Below, piece by piece: positions 1 through 64,000 of a stretch of DNA of 64,000 nt. Source of the DNA: Nocardioides eburneiflavus (GTDB lineage: Bacteria; Actinomycetota; Actinomycetes; Propionibacteriales; Nocardioidaceae); assembly GCF_004785795.1 (NCBI RefSeq), contig NZ_SRRO01000001.1:4464001-4528000 (forward strand), given 5' to 3'. Both the position numbers and the translations under genes were made by a program. How positions within the stretch are numbered: position 1 is the stretch's first letter; each line of letters opens with the position of its first letter. Under the pieces are notes generated by a model, which searched no databases, was not told the DNA's origin, and saw nothing but the letters and a program-made list of their open reading frames with translations.

Positions 1-594
1 GGCGTTCTGCTCGACCAGCAGGACGGCGGTGCCGCCCTTGTTGATCTCGAGCACCACGTCGCGGATGTTCTCCACCATCCGTGGCGCCAGGCCCAGCGTC
101 GGCTCGTCGAGCAGGAGGTAGCGCGGCTCGGACATCATCGCCCGACCGATCGCGAGCATCTGCTGCTCACCGCCGGAGAGGTAGCCCGCGGTCGCGGCGC
201 GCCGGTCGCCCAGCACCGGGAACAGCGCGTAGACGCGCTCGAGGTTGTCCGCCATGCGCGCGCGGGCGGTGTGGGCACCGACCTTGAGGTTCTCCTCGAC
301 ACCCAGCTCCACGAACACCCGCCGCCCCTCGAGCACCTGGCGCACGCCCTGACGGACGATCCGCTCGGGGCTGGTCCGGTGGATCGGCGTCTCGTCGAGG
401 GTGACCCGCCCCTTGGTGACCTCGCCGTCGTGGATGTCGAGCAGCCCGGTGAGGGCACGCAGGAGCGTCGTCTTGCCGGCCCCGTTGGAGCCGAGGAGGG
501 CGACGATCTTGTCCTCGGGCACGTCGATGCTCACCCCGCGCAGGGCGAGGACGACGTCGTCGTAGACGACCTCGAGGTTGCGGGCCGAGAGCAT
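1..594 (-). CDS. livF: ABC transporter ATP-binding protein, LivF type (3' end cut by window edge)
   Basis: ATPase subunit of a branched-chain amino-acid-type ABC importer, acting on the cytoplasmic face of the membrane. Reading from the ATG at 594, 198 codons are present and the frame runs off the window. Walker A is GSNGAGKTT near residue 38, the ABC signature is LSGGEQQ, and Walker B is LLLDEPT followed by LGLAP. The segment after Walker A (EGRRVFVELGVEENL) is typical of LivF rather than LivG. A GGGGTGAGG-like ribosome site precedes the ATG. The remaining ~35 residues and probably livG/livM/livH lie to the left. Substrate (amino acid, urea or amide) cannot be told from this subunit. Confidence 0.9.
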   Translation of the reverse strand, partial: MLSARNLEVVYDDVVLALRGVSIDVPEDKIVALLGSNGAGKTTLLRALTGLLDIHDGEVTKGRVTLDETPIHRTSPERIVRQGVRQVLEGRRVFVELGVEENLKVGAHTARARMADNLERVYALFPVLGDRRAATAGYLSGGEQQMLAIGRAMMSEPRYLLLDEPTLGLAPRMVENIRDVVLEINKGGTAVLLVEQNA

Positions 595-635
595 CGTGGA
601 CCTCACCCCCCTTCCGGCAGCTGCGAGTGACGACA

Positions 636-679
636 GTCACATCGTGGACCGGGTGCGGCGACCGTGTCACTGGTGGACC
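636..679. promoter_or_regulatory. Direct repeats in the livF-pucR divergent intergenic region
   Basis: The 193-bp gap between two divergent genes contains two similar blocks, GTCACATCGTGGACC (636-650) and GTCACTGGTGGACC (666-679), about 30 bp or three helical turns apart. A third GGTCACAAC stretch lies near 711. This would suit binding by the adjacent PucR-family regulator, which is an inference. The strong GGAGGGAGAGG at about 775-785 fixes the pucR start at 788. Confidence 0.3.
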
Positions 680-787
680 GTCCAAAGCCTCGCCCGGCAG
701 GTCATGGTCGGGTCACAACTCCGCAGGAGGGGTGGCGCAACGGCGATCGGCAGGCGACCATGAGCGATCACTCGGAGGGAGAGGTCG

Positions 788-2032
788 ATGACGGACGGGA
801 TGGTGGCGCTGGCCGGCGAGGCGCGCAGCGCTGACCGGCTGGCCCAGTGGGTCCAGCGGCGCGAGTCGGTCATCGCCCACGACGCGACCAACTCGATCTG
901 GCACCAGGTGCCGGCGTACGGCGACCGGGCGGACGCGGGGCTCCGCGATGACGTGGAGGCCCACTGCCGGCAGGTCTTCGCCGCGTTCCTCGCCAGCGTC
1001 AACGAGCGGCGTCACCCCCTCCGGTCCGACTTCCCCTGGAGCGGGCAGCACGCGATGCGCCGCGTCGAGCTGGGCATCACGCTGTCGGACTTCATGAAGG
1101 CCTTCCGCGTGGGGCAGCTGACCCTCTGGGACGACATCCTCGCGGGCGTCAACGAGTGGCCCTCGACCAAGGACGCCGCGCTGCTGCTGGTGAGCCAGGT
1201 GATGCGGACCATCGAGGTCGGCAGCACGGCCGCGGCGGAGGCGTACCTCGAGGCCCAGCAGTACCAGCTCGCCGACTCCGCCCGGCTGGCCCGCGACCTC
1301 CTCGAGGACCTGCTCGCCGGCAAGCCCCCGACCGTCGAGGAGCGCCAGCTGGCGCTGGCCCAGATGGGGCTGGCCGACGACGTGCCCCTCGTCGCCCTCG
1401 TGGCGACGCTGCCGGCCAAGCTCGTCGGGGTGCAGCAGCGGGCCAGGCTGCGGGCGGCGCTGACGGCGGAGGGCCGCGGCATGGTCGTGGCACGCCACCA
1501 CGAGGTGGTCGCCCTGCTCCCCGTGGGTCCCACCGGCCCGGCGGCGGTGGTGGAGGGCGTGCGCACGGCGGTGGCCTCGCTCCTCGCCGACGGCGTCCTG
1601 ACCAGCGTCGGCCTCAGCTGCCCGCGCACGGGCTTCCGCGAGATCCCCTGGGCCTACGAGGACGCCCGGACCGCGATGGACTCGCTGCTCGGCCGTCCCG
1701 GCGTGCGCGCCATGGAGGAGATGTCGACCCTCGACCTGCTCATCTCGAGCCAGAAGAACGCGCGGTTGGTGCCGCCCGAGGTGCGTGCCTTCGTCGAGGA
1801 GGACCTCGCGACCGGCGGGATCCTGGTCGAGACGCTCAGCACCTACGTCTCCCACGACCTGAACGCCAAGCTCACCGCGATGCACCTCCACGTGCACGCC
1901 AACACGATCTACTACCGCCTCGACCGCATCGCCGAGCGCACCAGCTGCGACGTGCGCCGGGTCGAGGACCTCATCGACCTGCTGCTGGCCGTACGCCTGA
2001 TCCGCGCCGAGGTGCGCTGGCCCGCTCGCTGA
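788..2032 (+). CDS. PucR/CdaR-family transcriptional regulator
   Basis: Protein of 414 residues. The C-terminal ~60 residues carry the PucR-type helix-turn-helix (VHANTIYYRLDRIAERT followed by DLLLAVRL), which binds DNA in this family. The central part (about 190-310) looks like the GGDEF-like sensor region seen in CdaR/PucR proteins, and the N-terminal ~170 residues are helical. The family responds to small molecules such as purine catabolites, sugar acids or amino acids. It is divergent from a LivF-type importer, so control of that importer is plausible. The start is set by a strong Shine-Dalgarno sequence; an earlier ATG at 760 is in another frame. Confidence 0.85.
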   Translation: MTDGMVALAGEARSADRLAQWVQRRESVIAHDATNSIWHQVPAYGDRADAGLRDDVEAHCRQVFAAFLASVNERRHPLRSDFPWSGQHAMRRVELGITLSDFMKAFRVGQLTLWDDILAGVNEWPSTKDAALLLVSQVMRTIEVGSTAAAEAYLEAQQYQLADSARLARDLLEDLLAGKPPTVEERQLALAQMGLADDVPLVALVATLPAKLVGVQQRARLRAALTAEGRGMVVARHHEVVALLPVGPTGPAAVVEGVRTAVASLLADGVLTSVGLSCPRTGFREIPWAYEDARTAMDSLLGRPGVRAMEEMSTLDLLISSQKNARLVPPEVRAFVEEDLATGGILVETLSTYVSHDLNAKLTAMHLHVHANTIYYRLDRIAERTSCDVRRVEDLIDLLLAVRLIRAEVRWPAR

Positions 2033-2062
2033 CCGGCTCGCTGACCCGCTCCCCCAGGACGG

Positions 2063-3403
2063 TCAGCCCCGCGGCGCGAGGACGCCGTCGGCGTCCTCGA
2101 CCCGGAGCCCGCCGGAGCGCGTACGGCTCGCCGCCAGCGTGCCGGTGACGACCGAGCGGAGCGGGTAGCTGATCTCGCCGGGCGCCCCCTGGCGCGAGGT
2201 GGTCCACAACCGCTCGTCGTAGCCGACGGTGCCGCGGAACTGGCGGTTCTCCAGGACGAGGTCGTCGCGCGTGGCCTGGCCGACCACGTAGGACGCCTCG
2301 CCGCGGTAGAACAGCGAGCCGTGCGACACCTCGAGGATCCCCTCGCGCTGACGCACCGTCTGGTCGTGCACCTCGCCGCTGAGGTAGACGTCGACCCCGC
2401 CCTCGACCATCGTGCGCCACAGGTCGGAGCGAAGGCCGCCCTCGTAGACGAGGTGGGTGGAGTTGCGGACGCGGACCGCGCCCGGCATCGGCGTGTGCGC
2501 CTGGACCATCACCCACGACACGTCGTCGCGGCGGGCACGCCGCAGCACGCCCTCCAGCCAGCGCAGCTGCGCCGGGTCGACCGAGATGTGCACGTCTCCC
2601 CCGCGACGCTCGAACACGTCGAGCGTCACCAGCACCACGTCGGCGTCGAGGCGTACGGCATAGGCGGTGCGGCGCGACGGGCCGCGCCGCGGGCGGTCGC
2701 GGAAGCGCGGCCGGCCGTCGGGCCCGGTCAGCGCGTGGTCGGCGAAGACGTCCTTGATCTGCGGGACGTGGCGCCGCTTGAAGTCGACCCACGGGTTGCG
2801 CCGGCGCGTGCGCCACGGGTCGTCACCCACCTCGTGGTCGCCGACCGCGGGGAAGGTGCGGAGGTCGTGGTCGTCGAACCGCTCGAACCAGGCGGGGTAG
2901 TAGACGTCGGCCGCGCGGCGCCAGGCGCGCATCCGCTGCCGGTCGGTCCGGACGGGCCCGAAGACGCCGGTGCGGGCGTCGTCGCGGCCCCACCGGCCCT
3001 CGACGAGGTCGCCCGGCACGAGCACGTCGCGGGTGCCGTGCGAGGCCATCTCGTCGATCACCCGGTCCAGGGCGGTCTCGTAGGAGGCGTTGGTGGAGTT
3101 GGCGACCTCCCCGGTGCGCCTCACGACGTGTGTACGGCGGCCGTCGGCCGTCAGGTCGGCGACGTCCTGGTTGAGGAAGTCGGGTGCCGAGACGAAGCGG
3201 TAGGCGTCGGCCAGCTCGGGCGCGGGCGGCACCGGCGGGCGCTCCCGCGGGCCACGCGCGTCGGGCTCCGCGTCGATCGTGGGAGCGGGGTAGTCCCCGC
3301 TCGGCGTCGCGCTCGCCGGCGGCGCGGGAGGCGTGACCGTCGAGCAGCCCAGCGCGCCCGCGACCAGCACGGCCAGCAGCGGCCCGAGAGATGGTCGTGT
3401 CAC
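2063..3403 (-). CDS. Metallophosphoesterase-family lipoprotein
   Basis: Predicted secreted lipoprotein of 446 residues from the GTG at 3403. A short basic start, a hydrophobic stretch (GPLLAVLVAGALGC) and a lipobox ending in Cys are followed by a Pro/Ser/Thr-rich linker. The rest resembles the calcineurin-like phosphoesterase fold: VPGDLVEG, AVGDHEVGD (usual GNHE), VQAHTPMP and LSGEVHDQT (usual SGHxH). Several canonical metal-ligand motifs are changed (Asn to Asp, His to Glu), so activity or metal use may differ. The closest general class is purple-acid-phosphatase-like. The substrate is unknown. It converges on pucR with a 30-bp gap. Confidence 0.75.
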   Translation of the reverse strand: MTRPSLGPLLAVLVAGALGCSTVTPPAPPASATPSGDYPAPTIDAEPDARGPRERPPVPPAPELADAYRFVSAPDFLNQDVADLTADGRRTHVVRRTGEVANSTNASYETALDRVIDEMASHGTRDVLVPGDLVEGRWGRDDARTGVFGPVRTDRQRMRAWRRAADVYYPAWFERFDDHDLRTFPAVGDHEVGDDPWRTRRRNPWVDFKRRHVPQIKDVFADHALTGPDGRPRFRDRPRRGPSRRTAYAVRLDADVVLVTLDVFERRGGDVHISVDPAQLRWLEGVLRRARRDDVSWVMVQAHTPMPGAVRVRNSTHLVYEGGLRSDLWRTMVEGGVDVYLSGEVHDQTVRQREGILEVSHGSLFYRGEASYVVGQATRDDLVLENRQFRGTVGYDERLWTTSRQGAPGEISYPLRSVVTGTLAASRTRSGGLRVEDADGVLAPRG

Positions 3404-3464
3404 GCGGCCAACCGTAGACGGCGGGTCCGGCACGACCGGGCAGCACCCGGCCGTGTCGGCGATC

Positions 3465-4934
3465 TCAGCGGACGTCGTCCTCCATGTGCTCGATGTCGCG
3501 GAAGCCGGTCTTCTTGGCCCGGACTCCGCGGTTCGTGAGCCAGGTCAGGGCCCAGAGCACGACCCCGGCGAGGAGCAGGAAGCCTGCGATGAGGTACTGC
3601 TCCTGCTGCTCGTCGCTGCGCGCCCATGGCCCAGCCAGGAAGGCGCAGGTGACGGCACCGAGGTAGGGCAGGATGGTCGGTGCCGTGAAGTGCTCGTGGT
3701 CCCGGCTGCTGGGGCGGCGCCGGATCACGATCAACGCGATGTTGACCACCGTGAACACGCACAACAGCAGGAGCGCGGTCGTTCCGCCGAGGAGTGCCAC
3801 TGACGTCGCTCCCTCCTCCGACGCGCTCGCCCGGACGACGTAGATGATGAGGCCGAAGGAGATCGCGGTCGTGAAGAGGATCGAGACCCACGGCGTACGA
3901 CGAGTCGCGTGCACCTTGCCGAGCGTGCGGGGCAGCACGTCCTGGTTGGCCATGCCGTAGAGCAGCCGGCTGGCCATCAGCATGTTGATGAGCGCCGAGT
4001 TCGCGACGGCGAACATGCCGATGAAGGGGAAGATCGTGTCGAAGGGGAGGTCGGGCGCTCCAGCGGCCACGACCTGGGTGAGCGCCGATCCCTTGTCCGG
4101 GTCGGTGAGGTCCCCGACCGGGACGAGTGCGACCGCAGTGATGGAGACCAGGACATAGATGAGGCCGGTGACACCGAGTCCCGTGAGCATCATCTTCGGG
4201 AAGTCGCGGATCGGGTCCTTGCACTCCTCGGCCATGTTGACCGAGTCCTCGAAGCCGACCATGGCGAAGAACGCCAGCGACGTGGCGGCCGTGATGGCGA
4301 AGAAGGTGTTGCGGTCGCTCGGGCTCTCGAACACGACGACGCGGGAGAAGTCGGCGTTGCCCTGGGTGACGGCCCAGAGGCCGATGAAGATGATCATCAG
4401 CAGGCCGGACAGCTCGACGAGGGTCAGCACGACGTTCGCCTTGACGCTCTCACCCACTCCGCGGAAGTTGACCGCCGCCACCAGCGCCATGAACGCGAGC
4501 GCAGTGAGGAGGATGCCGACGCCGCCCACCTCGAAGCCGAGGTCGAAGCCGTCGTTCAGGAAGCCAGCGAAGGCGTTGGAGGCAGTCGACGCCGACGTGA
4601 TCCCGGAGCACATGACGGTGAAGGCGACGAGGAAGGTGACGAAGTGGATGCCGAAGGCCTTGTGCGTGTAGAGCGCGGCTCCGGCCGCCTGCGGGTATCG
4701 CGTGACGAGCTCCAAGTAGGAGAAGGCCGTGATCGTGGCGACCGCGAACGCCACCAGGAACGGCGCCCATGCGGCTCCGCCCACCTCCCCGGCCACGCTC
4801 CCGGTGAGCGCGTAGACGCCCGTGCCGAGGATGTCTCCCACGATGAACAGCAGGAGCAGCTTGGGGCCGATGACGCGCCTCAGCTCCGGCTCCGGTCCGT
4901 TGACGTCCTTCTGCGTGGCTTCTGTCGCGCTCAT
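3465..4934 (-). CDS. APC-family amino acid permease
   Basis: Integral membrane transporter of 489 residues with about 12 hydrophobic segments. The first segment contains GDILGTGVYALTG, the conserved APC-superfamily signature, followed by a long run matching amino acid/polyamine/organocation permeases (SFAMVGFEDSVNMAEE is also typical). The ATG at 4934 is chosen because MSATEATQKDVNGPE gives a normal hydrophilic N-terminus and GGGAGTCTCG lies just upstream; the open frame extends to 5075 with an implausible arginine-rich leader. Substrate cannot be deduced. It is divergent from the PPi-PFK gene. Confidence 0.87.
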   Translation of the reverse strand: MSATEATQKDVNGPEPELRRVIGPKLLLLFIVGDILGTGVYALTGSVAGEVGGAAWAPFLVAFAVATITAFSYLELVTRYPQAAGAALYTHKAFGIHFVTFLVAFTVMCSGITSASTASNAFAGFLNDGFDLGFEVGGVGILLTALAFMALVAAVNFRGVGESVKANVVLTLVELSGLLMIIFIGLWAVTQGNADFSRVVVFESPSDRNTFFAITAATSLAFFAMVGFEDSVNMAEECKDPIRDFPKMMLTGLGVTGLIYVLVSITAVALVPVGDLTDPDKGSALTQVVAAGAPDLPFDTIFPFIGMFAVANSALINMLMASRLLYGMANQDVLPRTLGKVHATRRTPWVSILFTTAISFGLIIYVVRASASEEGATSVALLGGTTALLLLCVFTVVNIALIVIRRRPSSRDHEHFTAPTILPYLGAVTCAFLAGPWARSDEQQEQYLIAGFLLLAGVVLWALTWLTNRGVRAKKTGFRDIEHMEDDVR

Positions 4935-5089
4935 CGAGACTCCCGTCGTCGTTCCGTGCACCGCACCGCCTCGCCTCACAATGGCCCCGCTGGACGGGCG
5001 AGGCAACCACCGCCCGCCCTCAGGGGGCGTGTCGGCGGCGGCGCGGAACACCCTTTCGGGCTTAGAACGTTCCAACTACCCTGCTGCCC

Positions 5090-6286
5090 ATGCCGAAGCG
5101 TGTAGCCCTCCTGACCGCGGGCGGGTACGCCCCCTGCCTCTCCTCCGCCGTGGGCGCCCTGATCGAGACCTACGACGCCACCGATCCCGACATCGAGCTG
5201 ATCGCCTACCGGCACGGCTACCACGGCCTGCTGACCGGCAACAGCGTCGCCATCGGCGCCGAGGAGCGGGCCGGCGCGGCCCTGCTGCACCGCTACGGCG
5301 GGAGCCCGATCGGCAACAGCCGGGTCAAGCTGACCAACGACGCGGACTGCCGCAAGCGCGGCCTGATCGGTGCGGACCAGACCGCGCTCGAGGTGGCCGC
5401 CGCGCGCCTGCAGGCCGACGGCGTGGACGTGCTGCACACCATCGGCGGCGACGACACCAACACTGCCGCGGCCGACCTCGCGGCGTACCTCGCGACCCAG
5501 GGCTCCGAGCTGACCGTCGTCGGCCTGCCGAAGACCATCGACAACGACATCGTCCCGATCCGGCAGAGCCTCGGGGCCCAGACCGCCGCTGAGCAGGCCT
5601 CGCGCTTCGCCCAGAACGTGCTCGCCGAGCACGGCTCCAACCCGCGGATGCTGATCGTCCACGAGGTGATGGGGCGCGCCAGCGGCTGGCTCACCGCCGC
5701 GGCCGCCCGCGACTACATGGCCTGGCACGCGGAGCAGGAGTGGCTGCCCGGGATCGGCCTCGACGGACGCACGTGGGCCATCCACGCGGTGTACGTCCCC
5801 GAGCGGGCCATCGACCTCGCCGCCGAGGCGACCCGGCTGCGCGCGGTGATGGACGAGATCGGGTGCGTCAACATCTTCCTGGCCGAGGGCGCCGGCATCG
5901 ACGACATCGTCGCCGACCTCGAGGCTGCCGGTGAGGAAGTGGGCCGCGACCCGTTCGGGCACGTCAAGATCGACACCATCAACCCGGGCCGCTACTTCGC
6001 CGACCGGTTCTCCGAGGCGATCGGCGCGGAGAAGAAGATGGTGCAGAAGTCGGGCTACTTCTCCCGCTCGGCCCCGGCCAACGACACCGACCTCGCCCTC
6101 ATCAAGGAGATGGCCGAGCTCGCCGTCGCCTCGGCCCTCGAGGGCCGCCCGGGCGTGATCGGCCACGACGAGGACCGCGGCGACGAGCTCCGCGCGATCG
6201 AGTTCGAGCGGATCGCCGGCCACAAGCCGTTCGACGACAGCCAGGCCTGGTTCACCGAGCTGCTGGAGGGCATCGGCCAGGCCTGA
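5090..6286 (+). CDS. pfp: Pyrophosphate-dependent 6-phosphofructokinase
   Basis: Catalyses reversible phosphorylation of fructose 6-phosphate to the 1,6-bisphosphate, with pyrophosphate as the likely phosphoryl donor, in cytoplasmic glycolysis/gluconeogenesis. It has 398 residues. The donor-site motif is GGDDTNT: the second Asp in place of Gly (GGDG in ATP-PFK), together with the Lys in PKTIDNDI, are the family determinants for PPi use. MGRASGWL and a C-terminal HVKIDTINPGRYFADRF segment also fit. It stands alone with its own promoter region and converges on an MFS gene 13 bp away. ATP dependence is not excluded but is less likely. Confidence 0.88.
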   Translation: MPKRVALLTAGGYAPCLSSAVGALIETYDATDPDIELIAYRHGYHGLLTGNSVAIGAEERAGAALLHRYGGSPIGNSRVKLTNDADCRKRGLIGADQTALEVAAARLQADGVDVLHTIGGDDTNTAAADLAAYLATQGSELTVVGLPKTIDNDIVPIRQSLGAQTAAEQASRFAQNVLAEHGSNPRMLIVHEVMGRASGWLTAAAARDYMAWHAEQEWLPGIGLDGRTWAIHAVYVPERAIDLAAEATRLRAVMDEIGCVNIFLAEGAGIDDIVADLEAAGEEVGRDPFGHVKIDTINPGRYFADRFSEAIGAEKKMVQKSGYFSRSAPANDTDLALIKEMAELAVASALEGRPGVIGHDEDRGDELRAIEFERIAGHKPFDDSQAWFTELLEGIGQA

Positions 6287-6299
6287 GGCCGGCAACCAC

Positions 6300-7550
6300 T
6301 CAGGCGGCCTCCGGAGCGGGCTCCTGCCCGGACCGGTCCGTCACCCGCAGCCCGGCTGCGGGCAGCACCCGCGGCAGCCGCTGGAGGTACGCCCCGCTGG
6401 CCACCGCGACCAGCGCGAGCACCCACCACAGGGTCGTCTCCCCGTGGGCGAGCAGCCACGTGAACGCCACCGGCGTGACCGCTCCCCCGATGCCCCAGCT
6501 GAGCTGGAACAGCCCGAGGTAGCGGCCGCGGAGGTGGTCGGGCGCGGCCTCGGCCGCGGTGGCGCTGAAGACCGGCCCGCCGGTGAGCTCGCCGAAGGTG
6601 TAGACGGCAGCGCCGACCAGCATGACCGCGACGGCCAGCCAGACCGGCAGCCACCCCGCCAGCACGAAGAGGGCATAGCTGACGACGAAGACGACCTGGG
6701 CGAGGCCCATCATCCGCGCCCGGACGTGACCGGTCATCCGGCGTACGACCAGGCCCTGGCCGAGCCCCACCATCGCGGTGTTGAGGGTGAAGATCGCCCC
6801 CACCACCCACCCGGGCAGGTCGATGGTCTCGGCGACGTAGACCGGCAGCGCGAAGTTGAGCACCATCATCCCGGCGACGAAGCCGAACTGGCCGACCACC
6901 AGGCGCAGGTAGGCCCGGTCGCGCAGGACGACGCCCCAGCCCTCGACGGGGGCGTCGTCGGGGTGCGCGGCCCGGTGGTCGGGCACGTCGAGCAGCAGCA
7001 CGAAGGCGACGACGAAGGTCACCGCGTTGACGACCACGACCGTCTCGTAGGCGAGGTCGGTGCCGATCTGGAGCGCCATGCCCGCGAGCACGCCCCCGAC
7101 GGAGTAGCCGAGGTTGCGCACCGCCTGGAGGAAGCCGAACCACACCTCGCGCTCCCCCGGCGCCGAGATCGCCGTGACCACGTTGCCGAAGGAGCCCCAG
7201 AACGCCTGCCGGCCGATGTTGAGCAGCGCGGTCCACAGCGCGACGGCGAGCAGCGCGTCGGCCCACAGGTAGGCGACCATCCCGACCGCCTGGACGAGGT
7301 TGCCCGCGAGCATCATCCTCCGCGGGCCGAACCGGTCGACGAGACTGCCGATGACGAAGGCGCCCGGCATGGTCAGCACGGCTGACAGCGACAGGGCGGT
7401 GCCGATCTGCACCAGCGACAGGTCGGTCATCGCGAGGAAGTAGAGCAGCGTGATCGGCATGAACAACCCGCTGCCGACGGTGTCGGCCACGATCGCCGCG
7501 ACGAACCTGCGATGCTCGCCCACGCGGGGGAATCCGAGGCGGCTCAGCAC
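6300..7550 (-). CDS. MFS transporter
   Basis: Major facilitator superfamily protein of 416 residues from a GTG start, with about 12 hydrophobic segments and a short charged C-terminus. The loop after the second helix, GSLVDRFGPRRMM, is the MFS motif A (Gx3D-R-G-R). The central loop (LLDVPDHRAAHPDDAP) separates two six-helix halves. Drug or metabolite efflux is the usual assignment for this type, but nothing in the sequence fixes the substrate. The intergenic space to the divergent DUF1028 gene is 54 bp. Confidence 0.85.
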   Translation of the reverse strand: MLSRLGFPRVGEHRRFVAAIVADTVGSGLFMPITLLYFLAMTDLSLVQIGTALSLSAVLTMPGAFVIGSLVDRFGPRRMMLAGNLVQAVGMVAYLWADALLAVALWTALLNIGRQAFWGSFGNVVTAISAPGEREVWFGFLQAVRNLGYSVGGVLAGMALQIGTDLAYETVVVVNAVTFVVAFVLLLDVPDHRAAHPDDAPVEGWGVVLRDRAYLRLVVGQFGFVAGMMVLNFALPVYVAETIDLPGWVVGAIFTLNTAMVGLGQGLVVRRMTGHVRARMMGLAQVVFVVSYALFVLAGWLPVWLAVAVMLVGAAVYTFGELTGGPVFSATAAEAAPDHLRGRYLGLFQLSWGIGGAVTPVAFTWLLAHGETTLWWVLALVAVASGAYLQRLPRVLPAAGLRVTDRSGQEPAPEAA

Positions 7551-7604
7551 CGGCCCAGACTAGGACCACGGGCCGACATCACCGGCCCCGGCTATGTTTC
7601 CGCC

Positions 7605-8462
7605 ATGACCTTCTCGATCGTGGCCCGGTCCGACGACGGCGATTCGTGGGGGGTCGCCGTCGCCTCCAAGTTCCTGGCCGTCGGGTCGGCCGTGCCGGCG
7701 GCCGCGGCCGGGGTGGGGGCGGTCGCCACCCAGGCCGACGCCAACACCGCCTGGAAGTACCTCGGGCTGGCCCACCTCGACGAGGGCGCGACCGCGCAGG
7801 TCGCGCTCGACCGTCTGGTCGAGGAGGACGAGGGCCGCGAGCACCGGCAGGCCGGGATCGTCGACTCCGACGGCAACGCCGCGACCTGGACGGGGTCCGA
7901 GTGCTTCGCCTGGGCGGGCGGGGTCACCGGCCGCAGCGGCGACCGCGGCGGCTACGCGATCCAGGGCAACATCCTCACCGGCCCCGAGGTCGTCGAGGCC
8001 ATGGAGCGGGCCTGGCAGGGCGGTGACGCCCTGTCGTTGGAGCGCCGCCTCCTGGCCGCCCTCGCCGCTGGCGACGAGGCCGGCGGCGACAGCCGGGGCC
8101 GGCAGAGCGCGGCCCTGCTCGTCGTACGCGACGGAGCGGGCTACGGCGGCAACGACGACGTCGCGGTCGACCTCCGCGTCGACGACCACACCGACCCCGT
8201 CGCCGAGCTGGCCCGGCTCGTCGACCTCAACGAGCTCTACCTGACGGCGTCGACGCCGGAGGAGCAGGTGCCGGTCGGCGACGCGCTGATGATCGAGCTC
8301 GAGTCGCTCGCCAAGGCCGAGGGCAAGGACAGCTTCCGGGAGTGGGTGGGGTCGGAGAACTACGAGATGCGGGTCGGCCCGGGGGTGCGACCTCCGTGGA
8401 TCGACCGCCGGATCCTCGCGATCATCCGGGGCGAGCAGGAGGGGCAGGAGGGAACGGCATGA
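7605..8462 (+). CDS. DUF1028 family protein (putative Ntn-type hydrolase)
   Basis: Protein of 285 residues starting MTFSIVARSDDG, the typical DUF1028 beginning, followed by WGVAVASKFLAVGSAVPAA and GAVATQADANTAW. The family is grouped with N-terminal-nucleophile hydrolases by fold; its substrate is not established. The C-terminal part (about 205-285) has an ELNELYLTA-containing segment often found as an extra domain. The ATG at 7605 is preferred over the upstream in-frame start at 7512, which would overlap the divergent MFS start region. Its stop overlaps the glycerol-kinase-like start (ATGA), so the two are probably translationally coupled. Confidence 0.8.
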   Translation: MTFSIVARSDDGDSWGVAVASKFLAVGSAVPAAAAGVGAVATQADANTAWKYLGLAHLDEGATAQVALDRLVEEDEGREHRQAGIVDSDGNAATWTGSECFAWAGGVTGRSGDRGGYAIQGNILTGPEVVEAMERAWQGGDALSLERRLLAALAAGDEAGGDSRGRQSAALLVVRDGAGYGGNDDVAVDLRVDDHTDPVAELARLVDLNELYLTASTPEEQVPVGDALMIELESLAKAEGKDSFREWVGSENYEMRVGPGVRPPWIDRRILAIIRGEQEGQEGTA

Positions 8463-9928
8463 GCATCCTCGCGATCGACGCCGGCACGACCGGCGTGACG
8501 GCGGTCGTGGTCACGCCCGACGGCCGCATCGAGGCCAAGGGCTACCAGGAGTTCCGCCAGCACTTCCCGCAGCCGGGATGGGTGGAGCACTCCGCCGAGG
8601 AGATCTGGCAGGCCACGCTCGAGGCGACCCGCGAGGTGCTCACCAAGGTGGACGCCGGCGAGCTCACCGCGGTCGGGATCACCAACCAGCGCGAGACGGT
8701 GGTGCTGTGGGACCGCGAGACGCTCGGCTCCCCGCGTCGCGCCATCGTGTGGCAGGACCGGCGTACGGCCGACATCTGCGACCGGCTGCGCGCGGACGGC
8801 CACGAGGAGCGCGTCGCCGAGCTGACCGGACTGCGGCTCGACCCCTACTTCTCCGGCACCAAGCTCACCTGGCTGGCCGAGAACGAGCCCCACACCTGGG
8901 CGCTGGTCGAGTCCGGCCGGTACGCCGTGGGCACCGTCGACTCCTACCTCATCGCCCGGATGACCCGCGGCACCTGGCACGTCACCGACGTCTCCAACGC
9001 CTGCCGCACCCTGCTCTTCGACCTCGAGGCCGGCGACTGGTCCGACGAGCTGTGCGGGCTCTTCGGCGTGCCGCGCGACGCGCTGCCCGACCTCGTGCCC
9101 AACTGGGGCGAGGTCGCCGTCTCCGACCCGACGTCGTTCGCCGGCCTCTCCCTGCCGATCGCCGGCATCGCGGGCGACCAGCAGTCCGCTCTGTTCGGGC
9201 AGACCTGCTTCGAGGAGGGCGAGTCCAAGTGCACCTACGGCACCGGCTCCTTCATCCTCACCAACACCGGCGGCCGGGTCGTGCGCAGCGACGCCGGGCT
9301 GCTCTCGACCGCCGCGTGGCGCTCCCCCGACGGTGAGATGACCTACGCCCTCGAGGGTGCGATCTTCGTGACCGGCGCCGCCGTCCAGTGGCTGCGCGAC
9401 GGGCTCCAGATCGTCGGCAACGCCGCCGAGACCGCCGCCATCGCTGCGACCGTCGAGGACACCGACGGCGTCGTCTTCGTGCCGGCGCTGACCGGCCTCG
9501 GCGCCCCGCACTGGGACCCCCACGCGCGCGGCACGATCATCGGCATCACCCGCGGCACCACCCGCGCCCACCTCGTACGCGCCACGCTGGAGGCCATCGC
9601 GTTCGAGGTCCGCGACGTGCTCGAGACCCTGCCCGAGCTCACCACGCTGCGCGTGGACGGCGGGGCCGCGGCCAACGACCTGCTCTGCCAGTTCCAGGCC
9701 GACCAGGTCGGGCGCGCGGTCGAGCGGCCCGAGATCGTCGAGACGACCGCGCTCGGGGCCGCGTTCCTGGCCGGCCTCGGCACCGGCGCGTGGTCCTCCA
9801 CCGACGACCTGCGCGACACCTGGGCGCTGGACCGCCGGTTCGAGCCGGCGGGCGACCGCGCGGCCCTCGACGCGGCGTACGCCCTCTGGAGCAAGGCGGT
9901 CGAGCGCTCGAAGGGCTGGGCGGACTAG
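8459..9928 (+). CDS. glpK: Glycerol kinase (FGGY family)
   Basis: ATP-dependent sugar/polyol kinase of 489 residues. N-terminal DAGTTGVTAVV is the phosphate-binding loop; TNQRETVVLWDR, WQDRRT and SGTKLTWL match glycerol kinase; GIAGDQQSALFGQ carries the catalytic Asp region; VDGGAAANDLLCQFQAD and ETTALGAAFLAG form the C-terminal FGGY signature. It should make glycerol 3-phosphate. No glpF or glpD is adjacent. Coupling to DUF1028 by a 4-bp overlap is unusual for glpK, so a related polyol substrate is possible. Its stop overlaps the end of the convergent coiled-coil gene by 4 bp. Confidence 0.85.
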   Translation: MSILAIDAGTTGVTAVVVTPDGRIEAKGYQEFRQHFPQPGWVEHSAEEIWQATLEATREVLTKVDAGELTAVGITNQRETVVLWDRETLGSPRRAIVWQDRRTADICDRLRADGHEERVAELTGLRLDPYFSGTKLTWLAENEPHTWALVESGRYAVGTVDSYLIARMTRGTWHVTDVSNACRTLLFDLEAGDWSDELCGLFGVPRDALPDLVPNWGEVAVSDPTSFAGLSLPIAGIAGDQQSALFGQTCFEEGESKCTYGTGSFILTNTGGRVVRSDAGLLSTAAWRSPDGEMTYALEGAIFVTGAAVQWLRDGLQIVGNAAETAAIAATVEDTDGVVFVPALTGLGAPHWDPHARGTIIGITRGTTRAHLVRATLEAIAFEVRDVLETLPELTTLRVDGGAAANDLLCQFQADQVGRAVERPEIVETTALGAAFLAGLGTGAWSSTDDLRDTWALDRRFEPAGDRAALDAAYALWSKAVERSKGWAD

Positions 9929-10830
9929 AGCCCGTCCCGGGCCTCGCGCGCGGCCTCGACCTCGGCCTTCGCCTCGTCGACGGCCTCCTCTGCCTCGGTC
10001 CGCGCGGCCTCGGCCTCCCCGAGCTCGTCGTCGACCTCCTCGAGCGCGTCCTCCTGGGCGGCGACCCGGCTGCGGAGCTCGTCGAGCTCGGACTGGAGCT
10101 GGAGCGTCCGCGCCTGGAGCTTCTCGACGGACCGGCGTGCCGCCCGGTGCTCCTTCTCCGCCTCCTTGAGCACCGCCCTGGCCTCGGCGAGCCGCTCGTC
10201 GGCCGCCTTCCTCGCCTTGAGGTCGGCGTCCGGGTCGGGCACGACGTGGAGCTGGGGTCGCTGTGTCGGGTCGGGCGCCGCCACCGGACGGGCGCGCGCG
10301 GTGAAGCCGAGCGCCTCCGGTGCGGCGACGGCGCCGGTGAGGTCGAGGTCGCCGAGCCCGGTTGCGCTCAGCGACGTCACGAGCAGCCCGCTGCGCACCG
10401 CCCGCGCCGCGTCGGGCTCGAGCATCGCGGCCGTGAGCGTGGCCTCGACCTGGTCGGCGACCGACTGCGTGGTGCGTACGCCCTCCTCGCGGGCCATCCG
10501 CCGGGCGGCGGTCGTCACCGACGCGGTCAGCTGGCGCCGCTGCTTGGTGAACTCGCGCAGCTGCGTGGCGTCGAGGTTCTCCTGCGCGTCGCGCAGCGCC
10601 TCGCCGACGGCGAGCACCTGGTCGACCTGGTCGGGGTCGCGCCGCACGAGGAGGTTCACCACCCACGCCGCGAGCGACGCCTTGCGCAGCCCCTTGATCG
10701 CGGCGGCGAGCTCCTTGTCGGCCTTGTGCTCCTTGGCCAGCGCGTCGCGCGCCGGCGTGAAGTCCTCCAACGGGAGCGCGTAGAGGTCGTCGGCGATCTC
10801 CAGCAACGGGTCGGGCCTCGAGTCGGGCAT
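9925..10830 (-). CDS. Conserved hypothetical coiled-coil protein
   Basis: Cytoplasmic protein of 301 residues with no signal peptide or membrane segment. The N-terminal half (MPDSRPDPLLEIADDLYALPLEDF, then many Lys/Ala/Arg residues) is a mixed helical region. The C-terminal ~110 residues are a continuous Ala/Glu/Arg-rich heptad pattern ending in EAARTEAEEAVDEAKAEVEA. I do not recognise a named family; similar proteins are common in Nocardioidaceae in my recollection. It sits 9 bp downstream of a GNAT gene and may share its transcript. Confidence 0.7.
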   Translation of the reverse strand: MPDSRPDPLLEIADDLYALPLEDFTPARDALAKEHKADKELAAAIKGLRKASLAAWVVNLLVRRDPDQVDQVLAVGEALRDAQENLDATQLREFTKQRRQLTASVTTAARRMAREEGVRTTQSVADQVEATLTAAMLEPDAARAVRSGLLVTSLSATGLGDLDLTGAVAAPEALGFTARARPVAAPDPTQRPQLHVVPDPDADLKARKAADERLAEARAVLKEAEKEHRAARRSVEKLQARTLQLQSELDELRSRVAAQEDALEEVDDELGEAEAARTEAEEAVDEAKAEVEAAREARDGL

Positions 10831-10839
10831 GCCCTGATC

Positions 10840-11286
10840 CTAGGGAGCCGCGTACTCGAGCTCGGTCGGGTACGGGCGCCACGGGCACTCCTGGGTGGTG
10901 CCGCTCGGCCGCCAGCCCAGCGACTCGTAGAGCCGCCGCGCGCGCCCGTTGGCCTCCAGCACCCACAGCCGTCGCGCCCCCGCGGCCTCCGCGCGGGCGA
11001 AGGCCTCGCGCCCCAGCCCGGCGCCCCAGTGGTCGGGGCGGACGGCGAGGTGGCGAAGGGTGGCACCGTCGTGGGCCACCAGCGCGACGAGGCCGAGCCC
11101 GTCCTCGACCACCTCGACCACGACCTCCGGGTCGTCGAGCAGCAGCGCCCACCGGGCGAGCACGTCGTCGTCCGGGTAGGGCAGCTCGCCGAACACGTGG
11201 GCGAGCCCCGCCCGGCTCGCAGCGCGCTCCAGGTCGCGCAGCCCGGCGGCGTCCACGGCGGTGGCCACCCGCCACAGGATCCCCAT
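10840..11286 (-). CDS. GNAT family N-acetyltransferase
   Basis: Acetyl-CoA-dependent acyltransferase of 148 residues. The core LRHLAVRPDHWGAGLGREAF contains the acetyl-CoA pyrophosphate-binding R/Q-x-x-G-x-G/A loop (WGAGLG), and the C-terminal ANGRARRLYESLGWRPSG is the usual GNAT motif B ending. The acceptor is unknown. The same-strand coiled-coil gene follows after 9 bp. A 135-bp gap separates it from the divergent DUF4397 gene. Confidence 0.82.
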   Translation of the reverse strand: MGILWRVATAVDAAGLRDLERAASRAGLAHVFGELPYPDDDVLARWALLLDDPEVVVEVVEDGLGLVALVAHDGATLRHLAVRPDHWGAGLGREAFARAEAAGARRLWVLEANGRARRLYESLGWRPSGTTQECPWRPYPTELEYAAP

Positions 11287-11331
11287 GCCGAGGCAACCTA
11301 CCCCCGCCTGGGTACGGCCCCACCGGGCGTA

Positions 11332-11343
11332 CCCGATATCGGG
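11332..11343. promoter_or_regulatory. 12-bp perfect palindrome in a divergent intergenic region
   Basis: CCCGATATCGGG lies between the GNAT gene (start 11286, minus) and the DUF4397 operon (start 11422, plus). A perfect even palindrome in a divergent promoter region is a reasonable dimeric-regulator site. No regulator is assigned, and chance occurrence in G+C-rich DNA is possible. Confidence 0.3.
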
Positions 11344-11421
11344 GTTGAGCCACCCACGCCCCGGTTGTTCTGGTGGAGCCAGCCCCCGTGCCAGAGGGCG
11401 ACTTGCGGGGGGTGAAGGCAG

Positions 11422-12282
11422 ATGCGTCGACTCGTTCTCTCATGCCTGGCCGCGCTGCTCGCGGTGCTCGGCCTGAGCACCGCCAGCTCGCAGGCGAGCT
11501 CTGGGTCGGAGGCCCCACGGCCCGCCCGGGTCACCGTCATCCAAGCCGTGCCCGGCGCGATCGTCGACGTGTCCATCGACGGCAGCGAGGTCGCCGGCGG
11601 CTCCGGGGTCGGTGACGTGCTCGGCCCCTTCGAGCTGTCGCCCGGCTCCCACGACATCGGCTTCACCGGCGACGGCCTGGAGGTGGACACCACACTCGAC
11701 GTACGGGCGGGCGCGGCCAGCGACGTGGTGCTGCACCTGCCGGCCGAGGTCGACGGCGACCCGGTGGTCCACTCGTACGCCGCTCCCGACGGGCCGATCG
11801 GTCCCGGCAAGGCGCGCGTGCTGCTGGCCCACACGGCGACTGTTGCACCGGCCGACGTCCAGGTCGACGGCCAGACGGTCTTCACGAACATCGCCAACGG
11901 CGAGTACGCCGACGCCGACGTCCCGGAGGGGACCATCGAGGTGGCGCTGCTGCCGTCCGGCACCACCGAGGACCCGATCCTCGGCCCCCTCGACGTCACC
12001 CTCGAGGCGAGCACGCTGTCGATGATCTATGCGTACGGCAACCCGCGCGACGGGTCGATGAACGTCATCGCCCACACCTCGCCGCTCGGTGCCGACGGCA
12101 GCGTCACGCCGGAGCGGATCGACACCGGGTCGGCCGGCCTGGCCTCCGCGTCGGTCACCACCTTCGGCGGTGACGAGCAGCGCGAGCCCGTGTTCCTCGG
12201 CCTGCTCGCCCTCGCAGCCGTGGTGGCCGGGATCGGCGCGATCGCCCGGCTCCACACCGCGGCACGCCGTCGGGTGGGATGA
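11422..12282 (+). CDS. Secreted DUF4397-domain protein with C-terminal membrane anchor
   Basis: Protein of 286 residues. Signal peptide: MRRLVLSCLAALLAVLGLS, with likely cleavage after ASSQA. Residues ~35-230 match the DUF4397 pattern (VTVIQAVPGAIVDVSIDG, LRAGAAS-like and VRVLLAHTA segments), an all-beta extracytoplasmic domain of unknown function. The end is a hydrophobic helix (VFLGLLALAAVVAGIGAIA) plus RLHTAARRRVG, which resembles a cell-wall sorting tail, but no LPxTG-type motif precedes it. It is the first gene of a three-gene operon with a sortase, joined by an ATGA overlap. Confidence 0.82.
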   Translation: MRRLVLSCLAALLAVLGLSTASSQASSGSEAPRPARVTVIQAVPGAIVDVSIDGSEVAGGSGVGDVLGPFELSPGSHDIGFTGDGLEVDTTLDVRAGAASDVVLHLPAEVDGDPVVHSYAAPDGPIGPGKARVLLAHTATVAPADVQVDGQTVFTNIANGEYADADVPEGTIEVALLPSGTTEDPILGPLDVTLEASTLSMIYAYGNPRDGSMNVIAHTSPLGADGSVTPERIDTGSAGLASASVTTFGGDEQREPVFLGLLALAAVVAGIGAIARLHTAARRRVG

Positions 12283-12932
12283 GTCCGGGCCGGGCGCCGG
12301 GAGTCGCCGTGGCTGCCGCGATGCTCGCCGTCCTCGGAGGCTGCGCCGACGCCCCGACGGAGTCGCCCGGGTCGGGCGCTGCCCCCGCACCGGTGCCGGC
12401 CGAGAGCTCGTCGGGCACGGCCGGCGCGACCCCGGTCGCGCCGGCGCGGCGTGCGCCCTCCGTCGCGCAGGCACAGCCGCCGCGGAGCCTGACGCTGCCC
12501 AGCGGGCTGACCGTGGCCATCAGCGCCGTCGGCACCACCCGGGCCGGGCTCCTCGACGTCCCGGCCGATGTCGCCGTCGCGGGCTGGTGGGAGGGCGGGG
12601 CGCGGCTGGGAGACCCGTTCGGATCCGTCCTGGTCGCCGCGCACGTCGACTCCCGCACCCAGGGGCTGGGTCCGTTCGCCGAGCTGCTCGAGGTCGACCG
12701 CGGGGACCGGCTGCTCCTGGAGTCCGCGGGGCTGCGTCAGTCCTTCGGGGTCCGCTCGCGCCGCCTCGTGCCGCAGGGCAGCCTGGTCGACGACTCGTGG
12801 CTCTTCGACGCGGCCGGTCCGGCTCGGCTCACGCTCGTGACCTGCGCCCCGCCCTACGTCGCCTTCCGCGGCGGCTACCAGAACCTCGCCGTCGTGACGG
12901 CGGTCCCGCTCGGACGTCCGGAGGAGCGGTGA
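12279..12932 (+). CDS. Class E/F-type sortase
   Basis: Membrane-attached cysteine transpeptidase of 217 residues. The N-terminus has a hydrophobic segment ending LAVLGGC (possible lipobox), then an Ala/Pro/Ser linker to ~60. Catalytic His is in VLVAAHVDS and Cys in LTLVTCAPP. The position where class F enzymes usually have the catalytic Arg (GHYRDNVVV-like) reads GGYQNLAVV; an Arg occurs four residues earlier (AFRGGYQN). The enzyme would act outside the membrane, perhaps on the preceding DUF4397 protein. It overlaps both neighbours by 4 bp. Sortase fold is confident; activity is less so. Confidence 0.8.
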   Translation: MSPGRAPGVAVAAAMLAVLGGCADAPTESPGSGAAPAPVPAESSSGTAGATPVAPARRAPSVAQAQPPRSLTLPSGLTVAISAVGTTRAGLLDVPADVAVAGWWEGGARLGDPFGSVLVAAHVDSRTQGLGPFAELLEVDRGDRLLLESAGLRQSFGVRSRRLVPQGSLVDDSWLFDAAGPARLTLVTCAPPYVAFRGGYQNLAVVTAVPLGRPEER

Positions 12933-13804
12933 GCCCCAAGAAGCCCTACCAGCGGCGCCTGCCCACGGTGCTGCCGCCGGTGCAGCTGCCCACCCCGCGG
13001 GTCGCTCCGGAGCTGGAGTCGCTGCCCCCGGAGGCGGACCTACTCCCCGAGCCGGCGCCGCCCCTCGCACCCCCCGTCGCCGCGCCCCGGGAGCCAAAGC
13101 CGAAGCCGATGCCGAAGCCGGGGCCGGAGCCCGCGGGGCCGCGCGAGCGCCGGGACAAGGTCGTCCTCATCGCCGTCGCGTGGCTGGTGGGCATCGGCGT
13201 GCTCGCGTACGCCCTCCTGGCCGGACTCCGCGACGACCCGGCTGACCCCGGGGCGGGCGGTCCGGCGGACCCGCCGCGGGCACTGGCGCCGGCCGAGGCG
13301 TACGTCGACACGCGGGTGCTGCCCGCCGGCGACCTCGTCGTACGCCAGTGGATCCGCGCCCGTGAGCCCCTGACCGCGCTCGGCCTGGAGCTCCCGGACC
13401 TCCCGGGTGCCGATGACGTGTCGGCCGACCAGGTCGAGGTCGTCGCCGACGGCGTCGTCGCCGCCGGCCCCGACCGGGTCACCGCGGCGGGCGCGACGTA
13501 CACCTTCGAGGAGTCCACGACCGTCCTCGTGGCCTACCGGCTGGAGGGCGTCGTCCAGGTCAGCGACTCCGTGGCGGGGCGGGCGCTCGCCCTGGCCACG
13601 GCGCTCGACACGGCGTACGCACCGAAGGTCGAGCGCGAGACGCGCGTGGTGCACGGGCCCGAGGTGCTCTCGCTCGCGTGCAGCAGCCAGTCCGACGAGT
13701 CGCCGGAGCCGTGCGGGCGCGACAGCGGGGACGGCCAGTGGCAGGTCGACCTCAGCGGCGACCGGGTCGACGACCGCGTCCTGGCGCAGCTCAACCTCGG
13801 CTGA
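12929..13804 (+). CDS. Hypothetical single-pass membrane protein with proline-rich N-terminus
   Basis: Protein of 291 residues from a GTG overlapping the sortase stop (GTGA). Residues 1-75 are rich in Pro/Lys/Glu with a PKPKPMPKPGPEP stretch, followed by KVVLIAVAWLVGIGVLAYALLA (one membrane segment) and a C-terminal extracytoplasmic region of ~190 residues containing two Cys near the end (LACSSQ and EPCGRD), which could form a disulfide. No family recognised. Operon position suggests a function with the sortase and DUF4397 protein at the cell surface. Confidence 0.72.
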   Translation: MSPKKPYQRRLPTVLPPVQLPTPRVAPELESLPPEADLLPEPAPPLAPPVAAPREPKPKPMPKPGPEPAGPRERRDKVVLIAVAWLVGIGVLAYALLAGLRDDPADPGAGGPADPPRALAPAEAYVDTRVLPAGDLVVRQWIRAREPLTALGLELPDLPGADDVSADQVEVVADGVVAAGPDRVTAAGATYTFEESTTVLVAYRLEGVVQVSDSVAGRALALATALDTAYAPKVERETRVVHGPEVLSLACSSQSDESPEPCGRDSGDGQWQVDLSGDRVDDRVLAQLNLG

Positions 13805-13822
13805 CCGGCGCGTGCCGGTCAG
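13801..13822. terminator. Bidirectional hairpin between convergent genes
   Basis: CTGACCGGC-GCGT-GCCGGTCAG is a perfect 9-bp stem with a 4-nt loop spanning the stop of the sortase operon and the stop of the convergent response regulator. There is no long T-tract, so it is only a candidate terminator for both transcripts. Confidence 0.5.
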
Positions 13823-14466
13823 GCGGGGTCCTCGTCGAGGCCGTGCTCGATCGCCCAGCGGGTCAGCTGGACGCGGTTGTTCATCTGGAGCTTGCGCAGC
13901 GTGTTCTGGACGTGGTTCTGCACGGTGCGGTGCGAGAGCACCAAGCGGGCCGCGATCTGCTTGTAGCTCATGCCGGTCGCGACCATCTTGAGGATCTCGG
14001 TCTCGCGCTCGGTGAGCTGGTCGCGCGGGTCGTCGGCGGGGCCGTCGGCGATGCGACGGAACTCGCCCAGGACGAGGCCGGCGAGGCCCGGCGTGAAGAC
14101 CGTGTCACCGTCGGCGACGCGGGTGACCGCGTCGATGAGCTCGGCGCTGGAGGCCGACTTGACCAGGTAGCCCGTGGCTCCGGCCTTGATCGCCTCGAGC
14201 ACGTCGGCCTGCTCGCCGCTGGCCGAGAGGATCAGCACCCGGGCCGTCGGGTCGTGCTCGAGCATCATGCTCGTCACCTGCACCCCGCTGCGGTCGGGCA
14301 GCTGGAGGTCCAGCACGACGACCTGCGGCGCCGCCGCGGGGAACCGTGCCATCGCCTCGCGCCCGTTGGACGCCACCGCGACGACGTCGTGACCGGCCGC
14401 CTGCAGGTCGCGCTCGACCGCGTCGCGCCACATCGGATGGTCGTCGACCACCATCACCCTGACCAT
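13819..14466 (-). CDS. NarL/LuxR-family response regulator
   Basis: DNA-binding response regulator of 215 residues. The receiver has VVDDHP at 6-11 and phosphoacceptor Asp53 in VVVLDLQLPD; the C-terminal LuxR helix-turn-helix has LTERETEILKMVATGMSYKQIA and LVLSHRTVQNHVQNTLRKL. The ATG at 14466 is preferred because it gives the canonical MVRVMVVDDHP start. The likely partner is the histidine kinase at 15030-16088 on the same strand, with a flavin-reductase-like gene between them. Targets are unknown. Confidence 0.88.
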   Translation of the reverse strand: MVRVMVVDDHPMWRDAVERDLQAAGHDVVAVASNGREAMARFPAAAPQVVVLDLQLPDRSGVQVTSMMLEHDPTARVLILSASGEQADVLEAIKAGATGYLVKSASSAELIDAVTRVADGDTVFTPGLAGLVLGEFRRIADGPADDPRDQLTERETEILKMVATGMSYKQIAARLVLSHRTVQNHVQNTLRKLQMNNRVQLTRWAIEHGLDEDPA

Positions 14467-14500
14467 GGCCCTGCACCCCCTCCCAAGAGATGGGGGAAGA

Positions 14501-15025
14501 CTAGACCCCTCCACCCGTCGGGGTGGAGTAGCGTCCGCGCCGGTGCACCAGGGGCTCGGGATCGTCGCCGACGACCACCTCGTCCAGGGTGCAGGTCACC
14601 AGCCGCGACCAGCCCACCTCCACGTCCGACTCGACGCTGACCAGGGCCCACGCGGCGGCCTCCGCCAGCCGCGGTCCGTGCTCCGTGGACACCCAGTCGG
14701 CGAGACGCCACGGACCGCCCGGGGCCGGGGTGGTCCCCGCGAAGGCGTCGGCGAGGTCGCGGTGCCCCCACGACAGCAGCTGCACGACGCCGCGGCGGGT
14801 CTCGAGCAGCGCCTCGGTGAGGTCGGCGTCCGGGTCGAGGAGCCCGAGGACCCGGCCCGGCTCGCCGCCGGCGACCAGCAGCGACGACACCGTGAGCCCC
14901 GACGGTCCGGTCGGGTCGTCGGCCGACCCGGCCGTCCACAGCGAGACCGCGCCGCCGAGCCGTCCGCGCAGGCGGCGTACGGGGTCGTCGGGGGTGGGGA
15001 ACGGGTGGCTGCTGTGGATCGTCAC
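14501..15025 (-). CDS. Flavin reductase-like domain protein
   Basis: Cytoplasmic protein of 174 residues resembling the flavin reductase-like FMN-binding split barrel: an early GAVSLWTAG strand, PSGLTVSSLLVAGGEPGRVL (the family TVSS segment), and a later LADAFAG segment. It is diverged, and I would not assign a substrate. It lies between the response regulator and the histidine kinase genes, 4 bp after the kinase stop, so it is probably co-transcribed with the two-component system. A redox link for this system is an inference from position only. Confidence 0.65.
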   Translation of the reverse strand: MTIHSSHPFPTPDDPVRRLRGRLGGAVSLWTAGSADDPTGPSGLTVSSLLVAGGEPGRVLGLLDPDADLTEALLETRRGVVQLLSWGHRDLADAFAGTTPAPGGPWRLADWVSTEHGPRLAEAAAWALVSVESDVEVGWSRLVTCTLDEVVVGDDPEPLVHRRGRYSTPTGGGV

Positions 15026-15029
15026 CGGG

Positions 15030-16088
15030 TCACGCTAACGGCACCGTGAGGTCCCACTCGGTCCCCCACTCGCCGCTCTCGACAGCGGCGGTGCCGCCCA
15101 GCTCCTCGATGCGACCACGGATCGAGGAGGCGACACCGAGCCTCCCCTCGGACGCGGCGGCGTCGAGCCGGCCGGCGGGGATGCCGGGGCCGTCGTCGCG
15201 CACCGAGATCGTGACCGCGTCGGGACCGGCCTGGGCGAGCACCCACGCGGCGGCATCCGGCCCGGCGTGGGCCAGCACGTTGTCCAGGCAGGCCCGGACC
15301 GCGGCGATGGTCTCGGTCGCGAGGTGCTCACCGACGAGCACGGCGCCGCCGGGCGTCGCGACCTCGACGCGTACGGGGTGGGCGGTGGCCATCGCCTCCA
15401 GGGCACCGGTCAGGTCGACCAGTCCCCCGGACTCCGTCGGCACCGTGTCCTGCTGCCGGATCAGCGAGCGCAGGCCGCGCTCCTGCTCGCCCGCGAGGCG
15501 GCCGAGCTCGGCCCACTCGCCTCCGGCCGCTGAACCCTGGCGCTGCACCATCGCCAGCACCTGGAGCACGCCGTCGTGGACCGCGCGGGCCAGGCGCGTA
15601 CGTTCGTCCGCTGCGGCCGCTGCGCGCTCGGCAGCGTCACGCTCGCGCGCCATCCGCTGCAGCGACTCGCACAGGAAGCCGACGACCGGTCCGCCGATGA
15701 GGATGAGGAACGTGTTGCCGTAGTTGGCCTGGTCGACCTCCGAGCGCGGCAGCAGGTCGAACGTCGCGATCAGCACGGAGGCGACCAGGCCTCCGCGCCA
15801 GTGCCAGTGGATGGCCCAGGCGAAGAAGGCACCCATCACGTAGAACCCGGGGACGGTCGCGTTGAAGTCGGGCGACTTCACCCACGGCGTGACCGCCAGG
15901 GCCGCGAGCACCACCGCGAGGTCGGCCACCAGCAGCACGGGGGTGCGCCGCGCCCGGTCGCGGTAGAGCCAGGTCGCCGCGGCCGTCCAGACGGCGAGGG
16001 CCACGACGACGAGCAGGCCGACGGTGGGGTGCTCGAAGTTGTCCCGGCGATAGGCGTTGAGACCCACCATGTTGATCGTGACGACCAC
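15030..16088 (-). CDS. Sensor histidine kinase (HisKA_3 type)
   Basis: Membrane histidine kinase, at least 352 residues. About five hydrophobic segments occupy the first ~140 residues. The dimerisation/phosphoacceptor motif RTRLARAVHDGVLQVLAMV (His near 170) is the NarX/DesK type, followed by a C-terminal HATPase domain with VRDDGPGIP and GRLGVASSI. The true start is uncertain: the frame stays open upstream of the GTG at 16088 and would complete the first membrane helix (SALAIVRVVVTINMVGL), but no clear ATG/GTG is seen before the acyltransferase stop at 16175. Partner regulator: 13819-14466. Confidence 0.85.
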   Translation of the reverse strand: MVVTINMVGLNAYRRDNFEHPTVGLLVVVALAVWTAAATWLYRDRARRTPVLLVADLAVVLAALAVTPWVKSPDFNATVPGFYVMGAFFAWAIHWHWRGGLVASVLIATFDLLPRSEVDQANYGNTFLILIGGPVVGFLCESLQRMARERDAAERAAAAADERTRLARAVHDGVLQVLAMVQRQGSAAGGEWAELGRLAGEQERGLRSLIRQQDTVPTESGGLVDLTGALEAMATAHPVRVEVATPGGAVLVGEHLATETIAAVRACLDNVLAHAGPDAAAWVLAQAGPDAVTISVRDDGPGIPAGRLDAAASEGRLGVASSIRGRIEELGGTAAVESGEWGTEWDLTVPLA

Positions 16089-16174
16089 CCGGACGATGGC
16101 GAGCGCGGAGTAGAGGCGGTCCTCGACGGCGAGCGCGGAGTCGGCGCGCGGTCCGGGCGCCAGAGGGTGGGCGT

Positions 16175-16942
16175 TCAGGACGCCTTCTGCTCCGGCCCGT
16201 CCGCGGCCTTGTCGCCTTCGGCCTTGTGGCGCTCGGCCTTGTCACGCTCGGCCTGCCTGGCCTTCTCCTTGTCGAGCTCCTTGGCCTTGCTGGCGTAGAG
16301 GTCGACGTACTCCTGGCCGGAGAGGCGCATGATCTCGTACATGATCTCGTCGGTGATCGAGCGGAGGATGTAGCGGTCGTTCTCCATGCCGGCGTATCGC
16401 GAGAAGTCGAGCGGCTTGCCGAAGCGTACGACCGGCCGCGTCCAGGTGCCGTAGACCTTGCCGGTGGGCGCCACGACGTCGGTGCCGACGACCGCGCACG
16501 GGATGACCGGGGCGCCGGTCTCGAGCGCGAGGCGCGCGACGCCGGTCTTGCCGCGGTAGAGCCTGCCGTCGTGCGAGCGGGTGCCCTCGGGGTAGATCCC
16601 GAACAGGTCCCCCTGGGCGAGGATCTTCATCGCCGACCTCATCGCACCCTCGGCGGCGTTGGCGCCCGAGCGGTCGATCGGCACCTGGCCGGCGCCGGTG
16701 AAGAACTTCTTCTGGAACCACCCCTTGATGCCCGGCGTGGTGAAGTACTCCGCCTTGGCGACGAAGGTGACCCGCCGGTTGAGGGTGAGCGGCATGAAGA
16801 GCCAGTCGGCGTAGGAGAGGTGGTTGCTCGCGAGGATCGCGGGACCCTCCTCCGGCACGTGGTCGACACCGTAGGCCTTGGGCCGGAAGACGAGGCGGAG
16901 CACCGGCCCGAGGGCGATCCACTTCAGGAACCAATAGAGCAC
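16175..16942 (-). CDS. Lysophospholipid acyltransferase family protein (PlsC-like)
   Basis: Membrane-associated 1-acylglycerol-3-phosphate-type acyltransferase of 255 residues. The catalytic NHxxxxD motif is SNHLSYADW, and the substrate motif is YPEGTRSHDGRLYRGKTG. A hydrophobic N-terminus (YWFLKWIALGPVLRLVF) anchors it, and the C-terminal ~35 residues are a Lys/Glu/Ala-rich charged tail. It presumably acylates a lysophospholipid in glycerophospholipid synthesis. It starts 10 bp after the alpha/beta hydrolase gene on the same strand. This gene begins the block conserved in other actinobacteria. Confidence 0.87.
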   Translation of the reverse strand: MLYWFLKWIALGPVLRLVFRPKAYGVDHVPEEGPAILASNHLSYADWLFMPLTLNRRVTFVAKAEYFTTPGIKGWFQKKFFTGAGQVPIDRSGANAAEGAMRSAMKILAQGDLFGIYPEGTRSHDGRLYRGKTGVARLALETGAPVIPCAVVGTDVVAPTGKVYGTWTRPVVRFGKPLDFSRYAGMENDRYILRSITDEIMYEIMRLSGQEYVDLYASKAKELDKEKARQAERDKAERHKAEGDKAADGPEQKAS

Positions 16943-16951
16943 GGGCCGAGC

Positions 16952-17764
16952 CTATCCCCGCCCGGCTGCGGTGACCCGCTCGATGAACTCCGCGGACTCC
17001 GCGAAGATCCGCGGGGCGTCGTTGTCGAGCGTGGCGACGTGGTAGCTGTCCTCGAGCACGCGCTCCTCGAAGTCCTTCGAGGACAGGCTGGCGTTGATCG
17101 CGCGCGAGCTGGAGATGTCGACGACGTGGTCCTCCGCGGAGCGGAAGAACAGCACCGGGATGGTGATCTTCGGCAGGTCGCGGCGCAGCTCGGCATAGCC
17201 CGCGAACATCGACGCGGCCGCCTTCAGCGGCGTCGTCGGGTAGCCGTGCTCGTCCTGCCCGGGCTTCTTGATGTCGTTGGCGATGCCGGGGAAGCCGGGC
17301 ACCAGGTGCTTGAGCACTGGCAGCAGCTTGACGTCCTTGCGCAGGGTGTCGACGGCCGCATTGACCACCACCACGCCCGCGAGGTCCTCGCCGTGGTCGG
17401 CCGCGAGCCGCAGGCAGAGCGCGCCACCCATGGAGAGGCCGACGGCCACGACCACGTCGTTCTCGGCGGTGAGCTTCTCGAGGGCACCCTCGACGGTGGC
17501 CACCCAGTCGGCCCAGGTGACCTTGTTGAGGTCCTGCCAGCGGGTGCCGTGACCGGGCAGCAGCGGCATCTCGACGGCGTAGCCGCGGGCCGCGAGGTCC
17601 TCGGCCCACGGGCGCATCGACACCGGGTTGCCGGTGAACCCGTGCTGCACGAGGACGCCGATGCGACGCCCGCCGGTGAGCTCGGGCTGCGCGGCCGTCG
17701 ACATCGGGGCGACCAGGGTGGGATCGAGGGGCGCGGCCTGCGCGCCGCGGAACGGGATCTTCAC
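16952..17764 (-). CDS. Alpha/beta hydrolase (carboxylesterase / monoacylglycerol lipase-like)
   Basis: Serine hydrolase of about 270 residues. Oxyanion strand GVLVQHGFTGNP, nucleophile elbow VGLSMGG, acid in FRSAEDHVVD and His in DSYHVATLD make a complete Ser-Asp-His triad, in the order of the Est30-type carboxylesterases. The start is uncertain between GTGs at 17764 and 17770; the open frame to 17842 reads through an intergenic repeat and is unlikely to be coding. Adjacent to an acyltransferase, a role in lipid ester turnover is plausible. Confidence 0.83.
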   Translation of the reverse strand: MKIPFRGAQAAPLDPTLVAPMSTAAQPELTGGRRIGVLVQHGFTGNPVSMRPWAEDLAARGYAVEMPLLPGHGTRWQDLNKVTWADWVATVEGALEKLTAENDVVVAVGLSMGGALCLRLAADHGEDLAGVVVVNAAVDTLRKDVKLLPVLKHLVPGFPGIANDIKKPGQDEHGYPTTPLKAAASMFAGYAELRRDLPKITIPVLFFRSAEDHVVDISSSRAINASLSSKDFEERVLEDSYHVATLDNDAPRIFAESAEFIERVTAAGRG

Positions 17765-17794
17765 GGGCACAGTCTGCACCAGTAGGTGGCCCAC

Positions 17795-17834
17795 CGCTGG
17801 TTGAGGAGGGCGCGCAGCGCCCGTCTCGAAACCC
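17795..17834 (+). repeat. Palindromic intergenic element, copy A
   Basis: CGCTGGTTGAGGAGGGCGCG followed by CAGCGCCCGTCTCGAAACCC. This ~40-bp element recurs at 18335, 46315, 53215 (inverted) and 53696 (inverted), always between genes. The middle (GGGCGCGCAGCGCCC) can fold back on itself. REP-like dispersed element; no mobility gene is nearby. Confidence 0.75.
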
Positions 17835-17865
17835 CTGTTCACCTCAGGCGGCTACCGTTGGCCGG

Positions 17866-18324
17866 GTGAGCCGACCGGAGGACGAGAGCCGCACCGAGCT
17901 GGCGTGGCGCGAGATCGTCGAGCACTACGGCGAGCGCCCGGTGCTGGACGACGACACCCCCGCGGCCGACGAACCGGCGACCGCGGAGCAGGACGCCGAC
18001 GCGCCCGACTCCACCGACCTGCCCGACCACCTCGAGGACGACGACCCGGTCGAGCGCCGCGAGCAGGCGATCGCCGAGGCCGAGCGCTTCCGCCCGCCCC
18101 CGGCCCCGCCGTTCCCCACCCCGCGCACGTGGCAGCGCGGCCTGGCGTGGACAGGTCTGTTCGTGGCACCGATCCTCGCGCTCGTGCTCGGCCTGTTCTC
18201 GCTCTACTTCACCCCCCTGCTCGGCTGGGCCCTCGTCGGCTGGTTCGTCGGCGGCTTCGCCTACCTGGTCCGCGAGATGCCGCGGTCGCCGCGCGATCCG
18301 TGGGACGACGGCTCCCGCATCTGA
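17866..18324 (+). CDS. Hypothetical membrane protein
   Basis: Protein of 152 residues with a GTG start. The first ~95 residues are acidic and polar (WREIVEHYGERPVLDDDTP is characteristic), followed by FPTPRTWQRGLAWTGLF and two hydrophobic segments (FVAPILALVLGLFSLYF and LGWALVGWFVGGFAYLV), ending MPRSPRDPWDDGSRI. This architecture is common in actinobacteria without an assigned role. It is flanked on both sides by copies of the palindromic intergenic element. Confidence 0.72.
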   Translation: MSRPEDESRTELAWREIVEHYGERPVLDDDTPAADEPATAEQDADAPDSTDLPDHLEDDDPVERREQAIAEAERFRPPPAPPFPTPRTWQRGLAWTGLFVAPILALVLGLFSLYFTPLLGWALVGWFVGGFAYLVREMPRSPRDPWDDGSRI

Positions 18325-18334
18325 CACCGCCCTT

Positions 18335-18374
18335 CGCTGGTCGAGGAAGCCGCGCCGCGCCTGTCACGAGACCC
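18335..18374 (+). repeat. Palindromic intergenic element, copy B
   Basis: CGCTGGTCGAGGAAGCCGCG followed by CCGCGCCTGTCACGAGACCC. It is the same layout as the copy at 17795, but with several changes in the middle and right arm. It fills most of the gap between the hypothetical membrane protein and the TIGR00300-type gene. Confidence 0.65.
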
Positions 18375-18397
18375 GGCCCGGGCGTAGTGTCGTCGGG

Positions 18398-19633
18398 GTG
18401 GGGCCACAGGAGACCGTCGAGGTCACGGGGCACTTGATGGACAGCGGGATCCTGTCGCGTGTCCTCGACGACATCCGCGACTTCGGCGGCGACTACGTCA
18501 TCGAGCAGCTCGACGTCGGCCACGACGCGCACGACCCGAGCAGTGCCCGGATCACCGTCGAGGCGGCCGACGACTCGTCCCTCCAGCGGCTGCTCATGCG
18601 CCTCCAGACACGCGGGGTCAACCAGGTCTCCGCGGGTGACGCGGTCCTCGCCACGGCCGAGGTGGACGGCGTGCTGCCCGAGGACTTCTACGCCACCACC
18701 AACCTCGCCACGCACGTGCACGTCGACGGCGGGTGGCACGACGTCGAGAACCCCGAGATGGACTGCGGCCTGGTGGTCGACGTCGTCGCCGGTGCGACCC
18801 GGGTCCGTACGGTCCCCCTGTCCGACGTGCGCGCCGGCATGCGGATCGTCGTCGGCGCGGCCGGCGTACGGGTCTCGGTGCCGACCGCCGACTCCGCTGC
18901 GGACCCGCTCGACCTCTGGGACAGCGGGGCCGTGCCGGACCGTCCGCAGGCAGTGCTCGTACGCCAGGTGGCCGACGGCATGCGGCAGGCCCGCGCCGAC
19001 GGCAAGCGACTGCTCTGGGTCGCCGGCCCCGGCGTGGTCCACGCCGGCGCCGCGCCCGCGATGGTGGCGCTCGTCCGGGCAGGGTGGGTCGACGTGCTGT
19101 TCGCCGGCAACGCGCTGGCGACCTACGACATCGAGGCCGCCTTCTACGGCAGGGACCGCGCCGCCGACGTGTCCCCCCACGGTCACGAGCACGGTCACGA
19201 GCACCAGGTCCGCGCGGTCAACACGATCCGACGGGCCGGCTCGATCGAGGCAGCGGTTGCCCAGGGCGTCCTGACGAGGGGCCTGATGCACGCGCTCGCC
19301 ACCTGCGGGAGCCGCTTCGTGCTGGTCGGCTCGGTCCGCGACGAGGGCCCGCTGCCCGACGTCCACACCGACGTGGTCGAGGGTCAGCGCGCGATGCGTG
19401 CCGAGATCCGCGACGTCGGCTACTGCCTGATGCTCGCCACGCAGCTCTACTCGGTCGCCACCAGCAACATCCTGCCGGCCACCGTCCCCGTCGTGTGCGT
19501 GGACATCAACCCGGCCATGGTCACCCGGGTCGCCGACCGCGGGACCAGCCTCGGGCGCGGCATCGTCACCGACGTGGGCCTCTTCCTCGAGCAGCTCGCG
19601 CTGGAGCTGGTCGCGGACTACCGGCGGACCTGA
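18398..19633 (+). CDS. TIGR00300-type LOR/SDH-domain protein (ornithine cyclodeaminase-like family)
   Basis: Cytoplasmic protein of 411 residues from a GTG. The N-terminal ~130 residues (VTGHLMDSGILSRVLDDI, then PEDFYATTNLATHVHVDG) match the LOR/SDH conserved region; the rest is a Rossmann-like domain with GLVVDV, VLVGSVRDEGPLPDV and a C-terminal MVTRVADRGTSLGRGIVTD. Archaeal and cyanobacterial relatives act on arginine or ornithine (ornithine cyclodeaminase, or the C-terminal half of AgrE). Assignment here is by recollection of those families; substrate is not proven. It stands alone, with the next gene on a different composition background. Confidence 0.7.
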   Translation: MGPQETVEVTGHLMDSGILSRVLDDIRDFGGDYVIEQLDVGHDAHDPSSARITVEAADDSSLQRLLMRLQTRGVNQVSAGDAVLATAEVDGVLPEDFYATTNLATHVHVDGGWHDVENPEMDCGLVVDVVAGATRVRTVPLSDVRAGMRIVVGAAGVRVSVPTADSAADPLDLWDSGAVPDRPQAVLVRQVADGMRQARADGKRLLWVAGPGVVHAGAAPAMVALVRAGWVDVLFAGNALATYDIEAAFYGRDRAADVSPHGHEHGHEHQVRAVNTIRRAGSIEAAVAQGVLTRGLMHALATCGSRFVLVGSVRDEGPLPDVHTDVVEGQRAMRAEIRDVGYCLMLATQLYSVATSNILPATVPVVCVDINPAMVTRVADRGTSLGRGIVTDVGLFLEQLALELVADYRRT

Positions 19634-19719
19634 GCGTTCGCCCACGCATCCCTGTCATTCTGACTAACCTCGTTGCGGCGCGATCGACGAGCGGGCGCCG
19701 TTGGAGGACCGGGACGGTT

Positions 19720-21099
19720 ATGACGAGCGAAGTCGACCAGGCGACCACAGCCGCCGTGGACAGGGACTCTCCACGCCGAGCGACCGCGCTCTTCGTGAGG
19801 ATGTGGGCGGTCGCCCACATCATCCACCTCGTCGCCGCGAACGGATCCGCGCTGGGCTCCGTCTGGAGCATCGCGACGGTCGGGCTCGCCTGTCTGGTCG
19901 TGCTGCGACCGGGGGGACGCATCTTCGCCGCGATGCTCCTGGCCCAAGTCGCTGACTACGTGGCAGAGATGCCCGGAAGCCCCGACCACTGGGCACTCAT
20001 CCTGTTCGTGAACATCGCCATCCTGCTCAATATGGCAGCCGGACGTTCGACGGCACTTCCGGTCATCGAAAGAGCGTTCCCTGCTGCGCGGACGATCGTG
20101 CTGCTCACGTACGCGTTCGCTGCGCTGAGCAAGTACAACACCCACTTCCTGGACCCGGTGACGAGCTGCGCCAACGCCATCGCCGGACGCGCGAGCTTCG
20201 GGTTGGCGGGAGCTCTGCAGGACACGCTGGTGTTCCCGCTCGCGAGCCTCGCCCTCGAGACCTCGGTCCCCCTCCTTCTGCTGATTCCGTACAGTCGGCG
20301 TCACTGGGTCCGCGTGGCGATGCTGTTCCACTTCGTCCTCAGCGCCAGTCCCGCCTTCTCAGTGGTCGACTTCACCAGCGCGCTCTTCGCGATCTTCGTC
20401 CTCTTCCTGTCTGCCGCCGAGGTGGACAGGATCCTCGACACGATCGGCCGGGTGGCTGCGAAGTCGGCGATCGTCCGCGACGCCCGCCGCAAGCCGCCCG
20501 TCACCGCGGCGCTGGCCTTCGCAACCTTCGGATTCGCTGGCTATGCGAGTCCTGTGGTCGCCGCTGCGCTGGTGTTCGTCGCCGCTGAGATCTACCTGTT
20601 GGCCCTGCTCCTGGCGACCCTGTGGACGTGGCCCGCTGGCGGTGAGCGTCAGGCGATCGGACGGGTCCCGTGGTTCCACGTCCCCGTCCTCCTCCTGGCA
20701 CTGGTCTGGGCGCTCAGCCCCTACCTGGGCCTGCGGACCACGGGTGTCTTCACCATGTTCTCGGGGCTGCAGACCGAAGGCACCCACGGCAACCACCTGT
20801 TCCTCCCCACCACCCACCTGACGTCGTGGCAGGACGACATGGTCACGATCGTGGAGTCGAACGATCCGGTCCTCGACGAATCCACCACGTACGACCTGGC
20901 CATACCCCTGATCGCACTGCGTCGGATGGCCGAGGACGACCCCTCGCTCACTGTCATCGGCACTGTGGGCGGCAGCGAGGTGGAGTTCGGCCCTGAAGCT
21001 GGTCAGACCCGCCTCGAACCCCTGTCCTACTGGGAGTACAAGCTCTTGCACTTCCGGCCGGTTCCTCGCGGGGACACGCCGTTCTGCTCGATCAGCTGA
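19720..21099 (+). CDS. HTTM/gamma-carboxylase-like polytopic membrane protein, paralogue 1
   Basis: Protein of 459 residues from the ATG at 19720; the open frame further upstream belongs to another reading of the previous gene. About 9-10 hydrophobic segments. A hallmark is LTYAFAALSKYNTHFLDPV near 128-146, resembling the core of HTTM and vitamin-K-dependent carboxylase-like proteins. After the last helix comes a soluble tail of ~120 residues with FTMFSGLQ, GNHLFLPTT and WQDDMVTIVES, ending in a Cys-containing FCSIS. The same pattern recurs in the gene at 39923. Third positions are visibly richer in A/T than in flanking genes, suggesting transfer. Function unknown; the HTTM label is moderate confidence. 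It overlaps the convergent ROK gene by 8 bp. Confidence 0.65.
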   Translation: MTSEVDQATTAAVDRDSPRRATALFVRMWAVAHIIHLVAANGSALGSVWSIATVGLACLVVLRPGGRIFAAMLLAQVADYVAEMPGSPDHWALILFVNIAILLNMAAGRSTALPVIERAFPAARTIVLLTYAFAALSKYNTHFLDPVTSCANAIAGRASFGLAGALQDTLVFPLASLALETSVPLLLLIPYSRRHWVRVAMLFHFVLSASPAFSVVDFTSALFAIFVLFLSAAEVDRILDTIGRVAAKSAIVRDARRKPPVTAALAFATFGFAGYASPVVAAALVFVAAEIYLLALLLATLWTWPAGGERQAIGRVPWFHVPVLLLALVWALSPYLGLRTTGVFTMFSGLQTEGTHGNHLFLPTTHLTSWQDDMVTIVESNDPVLDESTTYDLAIPLIALRRMAEDDPSLTVIGTVGGSEVEFGPEAGQTRLEPLSYWEYKLLHFRPVPRGDTPFCSIS

Positions 21100-22069
21100 C
21101 CAGCGAACGGGCGACGAGCGCGGCGCCCACCATGCCGGCCTGCGGTCCCAGCTCGGCGGCGACCAGCGGTGGCACCACCCGGTGCTCGGCCCCGACGAGG
21201 GTCCGCTCCAGCGCGGCCCGGGCCGGGTCGAGCAGCCGATCCCCCGCGGCCGAGACGCCGCCCCCGACGACCACGACCGCCGGGTCGAACGCCGCGACGA
21301 GGTTGGCGGTGCCGACCCCGAGCCAACCGCCCACGGTGGCGAACGCCTGTCGCGCCACGAGGTCGCCCTGCTCGGCGGCCGAGGTGACCATCGGCCCGGT
21401 GACCTGCTCGGGCGCACCGTCGCTCATCTCTACGAGCACCGACGGCAAGTCGGCCATGAGGGCGCGCGCCTCGCGGACCAGGGCGTTGCCTGACGCGTAC
21501 TGCTCCCAACAGCCCCGGCGACCGCACTCGCACGCCTGGCCGTCCGGCACGACCTGCATGTGCCCGAACTCCCCTGCCATCCCGTTGGCACCGCGGACCA
21601 CCACACCGTCGAGCAGCACGGCGCCGCCGATGCCGGTGCCCATCGTGATCATCAACGCCGAGGCCGCCCCCCGCGCGGCACCGTGGTGGCCCTCCGCGCG
21701 CGCCGAGCAGTTGGCGTCGTTGTCTAGCGCGACCGGGCAGCCGAGTCGGCCAGCGAGGAGGTCACGCAGAGGTTGTCCCTGCCATGGCAGGTGCGGGGCG
21801 AACATGACCCGCTCGCCGGCCGAGTCGACGAACCCCGCCGCTGCGACCCCGACGCCCGCGAGCGGCCGGCCGTCCGCTGCCTCGCGCACAGCAGCCACCA
21901 AGGCGTCCTCGACGCGGCTGGTCACCACCCTGCGGCCAGGAGTGGTCCGGCGGGCCGTACGCCCCACCTGTCCGTCAGGATCGACGACCCCGGCCAGCAC
22001 CTTGGTGCCGCCGATGTCGACGCCGACGACCACGCTCCCCGCCGCCTCGCTGCTCGTACCCCCGCTCAT
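21092..22069 (-). CDS. glk: ROK-family glucokinase
   Basis: ATP-dependent glucose kinase of 325 residues. N-terminal VVGVDIGGTKVLAGVVD is the phosphate loop; ALDNDANCSARAEGHHGAA and MGTGIGGAVLLDG are ROK motifs; GEFGHMQV with CECGRRGCWEQYASG carries the zinc-binding Cys triad and catalytic region. Streptomyces has its glucokinase at the equivalent chromosomal position as I recall, which supports glucokinase over a fructokinase or a repressor. There is no N-terminal helix-turn-helix. It is divergent from tadE. Confidence 0.87.
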   Translation of the reverse strand: MSGGTSSEAAGSVVVGVDIGGTKVLAGVVDPDGQVGRTARRTTPGRRVVTSRVEDALVAAVREAADGRPLAGVGVAAAGFVDSAGERVMFAPHLPWQGQPLRDLLAGRLGCPVALDNDANCSARAEGHHGAARGAASALMITMGTGIGGAVLLDGVVVRGANGMAGEFGHMQVVPDGQACECGRRGCWEQYASGNALVREARALMADLPSVLVEMSDGAPEQVTGPMVTSAAEQGDLVARQAFATVGGWLGVGTANLVAAFDPAVVVVGGGVSAAGDRLLDPARAALERTLVGAEHRVVPPLVAAELGPQAGMVGAALVARSLVS

Positions 22070-22121
22070 GGGCGCAATCCTCGCGCACGCACGCAGACAT
22101 GGGCCGATCGGACCAATGGTC

Positions 22122-22137
22122 TAGTCACAACGAGCCA
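22122..22137 (+). promoter_or_regulatory. Half-site of the TAGTC-N6-GACTA motif upstream of tadE
   Basis: TAGTCACAACGAGCCA matches the left arm and spacer of the palindromes upstream of cpaB and flp (TAGTCACAA) but has lost the right arm. It lies 100 bp before tadE. The flanking GACCAATGGTC is itself a short palindrome overlapping the left edge. I read it as a degenerate site for the same regulator. Confidence 0.45.
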
Positions 22138-22186
22138 TCTTTCGTCATGGAGGGTCGAAAGTGCCGTCAAAGAAGCGACAGCCGAG

Positions 22187-22207
22187 GTCACCGACTCCTA
22201 CGGTGAC
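22187..22207 (+). other. Leader hairpin upstream of tadE
   Basis: GTCACCG-ACTCCTA-CGGTGAC forms a perfect 7-bp stem with a 7-nt loop 30 bp before the tadE start. It could be an operator palindrome or an mRNA leader structure. Hairpins also occur upstream of cpaB and flp. Confidence 0.4.
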
Positions 22208-22236
22208 AGGCGAACATCTCGGGGAAAGGGGATCTC

Positions 22237-22674
22237 ATGCGCTGGCGCACACGTACGAACGGTCGCACCGAGCGGGGTGCTGCCGCGGTCGAGTTCGCCT
22301 TCATCGTGATCCCGCTCATGTTCATCATCTGCGGCATCGTGAACTTCGGGGTGATCTTCGCCCAGCAGCTGAGCCTCGACAACGCCACCCGTGCCGCCGC
22401 CCGAGCGGCCGTCGTCGACTCGGGCGTGGACGTCGTGACCCGCGCCGACACCGAGTTCAACGGCGCGCTGGCACGCAACCAGGCGGGGGCCCTGAACATC
22501 ACGTTCCCCGGCGGCGCCGGCGCGACCTGCGAAGGCAGCGACTTCGGCGAGCTCCTGATCGTGCGCGGCGAGGTGACGACCAACGTCCTGATCCCGTGGG
22601 TCTTCCCGGACGCGGTCCTGCCCGGCTCCTTCGACCTCGAGAGCGAGGCGGCATTCCAATGCGAGTACTCATGA
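22237..22674 (+). CDS. tadE: TadE-family pilus assembly protein (pseudopilin-like)
   Basis: Protein of 145 residues. The N-terminus RTERGAAAVEFAFIVIPLMF has the class IVb prepilin/pseudopilin pattern: charged leader, Gly, then a hydrophobic helix with Glu at position +5 (GAAAVEF), the expected prepilin peptidase site. The next part (QQLSLDNATRAAARAAVV) is the conserved TadE amphipathic helix; the C-terminal ~90 residues are extracytoplasmic. AAAGGGGATCTC precedes the ATG. It should be a minor component of the Flp pilus. The first of two genes, it overlaps tadG by ATGA. Confidence 0.85.
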   Translation: MRWRTRTNGRTERGAAAVEFAFIVIPLMFIICGIVNFGVIFAQQLSLDNATRAAARAAVVDSGVDVVTRADTEFNGALARNQAGALNITFPGGAGATCEGSDFGELLIVRGEVTTNVLIPWVFPDAVLPGSFDLESEAAFQCEYS

Positions 22675-23861
22675 CCACACGTGAGCGGGACGACAACGGC
22701 GCCACGGCCGTTCTCGTCGGCATCCTCGCCTTGTTCCTCGTCGGCCTCTCGGCCTTCACGATCGATGCAGGCTCGGCCTTCGTGTCCAACCGGAACCTGC
22801 AGCGCGCTGCCGATGCTGGTGCGCTGGCCGGAGCGCAGGCCCTCACGCAGTTCCCGGGCTCGTGCGAGTCCGTTGCCGGCAGCACTGCAGCGCGGACAGC
22901 CGCACACGACGCCGCAGTGTTGCGGGCTCAGGAGAACTACCCCGACGAGAGCTGGAGCGAGACACACTTCGACGTCAAGTGCGACCCCGAGCTCAAGGTG
23001 CTGCTCGTGGAGTTCGCCAACGAGGGCACGACCGATGCGGTGTTCGCCCCCGTCTTCGACGGCGACGACGAGATCACGACCTCGCGCGACGCAGAGGCGA
23101 CGGTCGACGTGGCGCCCGGCGCCGGCGAGAACGTGCGGCCCCTCGCGCTGTGCTCAGCCGCGGTCGGCGACACCGAGCCGGGCGAGTTCGTCCAGATCTT
23201 CTACCCCGGCCACGGCACCAAGTCTCCCCCCCAGTGCCCCAAGCCCAAGAGCGCCGGCAACTGGTGGACCCTGGACTGTCCCGAGGAGCGCACTGGCTCC
23301 ACCGGCGCCCTGGAGGACCAGATCCGCGAGGGCTGCGAAGACCGCGTCACCGTCATCCCCGGCCAGTCGGACGTGGACACGCCCGGCCAGCTGACGGTCG
23401 TGCTCGAGGACGCGTGCCCGTCGGCACCCATCGGCTCCGAGACGTGCATGAGCGGCGATCCGGGCAACCTCGACGCTGGCCACATCGCGGACGCCTGGGA
23501 GCACCTGGTCGACACGCAGAAGGAAAGCATCTTCCCGGTGTTCTGCGTGTCGCCGCAGTGCAGCGAGGACACCACGTCGGGCTCAGGAACGGGAACCGTG
23601 TTCCCGGTCTACAAGCTGGTCTCGGCGATCGTGTGCGGCTACCACTTCAGCAAGAAGGAGAGGAAGCACTCCACGACGGGCAAGTGCGCCGGCAACCCCT
23701 TCCTGGCCGAGTCGGACCCCGACGACAGCAGCGGCAACAACTACCTCATCCTGAAGTACATCTCGACCCGCACGAGCGGATCCAATGCCGAGTCGGAGTG
23801 CGCGCTCGGTGCGGAGTGCGACGGCGGCCTCCGCCGTACGCGGCTCACCGGCGGCGGCTAG
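22671..23861 (+). CDS. tadG: TadG-related pilus assembly protein
   Basis: Protein of 396 residues. The N-terminus DDNGATAVLVGILALFLVGLSAFTIDAGSAF followed by NRNLQRAADAGALAGAQAL is the Tad/TadG N-terminal domain: one membrane helix, then an amphipathic helix. The remainder is a long extracytoplasmic region rich in Cys (at least twelve, many in CP or CS contexts), suggesting disulfides. No clear VWA domain remains, although longer TadG proteins have one. Start at 22671 (ATGA overlap) is preferred; an in-frame ATG at 22659 is possible. It faces the convergent gene at 23868. Confidence 0.78.
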   Translation: MTTRERDDNGATAVLVGILALFLVGLSAFTIDAGSAFVSNRNLQRAADAGALAGAQALTQFPGSCESVAGSTAARTAAHDAAVLRAQENYPDESWSETHFDVKCDPELKVLLVEFANEGTTDAVFAPVFDGDDEITTSRDAEATVDVAPGAGENVRPLALCSAAVGDTEPGEFVQIFYPGHGTKSPPQCPKPKSAGNWWTLDCPEERTGSTGALEDQIREGCEDRVTVIPGQSDVDTPGQLTVVLEDACPSAPIGSETCMSGDPGNLDAGHIADAWEHLVDTQKESIFPVFCVSPQCSEDTTSGSGTGTVFPVYKLVSAIVCGYHFSKKERKHSTTGKCAGNPFLAESDPDDSSGNNYLILKYISTRTSGSNAESECALGAECDGGLRRTRLTGGG

Positions 23862-23867
23862 GAGCCC

Positions 23868-24254
23868 TCAGTCGTCCGACGGCCAGTCGTCGGCGACGTC
23901 GATGTGCTCGACGTCGCCGGCCCGGGCCGTGCCCGAGTGCGTCGTCGCCATGACTGCCGCCGCGGCCTGGGCCAGCGAGGCCATCGCCGAGGTCAGGTGC
24001 GCGGTGACCTCCGGGCTCAGCTGACGTACGGCGTGCACGGTCCGGCAGACCGGGCACACCGTGCACTCGGCCGCCCCGGTCGCGAGGTGCTCGTTGAGGT
24101 CGTGCGCCGACGCTGCGGCCTGGGCGGCGAGCCCGGACAGCCCCTCGCTGGCGTCGCCGGCGTGCTCACGGGCCCAGCCGGAGAGGGCGCCGAGCAGCTT
24201 GGCGGTCTCCTCGCCCAGCGACCCGACCTCGTGTGCGTCACCCGCGTCGGTCAC
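23868..24254 (-). CDS. Hypothetical protein with CPVC motif (DUF5304-like)
   Basis: Small cytoplasmic protein of 128 residues: an Ala-rich helical N-terminal half, then CTVCPVCRTVHAVRQLSPEVTAHL, a compact Cys cluster (two CxxC-like pairs sharing residues) that may bind zinc, and an acidic end. Similar proteins sit next to the ArsA-like ATPase in other actinobacteria, to my recollection, but no function is established. The GTG start overlaps the ArsA-like gene stop (GTGA). Confidence 0.68.
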   Translation of the reverse strand: MTDAGDAHEVGSLGEETAKLLGALSGWAREHAGDASEGLSGLAAQAAASAHDLNEHLATGAAECTVCPVCRTVHAVRQLSPEVTAHLTSAMASLAQAAAAVMATTHSGTARAGDVEHIDVADDWPSDD

Positions 24255-25450
24255 AGGGCTTCCTCCGGCGTATCAGTCGTGGAGTTGTCCGGCTCGGCGA
24301 ACCGGACCTGCAGCTCTCCGTCCCGCACCCTGGCGCCCACCACGCGGTGGCGCGCCAGCCCGGACGGCAGCGTCAGGAGGCGACGATACGACGCGACGGA
24401 CACCACGAGCTCGTCGCCCTTGCGCGCGAGACGTACGTCGTCCTGTTCGGCGAGCGGGAGGGGCACCGTCAGCATCCTGCTGCTCCCGGTCCTACGCACG
24501 GACATGCCCGCGGTGCCGGACCCCTTCGCGAGCGGGTCGGAGCCGTCGTAGAGGTCCGCCGCCAGGTCCAGCAGCGCGTCGCGCCCGACCGGCTCGGCGG
24601 CGCGGTAGACCGACGTCCGGAGGTCCAGCCCGGCGAACGAGTCGGCCGCTTCCTCGAGCACCGTGCGCTGGGCCGCGACCCACGTCGTGCGCCACTCGTC
24701 GGCGCCGCCGTCGGGGAAGACCCGGTTCACGACGGCCGCGTCGACGTGGTAGCCGAAGAGGCTCAGGAACGTGTAGGCACGCCGCGCCTCGGCGAGCACC
24801 ACCGACTCGGGGGTGAGGACGAGGCGGACGGAGGTGTCCGGCCCGGTGAGCACGGCACGTACGTCGTCAAGCTCGGTGTGGAGCCGCTCGATCGCGTCGA
24901 AGACGGAGTCCTCGGGCATCGGCACCCCTGCCGCACGGGTGAGGACCGGCTTGAGGGCCTTGACGACACGACGCTCGACGGGCAGGACGCGGGTCATGTA
25001 CCACCCGAGGGCCTCGGGCAGCGCGAGCAGCCGCAGCGTCTCGGCCGTCGGCGCGCAGTCGACCACGAGGACGTCCCACTCCCCCGACCTCGCCTGTGCC
25101 CGCACATCGAGGAGGGCCAGCACCTCCTCGGCCCCGGGGATGACGGTGAGCTCCTCGGCGGCGACCGGGTCGACCCCGGCGACGTCGAGGACGCTCATCA
25201 GGTAGCCCTGGATGTCGGCCCAGGAGCGCTCGAAGCGGTGCTGGGCATCGACGTGCTGCACCCAGAGGTTGGGTGCGACCTCACTGGGCTCGGTGGTGGC
25301 GGCCACCTCGAGCGCGTCGGCCAGCGAGTGGGCGGCATCGGTGGACAGCACCAGGGTCCGGTGGCCGGCGGCCGCGCTCGCGCAGCCCGTCGCGGCGGCC
25401 AGCGTGGACTTGCCGACACCGCCCTTGCCGGTGAACAGGAGGATCCGCAT
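24251..25450 (-). CDS. ArsA/GET3-family ATPase
   Basis: Soluble ATPase of 399 residues. The deviant Walker A is FTGKGGVGKST at 6-16, switch I is LSTDAAHSLADAL, and VVDCAPTAETLRLLALP is switch II. These match the ArsA/Get3 class. Actinobacterial members are not linked to arsenite transport, and no ars genes are near. C-terminal residues form a beta-rich domain (LPLAEQDDVRLARKGDELVV), like the small alpha-crystallin-like domain appended to many ArsA-type proteins. Conserved neighbours: SRPBCC upstream, then FadD divergently. Confidence 0.85.
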   Translation of the reverse strand: MRILLFTGKGGVGKSTLAAATGCASAAAGHRTLVLSTDAAHSLADALEVAATTEPSEVAPNLWVQHVDAQHRFERSWADIQGYLMSVLDVAGVDPVAAEELTVIPGAEEVLALLDVRAQARSGEWDVLVVDCAPTAETLRLLALPEALGWYMTRVLPVERRVVKALKPVLTRAAGVPMPEDSVFDAIERLHTELDDVRAVLTGPDTSVRLVLTPESVVLAEARRAYTFLSLFGYHVDAAVVNRVFPDGGADEWRTTWVAAQRTVLEEAADSFAGLDLRTSVYRAAEPVGRDALLDLAADLYDGSDPLAKGSGTAGMSVRRTGSSRMLTVPLPLAEQDDVRLARKGDELVVSVASYRRLLTLPSGLARHRVVGARVRDGELQVRFAEPDNSTTDTPEEAL

Positions 25451-25464
25451 CCCGGACCCGGGCG

Positions 25465-25902
25465 TCAGAGCGACTCGACGCGCTTCTTAAGGCCCTTCAG
25501 CGCGGTGTCGATGAGGATCTTCTCGCCCTTGCGCTTGAGCATGCCGATCAGCGGGATGCTGACGTCGAGGGCCAGTCGGTAGGTCACCTCGGTGCTGCCG
25601 TCACCGCGGTCGACCAGGGTGTAGGCGCCGTCGAGGGCCTTGAGCATGTTGCCCTCGACCAGGGTCCAGGTGACCTCGCGGTCGCCGTCCCAGTCATAGG
25701 CGAGGGTGTACTCGTCCTTGATCGGGGAGACATCGAGGGCGAAGTAGACCTGCTCGGCGCGGTCGCCGGTCCCCGCCGCGGTGACCTCGGCGGTCTGCAC
25801 GCCCTTGGCCCACTCGGGGTAGGACTCGAAGTCCGCGATGACGGCCATCACGTCGGCCGGAGGAGCGTCGATCGTGATCGACGAAGAGGTCTGTTCGGCC
25901 AT
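25465..25902 (-). CDS. SRPBCC-family (polyketide cyclase-like) protein
   Basis: Protein of 145 residues with the START/Bet-v1 fold pattern: ITIDAPPADVMAVIADFESYPEWAKGV at the start, an antiparallel sheet with VTWTLVEGNMLKALDGAYTL, and a long C-terminal helix (GEKILIDTALKGLKKRVESL). It probably binds a lipid or other hydrophobic ligand. It starts the minus-strand operon SRPBCC-ArsA-DUF5304-like, and is divergent from an acyl-CoA ligase, a pairing also found in mycobacteria. Confidence 0.85.
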   Translation of the reverse strand: MAEQTSSSITIDAPPADVMAVIADFESYPEWAKGVQTAEVTAAGTGDRAEQVYFALDVSPIKDEYTLAYDWDGDREVTWTLVEGNMLKALDGAYTLVDRGDGSTEVTYRLALDVSIPLIGMLKRKGEKILIDTALKGLKKRVESL

Positions 25903-25997
25903 GGCCGGAGCCTAGCCCACGGCACCGGGCGTGCTGGGCCGCCGGCCCCGCGGGATAGCCTGCGGACCGCACACGTCGACCCTCAGGAGGTTCCATC

Positions 25998-27794
25998 GTG
26001 CGGGAGTTCTCCACGCCACTCTCCATCTCGATCCCGACGACCGGGAACCTCACCGACGACGTCGTCGCCAACGCGCGCGACCACGCGGACACCGCGGTCT
26101 TCAGCCGGGCCACGTCCGACGGTTGGGTCGACGTGACGGCCGCGCAGTTCCATGTGGAGGTCTGCGCCGCCGCGAAGGGCCTGGTCGCCGCGGGGGTCGA
26201 GCCCGGCGACCGCGTCGCCCTGCTGTCGAAGACCCGCTACGAGTGGACGGTCCTCGACTACGCCATCTGGTTCGCCGGCGCCGTGACCGTGCCGATCTAC
26301 GAGACGTCCTCCGCCGAGCAGATCGGCTGGATCCTCCAGGACTCCGGCGCCCGTGCCGTGGTGGCCGAGGGGCCCGACCACCTCGCGCGGGTCCGCGAGG
26401 CCCGCCGGGCCGGCGACCTCGGCGAGCTCCAGCACGTCTGGTCGATCCAGGACAACGCGGTCGACGTCCTCGGCCGTCTCGGCTCCGACATCTCCGACGA
26501 GGTGCTCGAGGAGCGCCGCACCGGCGCCACCCCCCTCGACCTGGCCACCCTGATCTACACGAGCGGGACCACGGGCAAGCCCAAGGGCTGCATGATCACC
26601 CACGGCAACTTCATGTTCGAGCTGGGCGTCGCGGTCGACGAGCTGCACGAGCTCTTCGACGCCGACGACTCCTCCACGCTCCTCTTCCTGCCCCTCGCCC
26701 ACGTCTTCGCCCGGATCATCCAGATCGGCGCCGTCAGGAGCCGCACCCGTCTGGGCCACAGCGCCGACATCAAGAACCTCGTCGCCGACCTCGGCGAGTT
26801 CAAGCCGTCGTTCATCCTGGCCGTCCCCCGGGTCTTCGAGAAGGTCTTCAACACCGCCTCGCAGCGCGCGACCGCCGACGGGCGCGGTCGCATCTTCGAC
26901 CGCGCCGCCGACACGGCGATCGCCTGGTCGCGCGCGCTGGACGGCAAGCGCGTCCCCGTCCGCCTGCGCGCGCAGCACGCGCTGTTCGACCGCCTCGTCT
27001 ACGGCAAGCTCCGCCAGGCGCTCGGCGGCAGCTGCACGTACGCCGTCTCCGGCGGCGCGCCGCTGGGCGACCGCCTCGGTCACTTCTACCGCGGCATCGG
27101 CCTCACGGTGCTGGAGGGCTACGGCCTCACCGAGACGACCGCCGCGCTCTGCGTGAACCTGCCGGACGCGCAGAAGATCGGGACGGTCGGCCGGCCGATC
27201 CCCGGCACGAGCGTACGGGTGGCCGACGACGGCGAGCTCCTCTTCCGCGGCGGCCAGGTGTTCGCCGGCTACTGGGGCAACGAGACGGCCACGGCGGAGG
27301 CGCTGGACCGCAACGGCTGGTTCCACACCGGCGACGTCGGCGAGGTCGACGACGAGGGCTTCGTGCGGATCACCGGTCGCAAGAAGGAGATCATCGTGAC
27401 CGCGGGCGGCAAGAACGTCGCCCCGGCGGTGCTCGAGGACCGGCTGCGCGCCCACTCGCTGGTCGACCAGTGCCTCGTCGTCGGCGACGGGCAGCCGTTC
27501 ATCGGCGCCCTCGTCACGATCGACCGCGAGACCTTCCCCGCCTGGGCCGAGCAGCACGGCAAGGACGACGACCTTGCCCGCCTGGTCGACGACCCAGACC
27601 TCGTCGCCGCGGTCCAGGAGGCCGTCGACGAGGCCAACAAGGCGGTGTCCAAGGCTGAGGCCATCCGCAAGTTCACGATCCTGCCCGGCGAGTGGACCGA
27701 GGAGGGCGGGCAGCTCACCCCCAGCCTGAAGCTGAAGCGTCGCGTCGTCATGCGTGAGTCGCGCGATGAGATCGAGGCGCTCTACCTCGGTTGA
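25998..27794 (+). CDS. fadD15: Long-chain fatty-acid-CoA ligase
   Basis: AMP-forming acyl-CoA synthetase of 598 residues from a GTG. The P-loop LIYTSGTTGKPKGCMITHGN is near 185-204; EGYGLTETTAALCVN is motif A5; WFHTGDVGEVDDEGFVRITGRKKEIIVTAGG is the hinge/C-terminal lid with catalytic Lys downstream. The length and early segments (VTVPIYETSSAEQIGWIL) fit the FadD15/FAA1-like long-chain group, and the mycobacterial fadD15 is in the same gene neighbourhood, hence the symbol. It activates fatty acids for lipid synthesis or degradation in the cytoplasm. Confidence 0.87.
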   Translation: MREFSTPLSISIPTTGNLTDDVVANARDHADTAVFSRATSDGWVDVTAAQFHVEVCAAAKGLVAAGVEPGDRVALLSKTRYEWTVLDYAIWFAGAVTVPIYETSSAEQIGWILQDSGARAVVAEGPDHLARVREARRAGDLGELQHVWSIQDNAVDVLGRLGSDISDEVLEERRTGATPLDLATLIYTSGTTGKPKGCMITHGNFMFELGVAVDELHELFDADDSSTLLFLPLAHVFARIIQIGAVRSRTRLGHSADIKNLVADLGEFKPSFILAVPRVFEKVFNTASQRATADGRGRIFDRAADTAIAWSRALDGKRVPVRLRAQHALFDRLVYGKLRQALGGSCTYAVSGGAPLGDRLGHFYRGIGLTVLEGYGLTETTAALCVNLPDAQKIGTVGRPIPGTSVRVADDGELLFRGGQVFAGYWGNETATAEALDRNGWFHTGDVGEVDDEGFVRITGRKKEIIVTAGGKNVAPAVLEDRLRAHSLVDQCLVVGDGQPFIGALVTIDRETFPAWAEQHGKDDDLARLVDDPDLVAAVQEAVDEANKAVSKAEAIRKFTILPGEWTEEGGQLTPSLKLKRRVVMRESRDEIEALYLG

Positions 27795-27850
27795 GCCGTC
27801 TGGACTGGGCCGTCCGGAGGAGGCTCGGGCTAGTACCTGACCAGGGGCCG

Positions 27851-27870
27851 AGTAGTCACAACGGACTACT
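27851..27870 (+). promoter_or_regulatory. Perfect palindromic operator upstream of cpaB
   Basis: AGTAGTC-ACAACG-GACTACT: 7-bp perfect inverted arms with a 6-bp spacer, ending 188 bp before cpaB. The core TAGTCACAAnGGACTA is shared with sites at 36610 and 46694. A TAGATT candidate -10 box is at 27932. The rest of this 264-bp gap holds a cruciform-like GAGCC/GGCTC stretch right after fadD and the stem-loop at 27959. The likely regulator is the response regulator at 35916 (inference). Confidence 0.7.
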
Positions 27871-27958
27871 CCGGGGCCATGTTCGGGTGGTTTGCGAGGT
27901 TTAGCCCGCGGACCCGATTGCGCGCCCCTAGATTCGGGTCGCTGGGACGGACATCGGG

Positions 27959-28009
27959 ACCCTCCCGCGATCGGGAAGCGGATGTGCGCTCCGCCGATCG
28001 GGAGGGTCT
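27959..28009 (+). other. Long stem-loop in the cpaB leader
   Basis: GACCCTCCCG (27959-27968) pairs with CGGGAGGGTC (28000-28009), and after a 2-nt bulge ATCGG pairs with CCGAT, giving a 15-bp stem around a 19-nt apex that can itself pair GCGGA with TCCGC. It lies 49 bp before cpaB, downstream of the probable promoter, so it would be in the 5' leader of the pilus operon mRNA. No T-tract follows, which argues against a simple terminator. Confidence 0.55.
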
Positions 28010-28058
28010 CATCCGGCCGAGTGACCACGAACTCAGGTTCCCGACCGAAGGATCCCCC

Positions 28059-28838
28059 ATGGCTCGCCGCTCCGTTCTTCTCATCGTTGCGGTGCTGATC
28101 GCACTGATCGGCACGGCCCTGATCGTGCTCTACGTCCAGGGCATCGACGAACGCGCCACCGAGGGCCAGGAGCTCGTCGAGGTCCTCGTCGCCACCGAGG
28201 CGCTGGAGGCCGGCGAGTCCGTCTCGGCCGCGCAGGAGGCGGGCAAGTTCGACACGAAGGAGGTGCGACGCACCGACGTCGTCGACGGAGCCCTCTCCTC
28301 GACCGGCTCGATCTCCGATCTCGTCGCGACGGGGCCGATCTATCCCGGCGAGCAGCTCATCGCCAAGAAGTTCGGCACGTTGGGCGACACCGACTCGCTC
28401 GTGATCCCGGATGACAAGATGGCGATCTCGGTCGAGCTCACGGACTGGGAGCGCGTGGCGGGCTTCGTCAACCCCGGCAACGAGGTGGCCATCTTCGCCA
28501 CCGCCGTCGGCCCGGTACGGATCGACGCGGAAGGTCAGGAGACCAAGCTGGGCGACTGGACGCGCGTCGTCCTCCCCCGCGTCCCCGTCGTGGGCGTGGG
28601 CACCACGAGCGTCACGTCCCGCACGACGAGGAGCGAGGACGGTGACACCGCGACCGAGGAGGTGGCGCGCACCATCCTGACCATCGCCGTCACGCAGGCC
28701 GAAGCCGAGAAGCTGATCCACGCCGACCGCACCACCGAGCTCACCTTCGGCCTGCTCACCGATGAGACGGACACGCAGGACGAGCCCGGGATCGGCCTCG
28801 GCGGCGTGATGCCCGAGATCTTCAGGGCGCGGCCGTGA
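28059..28838 (+). CDS. cpaB: CpaB/RcpC-like SAF-domain pilus assembly protein
   Basis: Protein of 259 residues from the ATG at 28059; the open frame upstream reads through the leader stem-loop. One N-terminal membrane helix (SVLLIVAVLIALIGTALIVLYVQG), then an SAF-type domain: EVLVATEALEAGESV, followed by GPIYPGEQLIAKKF, the two SAF halves. The domain is extracytoplasmic and, in Tad systems, helps assembly of the pilus envelope channel, here without a secretin. It is the first gene of the main tad operon, and overlaps the next by GTGA. Confidence 0.82.
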   Translation: MARRSVLLIVAVLIALIGTALIVLYVQGIDERATEGQELVEVLVATEALEAGESVSAAQEAGKFDTKEVRRTDVVDGALSSTGSISDLVATGPIYPGEQLIAKKFGTLGDTDSLVIPDDKMAISVELTDWERVAGFVNPGNEVAIFATAVGPVRIDAEGQETKLGDWTRVVLPRVPVVGVGTTSVTSRTTRSEDGDTATEEVARTILTIAVTQAEAEKLIHADRTTELTFGLLTDETDTQDEPGIGLGGVMPEIFRARP

Positions 28839-30073
28839 CCGCCATCCTCGAACCCGACGTCGCGCAGGCGAGCATCCTGCAGGCGATGCTCCACGGCTCG
28901 GTCTCGTTCCGCGACATGGACGCGCTGCGCGACCACCTCGAAGCGACGCCCAACGAGTTCGCCGTGGTGATCGGGCCCTCCGTCGCCGGCGACTTCGCCG
29001 CGGAGTTCGCCCAGTGGGCACGCGTCCAGCGACCGGACCTCGGCGTGATCCTGCTGCGCAACACGGTCGACAGCGACGCCTTGGCCCTGGCCCTGCGCAG
29101 CGGCATGCGCGAGGTCGTCGGTGCCCGCGACCTGGCCGGCGTCACCACCGCCGTCCAGCGGGCCCGGAGCGTGGCCAGCGCGATCGGCCAGACCCTGATG
29201 GGCGAAGCCCAGGCCGCGGCCAACGCTGTGAAGGCCGAGATCGCCGCCGAGGCAGCCGCCGCCCAGGCCGCTGCCGAGGCGCCGGTCGGTCGCCTGCACA
29301 CCGTGTTCTCGACCAAGGGGGGCGTCGGCAAGAGCCTGGTCGCCACCAACCTCGCGGTGGCGATGGCCGATGCGGGCAGCAAGGTGTGCCTGGTCGACCT
29401 CGACGTCAACAGCGGCGACGTCGCCATCATGCTGCAACTGAACCCCACCCGGACGATCAACGACTTGGCCGGCTTCCAGGGCGTCGTCGACGACGGTGCC
29501 GTCGACTCCGTGCTGACCAGGTACTCCGACAACCTCTCGATCGTGGCGGCTCCGATCCGTCTCGACAGTCCCGAACAGGCGACCGCCGAGGACATCGGCA
29601 AGCTGCTCGACGCGCTGAAGTACCGCTTCGACGCCGTCGTGGTCGACACGTCCGGGGTCTTCGACGACCAGGCGCTGACCGCGCTCGACCGCAGCGACAC
29701 GATCGTCCTCGTCGGCACCCTCGACATCCCAGCGCTCAAGGGGCTCAAGCTGGCGACCAACACGCTGGACCTGCTGAACTTCGGCAAGGACTCGTGGCGG
29801 TTCGTGCTCAACCGCGCCGACGGCCGGGTCGGCCTCTCGGTCGACGAGTACGAGTCCACCCTGGGCCTCAAGGCCGCACTGACCCTCGTGTCGGCCAACG
29901 AGGTCCTCAACGCCGTCAACCGGGGCGAGCCCTTGGTGCGTGCCTACTCGGGGCACCAGAACAGCAAGGGCCTGGTGCGCTTCGCCGCCACGCTCACCGA
30001 TTCCTCGACCTCCGCAGCAACCTCGGAGTCCGGCGCGCGCAAGGCCGGCCGGCTCCGTCTCAGGAAGGGCTGA
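28835..30073 (+). CDS. cpaE: CpaE/TadZ-like ATPase
   Basis: Protein of 412 residues. Residues 1-115 resemble a degenerate receiver domain (MTAILEPDVAQASILQAML; no phosphoacceptor context), followed by an Ala-rich linker (AEIAAEAAAAQAAAEAP) and a MinD/ParA-like ATPase with FSTKGGVGKSLVATNLAVAM (deviant Walker A), LVDLDVNSGDVA and VVDTSGVFDD. TadZ proteins localise the pilus machinery at the pole. The C-terminal ~40 residues are Ser/Thr/Ala-rich and basic. It overlaps cpaB by 4 bp and is followed by tadA after 2 bp. Confidence 0.85.
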   Translation: MTAILEPDVAQASILQAMLHGSVSFRDMDALRDHLEATPNEFAVVIGPSVAGDFAAEFAQWARVQRPDLGVILLRNTVDSDALALALRSGMREVVGARDLAGVTTAVQRARSVASAIGQTLMGEAQAAANAVKAEIAAEAAAAQAAAEAPVGRLHTVFSTKGGVGKSLVATNLAVAMADAGSKVCLVDLDVNSGDVAIMLQLNPTRTINDLAGFQGVVDDGAVDSVLTRYSDNLSIVAAPIRLDSPEQATAEDIGKLLDALKYRFDAVVVDTSGVFDDQALTALDRSDTIVLVGTLDIPALKGLKLATNTLDLLNFGKDSWRFVLNRADGRVGLSVDEYESTLGLKAALTLVSANEVLNAVNRGEPLVRAYSGHQNSKGLVRFAATLTDSSTSAATSESGARKAGRLRLRKG

Positions 30074-30075
30074 CC

Positions 30076-31533
30076 ATGGGACTCAGCGACCGACTCGCCG
30101 CCGCCACGCGTCACAGCGCCAACGGGGCCGCCAACGCGACTGCCACCGAGCAGGAGCGGCCCAACGGCGCCGCGCCCGCCGGCGAAGCACCCGGCTCGGC
30201 GGTCACCTCTGCGTCGAGCCTCGCGGCCCGTCGCAAGCAGAAGTCGCCGGAGGGCACTGACCCCTTCCGCGACCTGAAGCGCGTGGTCCATGCCCGGTTG
30301 GTGGAGTCGATCGGCCCGAAGCTCTACGACGCCAACATGACGCAGTCGGAGCTCGAGCAGCAGGTGCGGCTCGCACTGCAGACGACGCTCGCCGACACCG
30401 ACATGCCGATGACCTCAGCCGATCGCACCCGGATCGCGCAGGAGATCGCAGACGACATCCTCGGCTACGGGCCGATCGAGCCCCTGCTGCGCGACCCGAG
30501 CCTGTCCGAGGTGATGGTCAACTCCTTCCAGGACATCTTCGTCGAGCGGAGCGGCAAGCTGGTCAAGGTCGAGACCTCGTTCACCGACGAGGCCCACCTG
30601 CGGCGCACCATCGACAAGATCGTGAGCAAGATCGGCCGACGTGTCGACGAGACCAGCCCGATGGTGGACGCCCGCCTGCCTGACGGCAGCCGTGTGAACG
30701 CCATCATCCCCCCGCTCGCGCTCGACGGATCCAAGCTCACCATCCGCAAGTTCTCCGAGGACCCCTACACCGTGGACGACCTGATCGGGTTCGGCACGTT
30801 GACCCGCCAGTCGGCCGACCTCCTCGCCGGATGTGTCAAGGGTCGGCTCAACATCCTCGTCTCCGGAGGAACGGGCGCAGGCAAGACGACGACCCTGAAC
30901 GTCCTCTCGTCGTTCATCCCCGAGGACGAGCGCATCGTCACGATCGAGGACGCTGCCGAGCTCCGTCTCGTCCAGGACCACGTGCTGCGGCTCGAGTCGC
31001 GCCCGCCCAACATCGAGGGCAAGGGCGCGGTGACGATCCGCGACCTGGTCAAGAACTCGCTGCGCATGCGCCCTGACCGCGTCGTCGTCGGTGAGATCCG
31101 TGATGCCGCCGCGCTCGACATGCTCCAGGCCATGAACACCGGCCACGACGGCTCCATCTCGACCCTTCACGCCAACACGCCTCGAGACGCACTGGCGCGT
31201 CTCGAGACCATGGTGCTGATGGCGGGCATGGACCTCCCGGTGCGCGCCATCCGCGAGCAGGTGGCCAGTGCCGTCGACCTGATCATCCAGCAGTCCCGTC
31301 TCAAGGACGGCACCCGCCGGATCACCGCCATCACCGAGATCGTCGGGATGGAGGGCGACATCATCACCACCCAGGACGTCTTCCTCTTCGACTATGCCGC
31401 CGGTGTGGACGAGATGGGCAAGTTCAAGGGCGGGCTGGTCTCCACCGGCCTGCGTCCCCGCTTCATCGAGCGCCTCCAGGACCACGGAGTCCACATGGAC
31501 CCGGCGATCTTCGCCAGCGGCGGACGACGATGA
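30076..31533 (+). CDS. tadA: TadA/CpaF secretion ATPase
   Basis: Hexameric type II/IV secretion-type ATPase that powers Flp pilus assembly at the cytoplasmic membrane; 485 residues. The N-terminal ~70 residues are polar. LVSGGTGAGKTTTLNVL is Walker A, TIEDAAELRL the Asp box, RMRPDRVVVGEIRDAAALDML Walker B, and GHDGSISTLHAN the His box. ATG at 30076 follows the cpaE stop by 2 bp; the longer upstream frame is a shadow of cpaE. Its stop overlaps the tadB start (ATGA). Confidence 0.92.
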   Translation: MGLSDRLAAATRHSANGAANATATEQERPNGAAPAGEAPGSAVTSASSLAARRKQKSPEGTDPFRDLKRVVHARLVESIGPKLYDANMTQSELEQQVRLALQTTLADTDMPMTSADRTRIAQEIADDILGYGPIEPLLRDPSLSEVMVNSFQDIFVERSGKLVKVETSFTDEAHLRRTIDKIVSKIGRRVDETSPMVDARLPDGSRVNAIIPPLALDGSKLTIRKFSEDPYTVDDLIGFGTLTRQSADLLAGCVKGRLNILVSGGTGAGKTTTLNVLSSFIPEDERIVTIEDAAELRLVQDHVLRLESRPPNIEGKGAVTIRDLVKNSLRMRPDRVVVGEIRDAAALDMLQAMNTGHDGSISTLHANTPRDALARLETMVLMAGMDLPVRAIREQVASAVDLIIQQSRLKDGTRRITAITEIVGMEGDIITTQDVFLFDYAAGVDEMGKFKGGLVSTGLRPRFIERLQDHGVHMDPAIFASGGRR

Positions 31534-33425
31534 GCACGCTCGTCGGCAGGATCGCCGCCGGCGCGGCGGCGGGCGTCGCCCTGCTGCTGGCGACGCCTCT
31601 GCCGTCCCACGCCGCCGACGAGATCACGATCGACCACGTCGCAGTCACCGAGGGCACCGTCGACCTCCTGCTCTCGGTCGACCGCCTCCCTGGTGGACCC
31701 GACGTCGACGCAGACGCAGTCGAGGTGGCCGTGGAGGGACGGGCCGTGGCCTCGACTGTGAAGGCCGTGGCAGCCGGCGACATCGATCGCTCGACGATGC
31801 TCGTGCTCGACGCGAGCAACAGCATGCAGCGCGGCGGCAAGTTCGACGCCGCCCGAGCCGCGGTAGACGCGTACCTCTCAGCGGCTCCGGAGGACGTGCG
31901 CATCGGCCTGGTGGCGTTCGCCGGCAAGGTGTCCACCACCATCGACCCGACCACCGACCATGCAGCGGTCGAGGACGCCCTCGCCGGGATCAGCCTCAAG
32001 CGCGGAACCAGCGTCTACGACGGCATCGACGCCGGAATGGCGGCGCTGGGCACGGACGGGTCCCGGTCCATCCTGGTGCTCTCCGACGGTGCCGACACCG
32101 GCAGCACGACCACGCTGGAGGTCCTGTCCCGCCAGGCCGCCGACGCCGGTGTGGTGATCGACGTCGTCTCACTCGCCTCAGCCGACCGCGCTGCCGAGCT
32201 CGCGGGGCTCGCGGACGCGACCCAGGGCGCGGTCATCCCAGCCGACCCGGCAGCTCTCGCCACGGTCTTCTCCCAGCAGGCCGACGCGCTCTCGCAGCAG
32301 CTGCTGATCACGTTCGAGCCGCCTGCGGACGTCACCGCGGACGCCACGGTCGACGTCTCGGTGACCTCGCAGGGTGAGACCTACAACGACTCGGCGCTGA
32401 TGACGCTCCCCGACAACGGGACGCAGCTCGACGTCGTCGAGTCCGGCGAGGCCCTCATCAGCCGGCCTGTCATGCTCATGGGCGCCCTCGCCCTCGCGCT
32501 GGGCCTGGGCGGCATCCTGGTCACGGTCCTGGTCGGCGCGACCGACGGGCGGTCCAGCACCGAGCGGCGCCTCGACAACTACTTCGGCGAGGACGGCAAG
32601 TCGGGAGGGCACCGCGGCTCAGCTGCCAGGACCGACATCAAGGGGTCCGCTGTCGCGGTCGCGGACAAGGTGGTGACCGCCGACCTCGAGACGCGCATCT
32701 CACAGCGACTGACCGGCGCCGGCTCTGCGCTCACCGCTGCCGAGTGGTTGCTGCTCCACGCCGGAGTCGCCGTCGGAGGTGCGGTCGTCGGCTTCCTGAT
32801 GGGCGGCGGCGCACTGGCCGTGCTCGGGCTGGTCCTCGGAGCCGTCCTGCCGTGGATCTACCTGAGGTTCCGCCACAAGAGGCGGCTCAACAAGTTCAAC
32901 GCCAACCTCGCCCAGTCCCTGGGGCTCATGGCAGGCGGCCTCCAGGCGGGACTCTCGCTGCCGCAGGCCGTTGACACCGTGGTGCGCGAGGGGAACGAGC
33001 CCATCGCCGGCGAGTTCAAGCGCGCCCTCATCGAGCAGCGCCTGGGCATCGACATCACGGACGCGATGGAGGGCATCGGTCAACGGATGGAGAGCCAGGA
33101 CTTCACGTGGGTCGTCATGGCCATCCGCATCCAGCGCGAGGTCGGCGGCAACCTCGCGGAGATCCTGCACACCGTGTCCGACACGCTGCGTGAGCGCGAG
33201 TACCTGCGCCGCCAGGTCAAGGCACTCAGTGCGGAGGGACGCATGTCGGCCTGGATCCTCGGCGCCCTTCCGGTGGGCATGTTCGGCTACATGCTCATGG
33301 CCAACCGCAAGTACGTGGAGCCGCTCTACACGACGGGGATCGGATGGGCCATGCTTGCAGCGGCAACGGTTCTGCTGAGCGTAGGGAGCTTCTTCATGGC
33401 AAAGCTGGCCAAGGTGGAGGTCTGA
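31530..33425 (+). CDS. tadB: VWA domain-TadB fusion (type II secretion F-family platform protein)
   Basis: Protein of 631 residues joining two modules. Signal peptide (AAGVALLLATPLPSHA) and an extracytoplasmic von Willebrand A domain at ~85-270 with an intact metal site: VLDASNSM (DxSxS), the Thr in KRGTSVYDG, and LSDGADTG. A membrane helix (MLMGALALALGLGGILVTVL, ~312-331) leads to the TadB module: two hydrophobic segments, the cytoplasmic T2SSF domain (NLAQSLGLMAGGLQAGLSL, GGNLAEILHTVSDTLREREYLRRQVKALSAEGR), and two final helices. TadB is the platform for TadA. The VWA part would face outside, where it could bind pilin or a ligand. Confidence 0.87.
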   Translation: MSTLVGRIAAGAAAGVALLLATPLPSHAADEITIDHVAVTEGTVDLLLSVDRLPGGPDVDADAVEVAVEGRAVASTVKAVAAGDIDRSTMLVLDASNSMQRGGKFDAARAAVDAYLSAAPEDVRIGLVAFAGKVSTTIDPTTDHAAVEDALAGISLKRGTSVYDGIDAGMAALGTDGSRSILVLSDGADTGSTTTLEVLSRQAADAGVVIDVVSLASADRAAELAGLADATQGAVIPADPAALATVFSQQADALSQQLLITFEPPADVTADATVDVSVTSQGETYNDSALMTLPDNGTQLDVVESGEALISRPVMLMGALALALGLGGILVTVLVGATDGRSSTERRLDNYFGEDGKSGGHRGSAARTDIKGSAVAVADKVVTADLETRISQRLTGAGSALTAAEWLLLHAGVAVGGAVVGFLMGGGALAVLGLVLGAVLPWIYLRFRHKRRLNKFNANLAQSLGLMAGGLQAGLSLPQAVDTVVREGNEPIAGEFKRALIEQRLGIDITDAMEGIGQRMESQDFTWVVMAIRIQREVGGNLAEILHTVSDTLREREYLRRQVKALSAEGRMSAWILGALPVGMFGYMLMANRKYVEPLYTTGIGWAMLAAATVLLSVGSFFMAKLAKVEV

Positions 33426-33426
33426 G

Positions 33427-34359
33427 ATGATGTCTCCGATGCTGATGCTCGGCGCCGGGTTGCTGTTCCTCGCCGGAACGCTCGCTCTCTCCCTGATCGG
33501 CGTGGCGACGTCCGAGCGCCGCGGTGTCGCGCGCTCCGTTGCAGCCATCAACGCCCTCGACGCAGCGCCCGACGTCATCAAGGAGGAGCTCGAGCGGCCC
33601 TTCAGCGAGCGGGTGCTCGCGCCCCTCGGCGATCGCTTCGTGGGCATAGGTCGCAAGGTGGCGGGCGCCGACACTGCGAAGAAGATCCAGCACCGACTCG
33701 ACATCGCCGGCAATCCCGCGGGATGGGACGTCAACCGCATCCTCGGGCTGAAGGTGCTCGGGCTGGGCGTCTTCGGCGTGCTCGGCTTCCTCTACATCTC
33801 GGCGACCGATTGGCCCATCGTCCGCGTGGTCCTCGCAACGGTCGCGCTCGGCGCGTTCGGCTACCTCCTGCCCAACATCCTGCTCTACAACGCCGGCCAG
33901 AAGCGCGAGGCGCTGATGCGCAGGTCCCTCCCCGACGCGCTCGACCTGCTCACTGTCTCTGTCGAGGCCGGACTCGGCTTCGACTCAGCCGTCGGACGCG
34001 TCGCCCGCAACACCGAAGGCCCCCTCGCACAGGAGTTCGGCCGTCTGCTCCAGGAGATGCAGATCGGCGTCGGCCGAGTCCAAGCCATGCGCAGCATGGC
34101 CGAACGGTCCTCCCTGGACGACCTTCGGTCCTTCTGCACGTCGATGGTGCAGGCGGACAGTCTCGGCATCCCCATCGGCCGGGTGCTGCGCGTCCAGAGC
34201 CAGGAGATGCGCACCAAGCGCCGCCAGCGAGCCGAGGAGAAGGCCCAGCAGGTGCCGGTGAAGATCATGGTGCCGCTCGTCCTGTTCATCCTGCCGTGCC
34301 TGTTCATCATCGTCATGGGCCCTGCGGCCATCGGGATGATGGAAGCCTTCGGCAGCTAG
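33427..34359 (+). CDS. tadC: TadC, type II secretion F-family platform protein
   Basis: Protein of 310 residues. An N-terminal membrane helix (MLMLGAGLLFLAGTLALSLIG), a hydrophobic pair in the middle (ILGLKVLGLGVFGVLGFLYI and VVLATVALGAFGYLLPNILL), then the cytoplasmic T2SSF domain (RSLPDALDLLTVSVEAGLGFDSAVGRVA, SLGIPIGRVLRVQSQEMRTKRRQRAEEKAQ) and a last helix. It is the second platform protein pairing with TadB. It begins 1 bp after the tadB stop. ATG at 33427 or the next codon. Confidence 0.88.
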   Translation: MMSPMLMLGAGLLFLAGTLALSLIGVATSERRGVARSVAAINALDAAPDVIKEELERPFSERVLAPLGDRFVGIGRKVAGADTAKKIQHRLDIAGNPAGWDVNRILGLKVLGLGVFGVLGFLYISATDWPIVRVVLATVALGAFGYLLPNILLYNAGQKREALMRRSLPDALDLLTVSVEAGLGFDSAVGRVARNTEGPLAQEFGRLLQEMQIGVGRVQAMRSMAERSSLDDLRSFCTSMVQADSLGIPIGRVLRVQSQEMRTKRRQRAEEKAQQVPVKIMVPLVLFILPCLFIIVMGPAAIGMMEAFGS

Positions 34360-34366
34360 GCCCCCG

Positions 34367-35941
34367 GTGCAGACGCTCCCATCGACCGAACCACCGGGCG
34401 GCCCTCAGCTCCGGACGTGGCGCACGACGACTGCCGTACGGGTCTTCGCACTGGCGCTGGCGACGGGCAATGCCATCAGCGGTGGAACAGTGGGAGAGGT
34501 CTTTCCGCTCCTGCTGGTGCTCGCGATCGCGGCAGCGGCCTCCTCCCTGCTGGAGCTGTCGAGCCGGAACAGGCTCACCCACTGGCACTCCGTGGCCGAG
34601 GCCGTCGCCGTCACCATCGTCATCGTCGGCACGTCCTCGACCGCGAGCCCCGTGGCCTATCTCGCCGTTCCGCCCGTGGTGGCCGGCATTCGGCACGGTC
34701 TGGTCACCACCCTCAACGTCACCCTGCTGTCCGCCCTGACCGCCGCCGCCACCTTCGCGCTCGAGCCCGACGGGGACGCCCTGGAGGGTGCCGCGGCGTG
34801 CGCACCGTGGCTGGCGATCGGCTTGGGGGTCGGGCTGCTGGCGAGCTGGCAGTCTCGTTCCACCCGCGATCTCGCCGCGCGCCAAGCGCCGTACGCGGCC
34901 GCCCACCACCTGATGGCGCGCATCCACCAGCTGGCGACGTCGGGGACCCTGGGGCTGGACAGTGCCTCCCTCGCCACCGAGCTCGAGGACGCCATGCGAC
35001 GCGCGACGGGTGGCGCCCGCTCGACCGTCTTCGTCGTCGAGCCGGACACGACGCTGCGCGCGCTGAACCCCGGTGCCGACGTCGAGCGTCTGGCACGGGA
35101 GATCGAGCTGCCCGACTCCGAACGAACCCCCGGCGCGGCGGTCATCCCGCTCCGCGGTGCACGGCAGGTGCTCGGCTACTGCGTGGTGGTCGGCGTGCCC
35201 CGATGGACCGATGAGCTCGACGCCCGGGCCCGCGAGGTGGCGGACGACTTCGCCGTACGACTCGACACCGCGGTGCTCTTCGACGACGTCCGGGCGCTGG
35301 CCACGTCCGAGGAGCGGAACCGGATCGCGCGCGAGATGCACGACGGTGTCGCACAGGAGATCGTCGCGATGGGTTACATCGTGGACGAGATCGAGTCGAT
35401 CAGCGACCACGACCAGACACGGGAGCTGGCGTCCGCGCTCCGGGACGAGATCACCCGGCTGGTGTCCGAGATCAGGTTCTCCATCTTCGACCTCCGACAC
35501 GAGGTCATCGACGGTCGCGTCTCGAGCTCCCTCGCCGACTACGCACGTGCGGTCAGCCTCGCAAGTGGCCTGCGGGTGCACCTGAGCCTGGCTGAGTCCG
35601 GTCCACCCCTCTCACCGCGCACTGCGACAGAGGTGCTGCGGGTCGCCCAGGAGGCGATCGGCAACGTCAGGAAGCACGCAAACGCCGAGAACCTGTGGCT
35701 CACCTTCGAGTCGGACGGGACATCGCTGCAGCTCGATGTCGAGGACGACGGAGTCGGCAACGCCGGCCCTCGCGAGCACCACTGGGGACTGCAGACCATG
35801 CGTGAACGGGCCGAGGGCGTCGGCGCCCGGCTCGAGATCGGTCCACGACGAGATGGCGGCACAGTCGTCAGCCTGCGGTCCCCTGCGACCACCACCCGAG
35901 AAGGAGGCACCGCCCATGGGCACCACCGTGCTACTGGTTGA
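34367..35941 (+). CDS. Sensor histidine kinase in the tad operon (HisKA_3, GAF-like)
   Basis: Histidine kinase of 524 residues, GTG start 7 bp after tadC. The first ~165 residues hold about five hydrophobic segments; ~175-295 look GAF-like (AHHLMARIHQLATSGTLGL to FAVRLDTAVLFDDV). His325 lies in RNRIAREMHDGVAQEIVAMGY, then a HATPase domain with LRVAQEAIGNVRKHANAENL and VEDDGVGNAG. The gene end overlaps the response regulator start by 26 bp, so they are coupled. As part of the pilus operon it most likely tunes tad expression. The signal is unknown. Confidence 0.87.
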   Translation: MQTLPSTEPPGGPQLRTWRTTTAVRVFALALATGNAISGGTVGEVFPLLLVLAIAAAASSLLELSSRNRLTHWHSVAEAVAVTIVIVGTSSTASPVAYLAVPPVVAGIRHGLVTTLNVTLLSALTAAATFALEPDGDALEGAAACAPWLAIGLGVGLLASWQSRSTRDLAARQAPYAAAHHLMARIHQLATSGTLGLDSASLATELEDAMRRATGGARSTVFVVEPDTTLRALNPGADVERLAREIELPDSERTPGAAVIPLRGARQVLGYCVVVGVPRWTDELDARAREVADDFAVRLDTAVLFDDVRALATSEERNRIAREMHDGVAQEIVAMGYIVDEIESISDHDQTRELASALRDEITRLVSEIRFSIFDLRHEVIDGRVSSSLADYARAVSLASGLRVHLSLAESGPPLSPRTATEVLRVAQEAIGNVRKHANAENLWLTFESDGTSLQLDVEDDGVGNAGPREHHWGLQTMRERAEGVGARLEIGPRRDGGTVVSLRSPATTTREGGTAHGHHRATG

Positions 35942-36563
35942 TGACCACGAGCTGATCCGCCAGGGACTCGCCCGGGCGTTCGAGCGAGACGCCGACATGA
36001 CCGTGGTGGGTCAGGCTGGTTCCGTGGCTGACGGCGTTGCCGCGTGGCAAGCGCTCACCCCGGACGTCGTGGTCACCGACCTCCAGCTGCCCGACGGGCA
36101 CGGCCTCGAGATCGTCCGGGCAGTGCGGACGCTGTCCGACTCCACTGGATTGGTCGTGCTGACGATGCACGCGGGTGACGACCAGATCTTCGCAGCGATG
36201 GAGGCCGGCGCCTCGGCCTTCGTGGGCAAGGACAGCAAGGCGACCGAGGTCGTCAGTGCAGCCAAGCACGCCGCTGTTGCACCCCGCACGTTCCTCTGTG
36301 CGGGACTCAGCGGGGCGATGATGCGCCGCGCGACCAACCCCGCACCGCCCAAGCTCTCCGGACGTGAGGAGGAGGTCCTGGCCCTCCTCGCAGACGGACT
36401 GGGCACGGGCGAGATCGCTGGCCGCCTCTACATGAGCGAGTCGACGGCCAAGACCCACATCACCCACATCTACCAGAAGCTCGGTGCAGCCAACCGGGCG
36501 CAAGCGCTCGTCACCGCCATGCGACTCGGCATGCTCGACCACGCTTCCCCTCAGCGTTTCTGA
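35916..36563 (+). CDS. NarL/LuxR-family response regulator in the tad operon
   Basis: Response regulator of 215 residues. VLLVDDHELIRQGL opens the receiver, Asp55 is in VVVTDLQLPDG, and the C-terminal HTH has LSGREEEVLALLADGLGTGEIA and MSESTAKTHITHIYQKL. A strong AGAAGGAGG at 35899-35907 fixes the ATG at 35916 inside the kinase gene. It is probably the regulator that binds the TAGTC-N6-GACTA palindromes at 27851, 36610 and 46694 (inference from linkage; NarL-type proteins bind short inverted repeats). It is last in the tad operon; flp follows after its own regulatory region. Confidence 0.88.
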   Translation: MGTTVLLVDDHELIRQGLARAFERDADMTVVGQAGSVADGVAAWQALTPDVVVTDLQLPDGHGLEIVRAVRTLSDSTGLVVLTMHAGDDQIFAAMEAGASAFVGKDSKATEVVSAAKHAAVAPRTFLCAGLSGAMMRRATNPAPPKLSGREEEVLALLADGLGTGEIAGRLYMSESTAKTHITHIYQKLGAANRAQALVTAMRLGMLDHASPQRF

Positions 36564-36609
36564 CGTGACCGGATCGGGTGATGCTGGGGCCGTGCGGGTG
36601 GGTAGCCCA

Positions 36610-36625
36610 TAGTCACAAGGGACTA
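36610..36625 (+). promoter_or_regulatory. Palindromic operator upstream of flp
   Basis: TAGTC-ACAAGG-GACTA, identical to the core of the cpaB site except one spacer base, 117 bp before the flp ATG. Between it and flp there is a GGGTCCT/AGGACCC inverted repeat (36687-36713) that could form a leader hairpin. The 178-bp gap holds nothing else I can identify. Confidence 0.7.
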
Positions 36626-36741
36626 CTGAGGCGCGGCCGATCACCCGATTCGTGCGGCAGCGACAACCGGCAGAGTTCTCCGTGACGGGTCCTCGTGGGC
36701 TCGCACAGGACCCACATCACAGACACCAAAGGGGAAATCCA

Positions 36742-36924
36742 ATGCTCGAGAAGTTCGTTGCCTTCCAGCTCTTCATGCTCGCCGACCGCGAGGAGAAGGG
36801 CGCCACCGCCGTCGAGTACGGCCTGATGGTCGCGCTGATCGCCGCCATCATCGTCGCCACCGTCGCGCTTCTCGGCCAGGCGATCCTGGGCGCGTTCCAG
36901 ACCGTCCTCGCCGAGGTCAACTGA
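36742..36924 (+). CDS. flp: Flp-family type IVb pilin (major)
   Basis: Pilin of 60 residues. Leader MLEKFVAFQLFMLADREEKG ends in Gly, followed by ATAVEYGLMVALIAAIIVATVALLG: hydrophobic pilin helix with Glu at +5 and Tyr at +6, the exact Flp pattern, with a short C-terminal end (AFQTVLAEVN). The leader is longer than usual and partly hydrophobic. AAAGGGGAA precedes the ATG. It is followed by a very strong terminator, so it can be expressed as a short abundant transcript. Needs a prepilin peptidase encoded elsewhere. Confidence 0.92.
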   Translation: MLEKFVAFQLFMLADREEKGATAVEYGLMVALIAAIIVATVALLGQAILGAFQTVLAEVN

Positions 36925-36937
36925 CGCCACACCCTGT

Positions 36938-36972
36938 CTCAGGCCGGCGTTGCTCCGCAACGCCGGCCTGAG
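36938..36972 (+). terminator. Strong intrinsic terminator after flp
   Basis: CTCAGGCCGGCGTTGC-TCC-GCAACGCCGGCCTGAG is a perfect 16-bp stem with a 3-nt loop, followed by TCGGTTTT. It is the most convincing terminator in the window. Placed between two pilin genes, it would limit read-through to the second pilin. Confidence 0.9.
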
Positions 36973-36996
36973 TCGGTTTTGCAGAAAGGTGAGGCC

Positions 36997-37155
36997 GTGA
37001 AGCACGAAAGAGAAGTCACGGACGAGCAGGGCGCCACCGCCGTCGAGTACGGCTTGATGGTCGCCCTGATCGCCGCCATCATCATGGGCTCGGTAGCCCT
37101 GCTCGGCGAGGCTGTCTTCGGTATCTTCCAGGGCACGCTCAGCTGGCCGTGGTGA
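36997..37155 (+). CDS. Second Flp-family pilin (small)
   Basis: A 52-residue protein from the GTG at 36997, preceded by AAAGGTGAGG. It reads MKHEREVTDEQG, then ATAVEYGLMVALIAAIIMGS, VALLGEAVFGIF and QGTLSWPW. The Gly-Ala-Thr-Ala-Val-Glu-Tyr processing site and helix match the first pilin; the leader is shorter and charged, and the end differs (SWPW). It lies directly after the flp terminator and is itself followed by a hairpin terminator. It may be a minor pilin or a duplicate. The strong match to the neighbour makes it a real gene despite its size. Confidence 0.88.
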   Translation: MKHEREVTDEQGATAVEYGLMVALIAAIIMGSVALLGEAVFGIFQGTLSWPW

Positions 37156-37193
37156 CACTCGCGCTGAGCTGCGCCACAACCTTGCTGTCACTC

Positions 37194-37224
37194 AGAAGGC
37201 GACCGGATTCCCCGGTCGCCTTCT
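37194..37224. terminator. Intrinsic terminator after the second pilin
   Basis: AGAAGGCGACCGG-ATTCC-CCGGTCGCCTTCT: a 13-bp stem with a 5-nt loop and a following TTT. It lies between the second pilin (stop 37155) and the convergent gene ending at 37235, and may serve both strands. Confidence 0.8.
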
Positions 37225-37234
37225 TTGTCGTGCC

Positions 37235-38431
37235 TCACCTCCGGGCCACCATCCGGCGCAACTCAGCTCGCCACGTGGCGGTCAGGTCGTCCGGGGCCAG
37301 TCCGGCCCGGTCCAGCACCCGGTTGAGGACCGCGCCTCGCGTGACGGCCTCGTACACCTCCACCAGGCCCCGCTCCCCCAGCCGCTCGGCGATGATCCGA
37401 CACGCCAGCCACGCCTCCTCGTACCGCGCCTGCAGGTCCTGGGCCCGCGTGTCGAAGTCCGCGGCCGTGGGCAGCGTCTCCGGCACCCCGTCGCGCCGCG
37501 CCGCCTCGATGGCCCGGCCCAGCGTGACCCGGTCGGGCAGCCGCGTGTCACGCAGCGCGACGTAGTCGGCGAAGCCCTCGAGCAGCCACGGCTCGACCGG
37601 CCGGCGGACCGCGTCCGTGGCGACGTGGACCAGCTCGTGGCTCGTCACGACCTGGGCGCCGGCGCGGCGCAGGCCGTCGGTGACCTCGGGGTTCACGAAC
37701 ACGTGGACCGGCGCGTCTTCACCCGTGTCAGTGCCCACGCCGGCCGTGACGGCAGCGATCCCGGCGTACGTCCCCGGTGCGACGCCCAGGGTCTCGTCGA
37801 GGTCGGCGGCGCTCGCGGGCACCTCCACGACGACCGGCCCGGTCCACTCCGGCAGGACCTTCCGCACGACTGGGATCCCCCGGGCCACCCGCTGCGCGAC
37901 CTCGTCGGCCTCGCGCTGCTCGCCGTCGACGAGCACGAGGTGGTCCTCCGTACGAGCGACGGCCAGCTCTCCCCGCAGCCAGAGCGGCACGCGGCCCTCC
38001 GCCGCGGAGGGCGCGCCGAACCCGGAGATGGCCAGCTCGTCGCCTTGTCCGTGGGCGAACCGGACGACGACGTCCGCACTCGCCGGGGCGTCGTCGAAGC
38101 CCCGGAACCTCCACGTCATCTCGACCACGCCGGACCAGTCGCCGTCGGCACTCACGGTGCCGACCTGGTCGACGTACCGGGCGCTGACGTCCCGCAGGTC
38201 GAGCGACTGCGCGTTGGCGGCGATCCCGGACAGCTGCTCCTGCACCTCGGCCAGTGCGTCCGGCGCCAGGGCGGCGAGGGCCTCCCCGTCGCGTTCGTCC
38301 ACCCCGGCGACGAACGAGGCCAGGGCCGCCGCTGCCTCGGCGGGGCTCGCCCGCGGCGCCTCGACCGGGCGCGGCGGCTCGACCGGTTCCGAGCCGTCGC
38401 GCGTCAGGACCACGACCAGCGCGACGACCAC
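37235..38431 (-). CDS. Membrane-anchored putative metalloprotease-like protein (HExxH)
   Basis: At least 398 residues. A single N-terminal hydrophobic stretch, Pro/Ala-rich linker, an NTF2-like stretch (~30-150), then a C-terminal part with VVTSHELVHVATDAV, the HExxH zinc motif, followed by EPWLLEGFADYVALR in the place of the downstream Glu ligand (E-G-x-A-x-Y). This is the peptidase-MA/M1-like gluzincin layout. The GTG at 38431 cuts into the membrane helix; the frame is open upstream through LADQQTSKAGRPLLWAAG but shows no ATG/GTG, so the real start may be a CTG near 38492 overlapping the nlpC stop. Same strand as nlpC upstream. Confidence 0.72.
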   Translation of the reverse strand: MVVALVVVLTRDGSEPVEPPRPVEAPRASPAEAAAALASFVAGVDERDGEALAALAPDALAEVQEQLSGIAANAQSLDLRDVSARYVDQVGTVSADGDWSGVVEMTWRFRGFDDAPASADVVVRFAHGQGDELAISGFGAPSAAEGRVPLWLRGELAVARTEDHLVLVDGEQREADEVAQRVARGIPVVRKVLPEWTGPVVVEVPASAADLDETLGVAPGTYAGIAAVTAGVGTDTGEDAPVHVFVNPEVTDGLRRAGAQVVTSHELVHVATDAVRRPVEPWLLEGFADYVALRDTRLPDRVTLGRAIEAARRDGVPETLPTAADFDTRAQDLQARYEEAWLACRIIAERLGERGLVEVYEAVTRGAVLNRVLDRAGLAPDDLTATWRAELRRMVARR

Positions 38432-38489
38432 GAACAGCGAAAGGCCGGCCGCCCACAGGAGTGGACGACCGGCCTTCGAGGTCTGCTGG

Positions 38490-39479
38490 TCAGCCAGGGC
38501 GGACCGCGCCGACGTAGGGCATCGAGTAGAGGCCCGACACGGCGACCCCGGTGCCCGGGTTGGCCGCGTGGACGATCATGCCGTTGCCGATGTAGATGCC
38601 GACGTGGCTGATCGGGCTGTAGTAGAACACCAGGTCGCCCGGCTGCAGGTCGCTCGCGGCGATGCGCGGACCGGAGCCGAACTGGGCGCTCGAGGAGTGG
38701 GGCAGGGACACGCCGGCCTGGGCCCAGGCGCGCATGGTGAGTCCACTGCAGTCGAAGGCGTTCTCGCCCATCGCGCCGTAGACGTAGGCGTCGCCGACCT
38801 GGGCCATGGCGTACTGCACCGCGGCAGCGGCCCGGCCGGTGGCGGGCACGGAGCTGGGCAGGCGCGTCGTGCTGCCGCGCGAGGCGAGCAGGCGCTCGCG
38901 CTCCTCGGCCTCGAGGTCGGCGAGCAGGTCCTTGGCCTCGGCGAGCTTGTCGTCGACCGTGTCCTTCTCGGCGCTCAGCTGCTCGGTGAGCTGGGCGATC
39001 TCCCGGGTGCGGTCGTCGGTGGCCTCGCGCCGGATCTCGAGTGCCTCGAGCTCGGTGTCGTAGTCGGAGAGCAGGGAGGACTGCAGGTCGTTGAAGGACG
39101 ACATGGTCGACAGGGAGTCCAGGAACGAGCCCGGGTCATCGGAGACGACGATCTGGCCGACGGTCGAGATGCCCTCGCCCTCGAGCTGGCGGACGACGGC
39201 GTCGGAGACCTGCTCGCGGACGGCGTCGAGGCGCTCGTCCTGACGTGCCTGGTCGGCCTTCAGGCCGCTGAGGTCGCGACGGAGGTCGGCGAGGTCGAGC
39301 TTGGCGTCGTGCAGTCGCTCCTGGGCGGCCTCCGCCTCGTGGTAGAGGCGGTCGACACGGGCCTTGACGTCCTTGATGTCGGGGTCGGCCTGCGCAGGGG
39401 TCGCGGGCACGAAGGCAATGGCAGCGATCGCGGAGAGACCAAGTACGGTCGCGCCAGCTCGCTTGCGGGTGTGAGCCAC
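38490..39479 (-). CDS. Secreted NlpC/P60 peptidoglycan hydrolase (Rip-like)
   Basis: Cell-wall endopeptidase of 329 residues. Signal peptide (ATVLGLSAIAAIAFVPATPAQA), a long coiled coil (~35-205) as in RipA/RipC-type proteins, a short Ser/Thr linker, then NlpC/P60: catalytic Cys in NAFDCSGLTMRAW, His in ISHVGIYIGNG and third residue His in MIVHAANPG. The coiled coil normally autoinhibits the enzyme or recruits an FtsEX-type activator. It is preceded by a c-di-AMP riboswitch on the same strand. The start is a GTG with an imperfect GGAG-type site (CGAGGAGTTCCCCC). Confidence 0.9.
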   Translation of the reverse strand: MAHTRKRAGATVLGLSAIAAIAFVPATPAQADPDIKDVKARVDRLYHEAEAAQERLHDAKLDLADLRRDLSGLKADQARQDERLDAVREQVSDAVVRQLEGEGISTVGQIVVSDDPGSFLDSLSTMSSFNDLQSSLLSDYDTELEALEIRREATDDRTREIAQLTEQLSAEKDTVDDKLAEAKDLLADLEAEERERLLASRGSTTRLPSSVPATGRAAAAVQYAMAQVGDAYVYGAMGENAFDCSGLTMRAWAQAGVSLPHSSSAQFGSGPRIAASDLQPGDLVFYYSPISHVGIYIGNGMIVHAANPGTGVAVSGLYSMPYVGAVRPG

Positions 39480-39499
39480 GAGCGGGGGAACTCCTCGGG

Positions 39500-39645
39500 G
39501 TGTCGTACGCCTACCAGGTGAGCTGACGGGTTCGGCACGACCGGCCTACCCCTGCTCCACGCACCGCTCGCGCAGTGCGTCTCACAGGGGATTCACCCCA
39601 GGGGGAAGAGTGGTTCCCCGGCTCGCGGACCACGGGTGGTGCAGG
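39500..39645 (-). ncRNA. Cyclic di-AMP riboswitch (ydaO-yuaA type) upstream of the NlpC/P60 gene
   Basis: Read on the minus strand, the leader of the hydrolase gene contains the ydaO core blocks in order: GCCGGGGAACCA, then CTGGGGTGAATCCCC, a variable arm (GCACTGCGCGAGCGGTGCG), GGTAGGCCGG, and the 3' block CCGAACCCGTCAGCTCACC followed by TGGTAGGCG. These match the conserved ligand-pocket segments of the class as I know it. In actinobacteria this class often controls cell-wall hydrolases, usually switching expression off when c-di-AMP is high. Boundaries are approximate; no covariance model was run. Confidence 0.85.
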
Positions 39646-39922
39646 GGACGTGGTCCACGACTCGGCGCGACGCCCGCGCGGGCCGGGTGACCCACTGCCA
39701 CGGACGTCAGCCCACACCTTAGACCGCCCACCGCCGCCTCGCCAATCTTCGCCACGCCGCCGTGAGCGGAGCGGGACACGTCCTGCTCCTCCGTCGCCCG
39801 GGACGACGGATGGCCGACAAACGCCTGCGGGCCGGCGACAGCAGCGATACGGTTCCCCACTACCGACCGTTGCCGGGCCACGAACTCGCCCCGAGCCACC
39901 CACCCCGGAGGGCACGATCCAG
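39646..39922. other. Non-coding region between the riboswitch and HTTM-like paralogue 2
   Basis: These 277 bp should hold the promoter of the riboswitch transcript (minus strand) and of the gene at 39923 (plus). A frame runs through it on the plus strand, but its Arg/Pro/Gly-rich translation looks like non-coding G+C-rich DNA. I see no confident -10/-35 pair. GGAGGG at about 39907-39912 is the probable ribosome site of the plus-strand gene. Confidence 0.4.
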
Positions 39923-41263
39923 ATGGCCCCCTCGATGCGTTGGTTCGCCAGGACCTTCGGCCTCGCCGCGGTGGCGCACCTGGTGGGCAATCCGGCGGGA
40001 TGGCGGAGCGACCACTTCGGCGGGTCGCCAGCACTGGTTGCGGTGTCCGCGACACTCGGGGCCGCCGCCATCGTGCTCCTCGTGCGTCCGAGCCGGCTGG
40101 CGCTGGCGACGACTGCGGTGCTGGCACTCGCCTCGCTCTGGCTCGAGCTGCCCGTGACGGGCAACCACTGGCTGCTGGTCGGGTTCGTCGCCGCGGCCAC
40201 GCTGCTGTCACTCGCCACCCGCGACCCCTGGGCGTGGCTCTCGGTGACCGGACGCTGGATACTGCTCGGGTTCTACTGCTTCGCGGCGTTCGCGAAGCTG
40301 AACTCGGGTTTTCTCGACCCTGAGGTCTCGTGCGGGATCTTCTATGCCCACCAGTCGCTGGCCTCCTTCGGCCTCCCGACCTTCGACAGGTCCGGCGTTC
40401 TCGGCACGGCAGCGATCGCGGTCCCGGTCCTGACCGAGCTCTCGGTCCCGATCCTCCTCGCCTCCAGCCGCACCCGGCGCGCCGGAGTGCTCCTCGCGCT
40501 GGTGTTCCACACCGTCATCTCGCTGGACTTCGCCCAGCACTTCTACGACTTCACGGCCGCACTGGTGGTGCTGCTGTGCCTGTTCCTCCCGGAGGCCACG
40601 CTCGAGCGGCTGGAGAGCACCATCCAGCAGTCGCCGCGGGTCCAGGTCGTCGTCACCACGGTTGCAACGATCCTGGTGGCGGCATCGCTCCTACCGCCTG
40701 CACCCACCACCATCGCGACCATCAAGCTGATCGGTTTCGGCGCCTGGGTGCCGGTGGGCGCATGGATCATCTGGCGGGTGGCGCGCGAGGGAGTCGGTCC
40801 GGCCCCCGTGCCCATGCGCCTTCCGAGTGCAAGCGCATGGATCGTCGTCCTACTGGTCGTCGCGAACGGGCTGACGCCCTACCTCGAGCTCAAGACCGCG
40901 CTCGGCTTCAACATGTACGCGAACCTCGTCACGGTTTCCGGCGAGACCAATCACCTGGTGGTCCCGAGGACGCTTCACCTGAGGAACGTCCAGGACGACC
41001 TGCTGCGGGTCGTCGAGTCAGAAGCCGATGAGCTCGACGTGTATGCGCAGAGTGGTTACCTCGTCCCCGAGCGCAACCTCCAGGACTACCTCGCCCGGCA
41101 GCCCGGCGTGACGGTCGTCGTCGCGGACGCGAGTGGCGAGCGAACGCTCGACGGCGACGACGCTGTGCGTCTGCCGTTGCTGGTCAGGAAGTTCATGACC
41201 TTCCGCTCGGTCGACAGCCAGGATCCGCCACGCTGCCAGTCAGCCTGGTTCCCCGCCTACTGA
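39923..41263 (+). CDS. HTTM/gamma-carboxylase-like polytopic membrane protein, paralogue 2
   Basis: Protein of 446 residues from the ATG at 39923 (GGAGGG ~10 bp upstream). About nine hydrophobic segments; GFYCFAAFAKLNSGFLDPEV near 115-135 is equivalent to AFAALSKYNTHFLDPV in the gene at 19720, and LTELSVPILLASSRTRRAGV matches that protein's LETSVPLLLLIPYSRRHWV. The soluble C-terminal tail repeats the pattern FNMYANLV, TNHLVVPRT and VQDDLLRVVES. About 30-35% identity by eye to paralogue 1. Codon use is less G/C-rich than in neighbours. No partner gene on the same transcript; function unknown. Confidence 0.68.
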   Translation: MAPSMRWFARTFGLAAVAHLVGNPAGWRSDHFGGSPALVAVSATLGAAAIVLLVRPSRLALATTAVLALASLWLELPVTGNHWLLVGFVAAATLLSLATRDPWAWLSVTGRWILLGFYCFAAFAKLNSGFLDPEVSCGIFYAHQSLASFGLPTFDRSGVLGTAAIAVPVLTELSVPILLASSRTRRAGVLLALVFHTVISLDFAQHFYDFTAALVVLLCLFLPEATLERLESTIQQSPRVQVVVTTVATILVAASLLPPAPTTIATIKLIGFGAWVPVGAWIIWRVAREGVGPAPVPMRLPSASAWIVVLLVVANGLTPYLELKTALGFNMYANLVTVSGETNHLVVPRTLHLRNVQDDLLRVVESEADELDVYAQSGYLVPERNLQDYLARQPGVTVVVADASGERTLDGDDAVRLPLLVRKFMTFRSVDSQDPPRCQSAWFPAY

Positions 41264-41275
41264 AGAAGGCAGCAC

Positions 41276-41482
41276 TCACGCCGACTCGATCACCGGCCCC
41301 GCCACGGGTTCCACCATCCTCAGCGGCGGCACGAGGCCACCAGTGGCCAGCGCGTCCAGCGCGGCCAGCTCGTCGTCGTCGATGGTCAGCTCGGGCGGTG
41401 GGCCGAGGAGCACCGTCACCACGCAGTCGTGGCAGTGCAGCCCGCGCACCACGCAGGTGTCGCAGTCGATCCGTGTCGTCAT
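41276..41482 (-). CDS. Small Cys-rich hypothetical protein
   Basis: Protein of 68 residues from the ATG at 41482 (AGGAC just upstream; an alternative ATG at 41506 adds 8 residues). It begins MTTRIDCDTCVVRGLHCHDC, a CxxC-x6-CxxC arrangement suited to zinc or Fe-S binding, then a hydrophobic VVTVLLGPP and an acidic DDDELAALDALATGGLVPPL. It follows the NYN-domain gene on the same strand, and similar small proteins accompany that gene elsewhere, as I recall. Function unknown. Confidence 0.65.
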   Translation of the reverse strand: MTTRIDCDTCVVRGLHCHDCVVTVLLGPPPELTIDDDELAALDALATGGLVPPLRMVEPVAGPVIESA

Positions 41483-41547
41483 GTCCTGAACGGTGGCAGG
41501 GCCCACCGACAGCGCCCCCTCGGCGTGTCGCGCGCCGGCGTGTCGGG

Positions 41548-42788
41548 CTACGCGCCGATGACGCCGAGCAGCGCCGCGGTCGGCACCGACCGTGCCCCGG
41601 CCCGCGCCGCGTCGCGCGCCACGGCCCGGTCGTCGCTGACCACCACGACCACCCTCCCCGCGGCTCCGCCGCGACGAGCTGGCGGATCACGTCGTCCGCG
41701 ATCACGCCCTCGGGACTGAACACCACCCGCACGCCGCGCGGTGCCGGCATCGCCGTGCGCACGGAGGACTCGGCCGCGTCGAAGACGACCGTCGTCTCCG
41801 CACCGGAGCGAGCCACCAACGGGCCGAGCGCCGAGACCAGCCGGCTCCGCTGGGCCTCGAGGCTGGCGGTGGGCCACGCCTGCTTGGTCACGTTGTAGCC
41901 GTCGACGACCAGGCGCGATCGCGGCATCGCGAGCGTCTGCTCGAGGAGGAGCGGGGTGGCCGGAGCGCTGGACGTGGGCGCCGCGTCGATACCGGCCAGG
42001 TCGGCCTCGACGGCGTCGCCGGGCGTGCCGCTCACCGGCGGCAGGGCCAGCTCGCGGCGCAGCCCGGTCGCCGCGTCGACGACCGCGTCGAGCAGGAGAC
42101 GGGCGCGGACGCTCGCAGCGTCGCGCTCGGAGCGGACGTCCCGGCGACTCGCCGCCAGGCCCGACTCCGCCTCCTCGAGCTGCGACCGGAGCCGGCGTAC
42201 GTCCGCCTCCGCGGCGCGGGTCGCGCGCTCGGCAGCCGCCACCGCTGAGTCGCGGGCGACGTACGCCGCGTCGCGTTCTTCCTCCGCGGCGCGCAGGACG
42301 CCGCGGGCCTCCCCCAGCCGCTGCCGCAGCACCTTGTGGTCGGCCTTCGCGGTCTCGAGCTCCTGCCGGTGGAGCGCGCGCGCAGCCACGAGCTCGGCCT
42401 GGAGCGCAGCCACCTGCGCGGTGAGCCGTGCGTGCTCGGCGCTGGCCTGCTCGTCGAGCTGCTCCTCGGCGCCCAGGGAGTCCACGACCTGCGAGACGAC
42501 CGCCTCCCAGCCGTCCTCGCGAGCCAGCCAGGCTCGAGCCGCCGCGTCGACCGGGTCGTCCTGCTGTCCCGGCACGGCAGCGACCTGGACCGCCGCGTGC
42601 TCCCGGAAGGCGTCATCGGCGAGCGCGGCCCAGATCGCCCCGCCGCCGAGACGGGCCCGGCGGGCGGGCGCGAAGCCGGCGACCTTGCGCAGCGACGGCG
42701 GCACCGGCGTGACTGACGGCAGGACCGCCGACACCAGGGCGACCACCCGCAGGCGCAGCCGCTCCGGCACGGGCGCGGGCTCGGTCAC
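41548..42788 (-). pseudogene. NYN-domain (PIN-like RNase) protein gene with a 1-nt frameshift
   Basis: Starting at the GTG at 42788, the frame encodes an N-terminal helical region, a long coiled coil (~125-235) and a C-terminal NYN domain: RLVVDGYNVTKQAWPTASLEAQR, TTVVFDAAESSVRTA, GVIADDVIRQLVAAEPRG. At about 41651-41660 the frame is lost; in the next frame it continues sensibly as RVVVVVSDDRAVARDAARAG to a TAG at 41548. Total length, 1,241 nt, is one short of a multiple of three. NYN domains are predicted ribonucleases. A sequencing error in the GC-rich run is as likely as a true mutation. Without repair the reading frame would continue to 41193 into unrelated sequence. Confidence 0.82.
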
Positions 42789-42798
42789 GGACGTCCGG

Positions 42799-43059
42799 TC
42801 ACCCGGCGGCCGGGTCGGCGGCGGTGTCGGCCGAGGCGCGGTCGACGATCTCGATGGCGTCGGCGCGCCCGCACCAGCGGCAGGACACGGACTCGACGTC
42901 CTCCGAACGCACGGTCTCCTCCTCGACCTGGTGGTCGCCGGCGAGGTCGAAGTGCCAGTACTCGGTCGTGCGTCGCGTGCGCGTCACGTCGAAGCGGGTG
43001 AGGTTGCCGCAACCGGCGCAGCGGTAGCGCTGGGTGGAGTCGGGGATCGGGGTCGTCAC
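42799..43059 (-). CDS. Small zinc-ribbon protein
   Basis: Protein of 86 residues from a GTG. YRCAGCGNLTRFDVTRTRRT at the start and SCRWCGRADAIEIVD near the end give two CxxC knuckles, a zinc ribbon. The middle is YWHFDLAGDHQVEEETV, a common actinobacterial small-protein pattern. Followed after 10 bp by the NYN-domain gene on the same strand, so probably one transcript. The start overlaps nothing certain on the other strand. Confidence 0.75.
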   Translation of the reverse strand: MTTPIPDSTQRYRCAGCGNLTRFDVTRTRRTTEYWHFDLAGDHQVEEETVRSEDVESVSCRWCGRADAIEIVDRASADTAADPAAG

Positions 43060-43183
43060 CCCGGAGACACTACTGGCGAGATCGGGTTCCTACACCGGTC
43101 GGCCGGACTTCTGCGGATCGACTGCCTGCGAGAGTCGGCTCCCTGCATGCTTGACCCATGAAGAGCTCACCTCGGCCACAGAC

Positions 43184-43660
43184 GTGAACGAAACGCCATC
43201 CGTCGACGGTGCCGGCGGACCCGGGCGCGCCTGGGCTCGGCCGGTCGCCAGGTTCCTACCCCTCGCGGTCCTCGTTTCCATGATGGTCTTCCATGGCTGG
43301 CAGATCGTCGTCGAGCATGACGACCCGCAGAGAAGTGGCGCGTTCGCCATGTTCGCGACCCCCGACATCGGAGCCACCCGGCGGGTCGTTGCCACATGCC
43401 CTGACGACAGACTCTCGCTCGAGATTCCCGACAGCCTGCAGAAGCTGCGAGAGCAGGTCGCGGACCGTCCGTCCCGAGAAGCTGTCGAGGAGCTCGCACG
43501 CCGACTGGCTGCTCTGCAGTGGGACGAGTCAGGAGCGGTCGACACTGACGGCGGTGGCTCGACGCTCACGGTGCAGGTACAGGTGATGGGGCTGCGCGTC
43601 AACGACCGCACCGTCGTCCGGCGGGTGCTGGCCGACGCGACAGTGGAGCCCGAACGATGA
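43184..43660 (+). CDS. Single-pass membrane protein, companion of the HTTM-like protein at 43657
   Basis: About 158 residues from the GTG at 43184 (start uncertain; TTG at 43151 or an upstream start at 43034 are in frame). One membrane helix (RFLPLAVLVSMMVFHGWQIVV), then SGAFAMFATPDIGATRRVVA and a soluble region with helices and strands. FAMFATPD resembles FTMFSGLQ and FNMYANLV at the same place after the last helix in the single-chain paralogues at 19720 and 39923, so this looks like the detached tail of that architecture. It overlaps the next gene by ATGA. Confidence 0.6.
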   Translation: MNETPSVDGAGGPGRAWARPVARFLPLAVLVSMMVFHGWQIVVEHDDPQRSGAFAMFATPDIGATRRVVATCPDDRLSLEIPDSLQKLREQVADRPSREAVEELARRLAALQWDESGAVDTDGGGSTLTVQVQVMGLRVNDRTVVRRVLADATVEPER

Positions 43661-44511
43661 TCGACCAGATGCTGGACCACCTCCGGCAGCCGCGGGTCGG
43701 CATCGTGATCCTGACCGGAGCAGTCTCCCTGATGATGTCGGTCCACTGGTGGCCGCTCGCCATACCGAGTGCCGCGTTCCTGCTCGTGGCCACGGTGCGT
43801 CCGGGCCATGCGGCCAGACCATCAGCAGTGGCGCTGCTCGCCGCCTGCTGGTTCGTGGGCCTCGTGGTCGCGAGCGACCGCATGGAGGACCACGTGCCCC
43901 TCTTCGCGGTGTGGTTGGTGGCACTGGCGGTCTCGCTGACAGCAGACGGTGACGAGTTCGTCGACCGAGCGGCCTGGCACGCGCGCATGCTGATCGGTGT
44001 TGCCTTCGCTGCTGCCGTCGCGTGGAAGCTCTACTTCGGCACGTACGTCACCGGCGTCAGCTTGTGGTCGTTCATGCTGATCGACGGGCGATTCGCTCCC
44101 CTGGCCTTCGTCGTCGGCCTCTCCGACGCGGAGATCGAGCAGGACCGGAACGAGTTGCGAGAGCTGCTCGCTGGAAATGTCGACGCTGTCACTCTCGACG
44201 CCCAGGCAATGACCATCACGGCGATCGTGGCGACGTCGATCCTCACGCTCTTGCTCGAGGCGGTGATCGCACTGTCCCACCTGCTGCCCGACGCCAGTCC
44301 GCTGGCCCGGGTGCGCCTGCCGTCGGTCGTCCTCTTCGCAGTCGTCACCTACGCGGTCGTGCCGGTGATGCCCTTCGCTGCCCTCCTGTCACTGCTGGCC
44401 ATGACTGCGGCGAGATGGCAGCGAGGAACGCTGTGGGTGCTTCCCGTCCTGATGTTCGTCAGCGCGACTCGCCTGGCCACCTTGATCCCGGCTGTCAGAG
44501 CTCGCGGATAA
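43657..44511 (+). CDS. HTTM-like polytopic membrane protein, split-system partner
   Basis: Protein of 284 residues, about seven hydrophobic segments. DRAAWHARMLIGVAFAAAVAWKLYFG is the equivalent of the central helix with a conserved Lys in the proteins at 19720 and 39923, and SILTLLLEAVIALSHLLPD corresponds to the LTELSVPIL segment. It has no soluble tail; that is supplied by the preceding gene, with which it overlaps by 4 bp. Base composition is similar to the other two loci. Family assignment is by eye. It is followed after 11 bp by the DnaQ-UvrC fusion gene, perhaps by chance. Confidence 0.62.
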   Translation: MIDQMLDHLRQPRVGIVILTGAVSLMMSVHWWPLAIPSAAFLLVATVRPGHAARPSAVALLAACWFVGLVVASDRMEDHVPLFAVWLVALAVSLTADGDEFVDRAAWHARMLIGVAFAAAVAWKLYFGTYVTGVSLWSFMLIDGRFAPLAFVVGLSDAEIEQDRNELRELLAGNVDAVTLDAQAMTITAIVATSILTLLLEAVIALSHLLPDASPLARVRLPSVVLFAVVTYAVVPVMPFAALLSLLAMTAARWQRGTLWVLPVLMFVSATRLATLIPAVRARG

Positions 44512-44522
44512 CGTCGGGAGGC

Positions 44523-46313
44523 ATGAGCACCACCGCCCTCCGCTCCCCCCGTGGGACGTCCCGCTGGGAGGCGCAACGCAGCTTCGACGAGCTGGGGCGG
44601 CCGCTGCGCGACCTCACCTTCTGCGTGGTCGACCTCGAGACCACGGGCGGGTCCGCCGATGGCGGATCGATGATCACCGAGATCGGCGCGGTCAAGGTGC
44701 GCGGCGGTGAGGTGCTCGGCGAGTTCCAGACCCTGGTCAACCCGCACACCGAGATCCCGGCCTTCATCGCCGTGCTCACCGGCATCAGCAACTCGATGGT
44801 CCACGACGCACCCTCGATCGAGGCCGCGCTGCCGGCGTTCCTCGACTTCGCGGCCGGGTGCGTGCTCGTCGCCCACAACGCCCCGTTCGACGTCGGCTTC
44901 CTCCAGCACTTCGCACGGCAGCAGGGTCGTCCGTGGCCGAAGTTCGAGGTGCTCGACACCGCCAAGCTGGCCCGTCGCGTGATCACCCGCGACGACGCCC
45001 CCAACTGCAAGCTCTCGTCGCTGGCCAAGGTGTTCAACGCCTCGACCACGCCCAACCACCGTGCGCTGTCCGACGCCCGCGCCACGGTGGACGTCCTGCA
45101 CGGCCTGATGGAGCGCCTCGGCGGCCTCGGCGTGCACACGCTCGAAGAGCTCCAGACCTTCTCGTCCCGGGTGAGCACCGCCCAGCGCCGCAAGCGCCAC
45201 CTGGCTGAAGGGCTCCCGCACTCCCCCGGCGTCTACCTCTTCCGCGACGAGCAGTCGCGTGTCCTCTACATCGGCACCTCTCGCGACCTCCGCACCCGGG
45301 TCCGGACCTACTTCACCTCCTCCGAGACCCGCACGCGCATGGGCGAGATGGTCGGCCTCGCCGCCTCCGTGACCGGCATCGAGTGCGCCACTCCGCTCGA
45401 GGCCGAGGTGCGCGAGCTGCGCCTGATCGCCGAGCACAAGCCGAAGTACAACCGGCGCTCGCGCTTCCCCGAGAAGGTCCACTTCCTCAAGCTCACCCGC
45501 GAGGCGTGGCCCCGCCTGTCCTTGGTGCGCAAGGTGCTCGACGACGACGCCGACTACCTCGGCCCCTTCTCGTCGAAGAAGACGGCCGAGAAGTGCCTCG
45601 CCGCCCTCCACGAGACCTTCCCCGTCCGTCAGTGCAGCGGCCGCCTCCCGCTCGCGCCGTCGGGTTCCTCCTGCGCGTTGGCCGAGATGGGACGTTGCCT
45701 CTCACCCTGCGACGGATCGACCGACGCGTCGACCTACGGCGCCGTCGTCCGCCAGCTGCGGGACACCCTGCTCCGCAGCCCGCACGAGGTCGTCGAGGCG
45801 ATCAACCAGCGGATGACGGCCCTCGCCGACCGCGAACGCTTCGAGGAGGCGGGCGTCCACCGCGACCGGCTGGCGACGTTCGTCCGCGCCGCCGCCCGCA
45901 CCCAGCGCCTCTCGGCGCTCACCCGCTGCCCGGAGATCGTGGCAGCGCGACGCGAGGACAGTGGTCGCTGGTCCGTGCACGTCGTCCGCCACGGTCGTCT
46001 CGCTGCGGCCGGGGTGATCCCGCCCGGCGCCGACGCGCACCAGTACGTCCGCGAGCTGACCGCGAGCGCAGAGACGGTCAGCGACGCTCCCGGCCCGGTC
46101 CCGGCCGCCACGGCCGAGGAGTCGGAGAAGATCCTGCGCTGGCTGGAGTCACCCGGCGTACGCCTCGTCGACGTCGACGGCGAGTGGGTCTGTCCGCTGG
46201 GAGGCGCGGCCCGACACCTGGCGGTCTACGACGCCGCGAACCAGTCGCGGCTCTCCCTCGTGCCCTTCGACGAGCACCGGCTGCCCTCGCCGGTGCACCG
46301 CCCTACGAGATAG
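44523..46313 (+). CDS. DEDDh exonuclease-UvrC/Cho-like GIY-YIG fusion nuclease
   Basis: Predicted DNA repair nuclease of 596 residues. Exonuclease domain ~30-205: CVVDLETTGG (DxE), HNAPFDVGF, and HRALSDARATVDVLH (HxxxxxD). GIY-YIG domain ~225-310: HSPGVYLFRDEQSRVLYIGTSRDLRTRVRTYF, followed by a UvrC-like segment with EAEVRELRLIAEHKPKYN and a Cys-rich SCALAEMGRCLSPC. This DnaQ-epsilon/UvrC-N fusion is typical of actinobacteria. It lacks UvrC's C-terminal RNase H and HhH parts. Start ATG 44523. Confidence 0.9.
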   Translation: MSTTALRSPRGTSRWEAQRSFDELGRPLRDLTFCVVDLETTGGSADGGSMITEIGAVKVRGGEVLGEFQTLVNPHTEIPAFIAVLTGISNSMVHDAPSIEAALPAFLDFAAGCVLVAHNAPFDVGFLQHFARQQGRPWPKFEVLDTAKLARRVITRDDAPNCKLSSLAKVFNASTTPNHRALSDARATVDVLHGLMERLGGLGVHTLEELQTFSSRVSTAQRRKRHLAEGLPHSPGVYLFRDEQSRVLYIGTSRDLRTRVRTYFTSSETRTRMGEMVGLAASVTGIECATPLEAEVRELRLIAEHKPKYNRRSRFPEKVHFLKLTREAWPRLSLVRKVLDDDADYLGPFSSKKTAEKCLAALHETFPVRQCSGRLPLAPSGSSCALAEMGRCLSPCDGSTDASTYGAVVRQLRDTLLRSPHEVVEAINQRMTALADRERFEEAGVHRDRLATFVRAAARTQRLSALTRCPEIVAARREDSGRWSVHVVRHGRLAAAGVIPPGADAHQYVRELTASAETVSDAPGPVPAATAEESEKILRWLESPGVRLVDVDGEWVCPLGGAARHLAVYDAANQSRLSLVPFDEHRLPSPVHRPTR

Positions 46314-46314
46314 C

Positions 46315-46354
46315 CGCTGGTCGAGGAGGGCACTCAGCGCCCGTCACGAGACCC
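46315..46354 (+). repeat. Palindromic intergenic element, copy C
   Basis: CGCTGGTCGAGGAGGGCACT followed by CAGCGCCCGTCACGAGACCC, right after the fusion nuclease stop and touching the AsnC-like gene stop at 46355. Same layout and length as the copies at 17795 and 18335. Position between convergent genes hints at a terminator role. Confidence 0.7.
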
Positions 46355-46633
46355 TCAGTCCAGCCCGATGCTGAACGCCGACTCGAGGTCGTGCTTCGAG
46401 TACGTGCGGAAGGCGATGTGGGTCTCGGTCTCGGTGACGCCCTCGACCTTGTTGAGCCGGTCGGCGACGACGGACGCGACGTCCTCGTGCTCGCGCACCC
46501 GTACGAGCGCGATCAGGTCGATCTGGCCGGTCACCGAGTAGACCTCGCTGACGCCGTCGAGGGAGGCTATCGCCTCCGCGACCTCGGGGATGCGCGCGAC
46601 GTCGGCCTTCACGAACACGATGGCGGTGATCAT
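46355..46633 (-). CDS. Lrp/AsnC ligand-binding (RAM) domain protein
   Basis: Protein of 92 residues containing only the C-terminal ligand-binding domain of Lrp/AsnC regulators: ITAIVFVKADVARIPEVAEAI, GVSEVYSVTGQIDLIALVRV, and TETHIAFRTYSKHDLESAF. No helix-turn-helix. Stand-alone RAM proteins bind amino acids and oligomerise; some work with other regulators. Its position near the trpD/qcr block is conserved in actinobacteria to my recollection. Confidence 0.87.
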   Translation of the reverse strand: MITAIVFVKADVARIPEVAEAIASLDGVSEVYSVTGQIDLIALVRVREHEDVASVVADRLNKVEGVTETETHIAFRTYSKHDLESAFSIGLD

Positions 46634-46693
46634 GGCTTCACCGTAGCGCTCCCGACGACCGCGGCACCGGCGGCGACCGATCGGACGGACCCA

Positions 46694-46711
46694 CTAGTCC
46701 TTTGTGACTAG
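46694..46711 (+). promoter_or_regulatory. Palindromic operator upstream of the large surface protein
   Basis: CTAGTC-CTTTGT-GACTAG: perfect 6-bp arms and 6-bp spacer. On the opposite strand its core reads TAGTCACAAAGGACTA, the same sequence as at the cpaB and flp sites. A TAGCGT candidate -10 box at 46751 lies about 40 bp downstream, inside a CACAC/GTGTG hairpin. The operator ends 85 bp before the surface protein ATG. Confidence 0.68.
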
Positions 46712-46795
46712 GGACGGGTCATTTCGGCCCACGGTGACCCGCGACACACCTAGCGTGTGACGGTCTGCCACCGCCCGACGAGGGGAACTTTCGGG

Positions 46796-49700
46796 ATGTC
46801 ACGCTCCACGCACCGCGCCACCGTCCGTCTGCGCATCGCTGCCGCGATCACCCTGGGACTCGTCGCTGCGACGTTCGGGCAGCTGTCGCCGGCGTCCGCC
46901 ATCCCACCGGACATGCCAACCGGCCTGTCGGTGAACCAGCCGGACAGCACCACCACGATCCTGTCGTGGGAGCACGTGCCCAACGCGACGCGGTACGCGG
47001 TCACGGTCAACGGAACCACGACCAACACGGTCAACAACTCCTTCGTGCCTCCCCAGGCGCTGCCGGAGGGGAACCTCGACTGGTCGGTGACTGCCTTCGC
47101 CGGCACCGAGGCCGGTCCCACAGCATCCAGCAGCTTCTCGAGCACGCGCTTGGCAGCCCCCGTGCTGTCCTCGCCGTCATCCAACGCGGTCCTGGCACAG
47201 CCGACCAATCCTCCGCTGCTGAGCTGGGCACCCTCGGCGGGCGCCACCTCGTACAAGGTCGAGGTCGACGGCGACGCGGACTTCGTCGGTGCGTCCTCCT
47301 ACTCGACCGAGAACACCAGCCTCGTCGTACCAGTGCCGCTCGGTGACGGCGACTGGTTCTGGCGCGTCACGGCCAGCAAGGGCAGCGGTCTGAACTCGCC
47401 GGCGAGCGAGGAGCGCCGCTTCGTGGTGTCTCCGCTGGCCGCGCCGACCATCACCTCGCCGCCCGACGACGCGGCCCTCAACCTGCAGGACGTCGTCCTC
47501 GACTGGACCCCCGTGCCCGGAGCGGTCTCGTACGACCTGCAGGTGTCCACCGAAGCCGACTTCAGCCAGGGCTCCGCCCTCACCGACGACCGGACGGGCA
47601 TCCTCGGCACTCGCTACTCCCCCGCCATCACCTACGACAACAAGAGCTACTTCTGGCGGGTCCGTGCGATTGACATGTCCGGCCAGGCAACACCGTGGAC
47701 CGCAGCTCGCTTCAGCTTCACCCGCAACTGGCCGGATCGCCCGACCGCGGTCTACCCGGCTGCCGATGGCGCCGAGGAGGTGCCGGCGCCGCTGTACTTC
47801 CAGTGGACCCCGATCAAGCACGCCTCGGAGTACGAGTTCCAGCTCGGCACGCAGGCCAACTTCTCCGTCGGCACGTTCGAGAGCTGCCGCGTGGCGGGCA
47901 CGACGTTCACGCCGGGCATGTTCGCCGTGAACACCACCGGCATCCTCGCCCCACCGCGCGTCAACGAGGACTGCATCCCGCAAGCGGGCGAGATCAACTA
48001 CTGGCGGGTTCGCGGGCTCGACCGGCCCTTCACGAAGTCCGGGGACATCCCTGGCGTGCAGGGGCTGTTCTCGGACACCCAGGCCTTCACCTACCTGCCG
48101 TTGAGCGTGACCAACATGTCGCCGCGCAACGGCGACGTCGTCGACGTACCCACCCTGACCTGGGACACCGCCGTCGGCGCCGAGGCCTACGAGATCGTCA
48201 TCCTCCGGGCCAACGGGTCGCAGGTCGTCAAGAAGGAGACCGCGGCGACCAGCTACACCCTGAGCGGCACCACCCGCCTCGCCCCGGGCGACGGTCCCTT
48301 CACCTGGCGGATCACGGCGCTCGGAGCGGACCGCAGCCGTTCCGTGACCTACAGCAACACGTTCAACGTGTCGGGCAACGACCCGGTCAGCGCCGAGCCG
48401 GCACTCACCCCGCTCACTCCAACGTCCACCACGACCGGCATCATGACCGCCCCGTCGCTGACCTGGTCGCCCATGGCGGGCGCACGCCACTACGCAGTGA
48501 GCGTCGGCAACGCCACCGACGGGACGCAGGTGTGGTTCGGCCACGGCACCGACGACCTCTTCGGTGAGCCCGTCCCCTACCCAGCCATGACCGACACCTC
48601 CAAGCGATTGCTGCTGCCCGGCAGCTACGACTGGCGGGTCACGGCGTACGACGCGAACAACGTCGCGATCGGGACCGGCCCGGAGGGAAGGTTCACCGTC
48701 GAGGAGATCCGGTCGACGACTGGACACGCACTCGCCCAAGGCGGACAGCAGCTCGACGTCAATTACGCCGGGGCGAAGAACCCGTGCACGCCGACGACCG
48801 GCAGCTGCACCGTGCCGAGCACGCCGGTGCTCAGCTGGACGCCCGACCCGCGAGCGTCCCACTACATGGTCTACGTCGCGAGCGACCCGAGCTTCACCAA
48901 CCTGCTCGAGCCGAGCAACGCCGTCCCGGCGACCCGGAACACCATGTACGCACCGGCGCTGGACAACCGGGCGCACACCTATCCCGACAGCCAGGCCGGC
49001 CAGTCGTTCTACTGGCACATCCGGCCGTGCCGCACCGCCCTCAACTGCGGTCCCGACCCGGTGTCCCAGACCGATGTCGCGCAGGGGACGTTCAAGAAGC
49101 GCTCGCCCGAGGTGCAGGGCCTGTCCAACACGACCCCTGCTGGCACCGAGATCACGTTCTCATGGACCGACTACTGGGCGACCAACCAGGAGCAACCCTG
49201 GGCGCAGACGGGCGAGATCCCCAACCAGTCCGGCAAGCAGTACCGCATCGAGGTCGACGACGACGCCTCGTTCGCCGGGACACTCGTGGACACGGCGCTT
49301 GTCGACCAGACGACGTACACCGCGACCGACAAGCTCTATCCCGAGGGCACGCTCTACTGGCGCGTCCAGGCGGTCGACAGCGACGACAACGGCCTCGCCT
49401 GGTCAGAGGTCCAGACCTTCACCAAGCAGAGCCCGCAGGTGAGCCTGAGCTCGCCCACCGGCAACGCCCAAGTGGCCGGCACGGTGCCCTTCCGCTGGAC
49501 TCCGCAGGCCTTCGCCAAGTCCTACGACATCGAGGTCTACAAGAACGACGACACCACCTTCTCCTCCGGGAACAAGGTCGGCTTCGCGTCGGCCACCAAC
49601 CTGCGCAACGCGGCATTCGTGCCCACCGCGACGCTGCCGGTGTCGGACCAGTACTACCTGTGGCGCGTGCGGCGTACGGACTCGGACAGCAACAAGGGCC

Positions 49701-51403
49701 CGTGGTCCGTGGCCGGTCGCTTCCGCGTCACCGCTGGGGCGATGAACCTCCTGGCCCCAGCCCCCGGTGCCTCGACGCCGCCGAACGGCGCAGTCCTCCA
49801 GTGGAACCAGGTCGTCGGAGCCGCCACCTACAGCGTGGCATTGACGGCACCGAACAACTCCACGCAGACGTTCACTACCGCGGCGAGCGCGTACGCGCCT
49901 CTCACCAACCTGGTCAGCGGCACCTACCAGTGGACGATCACCGCCAGGGACGCGAGCGGCAACGCGATCGGCTCCGCGTCGTCGTCGTTCGTCGTCAACA
50001 GCCAGCTGCAGGCCTCGCTCAAGCCTGTCATCGAGACTCCGGAGGGCACGGGGTTGGGCAAGACCCTCACGCTCTCCCCGCCCGAGTGGACGCCGTCTGG
50101 GGTCAGCGTGACCACGACCTACCAGTGGCAACGCGACGGGGCCAACATCAGTGGCCAGACGGGGACGTCCTACACGCTCGTCACGGCCGACTTCGGCAAG
50201 TCGATCACCGTCAAGGCGACGGGCAAGGCACCCGGGTACCTCGATGGCGTCAGCACCAGCCTGCCGATCTCGCCCACCTCTGGTGACGCGATCGCCAACG
50301 TGACCCCGCCCAGCATCACCGGGTCACCAGTCGCCGTGGGCAACCGTCTCACCGGCAACCGGGGCACCTGGCCGACGCAGTACGGGACCTTGACGTACAC
50401 GTACGCGTGGCTGCGCAACGGCACGCCGATCGACGGAGCCACGACCTTGAGCTACACGCCGGTGGCAGCCGACGTGGGGACCGACCTCGTCTTCCGCGTC
50501 ACCGCATCGGCGACCGGCTACACCGACGGAGTCGCCCACTCCAGCCCGGCGCGCGTCGAGACGCTGAGCGCCGTGGCCGGACCGCAGGTGTCGGCTCCGT
50601 CCGGCACGGGGATCGGTGCCGCGCTGGTCGGGACGGCCCCGGTGTGGAACCAGCCTGACGTGACCACCACCTACCAGTGGGTGCGCAACGGCACGAACAT
50701 CTCAGGTGCGACCACGGCCAGCTACACGCTGACGGTGACCGACCTCGGCAAGGAGATCGCGCTGAGGGCAACCGGCAAGAAGGCCGGTTTCCAGGACAGC
50801 GTCGCGGTCAGCAACGTGGTGGTTGCCACGGCCGGTGGAGCGCTCCAGGCCACGGTCCAGCCGGTCATCACCGGCACCGCCGTCTCCGGCAGCAACCTCA
50901 AGGTGGAGCCGGGCACGTGGTCCCAGCCGTCCCCGTCGTTCAAGTACCAGTGGCTTCGCAACGGGGCTCCCATCCCGAACGCGACGACCTCGAGCTACCG
51001 CCTGACGCCCGAGGACGCCGGCAAGAACGTCGCCGTCACCGTCCTGGCCACCAAGACGGGGTTCACCGACGGGTCGGCCAACGCGGCGGCGGTCGCGATC
51101 GCCAAGCTGAGGTCGACGACCACCGCCACCCTGTCCGCCACCCGGATCAAGCCGGGCCAGAGGGCCAAGGTCGGCATCACCGTCACGGTGCCCGGCGTGA
51201 AGGGACCGGTCGGCGTCGTCAAGATCATGGACCGCACCAAGGTCCTGAAGAAGCTGACGCTGGTCACGGCCAAGAACGGCAAGATCACGTTCAAGCTGCC
51301 CAAGCTCAAGAAGGGCAAGCACCGGATCCTGGTGAAGTACCTCGGCGACGCCAGCACCCAGGGCTCGCGCTCCAAGGCGATGAGGCTCTCCGTCCAGCCG
51401 TGA
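46796..51403 (+). CDS. Large secreted Ig/FN3-repeat surface protein (putative adhesin)
   Basis: Protein of 1,535 residues. ATG at 46796 (GAGGGGAAC upstream). Signal peptide RLRIAAAITLGLVAATFGQLSPASA. Residues ~45-1,060 form about nine FN3-like modules of ~100 residues with recurrent LSWEHVPNATRYAVTV / LDWTPVPGAVSYDLQVST / YFWRVRAID patterns. Then four Ig-like repeats with conserved Trp at about residues 1111, 1205, 1295 and 1386, each YxWxRNGxxIxGAT...SYTLTxxDxGK. The last ~95 residues (TTATLSATRIKPGQRAKVGI to the end) are a Lys-rich Big-type domain. No LPxTG or anchor helix, so it is released or held non-covalently. Its promoter shares the pilus operator; adhesin role is inferred. Confidence 0.82.
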   Translation: MSRSTHRATVRLRIAAAITLGLVAATFGQLSPASAIPPDMPTGLSVNQPDSTTTILSWEHVPNATRYAVTVNGTTTNTVNNSFVPPQALPEGNLDWSVTAFAGTEAGPTASSSFSSTRLAAPVLSSPSSNAVLAQPTNPPLLSWAPSAGATSYKVEVDGDADFVGASSYSTENTSLVVPVPLGDGDWFWRVTASKGSGLNSPASEERRFVVSPLAAPTITSPPDDAALNLQDVVLDWTPVPGAVSYDLQVSTEADFSQGSALTDDRTGILGTRYSPAITYDNKSYFWRVRAIDMSGQATPWTAARFSFTRNWPDRPTAVYPAADGAEEVPAPLYFQWTPIKHASEYEFQLGTQANFSVGTFESCRVAGTTFTPGMFAVNTTGILAPPRVNEDCIPQAGEINYWRVRGLDRPFTKSGDIPGVQGLFSDTQAFTYLPLSVTNMSPRNGDVVDVPTLTWDTAVGAEAYEIVILRANGSQVVKKETAATSYTLSGTTRLAPGDGPFTWRITALGADRSRSVTYSNTFNVSGNDPVSAEPALTPLTPTSTTTGIMTAPSLTWSPMAGARHYAVSVGNATDGTQVWFGHGTDDLFGEPVPYPAMTDTSKRLLLPGSYDWRVTAYDANNVAIGTGPEGRFTVEEIRSTTGHALAQGGQQLDVNYAGAKNPCTPTTGSCTVPSTPVLSWTPDPRASHYMVYVASDPSFTNLLEPSNAVPATRNTMYAPALDNRAHTYPDSQAGQSFYWHIRPCRTALNCGPDPVSQTDVAQGTFKKRSPEVQGLSNTTPAGTEITFSWTDYWATNQEQPWAQTGEIPNQSGKQYRIEVDDDASFAGTLVDTALVDQTTYTATDKLYPEGTLYWRVQAVDSDDNGLAWSEVQTFTKQSPQVSLSSPTGNAQVAGTVPFRWTPQAFAKSYDIEVYKNDDTTFSSGNKVGFASATNLRNAAFVPTATLPVSDQYYLWRVRRTDSDSNKGPWSVAGRFRVTAGAMNLLAPAPGASTPPNGAVLQWNQVVGAATYSVALTAPNNSTQTFTTAASAYAPLTNLVSGTYQWTITARDASGNAIGSASSSFVVNSQLQASLKPVIETPEGTGLGKTLTLSPPEWTPSGVSVTTTYQWQRDGANISGQTGTSYTLVTADFGKSITVKATGKAPGYLDGVSTSLPISPTSGDAIANVTPPSITGSPVAVGNRLTGNRGTWPTQYGTLTYTYAWLRNGTPIDGATTLSYTPVAADVGTDLVFRVTASATGYTDGVAHSSPARVETLSAVAGPQVSAPSGTGIGAALVGTAPVWNQPDVTTTYQWVRNGTNISGATTASYTLTVTDLGKEIALRATGKKAGFQDSVAVSNVVVATAGGALQATVQPVITGTAVSGSNLKVEPGTWSQPSPSFKYQWLRNGAPIPNATTSSYRLTPEDAGKNVAVTVLATKTGFTDGSANAAAVAIAKLRSTTTATLSATRIKPGQRAKVGITVTVPGVKGPVGVVKIMDRTKVLKKLTLVTAKNGKITFKLPKLKKGKHRILVKYLGDASTQGSRSKAMRLSVQP

Positions 51404-51410
51404 TCGACCT

Positions 51411-51447
51411 CGAACGGCCCGTCCCGCACCGCGGGGCGGGCCGTTCG
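51411..51447 (+). terminator. Terminator after the surface protein gene
   Basis: CGAACGGCCCGTCCCGC-ACC-GCGGGGCGGGCCGTTCG, a nearly perfect ~17-bp stem with one T-G mismatch and a 3-nt loop, 8 bp after the stop. No long T-tract, but the stem strength supports a terminator. Confidence 0.75.
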
Positions 51448-51503
51448 TCGTCGCGGCCGTCGACGATGCCTCGCGCACGTCACGGCGGCAGTAGCATCCG
51501 GCC

Positions 51504-52127
51504 GTGAACTGGCTCGCTGACCACTGGCTCGACGTCCTCGGATGGGGCGGCAGTGCGCTGCTCGTCTACTCCCTGCTCCAGGCGAGCGTCCTTCGGCTAC
51601 GCGTGCTCAACGCCGTCGCCTGCGTGATCCTGATCGTCTTCAACGCGGTCCTCGAGGTCTGGCCGATGGTCGGCATGAACACCGTGCTCGTGGCGATCAA
51701 CCTCTGGTTCATCGTCCAGCTGCTGCGCGACCGTCACGACGAGACGGCGTTCGACGTGCTCGAGGTGGCGCCCACCGACGAGTACCTGCGCCACACCCTG
51801 CGCGTCCACGGCGGCGACATCCTCAAGTTCAACCCGGGGTTCGTGCACGACCCGTCCGAGGCCCAGGACGCGTTCATCGTCCAGAAGGGCGACGAGACCG
51901 TCGGCGTCGTGCTGCTCCGCAAGGCCGGGGACACCGCCGACGTCCTCCTCGACTACGTGACGCCCCGCTACCGCGACTTCTCCCCCGGCGAGTTCGTCTG
52001 GCGCCGCAGCGGCCTCCTCACCGACCGCGGCATCCGCCGCGTGGTCACGCCGCCCGGCATGGTCGGCGCCTACTACGACCGCCTCGGCTTCCGCCGCGAG
52101 GGCGAGTCGTACGTGCTCGAGCTCTGA
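51504..52127 (+). CDS. Membrane protein with C-terminal GNAT-like domain
   Basis: Protein of 207 residues from a GTG. Three hydrophobic segments in the first ~75 residues (LGWGGSALLVYSLLQASVL, VACVILIVFNAVLEVWPMV, TVLVAINLWFIVQLL) resemble YgjV-like inner membrane proteins, followed by a cytoplasmic domain with FIVQKGDETVGVVLLRK, DVLLDYVTPRYRDFSPGEFV and GAYYDRLGFRREGESYVL, a shape like the end of a GNAT fold (x-x-Y-x-x-L-G-F). Catalytic assignment is not possible. Convergent with trpD, 4 bp apart. Confidence 0.72.
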   Translation: MNWLADHWLDVLGWGGSALLVYSLLQASVLRLRVLNAVACVILIVFNAVLEVWPMVGMNTVLVAINLWFIVQLLRDRHDETAFDVLEVAPTDEYLRHTLRVHGGDILKFNPGFVHDPSEAQDAFIVQKGDETVGVVLLRKAGDTADVLLDYVTPRYRDFSPGEFVWRRSGLLTDRGIRRVVTPPGMVGAYYDRLGFRREGESYVLEL

Positions 52128-52131
52128 GCCG

Positions 52132-53166
52132 TCAGCTCCCGGCGGAGCTCGCCGCCACCCACCGCTCGAGAGCAGCCTGCGCCGCCCCGGAGTCGATGGC
52201 CCCGGCGGCCTTCGCCACCCCAGCGGCGAGCGCGGTGTCGACGTCGTCGTCCGGGGTGTCGTGGACCGCGAGAGCGGCGCCCGCGTTGAGCACGACCGCG
52301 TCGCGGACCGGACCCTCGTCGCCGGCCAGCACCCGGCGTACGACCTCGGCGTTGTGTGCGGCGTCGCCGCCGCGCAGGTCCTCCGTCGTCGCGCGGGCGA
52401 TGCCGAGCGAGGCCGGGTCGACGGTGTGCTCGGTGACGTCGCCGCCGCGCACCCGCCACACCGTGGAGGTGGTGGTCGTCGTCAGCTCGTCGAGGCCGTC
52501 GTCGCCGCGGAAGACCCAGGCGTCCACGCCGCGCTCGGCGAGCACGCCGGCCATGACGGGTGCCATCCGCGCATCGGCGCAGCCGATGGCCTGCGCCTGC
52601 GGGCGGGCCGGGTTGGTCAGCGGGCCGAGGATGTTGAAGGTGGTGGCGATGCCGAGCTCTCGGCGCGGGACCGCGGCGTGCCGCATCGCAGGGTGGAAGG
52701 CGGCGGAGAAGCAGAAGGTGATGCCGGCCTCCTCGGCGACCTCCGCGACCCGGGCCGGAGCGAGGTCGAGGCGGATGCCCAAGGCCTCGAGGACGTCGGC
52801 GGAGCCCGACTTCGACGAGGCCGAGCGGTTGCCGTGCTTGACCACCCGCGCGCCCGCGCCGGCCGCGACGATCGCGGCCATCGTGGAGATGTTGACCGAC
52901 ATCGACCTGTCTCCGCCGGTGCCGACGATGTCGAGCAGCCGTCCGGGCACCGAGATCGGGTTGGCGGCGGCGAGCATGGCCGCCGCGATCCCGGAGACCT
53001 CCTCGACCGTCTCGCCCTTGGCGCGCAGCGCCACCACGAGACCGGCGAGCTGGACGGGCGTCGCCGCCCCGGCGAACACCTCGTCCATGGCCCATCGAGC
53101 CTGCTCGGTCGTCAGGTCGCTCCCGGCGACCAGCGTGGAGAGGACGTCGGGCCAGGTGTGGGACAT
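52132..53166 (-). CDS. trpD: Anthranilate phosphoribosyltransferase
   Basis: Tryptophan biosynthesis enzyme of 344 residues, transferring phosphoribosyl from PRPP to anthranilate in the cytoplasm. [20 protein letters not shown] (usual GTGGDGxxTFNIST) is the PRPP loop, [22 protein letters not shown] the anthranilate/Mg site, and [13 protein letters not shown] the family signature. Note an Arg and a Met-Ser-Val in place of GlyxxxxPhe. ATG 53166 gives the normal N-terminus; an earlier frame reads through the palindromic element. The location beside ctaE is as in mycobacteria. Confidence 0.92.
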
Positions 53167-53214
53167 GGGGCGAGTGTTCCAGACCCTCCGACAGTCACCG
53201 GTCGGGTGTGGTCG

Positions 53215-53253
53215 GGTTTCGAGACGGTCGCTGGGCGACCTCCTCAACCAGCG
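53215..53253 (-). repeat. Palindromic intergenic element, copy D (inverted)
   Basis: On the minus strand it reads CGCTGGTTGAGGAGGTCGCC then CAGCGACCGTCTCGAAACC, matching the copy at 17795 in reverse orientation. It lies between trpD and the receiver-like gene. Confidence 0.7.
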
Positions 53254-53260
53254 ATGAACG

Positions 53261-53674
53261 TCAGGACGTGGCCGGCACCGAGGGACGCAGCAGGCCGATG
53301 ACGGCCTCGGCGAGCTGGATCGGGTCGATCGGGTGCGGGACCGCGGCCTCGGCGCGCGACCAGGTGGCTAGCCACGCGTCCTGGGGCCGGCCGGTGAGGA
53401 CCAGGACCGGCGGGCACTCGTAGATCTCGTCCTTGAGCTGCTTGGCGATGCCCATGCCGCCCGCGGGGACGGCCTCGCCGTCGAGGATGGCGAGTGCGAT
53501 GTCGCCGCGGTCCATGTTCTGCACGACGACCGGCTCGGTGGCGACCTCGACGTACTCGAGCTCCGGCAGGTCGGGGTGCGGGCGACGGCCCAGCGCGAGG
53601 ATGACCTGCTGGCGGGTGTTCACGTCGTCGCTGTAGACGAGGACCTTGAGGGAGCGCTGCGCGGCATCAGTCAC
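53261..53674 (-). CDS. Stand-alone receiver-like protein
   Basis: Protein of 137 residues from the GTG at 53674; the longer frame to 53761 translates the tandem repeat. [20 protein letters not shown] with an acidic pair, [21 protein letters not shown] (Asp in the phosphoacceptor position) and [21 protein letters not shown] (Thr switch) match a response-regulator receiver; the usual Lys before the last helix appears to be His-Pro ([14 protein letters not shown]). No output domain. It could be a diguanylate-independent signalling or pseudo-receiver protein. Flanked by repeats on both sides. Confidence 0.72.
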
Positions 53675-53695
53675 GGGGGCATCGTATAGGCCTCG

Positions 53696-53857
53696 GTTTC
53701 GACACGCTCGCTGCGCTCGCTGCTCAACCAGCGGCCAGTCGTCGCTGCGCTCGCTGCTCAACCAGCGGCCGGTCGTCGCTGCGCTCGCTGCTCAACCAGC
53801 GGCCGGTCGTCGCTGCGCTCGCTGCTCAACCAGCGGCCGGTCGTCGCTGCGCTCGCA
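53696..53857 (-). repeat. Palindromic element copy E expanded into 34-bp tandem repeats
   Basis: It begins GGTTTCGACACGCTCGCTGC and continues to CTCAACCAGCGG at 53734, a variant of the dispersed element, then repeats a 34-bp unit (GTCGTCGCTGCGCTCGCTGC then TCAACCAGCGGCCG) starting at 53738, 53772, 53806 and, truncated, 53840. The unit boundaries are exact apart from one A/G change. It lies between the receiver-like gene start and the ctaG stop. Confidence 0.85.
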
Positions 53858-53859
53858 CC

Positions 53860-54780
53860 TCAGCCGCCGGGGGTGGGCGTACGCCGCTCCGCGAGGTCGA
53901 GCCGCCGGTCCTCGCGCGCCGCCTCCTTCATCGACGAGCGCACCCACTGGGTGAAGAGCACCGCGAAGAACAGCACGCCGATGAGGTCGCCGCTGGCCCA
54001 CAGGATCCCGCCGGCGAGGTGCTGGTCGTCGATCGCCGGCGGCAGCCACGCGCCCATCGGCCCCTCGCGCAGCGCGAGGTAGTGCGCCCCGCCGATCAGC
54101 GTGGTCTGGCCCATGATCGTGACGCCGAGGAAGGCGTGGAAGGGCAGCGTCATGAGCGTGAGCAGCACCCGGAACGGGTGGCTGACGCGCCCCGGCACCG
54201 GGTCGACCCCCATCAGCGGCCAGAAGAACAGCGTCCCGACGAGCACCAGGTGGATGTGCATCATCTGGTGGACGTACGCCGAGCTCAGGCTGGCGTCGTA
54301 CCACGGGCTGAAGTAGAGCGCCCACGGCGAGGCGACGTAGAGCACGAACGCGAGCGGCGGGAACGCGAGGACCTTCGCGACCCGCGAGTGGAGCACCGCC
54401 AGCAGCCAGCGGCGCGGCCGCGGCGGGAGCGTACGGAGCGCGAGCGTCACCGGCGCGCCGAGCGCGAGGGCGAGCGGGACCACCATCGAGAGCAGCATGT
54501 GCTGGACCATGTGCACGCTCAGCAGCGTGGTGTCGTAGCGACCGAGGCCCGACATCGTCGCGAACGCGAAGGAGCCCATCCCGAGGCCGACGAACGCGAG
54601 GGTCCGACCGACCGGCCAGCGGTCCCCCCGGCGCCGCAGCAGGAGCACTCCCCAGGCGTACAGGCCGACCGCCCAGACCGTCACCACGAACGGGATCGGG
54701 TCGATCCCCCAGTCCGTGAGGACGCTCCCCAGCGTGAATCCGGGGAGTGGCTCGGAGGCGTCGGAGAGGGCGGTCAGCAC
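53860..54780 (-). CDS. ctaG: Cytochrome c oxidase assembly protein, CtaG (Caa3) family
   Basis: Membrane protein of 306 residues from the GTG at 54780, with about seven hydrophobic segments. [26 protein letters not shown] (His-rich helix with two His) and [20 protein letters not shown] are hallmark metal-ligand helices of the Caa3_CtaG family, and [12 protein letters not shown] and [15 protein letters not shown] follow. It probably delivers copper to cytochrome oxidase. It is divergent from ctaE, the oxidase subunit III gene. Confidence 0.87.
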
Positions 54781-54854
54781 GCTGTGAACTTTATGACGTG
54801 GCTGTACAGGGGGTCGGGGTGCCCTCTGTCGGCGCCAGCGGCCATAATGACTCC
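54781..54854. promoter_or_regulatory. Divergent ctaG/ctaE promoter region, probably leaderless for ctaE
   Basis: CATAAT at 54843-54848 ends 6 bp before the ctaE GTG, the distance at which transcription would begin on the start codon; no Shine-Dalgarno sequence is present. On the other strand CATAAAG lies 11-16 bp before the ctaG GTG. -35 boxes are not clear. Confidence 0.4.
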
Positions 54855-55496
54855 GTGGCGACAGCAACTGCGACGATTCCGGCCTCCCGTCTGCACGGGC
54901 ACCACGACCGACCCAGCATGGTCAGCGTGGGCACGATCATCTGGCTCTCGAGCGAGCTGATGTTCTTCGCGGCGCTGTTCGCGGCCTACTTCACGATCCG
55001 CGCGGTGAGCCCCGAGCTGTGGGCGCAGGAGACGGCCGGCCTCAACGTCCCGTTCGCGACCGCCAACACTGCGATCCTGGTGGCGTCCTCGTTCGCCTGC
55101 CAGTGGGGCGTGTTCGCCGCCGAGCGCGGCCAGGTCGGGCGCACCGGAGGCCTGCTCAACGTCGCCAAGTGGGGCCTGCGCGAGTGGTTCATCCTCACCT
55201 ACGTGATGGGGGCGATCTTCATCGGCGGCCAGGCCCTCGAGTACGCCGAGCTGGTGCACCACGGCATCACCATGGGCAGCTCGGCCTACGGCTCGATGTT
55301 CTACCTGACCACCGGTTTCCACGGCCTGCACGTGACCGGCGGCCTGATCGCCTTCCTGTTCGTCCTGGGCCGCACCTACCTGGCCCGACGCTTCACCCAC
55401 GAGCAGGCCGTGACCGCGATCGTCGTGTCCTACTACTGGCACTTCGTCGACGTGGTCTGGATCGGCCTGTTCTTCACGATCTACGTCATCAAGTAA
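54855..55496 (+). CDS. ctaE: Cytochrome c oxidase subunit III
   Basis: Subunit of the aa3-type oxidase, 213 residues, GTG start, five membrane helices in the short actinobacterial form. [21 protein letters not shown] and [20 protein letters not shown] are conserved; the final helix [20 protein letters not shown] is the family signature. First gene of ctaE-qcrC-qcrA-qcrB. Start chosen because the upstream frame lacks any initiation signal. Confidence 0.93.
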
Positions 55497-55531
55497 TCCG
55501 CCCTCGTCACCGCAACCGGCAAGGACTCATC

Positions 55532-56404
55532 GTGCGTTTGCTCAACCGAACCGCTGGTCGCCTCTCCCGGCACCGTCGGGGACCGCTTGCGGGTCTCGCG
55601 GTGCTGCTGCTGGGACTCCTGATCAGCGGCTCCCTCTACACGGCCCTCGCCCCCGCCCAGGCTGACAACCAGCCGAGCGAGACCGAGCAGGTCGCGCAGG
55701 GCAAGGAGCTCTTCCTGGCCAGCTGCTCGTTCTGCCACGGCCAGAACGGCGAGGGCGTGCCCACCGTCCGCGAGGGCTACCAGCTCGGCCCGTCGCTGGT
55801 CGGCGTCGGCGCCGCGGCCGTCGACTTCCAGGTCGGCACCGGCCGCATGCCGATGGCGAGCCCGGGCGCGCAGGCGCCCCGCAAGAAGGTCATCTTCACC
55901 GACGAGGAGACCGCCGCACTCGCCGCCTACGTCGCCTCGCTCGGCCCCGGCCCCGCGATCCCCAACGAGTCCGACTACTCCATCGAGGGTCTCTCGGAGG
56001 AGGAGCGCGAGGAGGCCATCTCCCGCGGCGGGCAGATCTTCCTCACCAACTGCACCGCGTGCCACAACTTCAACGGCGCCGGCGGTGCGATGCCGCGCGG
56101 CGGGTACGCCCCCTCGCTCCACGGCGTCGAGGGCAAGTACATCTACGAGGCCCTGCTCACCGGCCCGCAGCAGATGCCCAACTTCAGCAACGGCAACCTC
56201 TCCCCCGAGGAGAAGCGCGACGTCATTGCCTACCTCGGTAGCCTCGAGGAGACCCCCGAGTACGCCGGCTTCACGCTCGGCGGACTGGGCCCGGTGTCCG
56301 AGGGCCTGTTCGCCTGGGTGGTCGGCATCGGTGGACTCGTGGGTGCAGCGGTCTGGATCGCCTCGCACACGACGCGCAGCAACAAGAACAAGGTGGACGC
56401 GTGA
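55532..56404 (+). CDS. qcrC: Cytochrome bc1 complex diheme c-type cytochrome subunit
   Basis: Protein of 290 residues: N-terminal membrane helix (GLAVLLLGLLISGSLYTAL), two heme-binding sites (SCSFCHGQN ~66 and NCTACHNFN ~180, each CxxCH), with axial Met candidates in GRMPMASPG and QQMPNFSNG, and a C-terminal membrane anchor (GLFAWVVGIGGLVGAAVWIA). It replaces a soluble cytochrome c in actinobacteria by bridging bc1 and aa3. GTG at 55532 with AAGGA upstream; overlaps qcrA by GTGA. Confidence 0.92.
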   Translation: MRLLNRTAGRLSRHRRGPLAGLAVLLLGLLISGSLYTALAPAQADNQPSETEQVAQGKELFLASCSFCHGQNGEGVPTVREGYQLGPSLVGVGAAAVDFQVGTGRMPMASPGAQAPRKKVIFTDEETAALAAYVASLGPGPAIPNESDYSIEGLSEEEREEAISRGGQIFLTNCTACHNFNGAGGAMPRGGYAPSLHGVEGKYIYEALLTGPQQMPNFSNGNLSPEEKRDVIAYLGSLEETPEYAGFTLGGLGPVSEGLFAWVVGIGGLVGAAVWIASHTTRSNKNKVDA

Positions 56405-57474
56405 CCAACGACAACACCCCCGCTCCGTACGAGTCGCACGTGCCTGCGCACCGCGAGTCCGAGCCGATCGCCGACCCCGGTCTCCCGGCGCACACGTGGC
56501 GCCCGACCGACGTCGACCCCAAGGCCGAGAAGCGCGCCGAGCGGCAGATCGCCGCGATGTTCATCGCCGCGATGGTCTTCGCCGTGCTGTTCGTGGTCGC
56601 CTACTTCTCCTTCTCCGTGGGCGACAACTGGGACACCTTCGCCGGCATGGGCGCCTCGACGGTCTCGCTCGGCGTCACGCTCGGCATGAGCCTGCTGCTC
56701 ATCGGCATCGGCATCATCCACCTGGCCCGCAAGCTGATGGCCGACCACGAGATGGTCGAGATGCGGCACCCCGCCGCGTCCCCGCCCGAGGACCGCGAGG
56801 CGACCGTCCAGGCGCTCAACGACGGCCTCGACGAGGCCGGCATCGGCCGCCGCCCGCTCGTGCGCAACACGATGCTCGGCGCGGTCGGCATCCTCGGCCT
56901 CCCCGCCGTCGTGCTGTTGCGTGACCTCGCCCCCGGCAACGCCCTCGACATCAGCAAGCTCGGCCACACGATCTGGGAGCCGGGCATGCGCCTGGTCCGA
57001 GACGTCGTCGGCACCCCGATCCTCGCCAGCGAGGTCGAGGTCGGCGACCTGATCAACGCCGCCCCCGAGGCCATGTTCCCCTCCGAGGAGAACGGCTACC
57101 CCGAGCTGCACGGCGCGGAGGAGCAGGCCGAGAAGGCCAAGGGCGCGATCATCATCGTCCGGATGGACCCGAAGGACATCACGCCCCTCGAGGGCCGTGA
57201 GAAGTGGACCACCAGCGGCATCATCTGCTACTCGAAGATCTGCACCCACGTGGGCTGCCCGATCTCCCTCTACGAGCGCACCACGCACCACGTGCTGTGC
57301 CCGTGCCACCAGTCGACCTTCGACCTCGCCGACCACGCCAAGGTCGTCTTCGGTCCGGCTGCCCGCCCCCTTCCCCAGCTGCCCATCGCGGTGGACGACG
57401 AGGGCTACCTGATCGCGCAGAGCGACTTCACCGAGCCCATCGGGGCCAGCTTTTGGGAGCGTGAGAAGCTGTGA
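56401..57474 (+). CDS. qcrA: Rieske [2Fe-2S] iron-sulfur subunit of the bc1 complex
   Basis: Protein of 357 residues with three N-terminal membrane helices, the actinobacterial form. Cluster ligands: CTHVGC at ~281-286 and CPCHQS at ~300-305 (two Cys and two His), flanked by YSKI and TFDLADHAKVVFGPAARPLPQLPI. It transfers electrons from menaquinol to the diheme cytochrome. A GTG start and stop-start overlaps couple it to qcrC and qcrB. Confidence 0.93.
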   Translation: MTNDNTPAPYESHVPAHRESEPIADPGLPAHTWRPTDVDPKAEKRAERQIAAMFIAAMVFAVLFVVAYFSFSVGDNWDTFAGMGASTVSLGVTLGMSLLLIGIGIIHLARKLMADHEMVEMRHPAASPPEDREATVQALNDGLDEAGIGRRPLVRNTMLGAVGILGLPAVVLLRDLAPGNALDISKLGHTIWEPGMRLVRDVVGTPILASEVEVGDLINAAPEAMFPSEENGYPELHGAEEQAEKAKGAIIIVRMDPKDITPLEGREKWTTSGIICYSKICTHVGCPISLYERTTHHVLCPCHQSTFDLADHAKVVFGPAARPLPQLPIAVDDEGYLIAQSDFTEPIGASFWEREKL

Positions 57475-59228
57475 GCAGCATCGACACCAGCAAGGTCGCG
57501 ACGAGCAACCGCACCGACGCCGCCACGGCGTCCAAGCCCGGCCCCGCCGGCTCGCTGGCCTCGTGGTCCGACGACCGCCTCGGCCTCGCCACGGCCATGA
57601 AGAAGAACCTGCGCAAGGTCTTCCCCGACCACTGGTCGTTCATGCTCGGCGAGATCGCGCTGTGGAGCTTCGTCGTGCTGCTCCTCACGGGCGTGTTCCT
57701 CACCCTGTGGTTCAACCCGTCGATGGGCCACATCACCTACGAGGGCTCCTACGACCAGCTCCGGGGCGTCGGCATGTCGGAGTCGATGGCCTCGACCCTG
57801 CACATCTCGTTCGACGTGCGCGGCGGCCTGCTGATGCGCCAGATGCACCACTGGGCGGCGGCGATCTTCATCGCCTCGATGATGGTCCACCTGCTGCGCG
57901 TTGCCTTCACCGGCGCCTACCGCAAGCCCCGTGAGCTCAACTGGGTCATCGGCTGCCTGCTGCTCCTCCTCGGCACCCTGGAGGGCTTCACCGGCTACTC
58001 GCTCCCCGACGACCTGCTGTCGGGCACCGGTGTCCGCGCCGCCGACGGGTTCCTCAAGGCCACCCCGGTCGTCGGCACGTACATGTCGTTCCTGCTCTTC
58101 GGCGGCGAGTTCCCCGGCGAGTCGATCATCCCGCGCCTCTACATCATCCACGTCCTGCTGATCCCGGGCATCCTGCTCGCGCTCATCGCCGCCCACATGC
58201 TGCTGCTCGTCTACCACAAGCACACCCAGTGGCCCGGCCCCGGCCGCACCGAGCAGAACGTCGTCGGCTTCCCGATGCTGCCCGTGTACGCCGCGAAGGC
58301 CGGCGGCTTCTTCTTCATGGTCTTCGGCGTCATCGCCATCATGGGCGGCCTGCTGTCGATCAACCCGGTGTGGAAGTTCGGCCCCTACGACCCGACCAAG
58401 GTGACGGCCGGCTCGCAGCCCGACTGGTACATGGGCTGGCCCGACGGCCTGCTCCGCATCATCCCGACCGGCTGGGAGTCGGTGATCTTCGGCTACACGA
58501 TCTCGTGGAACGTGCTGATCCCGATCCTCCTCGTCCCGCCGCTGATGCTGGTCATCCTGATGATGCTGCCCTTCCTCGAGGGCTGGATCACCGGTGACAA
58601 GCGCGACCACCACCTGCTCCAGCGCCCCCGCAACGCGCCGACGCGCACCGCGGTGATGGTGTCCCTGATGACCTTCTATGGCCTCGCCTGGGCCGCGGGC
58701 GGCAACGACATCATCGCCATCAAGCTCGACCTGAGCATCAACCAGATCACCTACTTCATGCGAGTGGCGATCTTCGTCGGGCCGCTCATCGCGTTCTGGA
58801 TCACCCGCCGCTGGTGCATCTCGCTGCAGCGTCACGACAACGAGAAGCTGCTCCACGGCTACGAGACGGGCATCATCACCCGCTCGCCCGAGGGCGCGTA
58901 CGCCGAGCGTCACCTGCCGATCAGCGAGACCGCCGCCTACACGCTCACCGCGCGTGACCGCGACGAGGTCTTCACCGTCGGCGGCGACACCGACGCCTCC
59001 GGCGTGGCCGCGCCCAACTCGCGCTCGGAGAAGCTGCGGGCCCGGCTGTCGTCGTGGATGTACAGCCACAACGTGCAGAAGCCCACGCGGGCCGAGCTCG
59101 AGGCGGCGCACCACCACGCCGAGCACGAGGCAGAGCTCCAGGCGGGTCTGGACCACCCGGTCGACGGTCACCAGTTCGACGACCACCGCCTGCGCGACAC
59201 GACCGACGTGCCGCTGCGCGACCACTGA
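57471..59228 (+). CDS. qcrB: Cytochrome b subunit of the bc1 complex
   Basis: Protein of 585 residues with about nine membrane helices. MHHWAAAIFIASMMVHLLRV and ALIAAHMLLLVYHKHTQWPGPG carry the paired His heme ligands; GFTGYSLPDDLLSGTGVRAAD is the Qo region, and IIPRLYIIHVLLIPG the following helix. The C-terminal ~110 residues (after the last helix) are a hydrophilic extension typical of actinobacterial QcrB. Ends the ctaE-qcrCAB operon with a hairpin terminator after it. Confidence 0.94.
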   Translation: MSSIDTSKVATSNRTDAATASKPGPAGSLASWSDDRLGLATAMKKNLRKVFPDHWSFMLGEIALWSFVVLLLTGVFLTLWFNPSMGHITYEGSYDQLRGVGMSESMASTLHISFDVRGGLLMRQMHHWAAAIFIASMMVHLLRVAFTGAYRKPRELNWVIGCLLLLLGTLEGFTGYSLPDDLLSGTGVRAADGFLKATPVVGTYMSFLLFGGEFPGESIIPRLYIIHVLLIPGILLALIAAHMLLLVYHKHTQWPGPGRTEQNVVGFPMLPVYAAKAGGFFFMVFGVIAIMGGLLSINPVWKFGPYDPTKVTAGSQPDWYMGWPDGLLRIIPTGWESVIFGYTISWNVLIPILLVPPLMLVILMMLPFLEGWITGDKRDHHLLQRPRNAPTRTAVMVSLMTFYGLAWAAGGNDIIAIKLDLSINQITYFMRVAIFVGPLIAFWITRRWCISLQRHDNEKLLHGYETGIITRSPEGAYAERHLPISETAAYTLTARDRDEVFTVGGDTDASGVAAPNSRSEKLRARLSSWMYSHNVQKPTRAELEAAHHHAEHEAELQAGLDHPVDGHQFDDHRLRDTTDVPLRDH

Positions 59229-59248
59229 GTCACAGCTCCACGCACGAC

Positions 59249-59275
59249 GGCCCGCCGGGATGATCCCGGCGGGCC
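59249..59275 (+). terminator. Terminator after qcrB
   Basis: GGCCCGCCGGGA-TGA-TCCCGGCGGGCC, a perfect 12-bp stem with a 3-nt loop, 20 bp after the qcrB stop, followed by CTCTGTGGTCT. Confidence 0.82.
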
Positions 59276-59303
59276 CTCTGTGGTCTCGGGTCGGGGACTT
59301 CGG

Positions 59304-59549
59304 CACGCCGTGGGCGGTGCGTGAGCCACATTCCGCGCGCGTCGAACGTGGGTGGGGCACCGCTCCCCCGCGCGCCGCCGTACGACACGCCGTGGGCGGT
59401 GCGTGAGCCACATTCCGCGCGCGTCGAACGTGGGTGGGGCACCGCTCCCCCGCGCGCCGCCGTACGACACGCCGTGGGCGGTGCGTGAGCCACATTCCGC
59501 GCGCGTCGAAGGTGGGTGGGGCACCGCTCCCCGGAGCGCCGTACCACCG
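59304..59549. repeat. Three tandem copies of an 82-bp palindromic unit
   Basis: Units start at 59304, 59386 and 59468, each beginning CACGCCGTGGGCGGTGCGTG. The first two are identical to the eye; the third differs by a C/G change and diverges in its last ~15 bp. Each unit has an inverted repeat (GCGGTGC...CCAC against GTGG...GCACCGC) around a CGCGCGCG-like centre. The array fills the gap between the qcrB terminator and the L,D-transpeptidase stop at 59555. Frames through it (repeated PHPRSTRAECGSRTAHGV) are artefacts. Confidence 0.9.
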
Positions 59550-59554
59550 GCCCG

Positions 59555-60778
59555 TCAGGAGAGCGCGGAGCCCTGCTTCCACTCGGCGGGCGGGAGGTTC
59601 CAGTCGCCGTAGCCGTTCTCGAGGGTCATCTGCCGGGCGGAGCCGGTGACCTCGACGACGTCACCGCGGCTGGTGCGGTCGTAGAGCCACTGGGCGTCGG
59701 CCAGGCTCATGCCCACGCAGCCGTGCGAGACGTTGGCACTCCCCTGCGAGCCGGTCGACCAGGGGGCGGCGTGGAGGAACTCACCGGAGTAGGTGACCCG
59801 CAGCGCGTACTGCACGTTGGACAGGTCGTAGTACTCCGGGTCCGACTCGTCGACGCCGATCGTGGCGGCGTTCATCCGCTTGCGGCGGAACTTCTCGATG
59901 ATGACCTTGGTGCCCGAGCGCGTCTCCCAGCCGGCCTTGCCGGCGCTGATCGGCATCGTGCGGGCGAGCTCGCCGTTGACGAAGGTGCGCATCGTGTGGG
60001 TGCTCACGTCGACGCGGCTGACGACCGAGTCACCGATCGTGAAGTCGATGCTGCGTGACTCCTGGCCGTAGATCCCGTTGCCCGCCGGCAGGCTGTTGAT
60101 GTCGAGGTCGACCGAGACAGCCGTGCCGGACCTCCAGTAGCGCGCGGGTCGGTAGTGCGCCTCGCGGTCGCTGAGCCAGTACCAGGAGCCCTTCTGCGCA
60201 GGCTGGCTGGTCACCGACATGTGCTTCTCGAACAGGGCGCGGTCGGTCACCGGCAGGTCGAAGGTCACCACGACCGGCATCCCGACGCCGACGGTCTCGC
60301 CGTCGAGCGGGGCGATCGAGGGGAAGGTCTGCTCGTCGAGGGTCAGGTCGACGGTGTGGAACGACCGCGTGCGCTCGACGCTGCGGCCGTCGTCGCGGGT
60401 CGCGGTGGCGGTGATCGAGTAGTCGGTGCCCGGCTCGAGCCGGGTCGAGGAGGTCCACGTGCCGTCGGAGACCGTGCCCTCGACGTCTCCGACCGCGGAC
60501 GTGACCCGTACGGCGTCCAGCGCCCCGCCGGAGGCGGTCACTGTGACGGGCGCGTCGATCGGCACGGCGGCGGAGTCGGCGAAGCTGGTCGTCAGGCGCA
60601 CCGGCGCGGGCTTCGGGTCGTCGGTGGCGGCGGAGGCTCCCGGGCTGCCCGCGTCGCCGGCTCCGGCGTTGGACGGCGTGCTGCACGCGGCGAGGCCGCC
60701 CGACAGCACCAGCAGCGTCGCGGCAGCGGCCGTACGACGGCGTGCGGCGTGTGTGGACCCGAGCGCGCGTGAACGCAT
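59555..60778 (-). CDS. L,D-transpeptidase lipoprotein (Ig-like plus YkuD)
   Basis: Cell-wall cross-linking enzyme of 407 residues, making 3-3 peptidoglycan bonds. Signal peptide with lipobox (LLVLSGGLAACS), a linker, two Ig-like domains (~50-250), then YkuD at ~255-385 with catalytic NVSHGCVGMSLADAQWLYD (His and Cys of HGCxG) and upstream TGSQGSANVSHGC. It resembles LdtMt2-type proteins. It shows an ordinary start at 60778 (ATG-CGT) and is downstream of the cta operon on the same strand, separated by a terminator. Confidence 0.9.
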   Translation of the reverse strand: MRSRALGSTHAARRRTAAAATLLVLSGGLAACSTPSNAGAGDAGSPGASAATDDPKPAPVRLTTSFADSAAVPIDAPVTVTASGGALDAVRVTSAVGDVEGTVSDGTWTSSTRLEPGTDYSITATATRDDGRSVERTRSFHTVDLTLDEQTFPSIAPLDGETVGVGMPVVVTFDLPVTDRALFEKHMSVTSQPAQKGSWYWLSDREAHYRPARYWRSGTAVSVDLDINSLPAGNGIYGQESRSIDFTIGDSVVSRVDVSTHTMRTFVNGELARTMPISAGKAGWETRSGTKVIIEKFRRKRMNAATIGVDESDPEYYDLSNVQYALRVTYSGEFLHAAPWSTGSQGSANVSHGCVGMSLADAQWLYDRTSRGDVVEVTGSARQMTLENGYGDWNLPPAEWKQGSALS

Positions 60779-60829
60779 GCGACAAACCCCCCGTGCAGAG
60801 CCCGCCCGGACGGGCGGTGGAACAGAAGA

Positions 60830-60857
60830 ACCCGTCCAGAGTACGTCCTGGACGGGT
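60830..60857 (-). terminator. Terminator of the ctaC-ctaD-ctaF operon
   Basis: ACCCGTCCAG-AGTACGTC-CTGGACGGGT, a 10-bp perfect stem. On the minus strand it follows the ctaF stop at 60881 and is trailed by TTCTTCTGTT. A second GCCCGCCC/GGGCGG stem nearby (60800-60818) may add to it. Confidence 0.75.
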
Positions 60858-60880
60858 CCTTCCGAAAAGCGCGGGGTGCG

Positions 60881-61279
60881 TCAGTGGGCGTGCTCGCCGC
60901 GGTAGTACTCGAAGACGAACCCGCAGGTCACGACGGCACCGACGGTGAAGCCGATGATGACCAGCCACCAAGCGGTCATCGCCGTGCCGTAGACGATGAC
61001 GCCGAGGGCGAGGGCGCACCACAGCGGCCACCACGAGTAGGGCGGGAAGAAGCCCAGCTCACCGGCGCCGTCGGAGATCTCGCCGTCCTTGCGGTCCTCG
61101 GGGCGCGAGTCCATGCGCGAGGCGTGGAAGCCGAGGTAGAGGGTGACCATGCCGAACAGCAGGGCCGTCATCACCAGCGCGGTGGTGCCGGTCCAGTCCT
61201 CGGCGAGGAACCAGTAGGCCGGGGTGACCACCGCGACGAACAGGGCGGTGATCCCGAAGATCCATGCCTCGGCCTTCAT
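60881..61279 (-). CDS. ctaF: Cytochrome c oxidase subunit IV (actinobacterial)
   Basis: Protein of 132 residues with four hydrophobic segments: [40 protein letters not shown], then a charged loop ([21 protein letters not shown]), [20 protein letters not shown] and [20 protein letters not shown], ending EYYRGEHAH. The [11 protein letters not shown] segment is the family hallmark. Start codon overlaps the ctaD stop by ATGA. Confidence 0.92.
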
Positions 61280-63051
61280 CGGTGGTCTCCCTCGGTGTCA
61301 TCGGTGGGCGAGTCGGCCCGGTCGCGCAGCATCTCCTCGCGACCATCCACCTCCGGCGCGTCGGCGACATCACCGTTGCGCTCGGCGGGGTTCTCGTCCA
61401 GCTCGAGCAGCGCGATCTCCGGGTGGTGCAGGTCGAAGGCCGGCGACTCGGAGCGGATCCGCGGGAGCGTGTGGAAGTTGTGGCGCGGCGGCGGGCTGCT
61501 GGTGGCCCACTCCAGGGAGCGGCCCCAGCCCCACGGGTCGTCCACCTCGACCTTCGGGCCCTTGGCGGAGACGTACACGTTGTAGAGGAACGGCAGCGTC
61601 GACGCGCCGAGCAGGAAGGCACCCACGGTCGAGATCTGGTTGAGCGTGGTGAAGCCGTCCTCGGGCAGGTAGTCGGCGTAGCGACGCGGCATGCCCTCGA
61701 CACCCAGCCAGTGCTGGACCAGGAACGTGGTGTGGAAGCCGATGAACAGGATCCAGAAGTGCAGCTTGCCGAGGCGCTCGTCGAGCATCTTGCCGGTCAT
61801 CTTGGGCCACCAGAAGTAGAACCCGGCGAACATCGCGAACACCACGGTGCCGAAGACGACGTAGTGGAAGTGCGCCACGACGAAGTAGGAGTCGGACACG
61901 TGGAAGTCGAGCGGAGGGCTGGCCAGGATGACGCCGGTGAGACCACCGAAGAGGAAGGTCGTGAGGAAGCCGATCGACCACAGCATCGGGGTGTCGAAGG
62001 ACAGCGACCCGCCCCACATCGTGCCGATCCAGTTGAAGAACTTCACGCCAGTCGGCACGGCGATGAGGAACGTCATGCCCGAGAAGAACGGCAGGTCGAC
62101 GGCGCCGGTGACGAACATGTGGTGGGCCCACACGGCCACCGACAGCATCGCGATGCCGAGGGTCGCGGCGACCAGGCCGACGTAGCCGAAGATCGGCTTG
62201 CGGCTGAAGACCGGGAGGATCTCGGAGATGATGCCGAAGAACGGCAGGGCGATGATGTAGACCTCGGGGTGGCCGAAGAACCAGAACAGGTGCTGCCACA
62301 GGATAGGTCCGCCGTGCGACGGGTCGAAGACGTGGGCGCCGAGGATCCGGTCGGCCTCCAGGGAGAGCAGCGCGCCGGCGAGGATCGGGAAGACCAGGAT
62401 CACGAGCATGCTGGTGATCAGCGTGTTCCACACGAAGATCGGCATCCGGAACATGGTCATGCCGGGCGCGCGCATGCAGATGATCGTGGTGATGAAGTTG
62501 ACGCCACCGAGGATCGAGCCGAGACCGGCCATCCAGAGGCCCATGATCCAGAGGTCGCCGCCCACGCCCGGGCTGCGGACGGCGTCGGACAGCGGCGTGT
62601 AGGCGAACCAGCCGAAGTCGGCGGCGCCGCCCGGCGTGAGGAAGCCGGACGCGGCGATCAGGCCACCGAACAGGAACAGCCAGTAGCTGAACATGTTGAG
62701 GCGCGGGAACGCCACGTCGGGCGCACCGATCTGGAGCGGCATGATGACGTTGGCGAAGCCGAAGAACAGCGGCGTCGCGAACAGCAGCAGCATGATCGTG
62801 CCGTGCATCGTGAACAGCTGGTTGTAGAGCTGGTCGTTGACGATCTGCGAGCCGGGGTAGGCCAGCTCGGAGCGGATCAGCATGGCCATCAGGCCGGCGA
62901 TCAGGAACCACGCGAACGAGGTGATCAGGTACATCTTGCCGATCAGCTTGTGATCGGTCGTGGTGAGGATGCGCACGGCCTGCTCACCCAGGGGCTTGCG
63001 CTCCGGCGGCGGTGCCGCGGCGTGCGGCGTGGCGGTGGTTGCGGCGCTCAC
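61276..63051 (-). CDS. ctaD: Cytochrome c oxidase subunit I
   Basis: Catalytic heme-copper subunit of 591 residues, twelve membrane helices. Heme a and a3/CuB ligands are recognisable: [18 protein letters not shown] (heme a His), [19 protein letters not shown] (CuB His and cross-linked Tyr), [20 protein letters not shown] (paired CuB His) and [19 protein letters not shown] (heme a3 and a His). The C-terminal ~70 residues are a hydrophilic extension. GTG start overlaps the ctaC stop by 4 bp. Confidence 0.95.
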
Positions 63052-63974
63052 TCGCTGTGTCCTTCCGACTCGTCATCGAGACCGGCCTGGTCCCGGACGT
63101 AGCTGCCACCGAGAATGGGCGTCTCGGCGGTGTTGCCGGCCTCGGCCAGGTCGGCGAGGTAGGCGTCGTACTCCGACTGGCTGACGACCTCGACGTTGAA
63201 CAGCATCCGCGAGTGCGAGACACCGCAGAGCTCGTAGCACTTGCCGACGTACTCGCCCTCGACGGTCGGGGTGACCTGGAGCCTGTTGACCCGGCCCGGG
63301 ATGACGTCCATCTTGACGAGGAACGACGGCACGCCGAAGTCGTGGATCACGTCGGGCGAGTGCAGGTTGAACTGGATGGTCTGGTCGACCGGGATCACGA
63401 GCGTCGGGATCTGGGCGCCGGTGCCGGAGGTGTAGACGTAGGAGCCGTACGCGAAGTCGGGCTCACCGTTCTCGTCCTCGCCGCCGGTGGCCGAGGGGTC
63501 CTGCTCGCCGACACCGTGGTTGAAGGTCCACGACCACTGCTGGCCGAGCACCTCGACGGTCATGTCGGGCTCGGGGTCGAGCTTGAGGACCTCGTCCTGG
63601 ACGCGGACGGTGTGGAAGAAGAACACCACGCACATCAGCACCGGGGCGATCGTGTAGAAGACCTCGAGCGGCAGGTTGTAGCGCGTCTGCCGCGGGACCT
63701 CGTCGTGGCTGCGGCGGCGGAACCTCACCACGGCGTAGAAGATCAGGCCCCAGACGATGACGCCGGTCACCATCGCGGCGACCCAGGCCCACTTCCAGAG
63801 CTCATAGGTGTAGGGACCTTCGGCGCTGGCGCGGTCGGGCATCGCGAGGTTGCGGATCTGGTGCTGGTCGGCCTCGGAACATCCGGCCAGCACCAGCATC
63901 GTCACGCCCAGCAGCGCGGCCTTCAGGGTGCGCCTCGCAGGCACGCCTGAAAGCTTGGGGACTTGCAGACCCAC
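63048..63974 (-). CDS. ctaC: Cytochrome c oxidase subunit II
   Basis: CuA-binding subunit of 308 residues. A lipobox signal ([15 protein letters not shown]), two membrane helices ([21 protein letters not shown] and [16 protein letters not shown]), then the periplasmic-side cupredoxin domain: [12 protein letters not shown] (electron entry Trp region) and CuA ligands in [11 protein letters not shown] and [24 protein letters not shown]-like site lies before the GTG at 63974. It heads ctaC-ctaD-ctaF. Confidence 0.94.
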
Positions 63975-64000
63975 TGACGAGCCTCTCTCTCGGTCCTTTT

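Follow-up and report, generated by a model that had tools for sequence, protein, structure and literature searches.

A conserved palindrome before WblA-type, Tad pilus and surface protein genes in Nocardioides, a putative site of an orphan OrrA-like response regulator

The DNA sites of Escherichia coli NarL are inverted heptamers with a 2-bp centre (a 7-2-7 layout). Among the actinobacteria one of the closest described systems is the OhkA/OrrA-WblA circuit of Streptomyces coelicolor (SCO1596/SCO3008/SCO3579), in which SCO3008 is OrrA, an orphan NarL-type regulator that works with OhkA and directly regulates WblA, according to a review (PMC9739842); WblA is also named as an OrrA target in PMC9739823. 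These accounts describe the circuit for Streptomyces development, osmoadaptation and antibiotics, and the portions of the literature covered by our search contain neither an OrrA consensus nor a link between OrrA and pili; an OrrA binding site at wblA may already be known. Other NarL/LuxR-type orphans that read 16-bp sites are found in Streptomyces, where BldM acts as a homodimer or together with WhiI, as set out in PMC4125116. Actinobacterial Flp pili with regulators nearby are represented by the tad/competence loci of Micrococcus luteus, which differ from the locus described here in the regulators named for them, a different two-component system and an HTH protein whose gene neighbours a cpaB-like one (PMC8467076). 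A literature search found no account of Tad pili in Nocardioides.

The stretch of Nocardioides eburneiflavus DNA analysed here, 64,000 nucleotides in length and referred to as the window, contains tad genes, two flp genes and a gene for a giant surface protein, accompanied by four copies of a short palindromic box.

22122..22137, plus strand: weak box of the putative OrrA type, TAGTCACAACGAGCCA, upstream of tadE (matrix score 12.8)
22237..22674, plus strand: TadE-like minor pilin (PF07811)
27853..27868, plus strand: perfect box TAGTCACAACGGACTA, upstream of cpaB
28059..28838, plus strand: CpaB/RcpC (PF16976)
28835..30073, plus strand: CpaE/TadZ-like ATPase (PF13614 and ParA-type domains)
30076..31533, plus strand: CpaF/TadA secretion ATPase (PF00437 in the open frame; start chosen by hand)
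31530..33425, plus strand: TadB-like protein carrying a von Willebrand A domain at its N-terminus (PF13519 and PF00482)
33427..34359, plus strand: TadC-like membrane protein (PF00482)
34367..35941, plus strand: histidine kinase of the tad operon (PF07730 and PF02518)
35916..36563, plus strand: NarL/LuxR-type response regulator of the tad operon (PF00072 and PF00196)
36610..36625, plus strand: perfect box TAGTCACAAGGGACTA, downstream of the tad response regulator gene and ahead of flp
36742..36924, plus strand: Flp pilin 1 (PF04964)
36997..37155, plus strand: Flp pilin 2 (PF04964)
46695..46710, minus strand: perfect box TAGTCACAAAGGACTA, ahead of the gene for the giant Ig/FN3 protein
46796..51403, plus strand: giant 1,535-residue Ig/FN3-type protein (PF25788, PF16640)

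A preliminary description of this DNA had drawn attention to the palindrome TAGTC-N6-GACTA, and its three perfect copies are all present, at 27853-27868, 36610-36625 and 46695-46710, the first beginning one base before the 27854 given earlier. The expected number in the window is 0.00, and none of 100 dinucleotide shuffles contains even one copy. The contention that there is no further perfect copy holds for the window, where the total is three and where a matrix scan at a score of at least 10 (see below) finds exactly the four boxes listed. Their distances to the start codons of tadE, cpaB, flp and the giant protein gene are 99, 190, 116 and 85 bp, which agrees with the range of 85-190 bp reported before. 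What had been called a half-site at 22122 is a weak full one, and a box occupies this position upstream of tadE in five relatives' loci. The suggestion of an asymmetric spacer read in one sense was not upheld: the 46695 site is on the minus strand for a plus-strand gene and the sense also varies among relatives, and because of these differences the element behaves as a palindrome.

Across the 5.0 Mb genome the perfect arms TAGTC-N6-GACTA occur six times, compared to two for the pattern read backwards. The fuller pattern TAGTCACAANGGACTA has exactly three perfect copies, all within the window, and with up to three mismatches it occurs at 8 forward and 8 reverse positions versus 2 and 7 for the reversed-pattern control. 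The three perfect-arm sites outside the window are intergenic by codon-based gene calls; one separates a WhiB-family gene from a gene for a class A PBP, one is flanked by dnaB and the gene of a MATE transporter, and one precedes the gene for a small Ala/Lys-rich protein beside clpX. The site at G000:C1:899534 falls inside the longest MATE gene frame if an earlier start is assumed.

The box was described by a matrix made from the window site and 40 of the 41 flp-upstream loci of relatives, G038 being omitted because its flp genes are inverted. Each site is the best match in its region, so that matrix scores on flp are not independent; the tests on the WhiB gene, the giant gene and Streptomyces given below are independent of these sites. 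In random sequence of the same dinucleotide make-up (3.84 Mb) there is about one match per Mb at a score of 12 and none at 20. The box is a 16-bp inverted repeat, and 81 of the 82 matrix rows (41 sites, each read in both senses) have A or T at positions 8 and 9; with this A/T centre the palindrome suits two heptamers about a 2-bp centre, the layout of a NarL-type dimer.

The genus provides 41 tad loci from 39 other genomes, selected by the presence of the tad regulator; all of them also have a match to the tad kinase. The box is upstream of flp in 41 of 41, and in 40 it sits between the regulator and flp. In G038 the inverted flp genes have the box on their upstream side with a lower score (13.3), and it took a reading of the frames to recognise the flp gene in G041 and in one G020 locus. 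In the ten nearest relatives the box is 115-121 bp before the flp match. Scanning about 20 kb per locus at a score of at least 12 gives 56 matches, every one of them upstream of flp, cpaB or tadE; 43 belong to flp (counting two second flp copies, G038, G041 and the G020 locus), and a cpaB box is present in 8 of the 41 loci. When the 41 flp loci are shuffled by mononucleotides, 37 have no equally good match in 100 shuffles, two have one, G003 has seven and G038 has 100. At the level of the order, none of nine loci with a related regulator (42-48% identical; one per genome, of 16 copies listed) contains a match of at least 12.

The third box lies close to an AsnC-like gene (46355-46633) as well as to the giant protein gene, and 47 genus loci around the AsnC-like neighbour were compared. 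Where a giant gene is detectable, 12 of 16 loci have a box (score of at least 11, no more than 500 bp from the match start), compared with 2 of 31 loci (G005 and G003) without one, where a site scoring at least 11 anywhere in the locus was counted; the association has a Fisher p of 2.5e-6, with giant matches counted inside the fetched loci only. The four giant-gene loci without a counted box are G038, G024, G026 and G023; in G023 a site of 12.8 precedes the giant frame, too distant from the BLAST match to count. In G006 and G025 the giant gene flanks the AsnC-like gene on its opposite side, and there too a site precedes the giant gene. The sites go with the giant gene, the AsnC-like gene is rejected as owner, and the third box belongs to the giant gene. 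That the tad units, flp and the giant surface protein share a cis element, as the preliminary description proposed, is borne out, with conservation at orthologous genes.

A degenerate pattern, TAGTCACWWNGGACTA, is present in 18 of 77 genomes including our own, all of them among 48 of the genus. Outside our own genome there are 25 sites: 12 between the tad regulator and flp, 2 before cpaB, 1 before the giant protein, 7 at the WhiB/PBP pair and 3 elsewhere. Exact TAGTCNNWWNNGACTA occurs at 147 sites across the 59 genus genomes scanned, six of which lack an exact site, and of 296 genomes scanned across the class 34, with members of the genus among them, have exact sites. That the box is no regulator site at all, arising by chance or as a relic of a mobile element, has next to no probability. 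Nothing was found in its favour, and it is ruled out by conservation: the box precedes orthologous genes in dozens of species, and the reversed patterns give 0 versus 30 sites among the 77 genomes, 6 versus 147 sites in the genus and 2 versus 34 genomes in the class.

The box also lies in the intergenic stretch between a WhiB gene of the WblA/WhiB4 type and the PBP gene, where it is found in all 48 genus genomes with scores of at least 16.1. The distance from its start to the WhiB match is 100-124 bp in 30 of the 48, and the other distances differ mostly where the match extends past the likely start. Distances to the PBP match are scattered over a wide range, and the second PBP copies examined (four of the five) have neither a WhiB neighbour nor a box (scores of 0.7 or less); since WhiB distances cluster, PBP distances spread and lone PBP copies lack the box, the PBP gene is the less likely owner. 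Outside the genus, the exact box lies between the WhiB and PBP genes in 8 of 8 genomes of family f12; among the five f31 genomes of the class-wide scan a single one has an exact site, again between these two genes. The putative regulon is wider than the pilus and adhesin that had been supposed, since the box also marks the WhiB gene and other genes.

Which regulator reads the box is a separate question. One candidate, named in the preliminary description, is the NarL/LuxR-type regulator of the tad operon (35916-36563), whose gene adjoins the flp box and which would control pilus and adhesin. Genomes with it also average more exact sites than those without (2.83 versus 0.88), but they have more target genes too. 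We regard this explanation as improbable. A match to the regulator is absent at E <= 1e-40 in 8 of the 48 genus genomes, and all eight keep the box before the WhiB gene; because of this the tad regulator is rejected as sole reader. The shared element of the earlier proposal is supported; the regulator assigned to it is not. The f12 genomes, which were outside the search for the tad regulator, likewise have the box before WhiB in 8 of 8. The recognition-helix stretch of the tad regulator differs from that of the orphan regulator described below and varies somewhat among species (30 of 41 were read, the pattern leaving 11 unmatched), whereas the box is invariant.

A less improbable, though still unlikely, arrangement is that both act, an orphan OrrA-type regulator being the general reader which the tad regulator joins at pilus promoters, either as a heterodimer in the manner of BldM-WhiI, for which there is precedent (PMC4125116), or at a second site. 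The 41 flp loci were chosen by the tad regulator and all match its kinase too, and the 11 closest flp promoters have a second conserved block downstream of the box, a GGCCGATCACCCGATTCG-like stretch that could be such a site. But this block may be simply promoter. The flp boxes are near-symmetric, an arrangement not expected of a site read by a heterodimer, and they match the boxes before the WhiB gene in genomes where no tad regulator was found.

We favour a different reader, encoded outside the window.

G000:C1:2590601-2591272: orphan NarL-type regulator L257, between hpf and secA

The protein has receiver and GerE domains (PF00072 and PF00196, from the precomputed annotation of P0001, an identical protein), and its best NCBIfam match is NarL, at 183.9 bits under a model cut-off of 250. 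We know of no link of this regulator or of the box to nitrate. The gene order is mtrA-mtrB-lpqB-(ComF-like)-hpf-regulator-gene-secA, in which MtrA, MtrB, HPF and SecA score over the NCBIfam cut-off and LpqB below it, and the gene between lpqB and hpf, with no NCBIfam match, is ComF-like by eye. The order from mtrA to the orphan fits SCO3013-SCO3008 of S. coelicolor, with SCO3013, SCO3012 and SCO3008 as listed in a table in PMC9739842. The regulator thus resembles OrrA both in its NarL-type receiver and GerE domain and in the order mtrA-mtrB-lpqB-comF-hpf-orrA, and the relationship probably extends beyond protein type and gene order to orthology.

The distribution of the orphan follows that of the box. 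In a search of 29 genomes it is present in 9 of 9 from the genus (our own and the eight without the tad regulator), in G320, G188 and G353 of the family, in 3 of 3 from f12, and in G177, G193, G107 and G060; at E <= 1e-60 it is absent from four f3 genomes, three f2 genomes, G053 and G050 of f4, and G155 of f17. Its recognition-helix stretch is nearly invariant across 19 orthologs. Orphan and box occur together in 13 tested genomes (9 of the genus, 3 of f12, and G177), and neither is present in G053, G050, G048 and G056. G060 (f4) is mixed, having the orphan and a best WhiB-upstream score of 5.2, with one perfect arm only. Counting G060 against the association, the Fisher p is 0.0016, a figure which excludes the f3 genomes and G051 (no WhiB neighbour found) and which applies to related species with few independent gains and losses. 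The motif is present in G155, which has no regulator match at E <= 1e-60 in a genome 91% complete.

These observations also bear on whether another genus-wide regulator beyond the compared set reads the box, either a NarL-type protein or a member of a family with a 5-6-5 layout. We read 30 of the 42 GerE matches of our own genome and 30 of 82 in G044, G120 and G095, so the comparison covers part of the NarL-type class, and that class alone. Clear orthologs of L257 and L264 are found in all three of these genomes, and of L261 in G044 and G095. The kinase-linked NarL-type rivals L261 and L264 were both rejected, as 67-69% identical orthologs occur in box-less genomes (G050 and G053 for L261; G050, G053 and G048 for L264), and the DosR-like L268, also in box-less G053 and G048, was not seen among the G044 matches that were read, 10 of 21. 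For yet another reader the distribution of the orphan and the reported OrrA-WblA link would both be coincidence, and we give this explanation little credence. No BldM-like protein was noticed among the 30 GerE loci read in our own genome, and G120 presumably encodes one; BldM was rejected as reader, its consensus, TCACcCgnncGgGTGA, differing from that of the box, TAGTCMSWWSKGACTA.

The Streptomyces wblA promoters offer an independent comparison. In 80 of 80 Streptomyces-type wblA loci the best matrix match within the 800 bp searched is 123-125 bp upstream of the gene, with scores of 15.6-21.5; the variants are TAGTCCGTTCGGGCCA (59 loci), TAGTCCGTTCGGACCA (17) and TAGTCCATTCGGGCCA (4). Because the loci are closely related and the whole promoter is conserved, they count as one strong case. 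The likeness to the S. coelicolor circuit includes an orphan of NarL type whose place in the gene order agrees by SCO numbering, a WblA-type WhiB gene beside a PBP gene as the putative target, and a box before wblA. There are also differences: the Streptomyces box has a degenerate second half (GGGCCA or GGACCA), and in Nocardioides flp, cpaB, tadE and the gene of the giant surface protein have the box as well.

Taken at the level of sequence, then, the palindrome is probably the site of the orphan regulator between hpf and secA, most likely the OrrA ortholog, and marks WblA-type, pilus and adhesin genes, the best reading being that an OrrA regulon came to include the Tad pilus and an adhesin. 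A dimer of the orphan would read TAGTCMS half-sites in the 16-bp 7-2-7 layout, as does NarL, although the half-site itself differs from that of E. coli NarL. Its predicted targets would be the WblA/WhiB4-type gene in all 48 genus genomes, flp as well in those with a tad locus, cpaB or tadE in some, the giant surface protein in most genomes where it is found, and some secreted or envelope proteins. The regulator probably activates these targets, so that pilus and adhesin would be made together with the WblA-type protein: the position 85-190 bp before the starts suits an activator upstream of the promoter, and activation also suits the lowered wbl genes of orrA mutants reported in PMC10608281. 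Where the cpaB box is present, the tad kinase and regulator may come under the same control because they are encoded at the end of the cpaB operon.

If this is correct, it provides a precise and testable binding site for an orphan regulator and names targets outside Streptomyces, connects a WhiB-family regulator with the making of Tad pili in a large genus of soil bacteria, and overturns what one would naturally assume, namely that a pilus operon must be controlled by the two-component system encoded within it. New on this evidence are the occurrence of the box in Nocardioides, its putative targets among pilus and adhesin genes, and its conservation even where the regulator of the tad operon is missing. 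It is tempting to go further, and a more speculative view, which we hold only tentatively, is that the OrrA-WblA circuit is an ancient actinobacterial switch for surface attachment, in which the Nocardioides regulator would directly run the Tad pilus, the giant adhesin and further envelope proteins. Besides Nocardioides and Streptomyces, at least two further families have the box before a WblA-type gene, and if the view is right, aerial development in Streptomyces would be a derived use.

Exact sites also occur in f7 (three genomes) and in f21 and f28 (one each), and these were counted against the best reading. In the order-level comparison of sequences upstream of the PBP gene, some f3 loci contain TCRTCC-N4-GGAYGA-like repeats, and the four f3 genomes without the orphan regulator have in this position a repeat that differs from the box but looks related to it.

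Two genes recur as further targets of the box, the 16-bp palindrome TAGTC-N6-GACTA. The first encodes a MATE transporter and adjoins dnaB (loci L249, L219, L223, L238 and L332), and the second encodes a small, often Ala/Lys-rich, secreted-looking protein and adjoins clpX (L250, L225, L235, L247 and L248). Boxes are also found near genes whose products look exported in L222 (genome G087) and L229 (genome G085); one of these products has a CAP domain.

Other boxes lie near sigma-factor-like and regulator genes. In L230 (G085) and L255 (genome G014) the box sits between a sigma-70-family gene, an assignment for which the sigma factor was tested in L255 only, and an operon that encodes a DosR-like response regulator. 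In L256 (genome G047) it is flanked by a flagellar-sigma-factor-like gene and an FlgN-like gene, both called by eye. The same genome has a variant arrangement at its WhiB/PBP locus (L032), in which the WhiB and PBP genes are on the same strand and two overlapping boxes occupy about 1501-1530, upstream of the WhiB gene.

In the tad locus of the window we note one fused protein architecture:

31530-33425, TadB-like protein, von Willebrand A domain at the N-terminus joined to a T2SSF domain

Outside the genus, multi-pass membrane protein genes are found near the exact motif in families f17 (L318, L319) and f24 (L326, L327). Six genomes of family f3 carry TCRTCC-N4-GGAYGA-like repeats upstream of the PBP gene (L288, L289, L295, L297, L299 and L300), and the orphan NarL-type regulator is absent from all four of these six that were tested. 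Among the Streptomyces wblA promoters (L415-L494), six that were aligned and read show a BldM-like TCACTCC...GGGTGA repeat about 150-170 bp before wblA, just upstream of the box.
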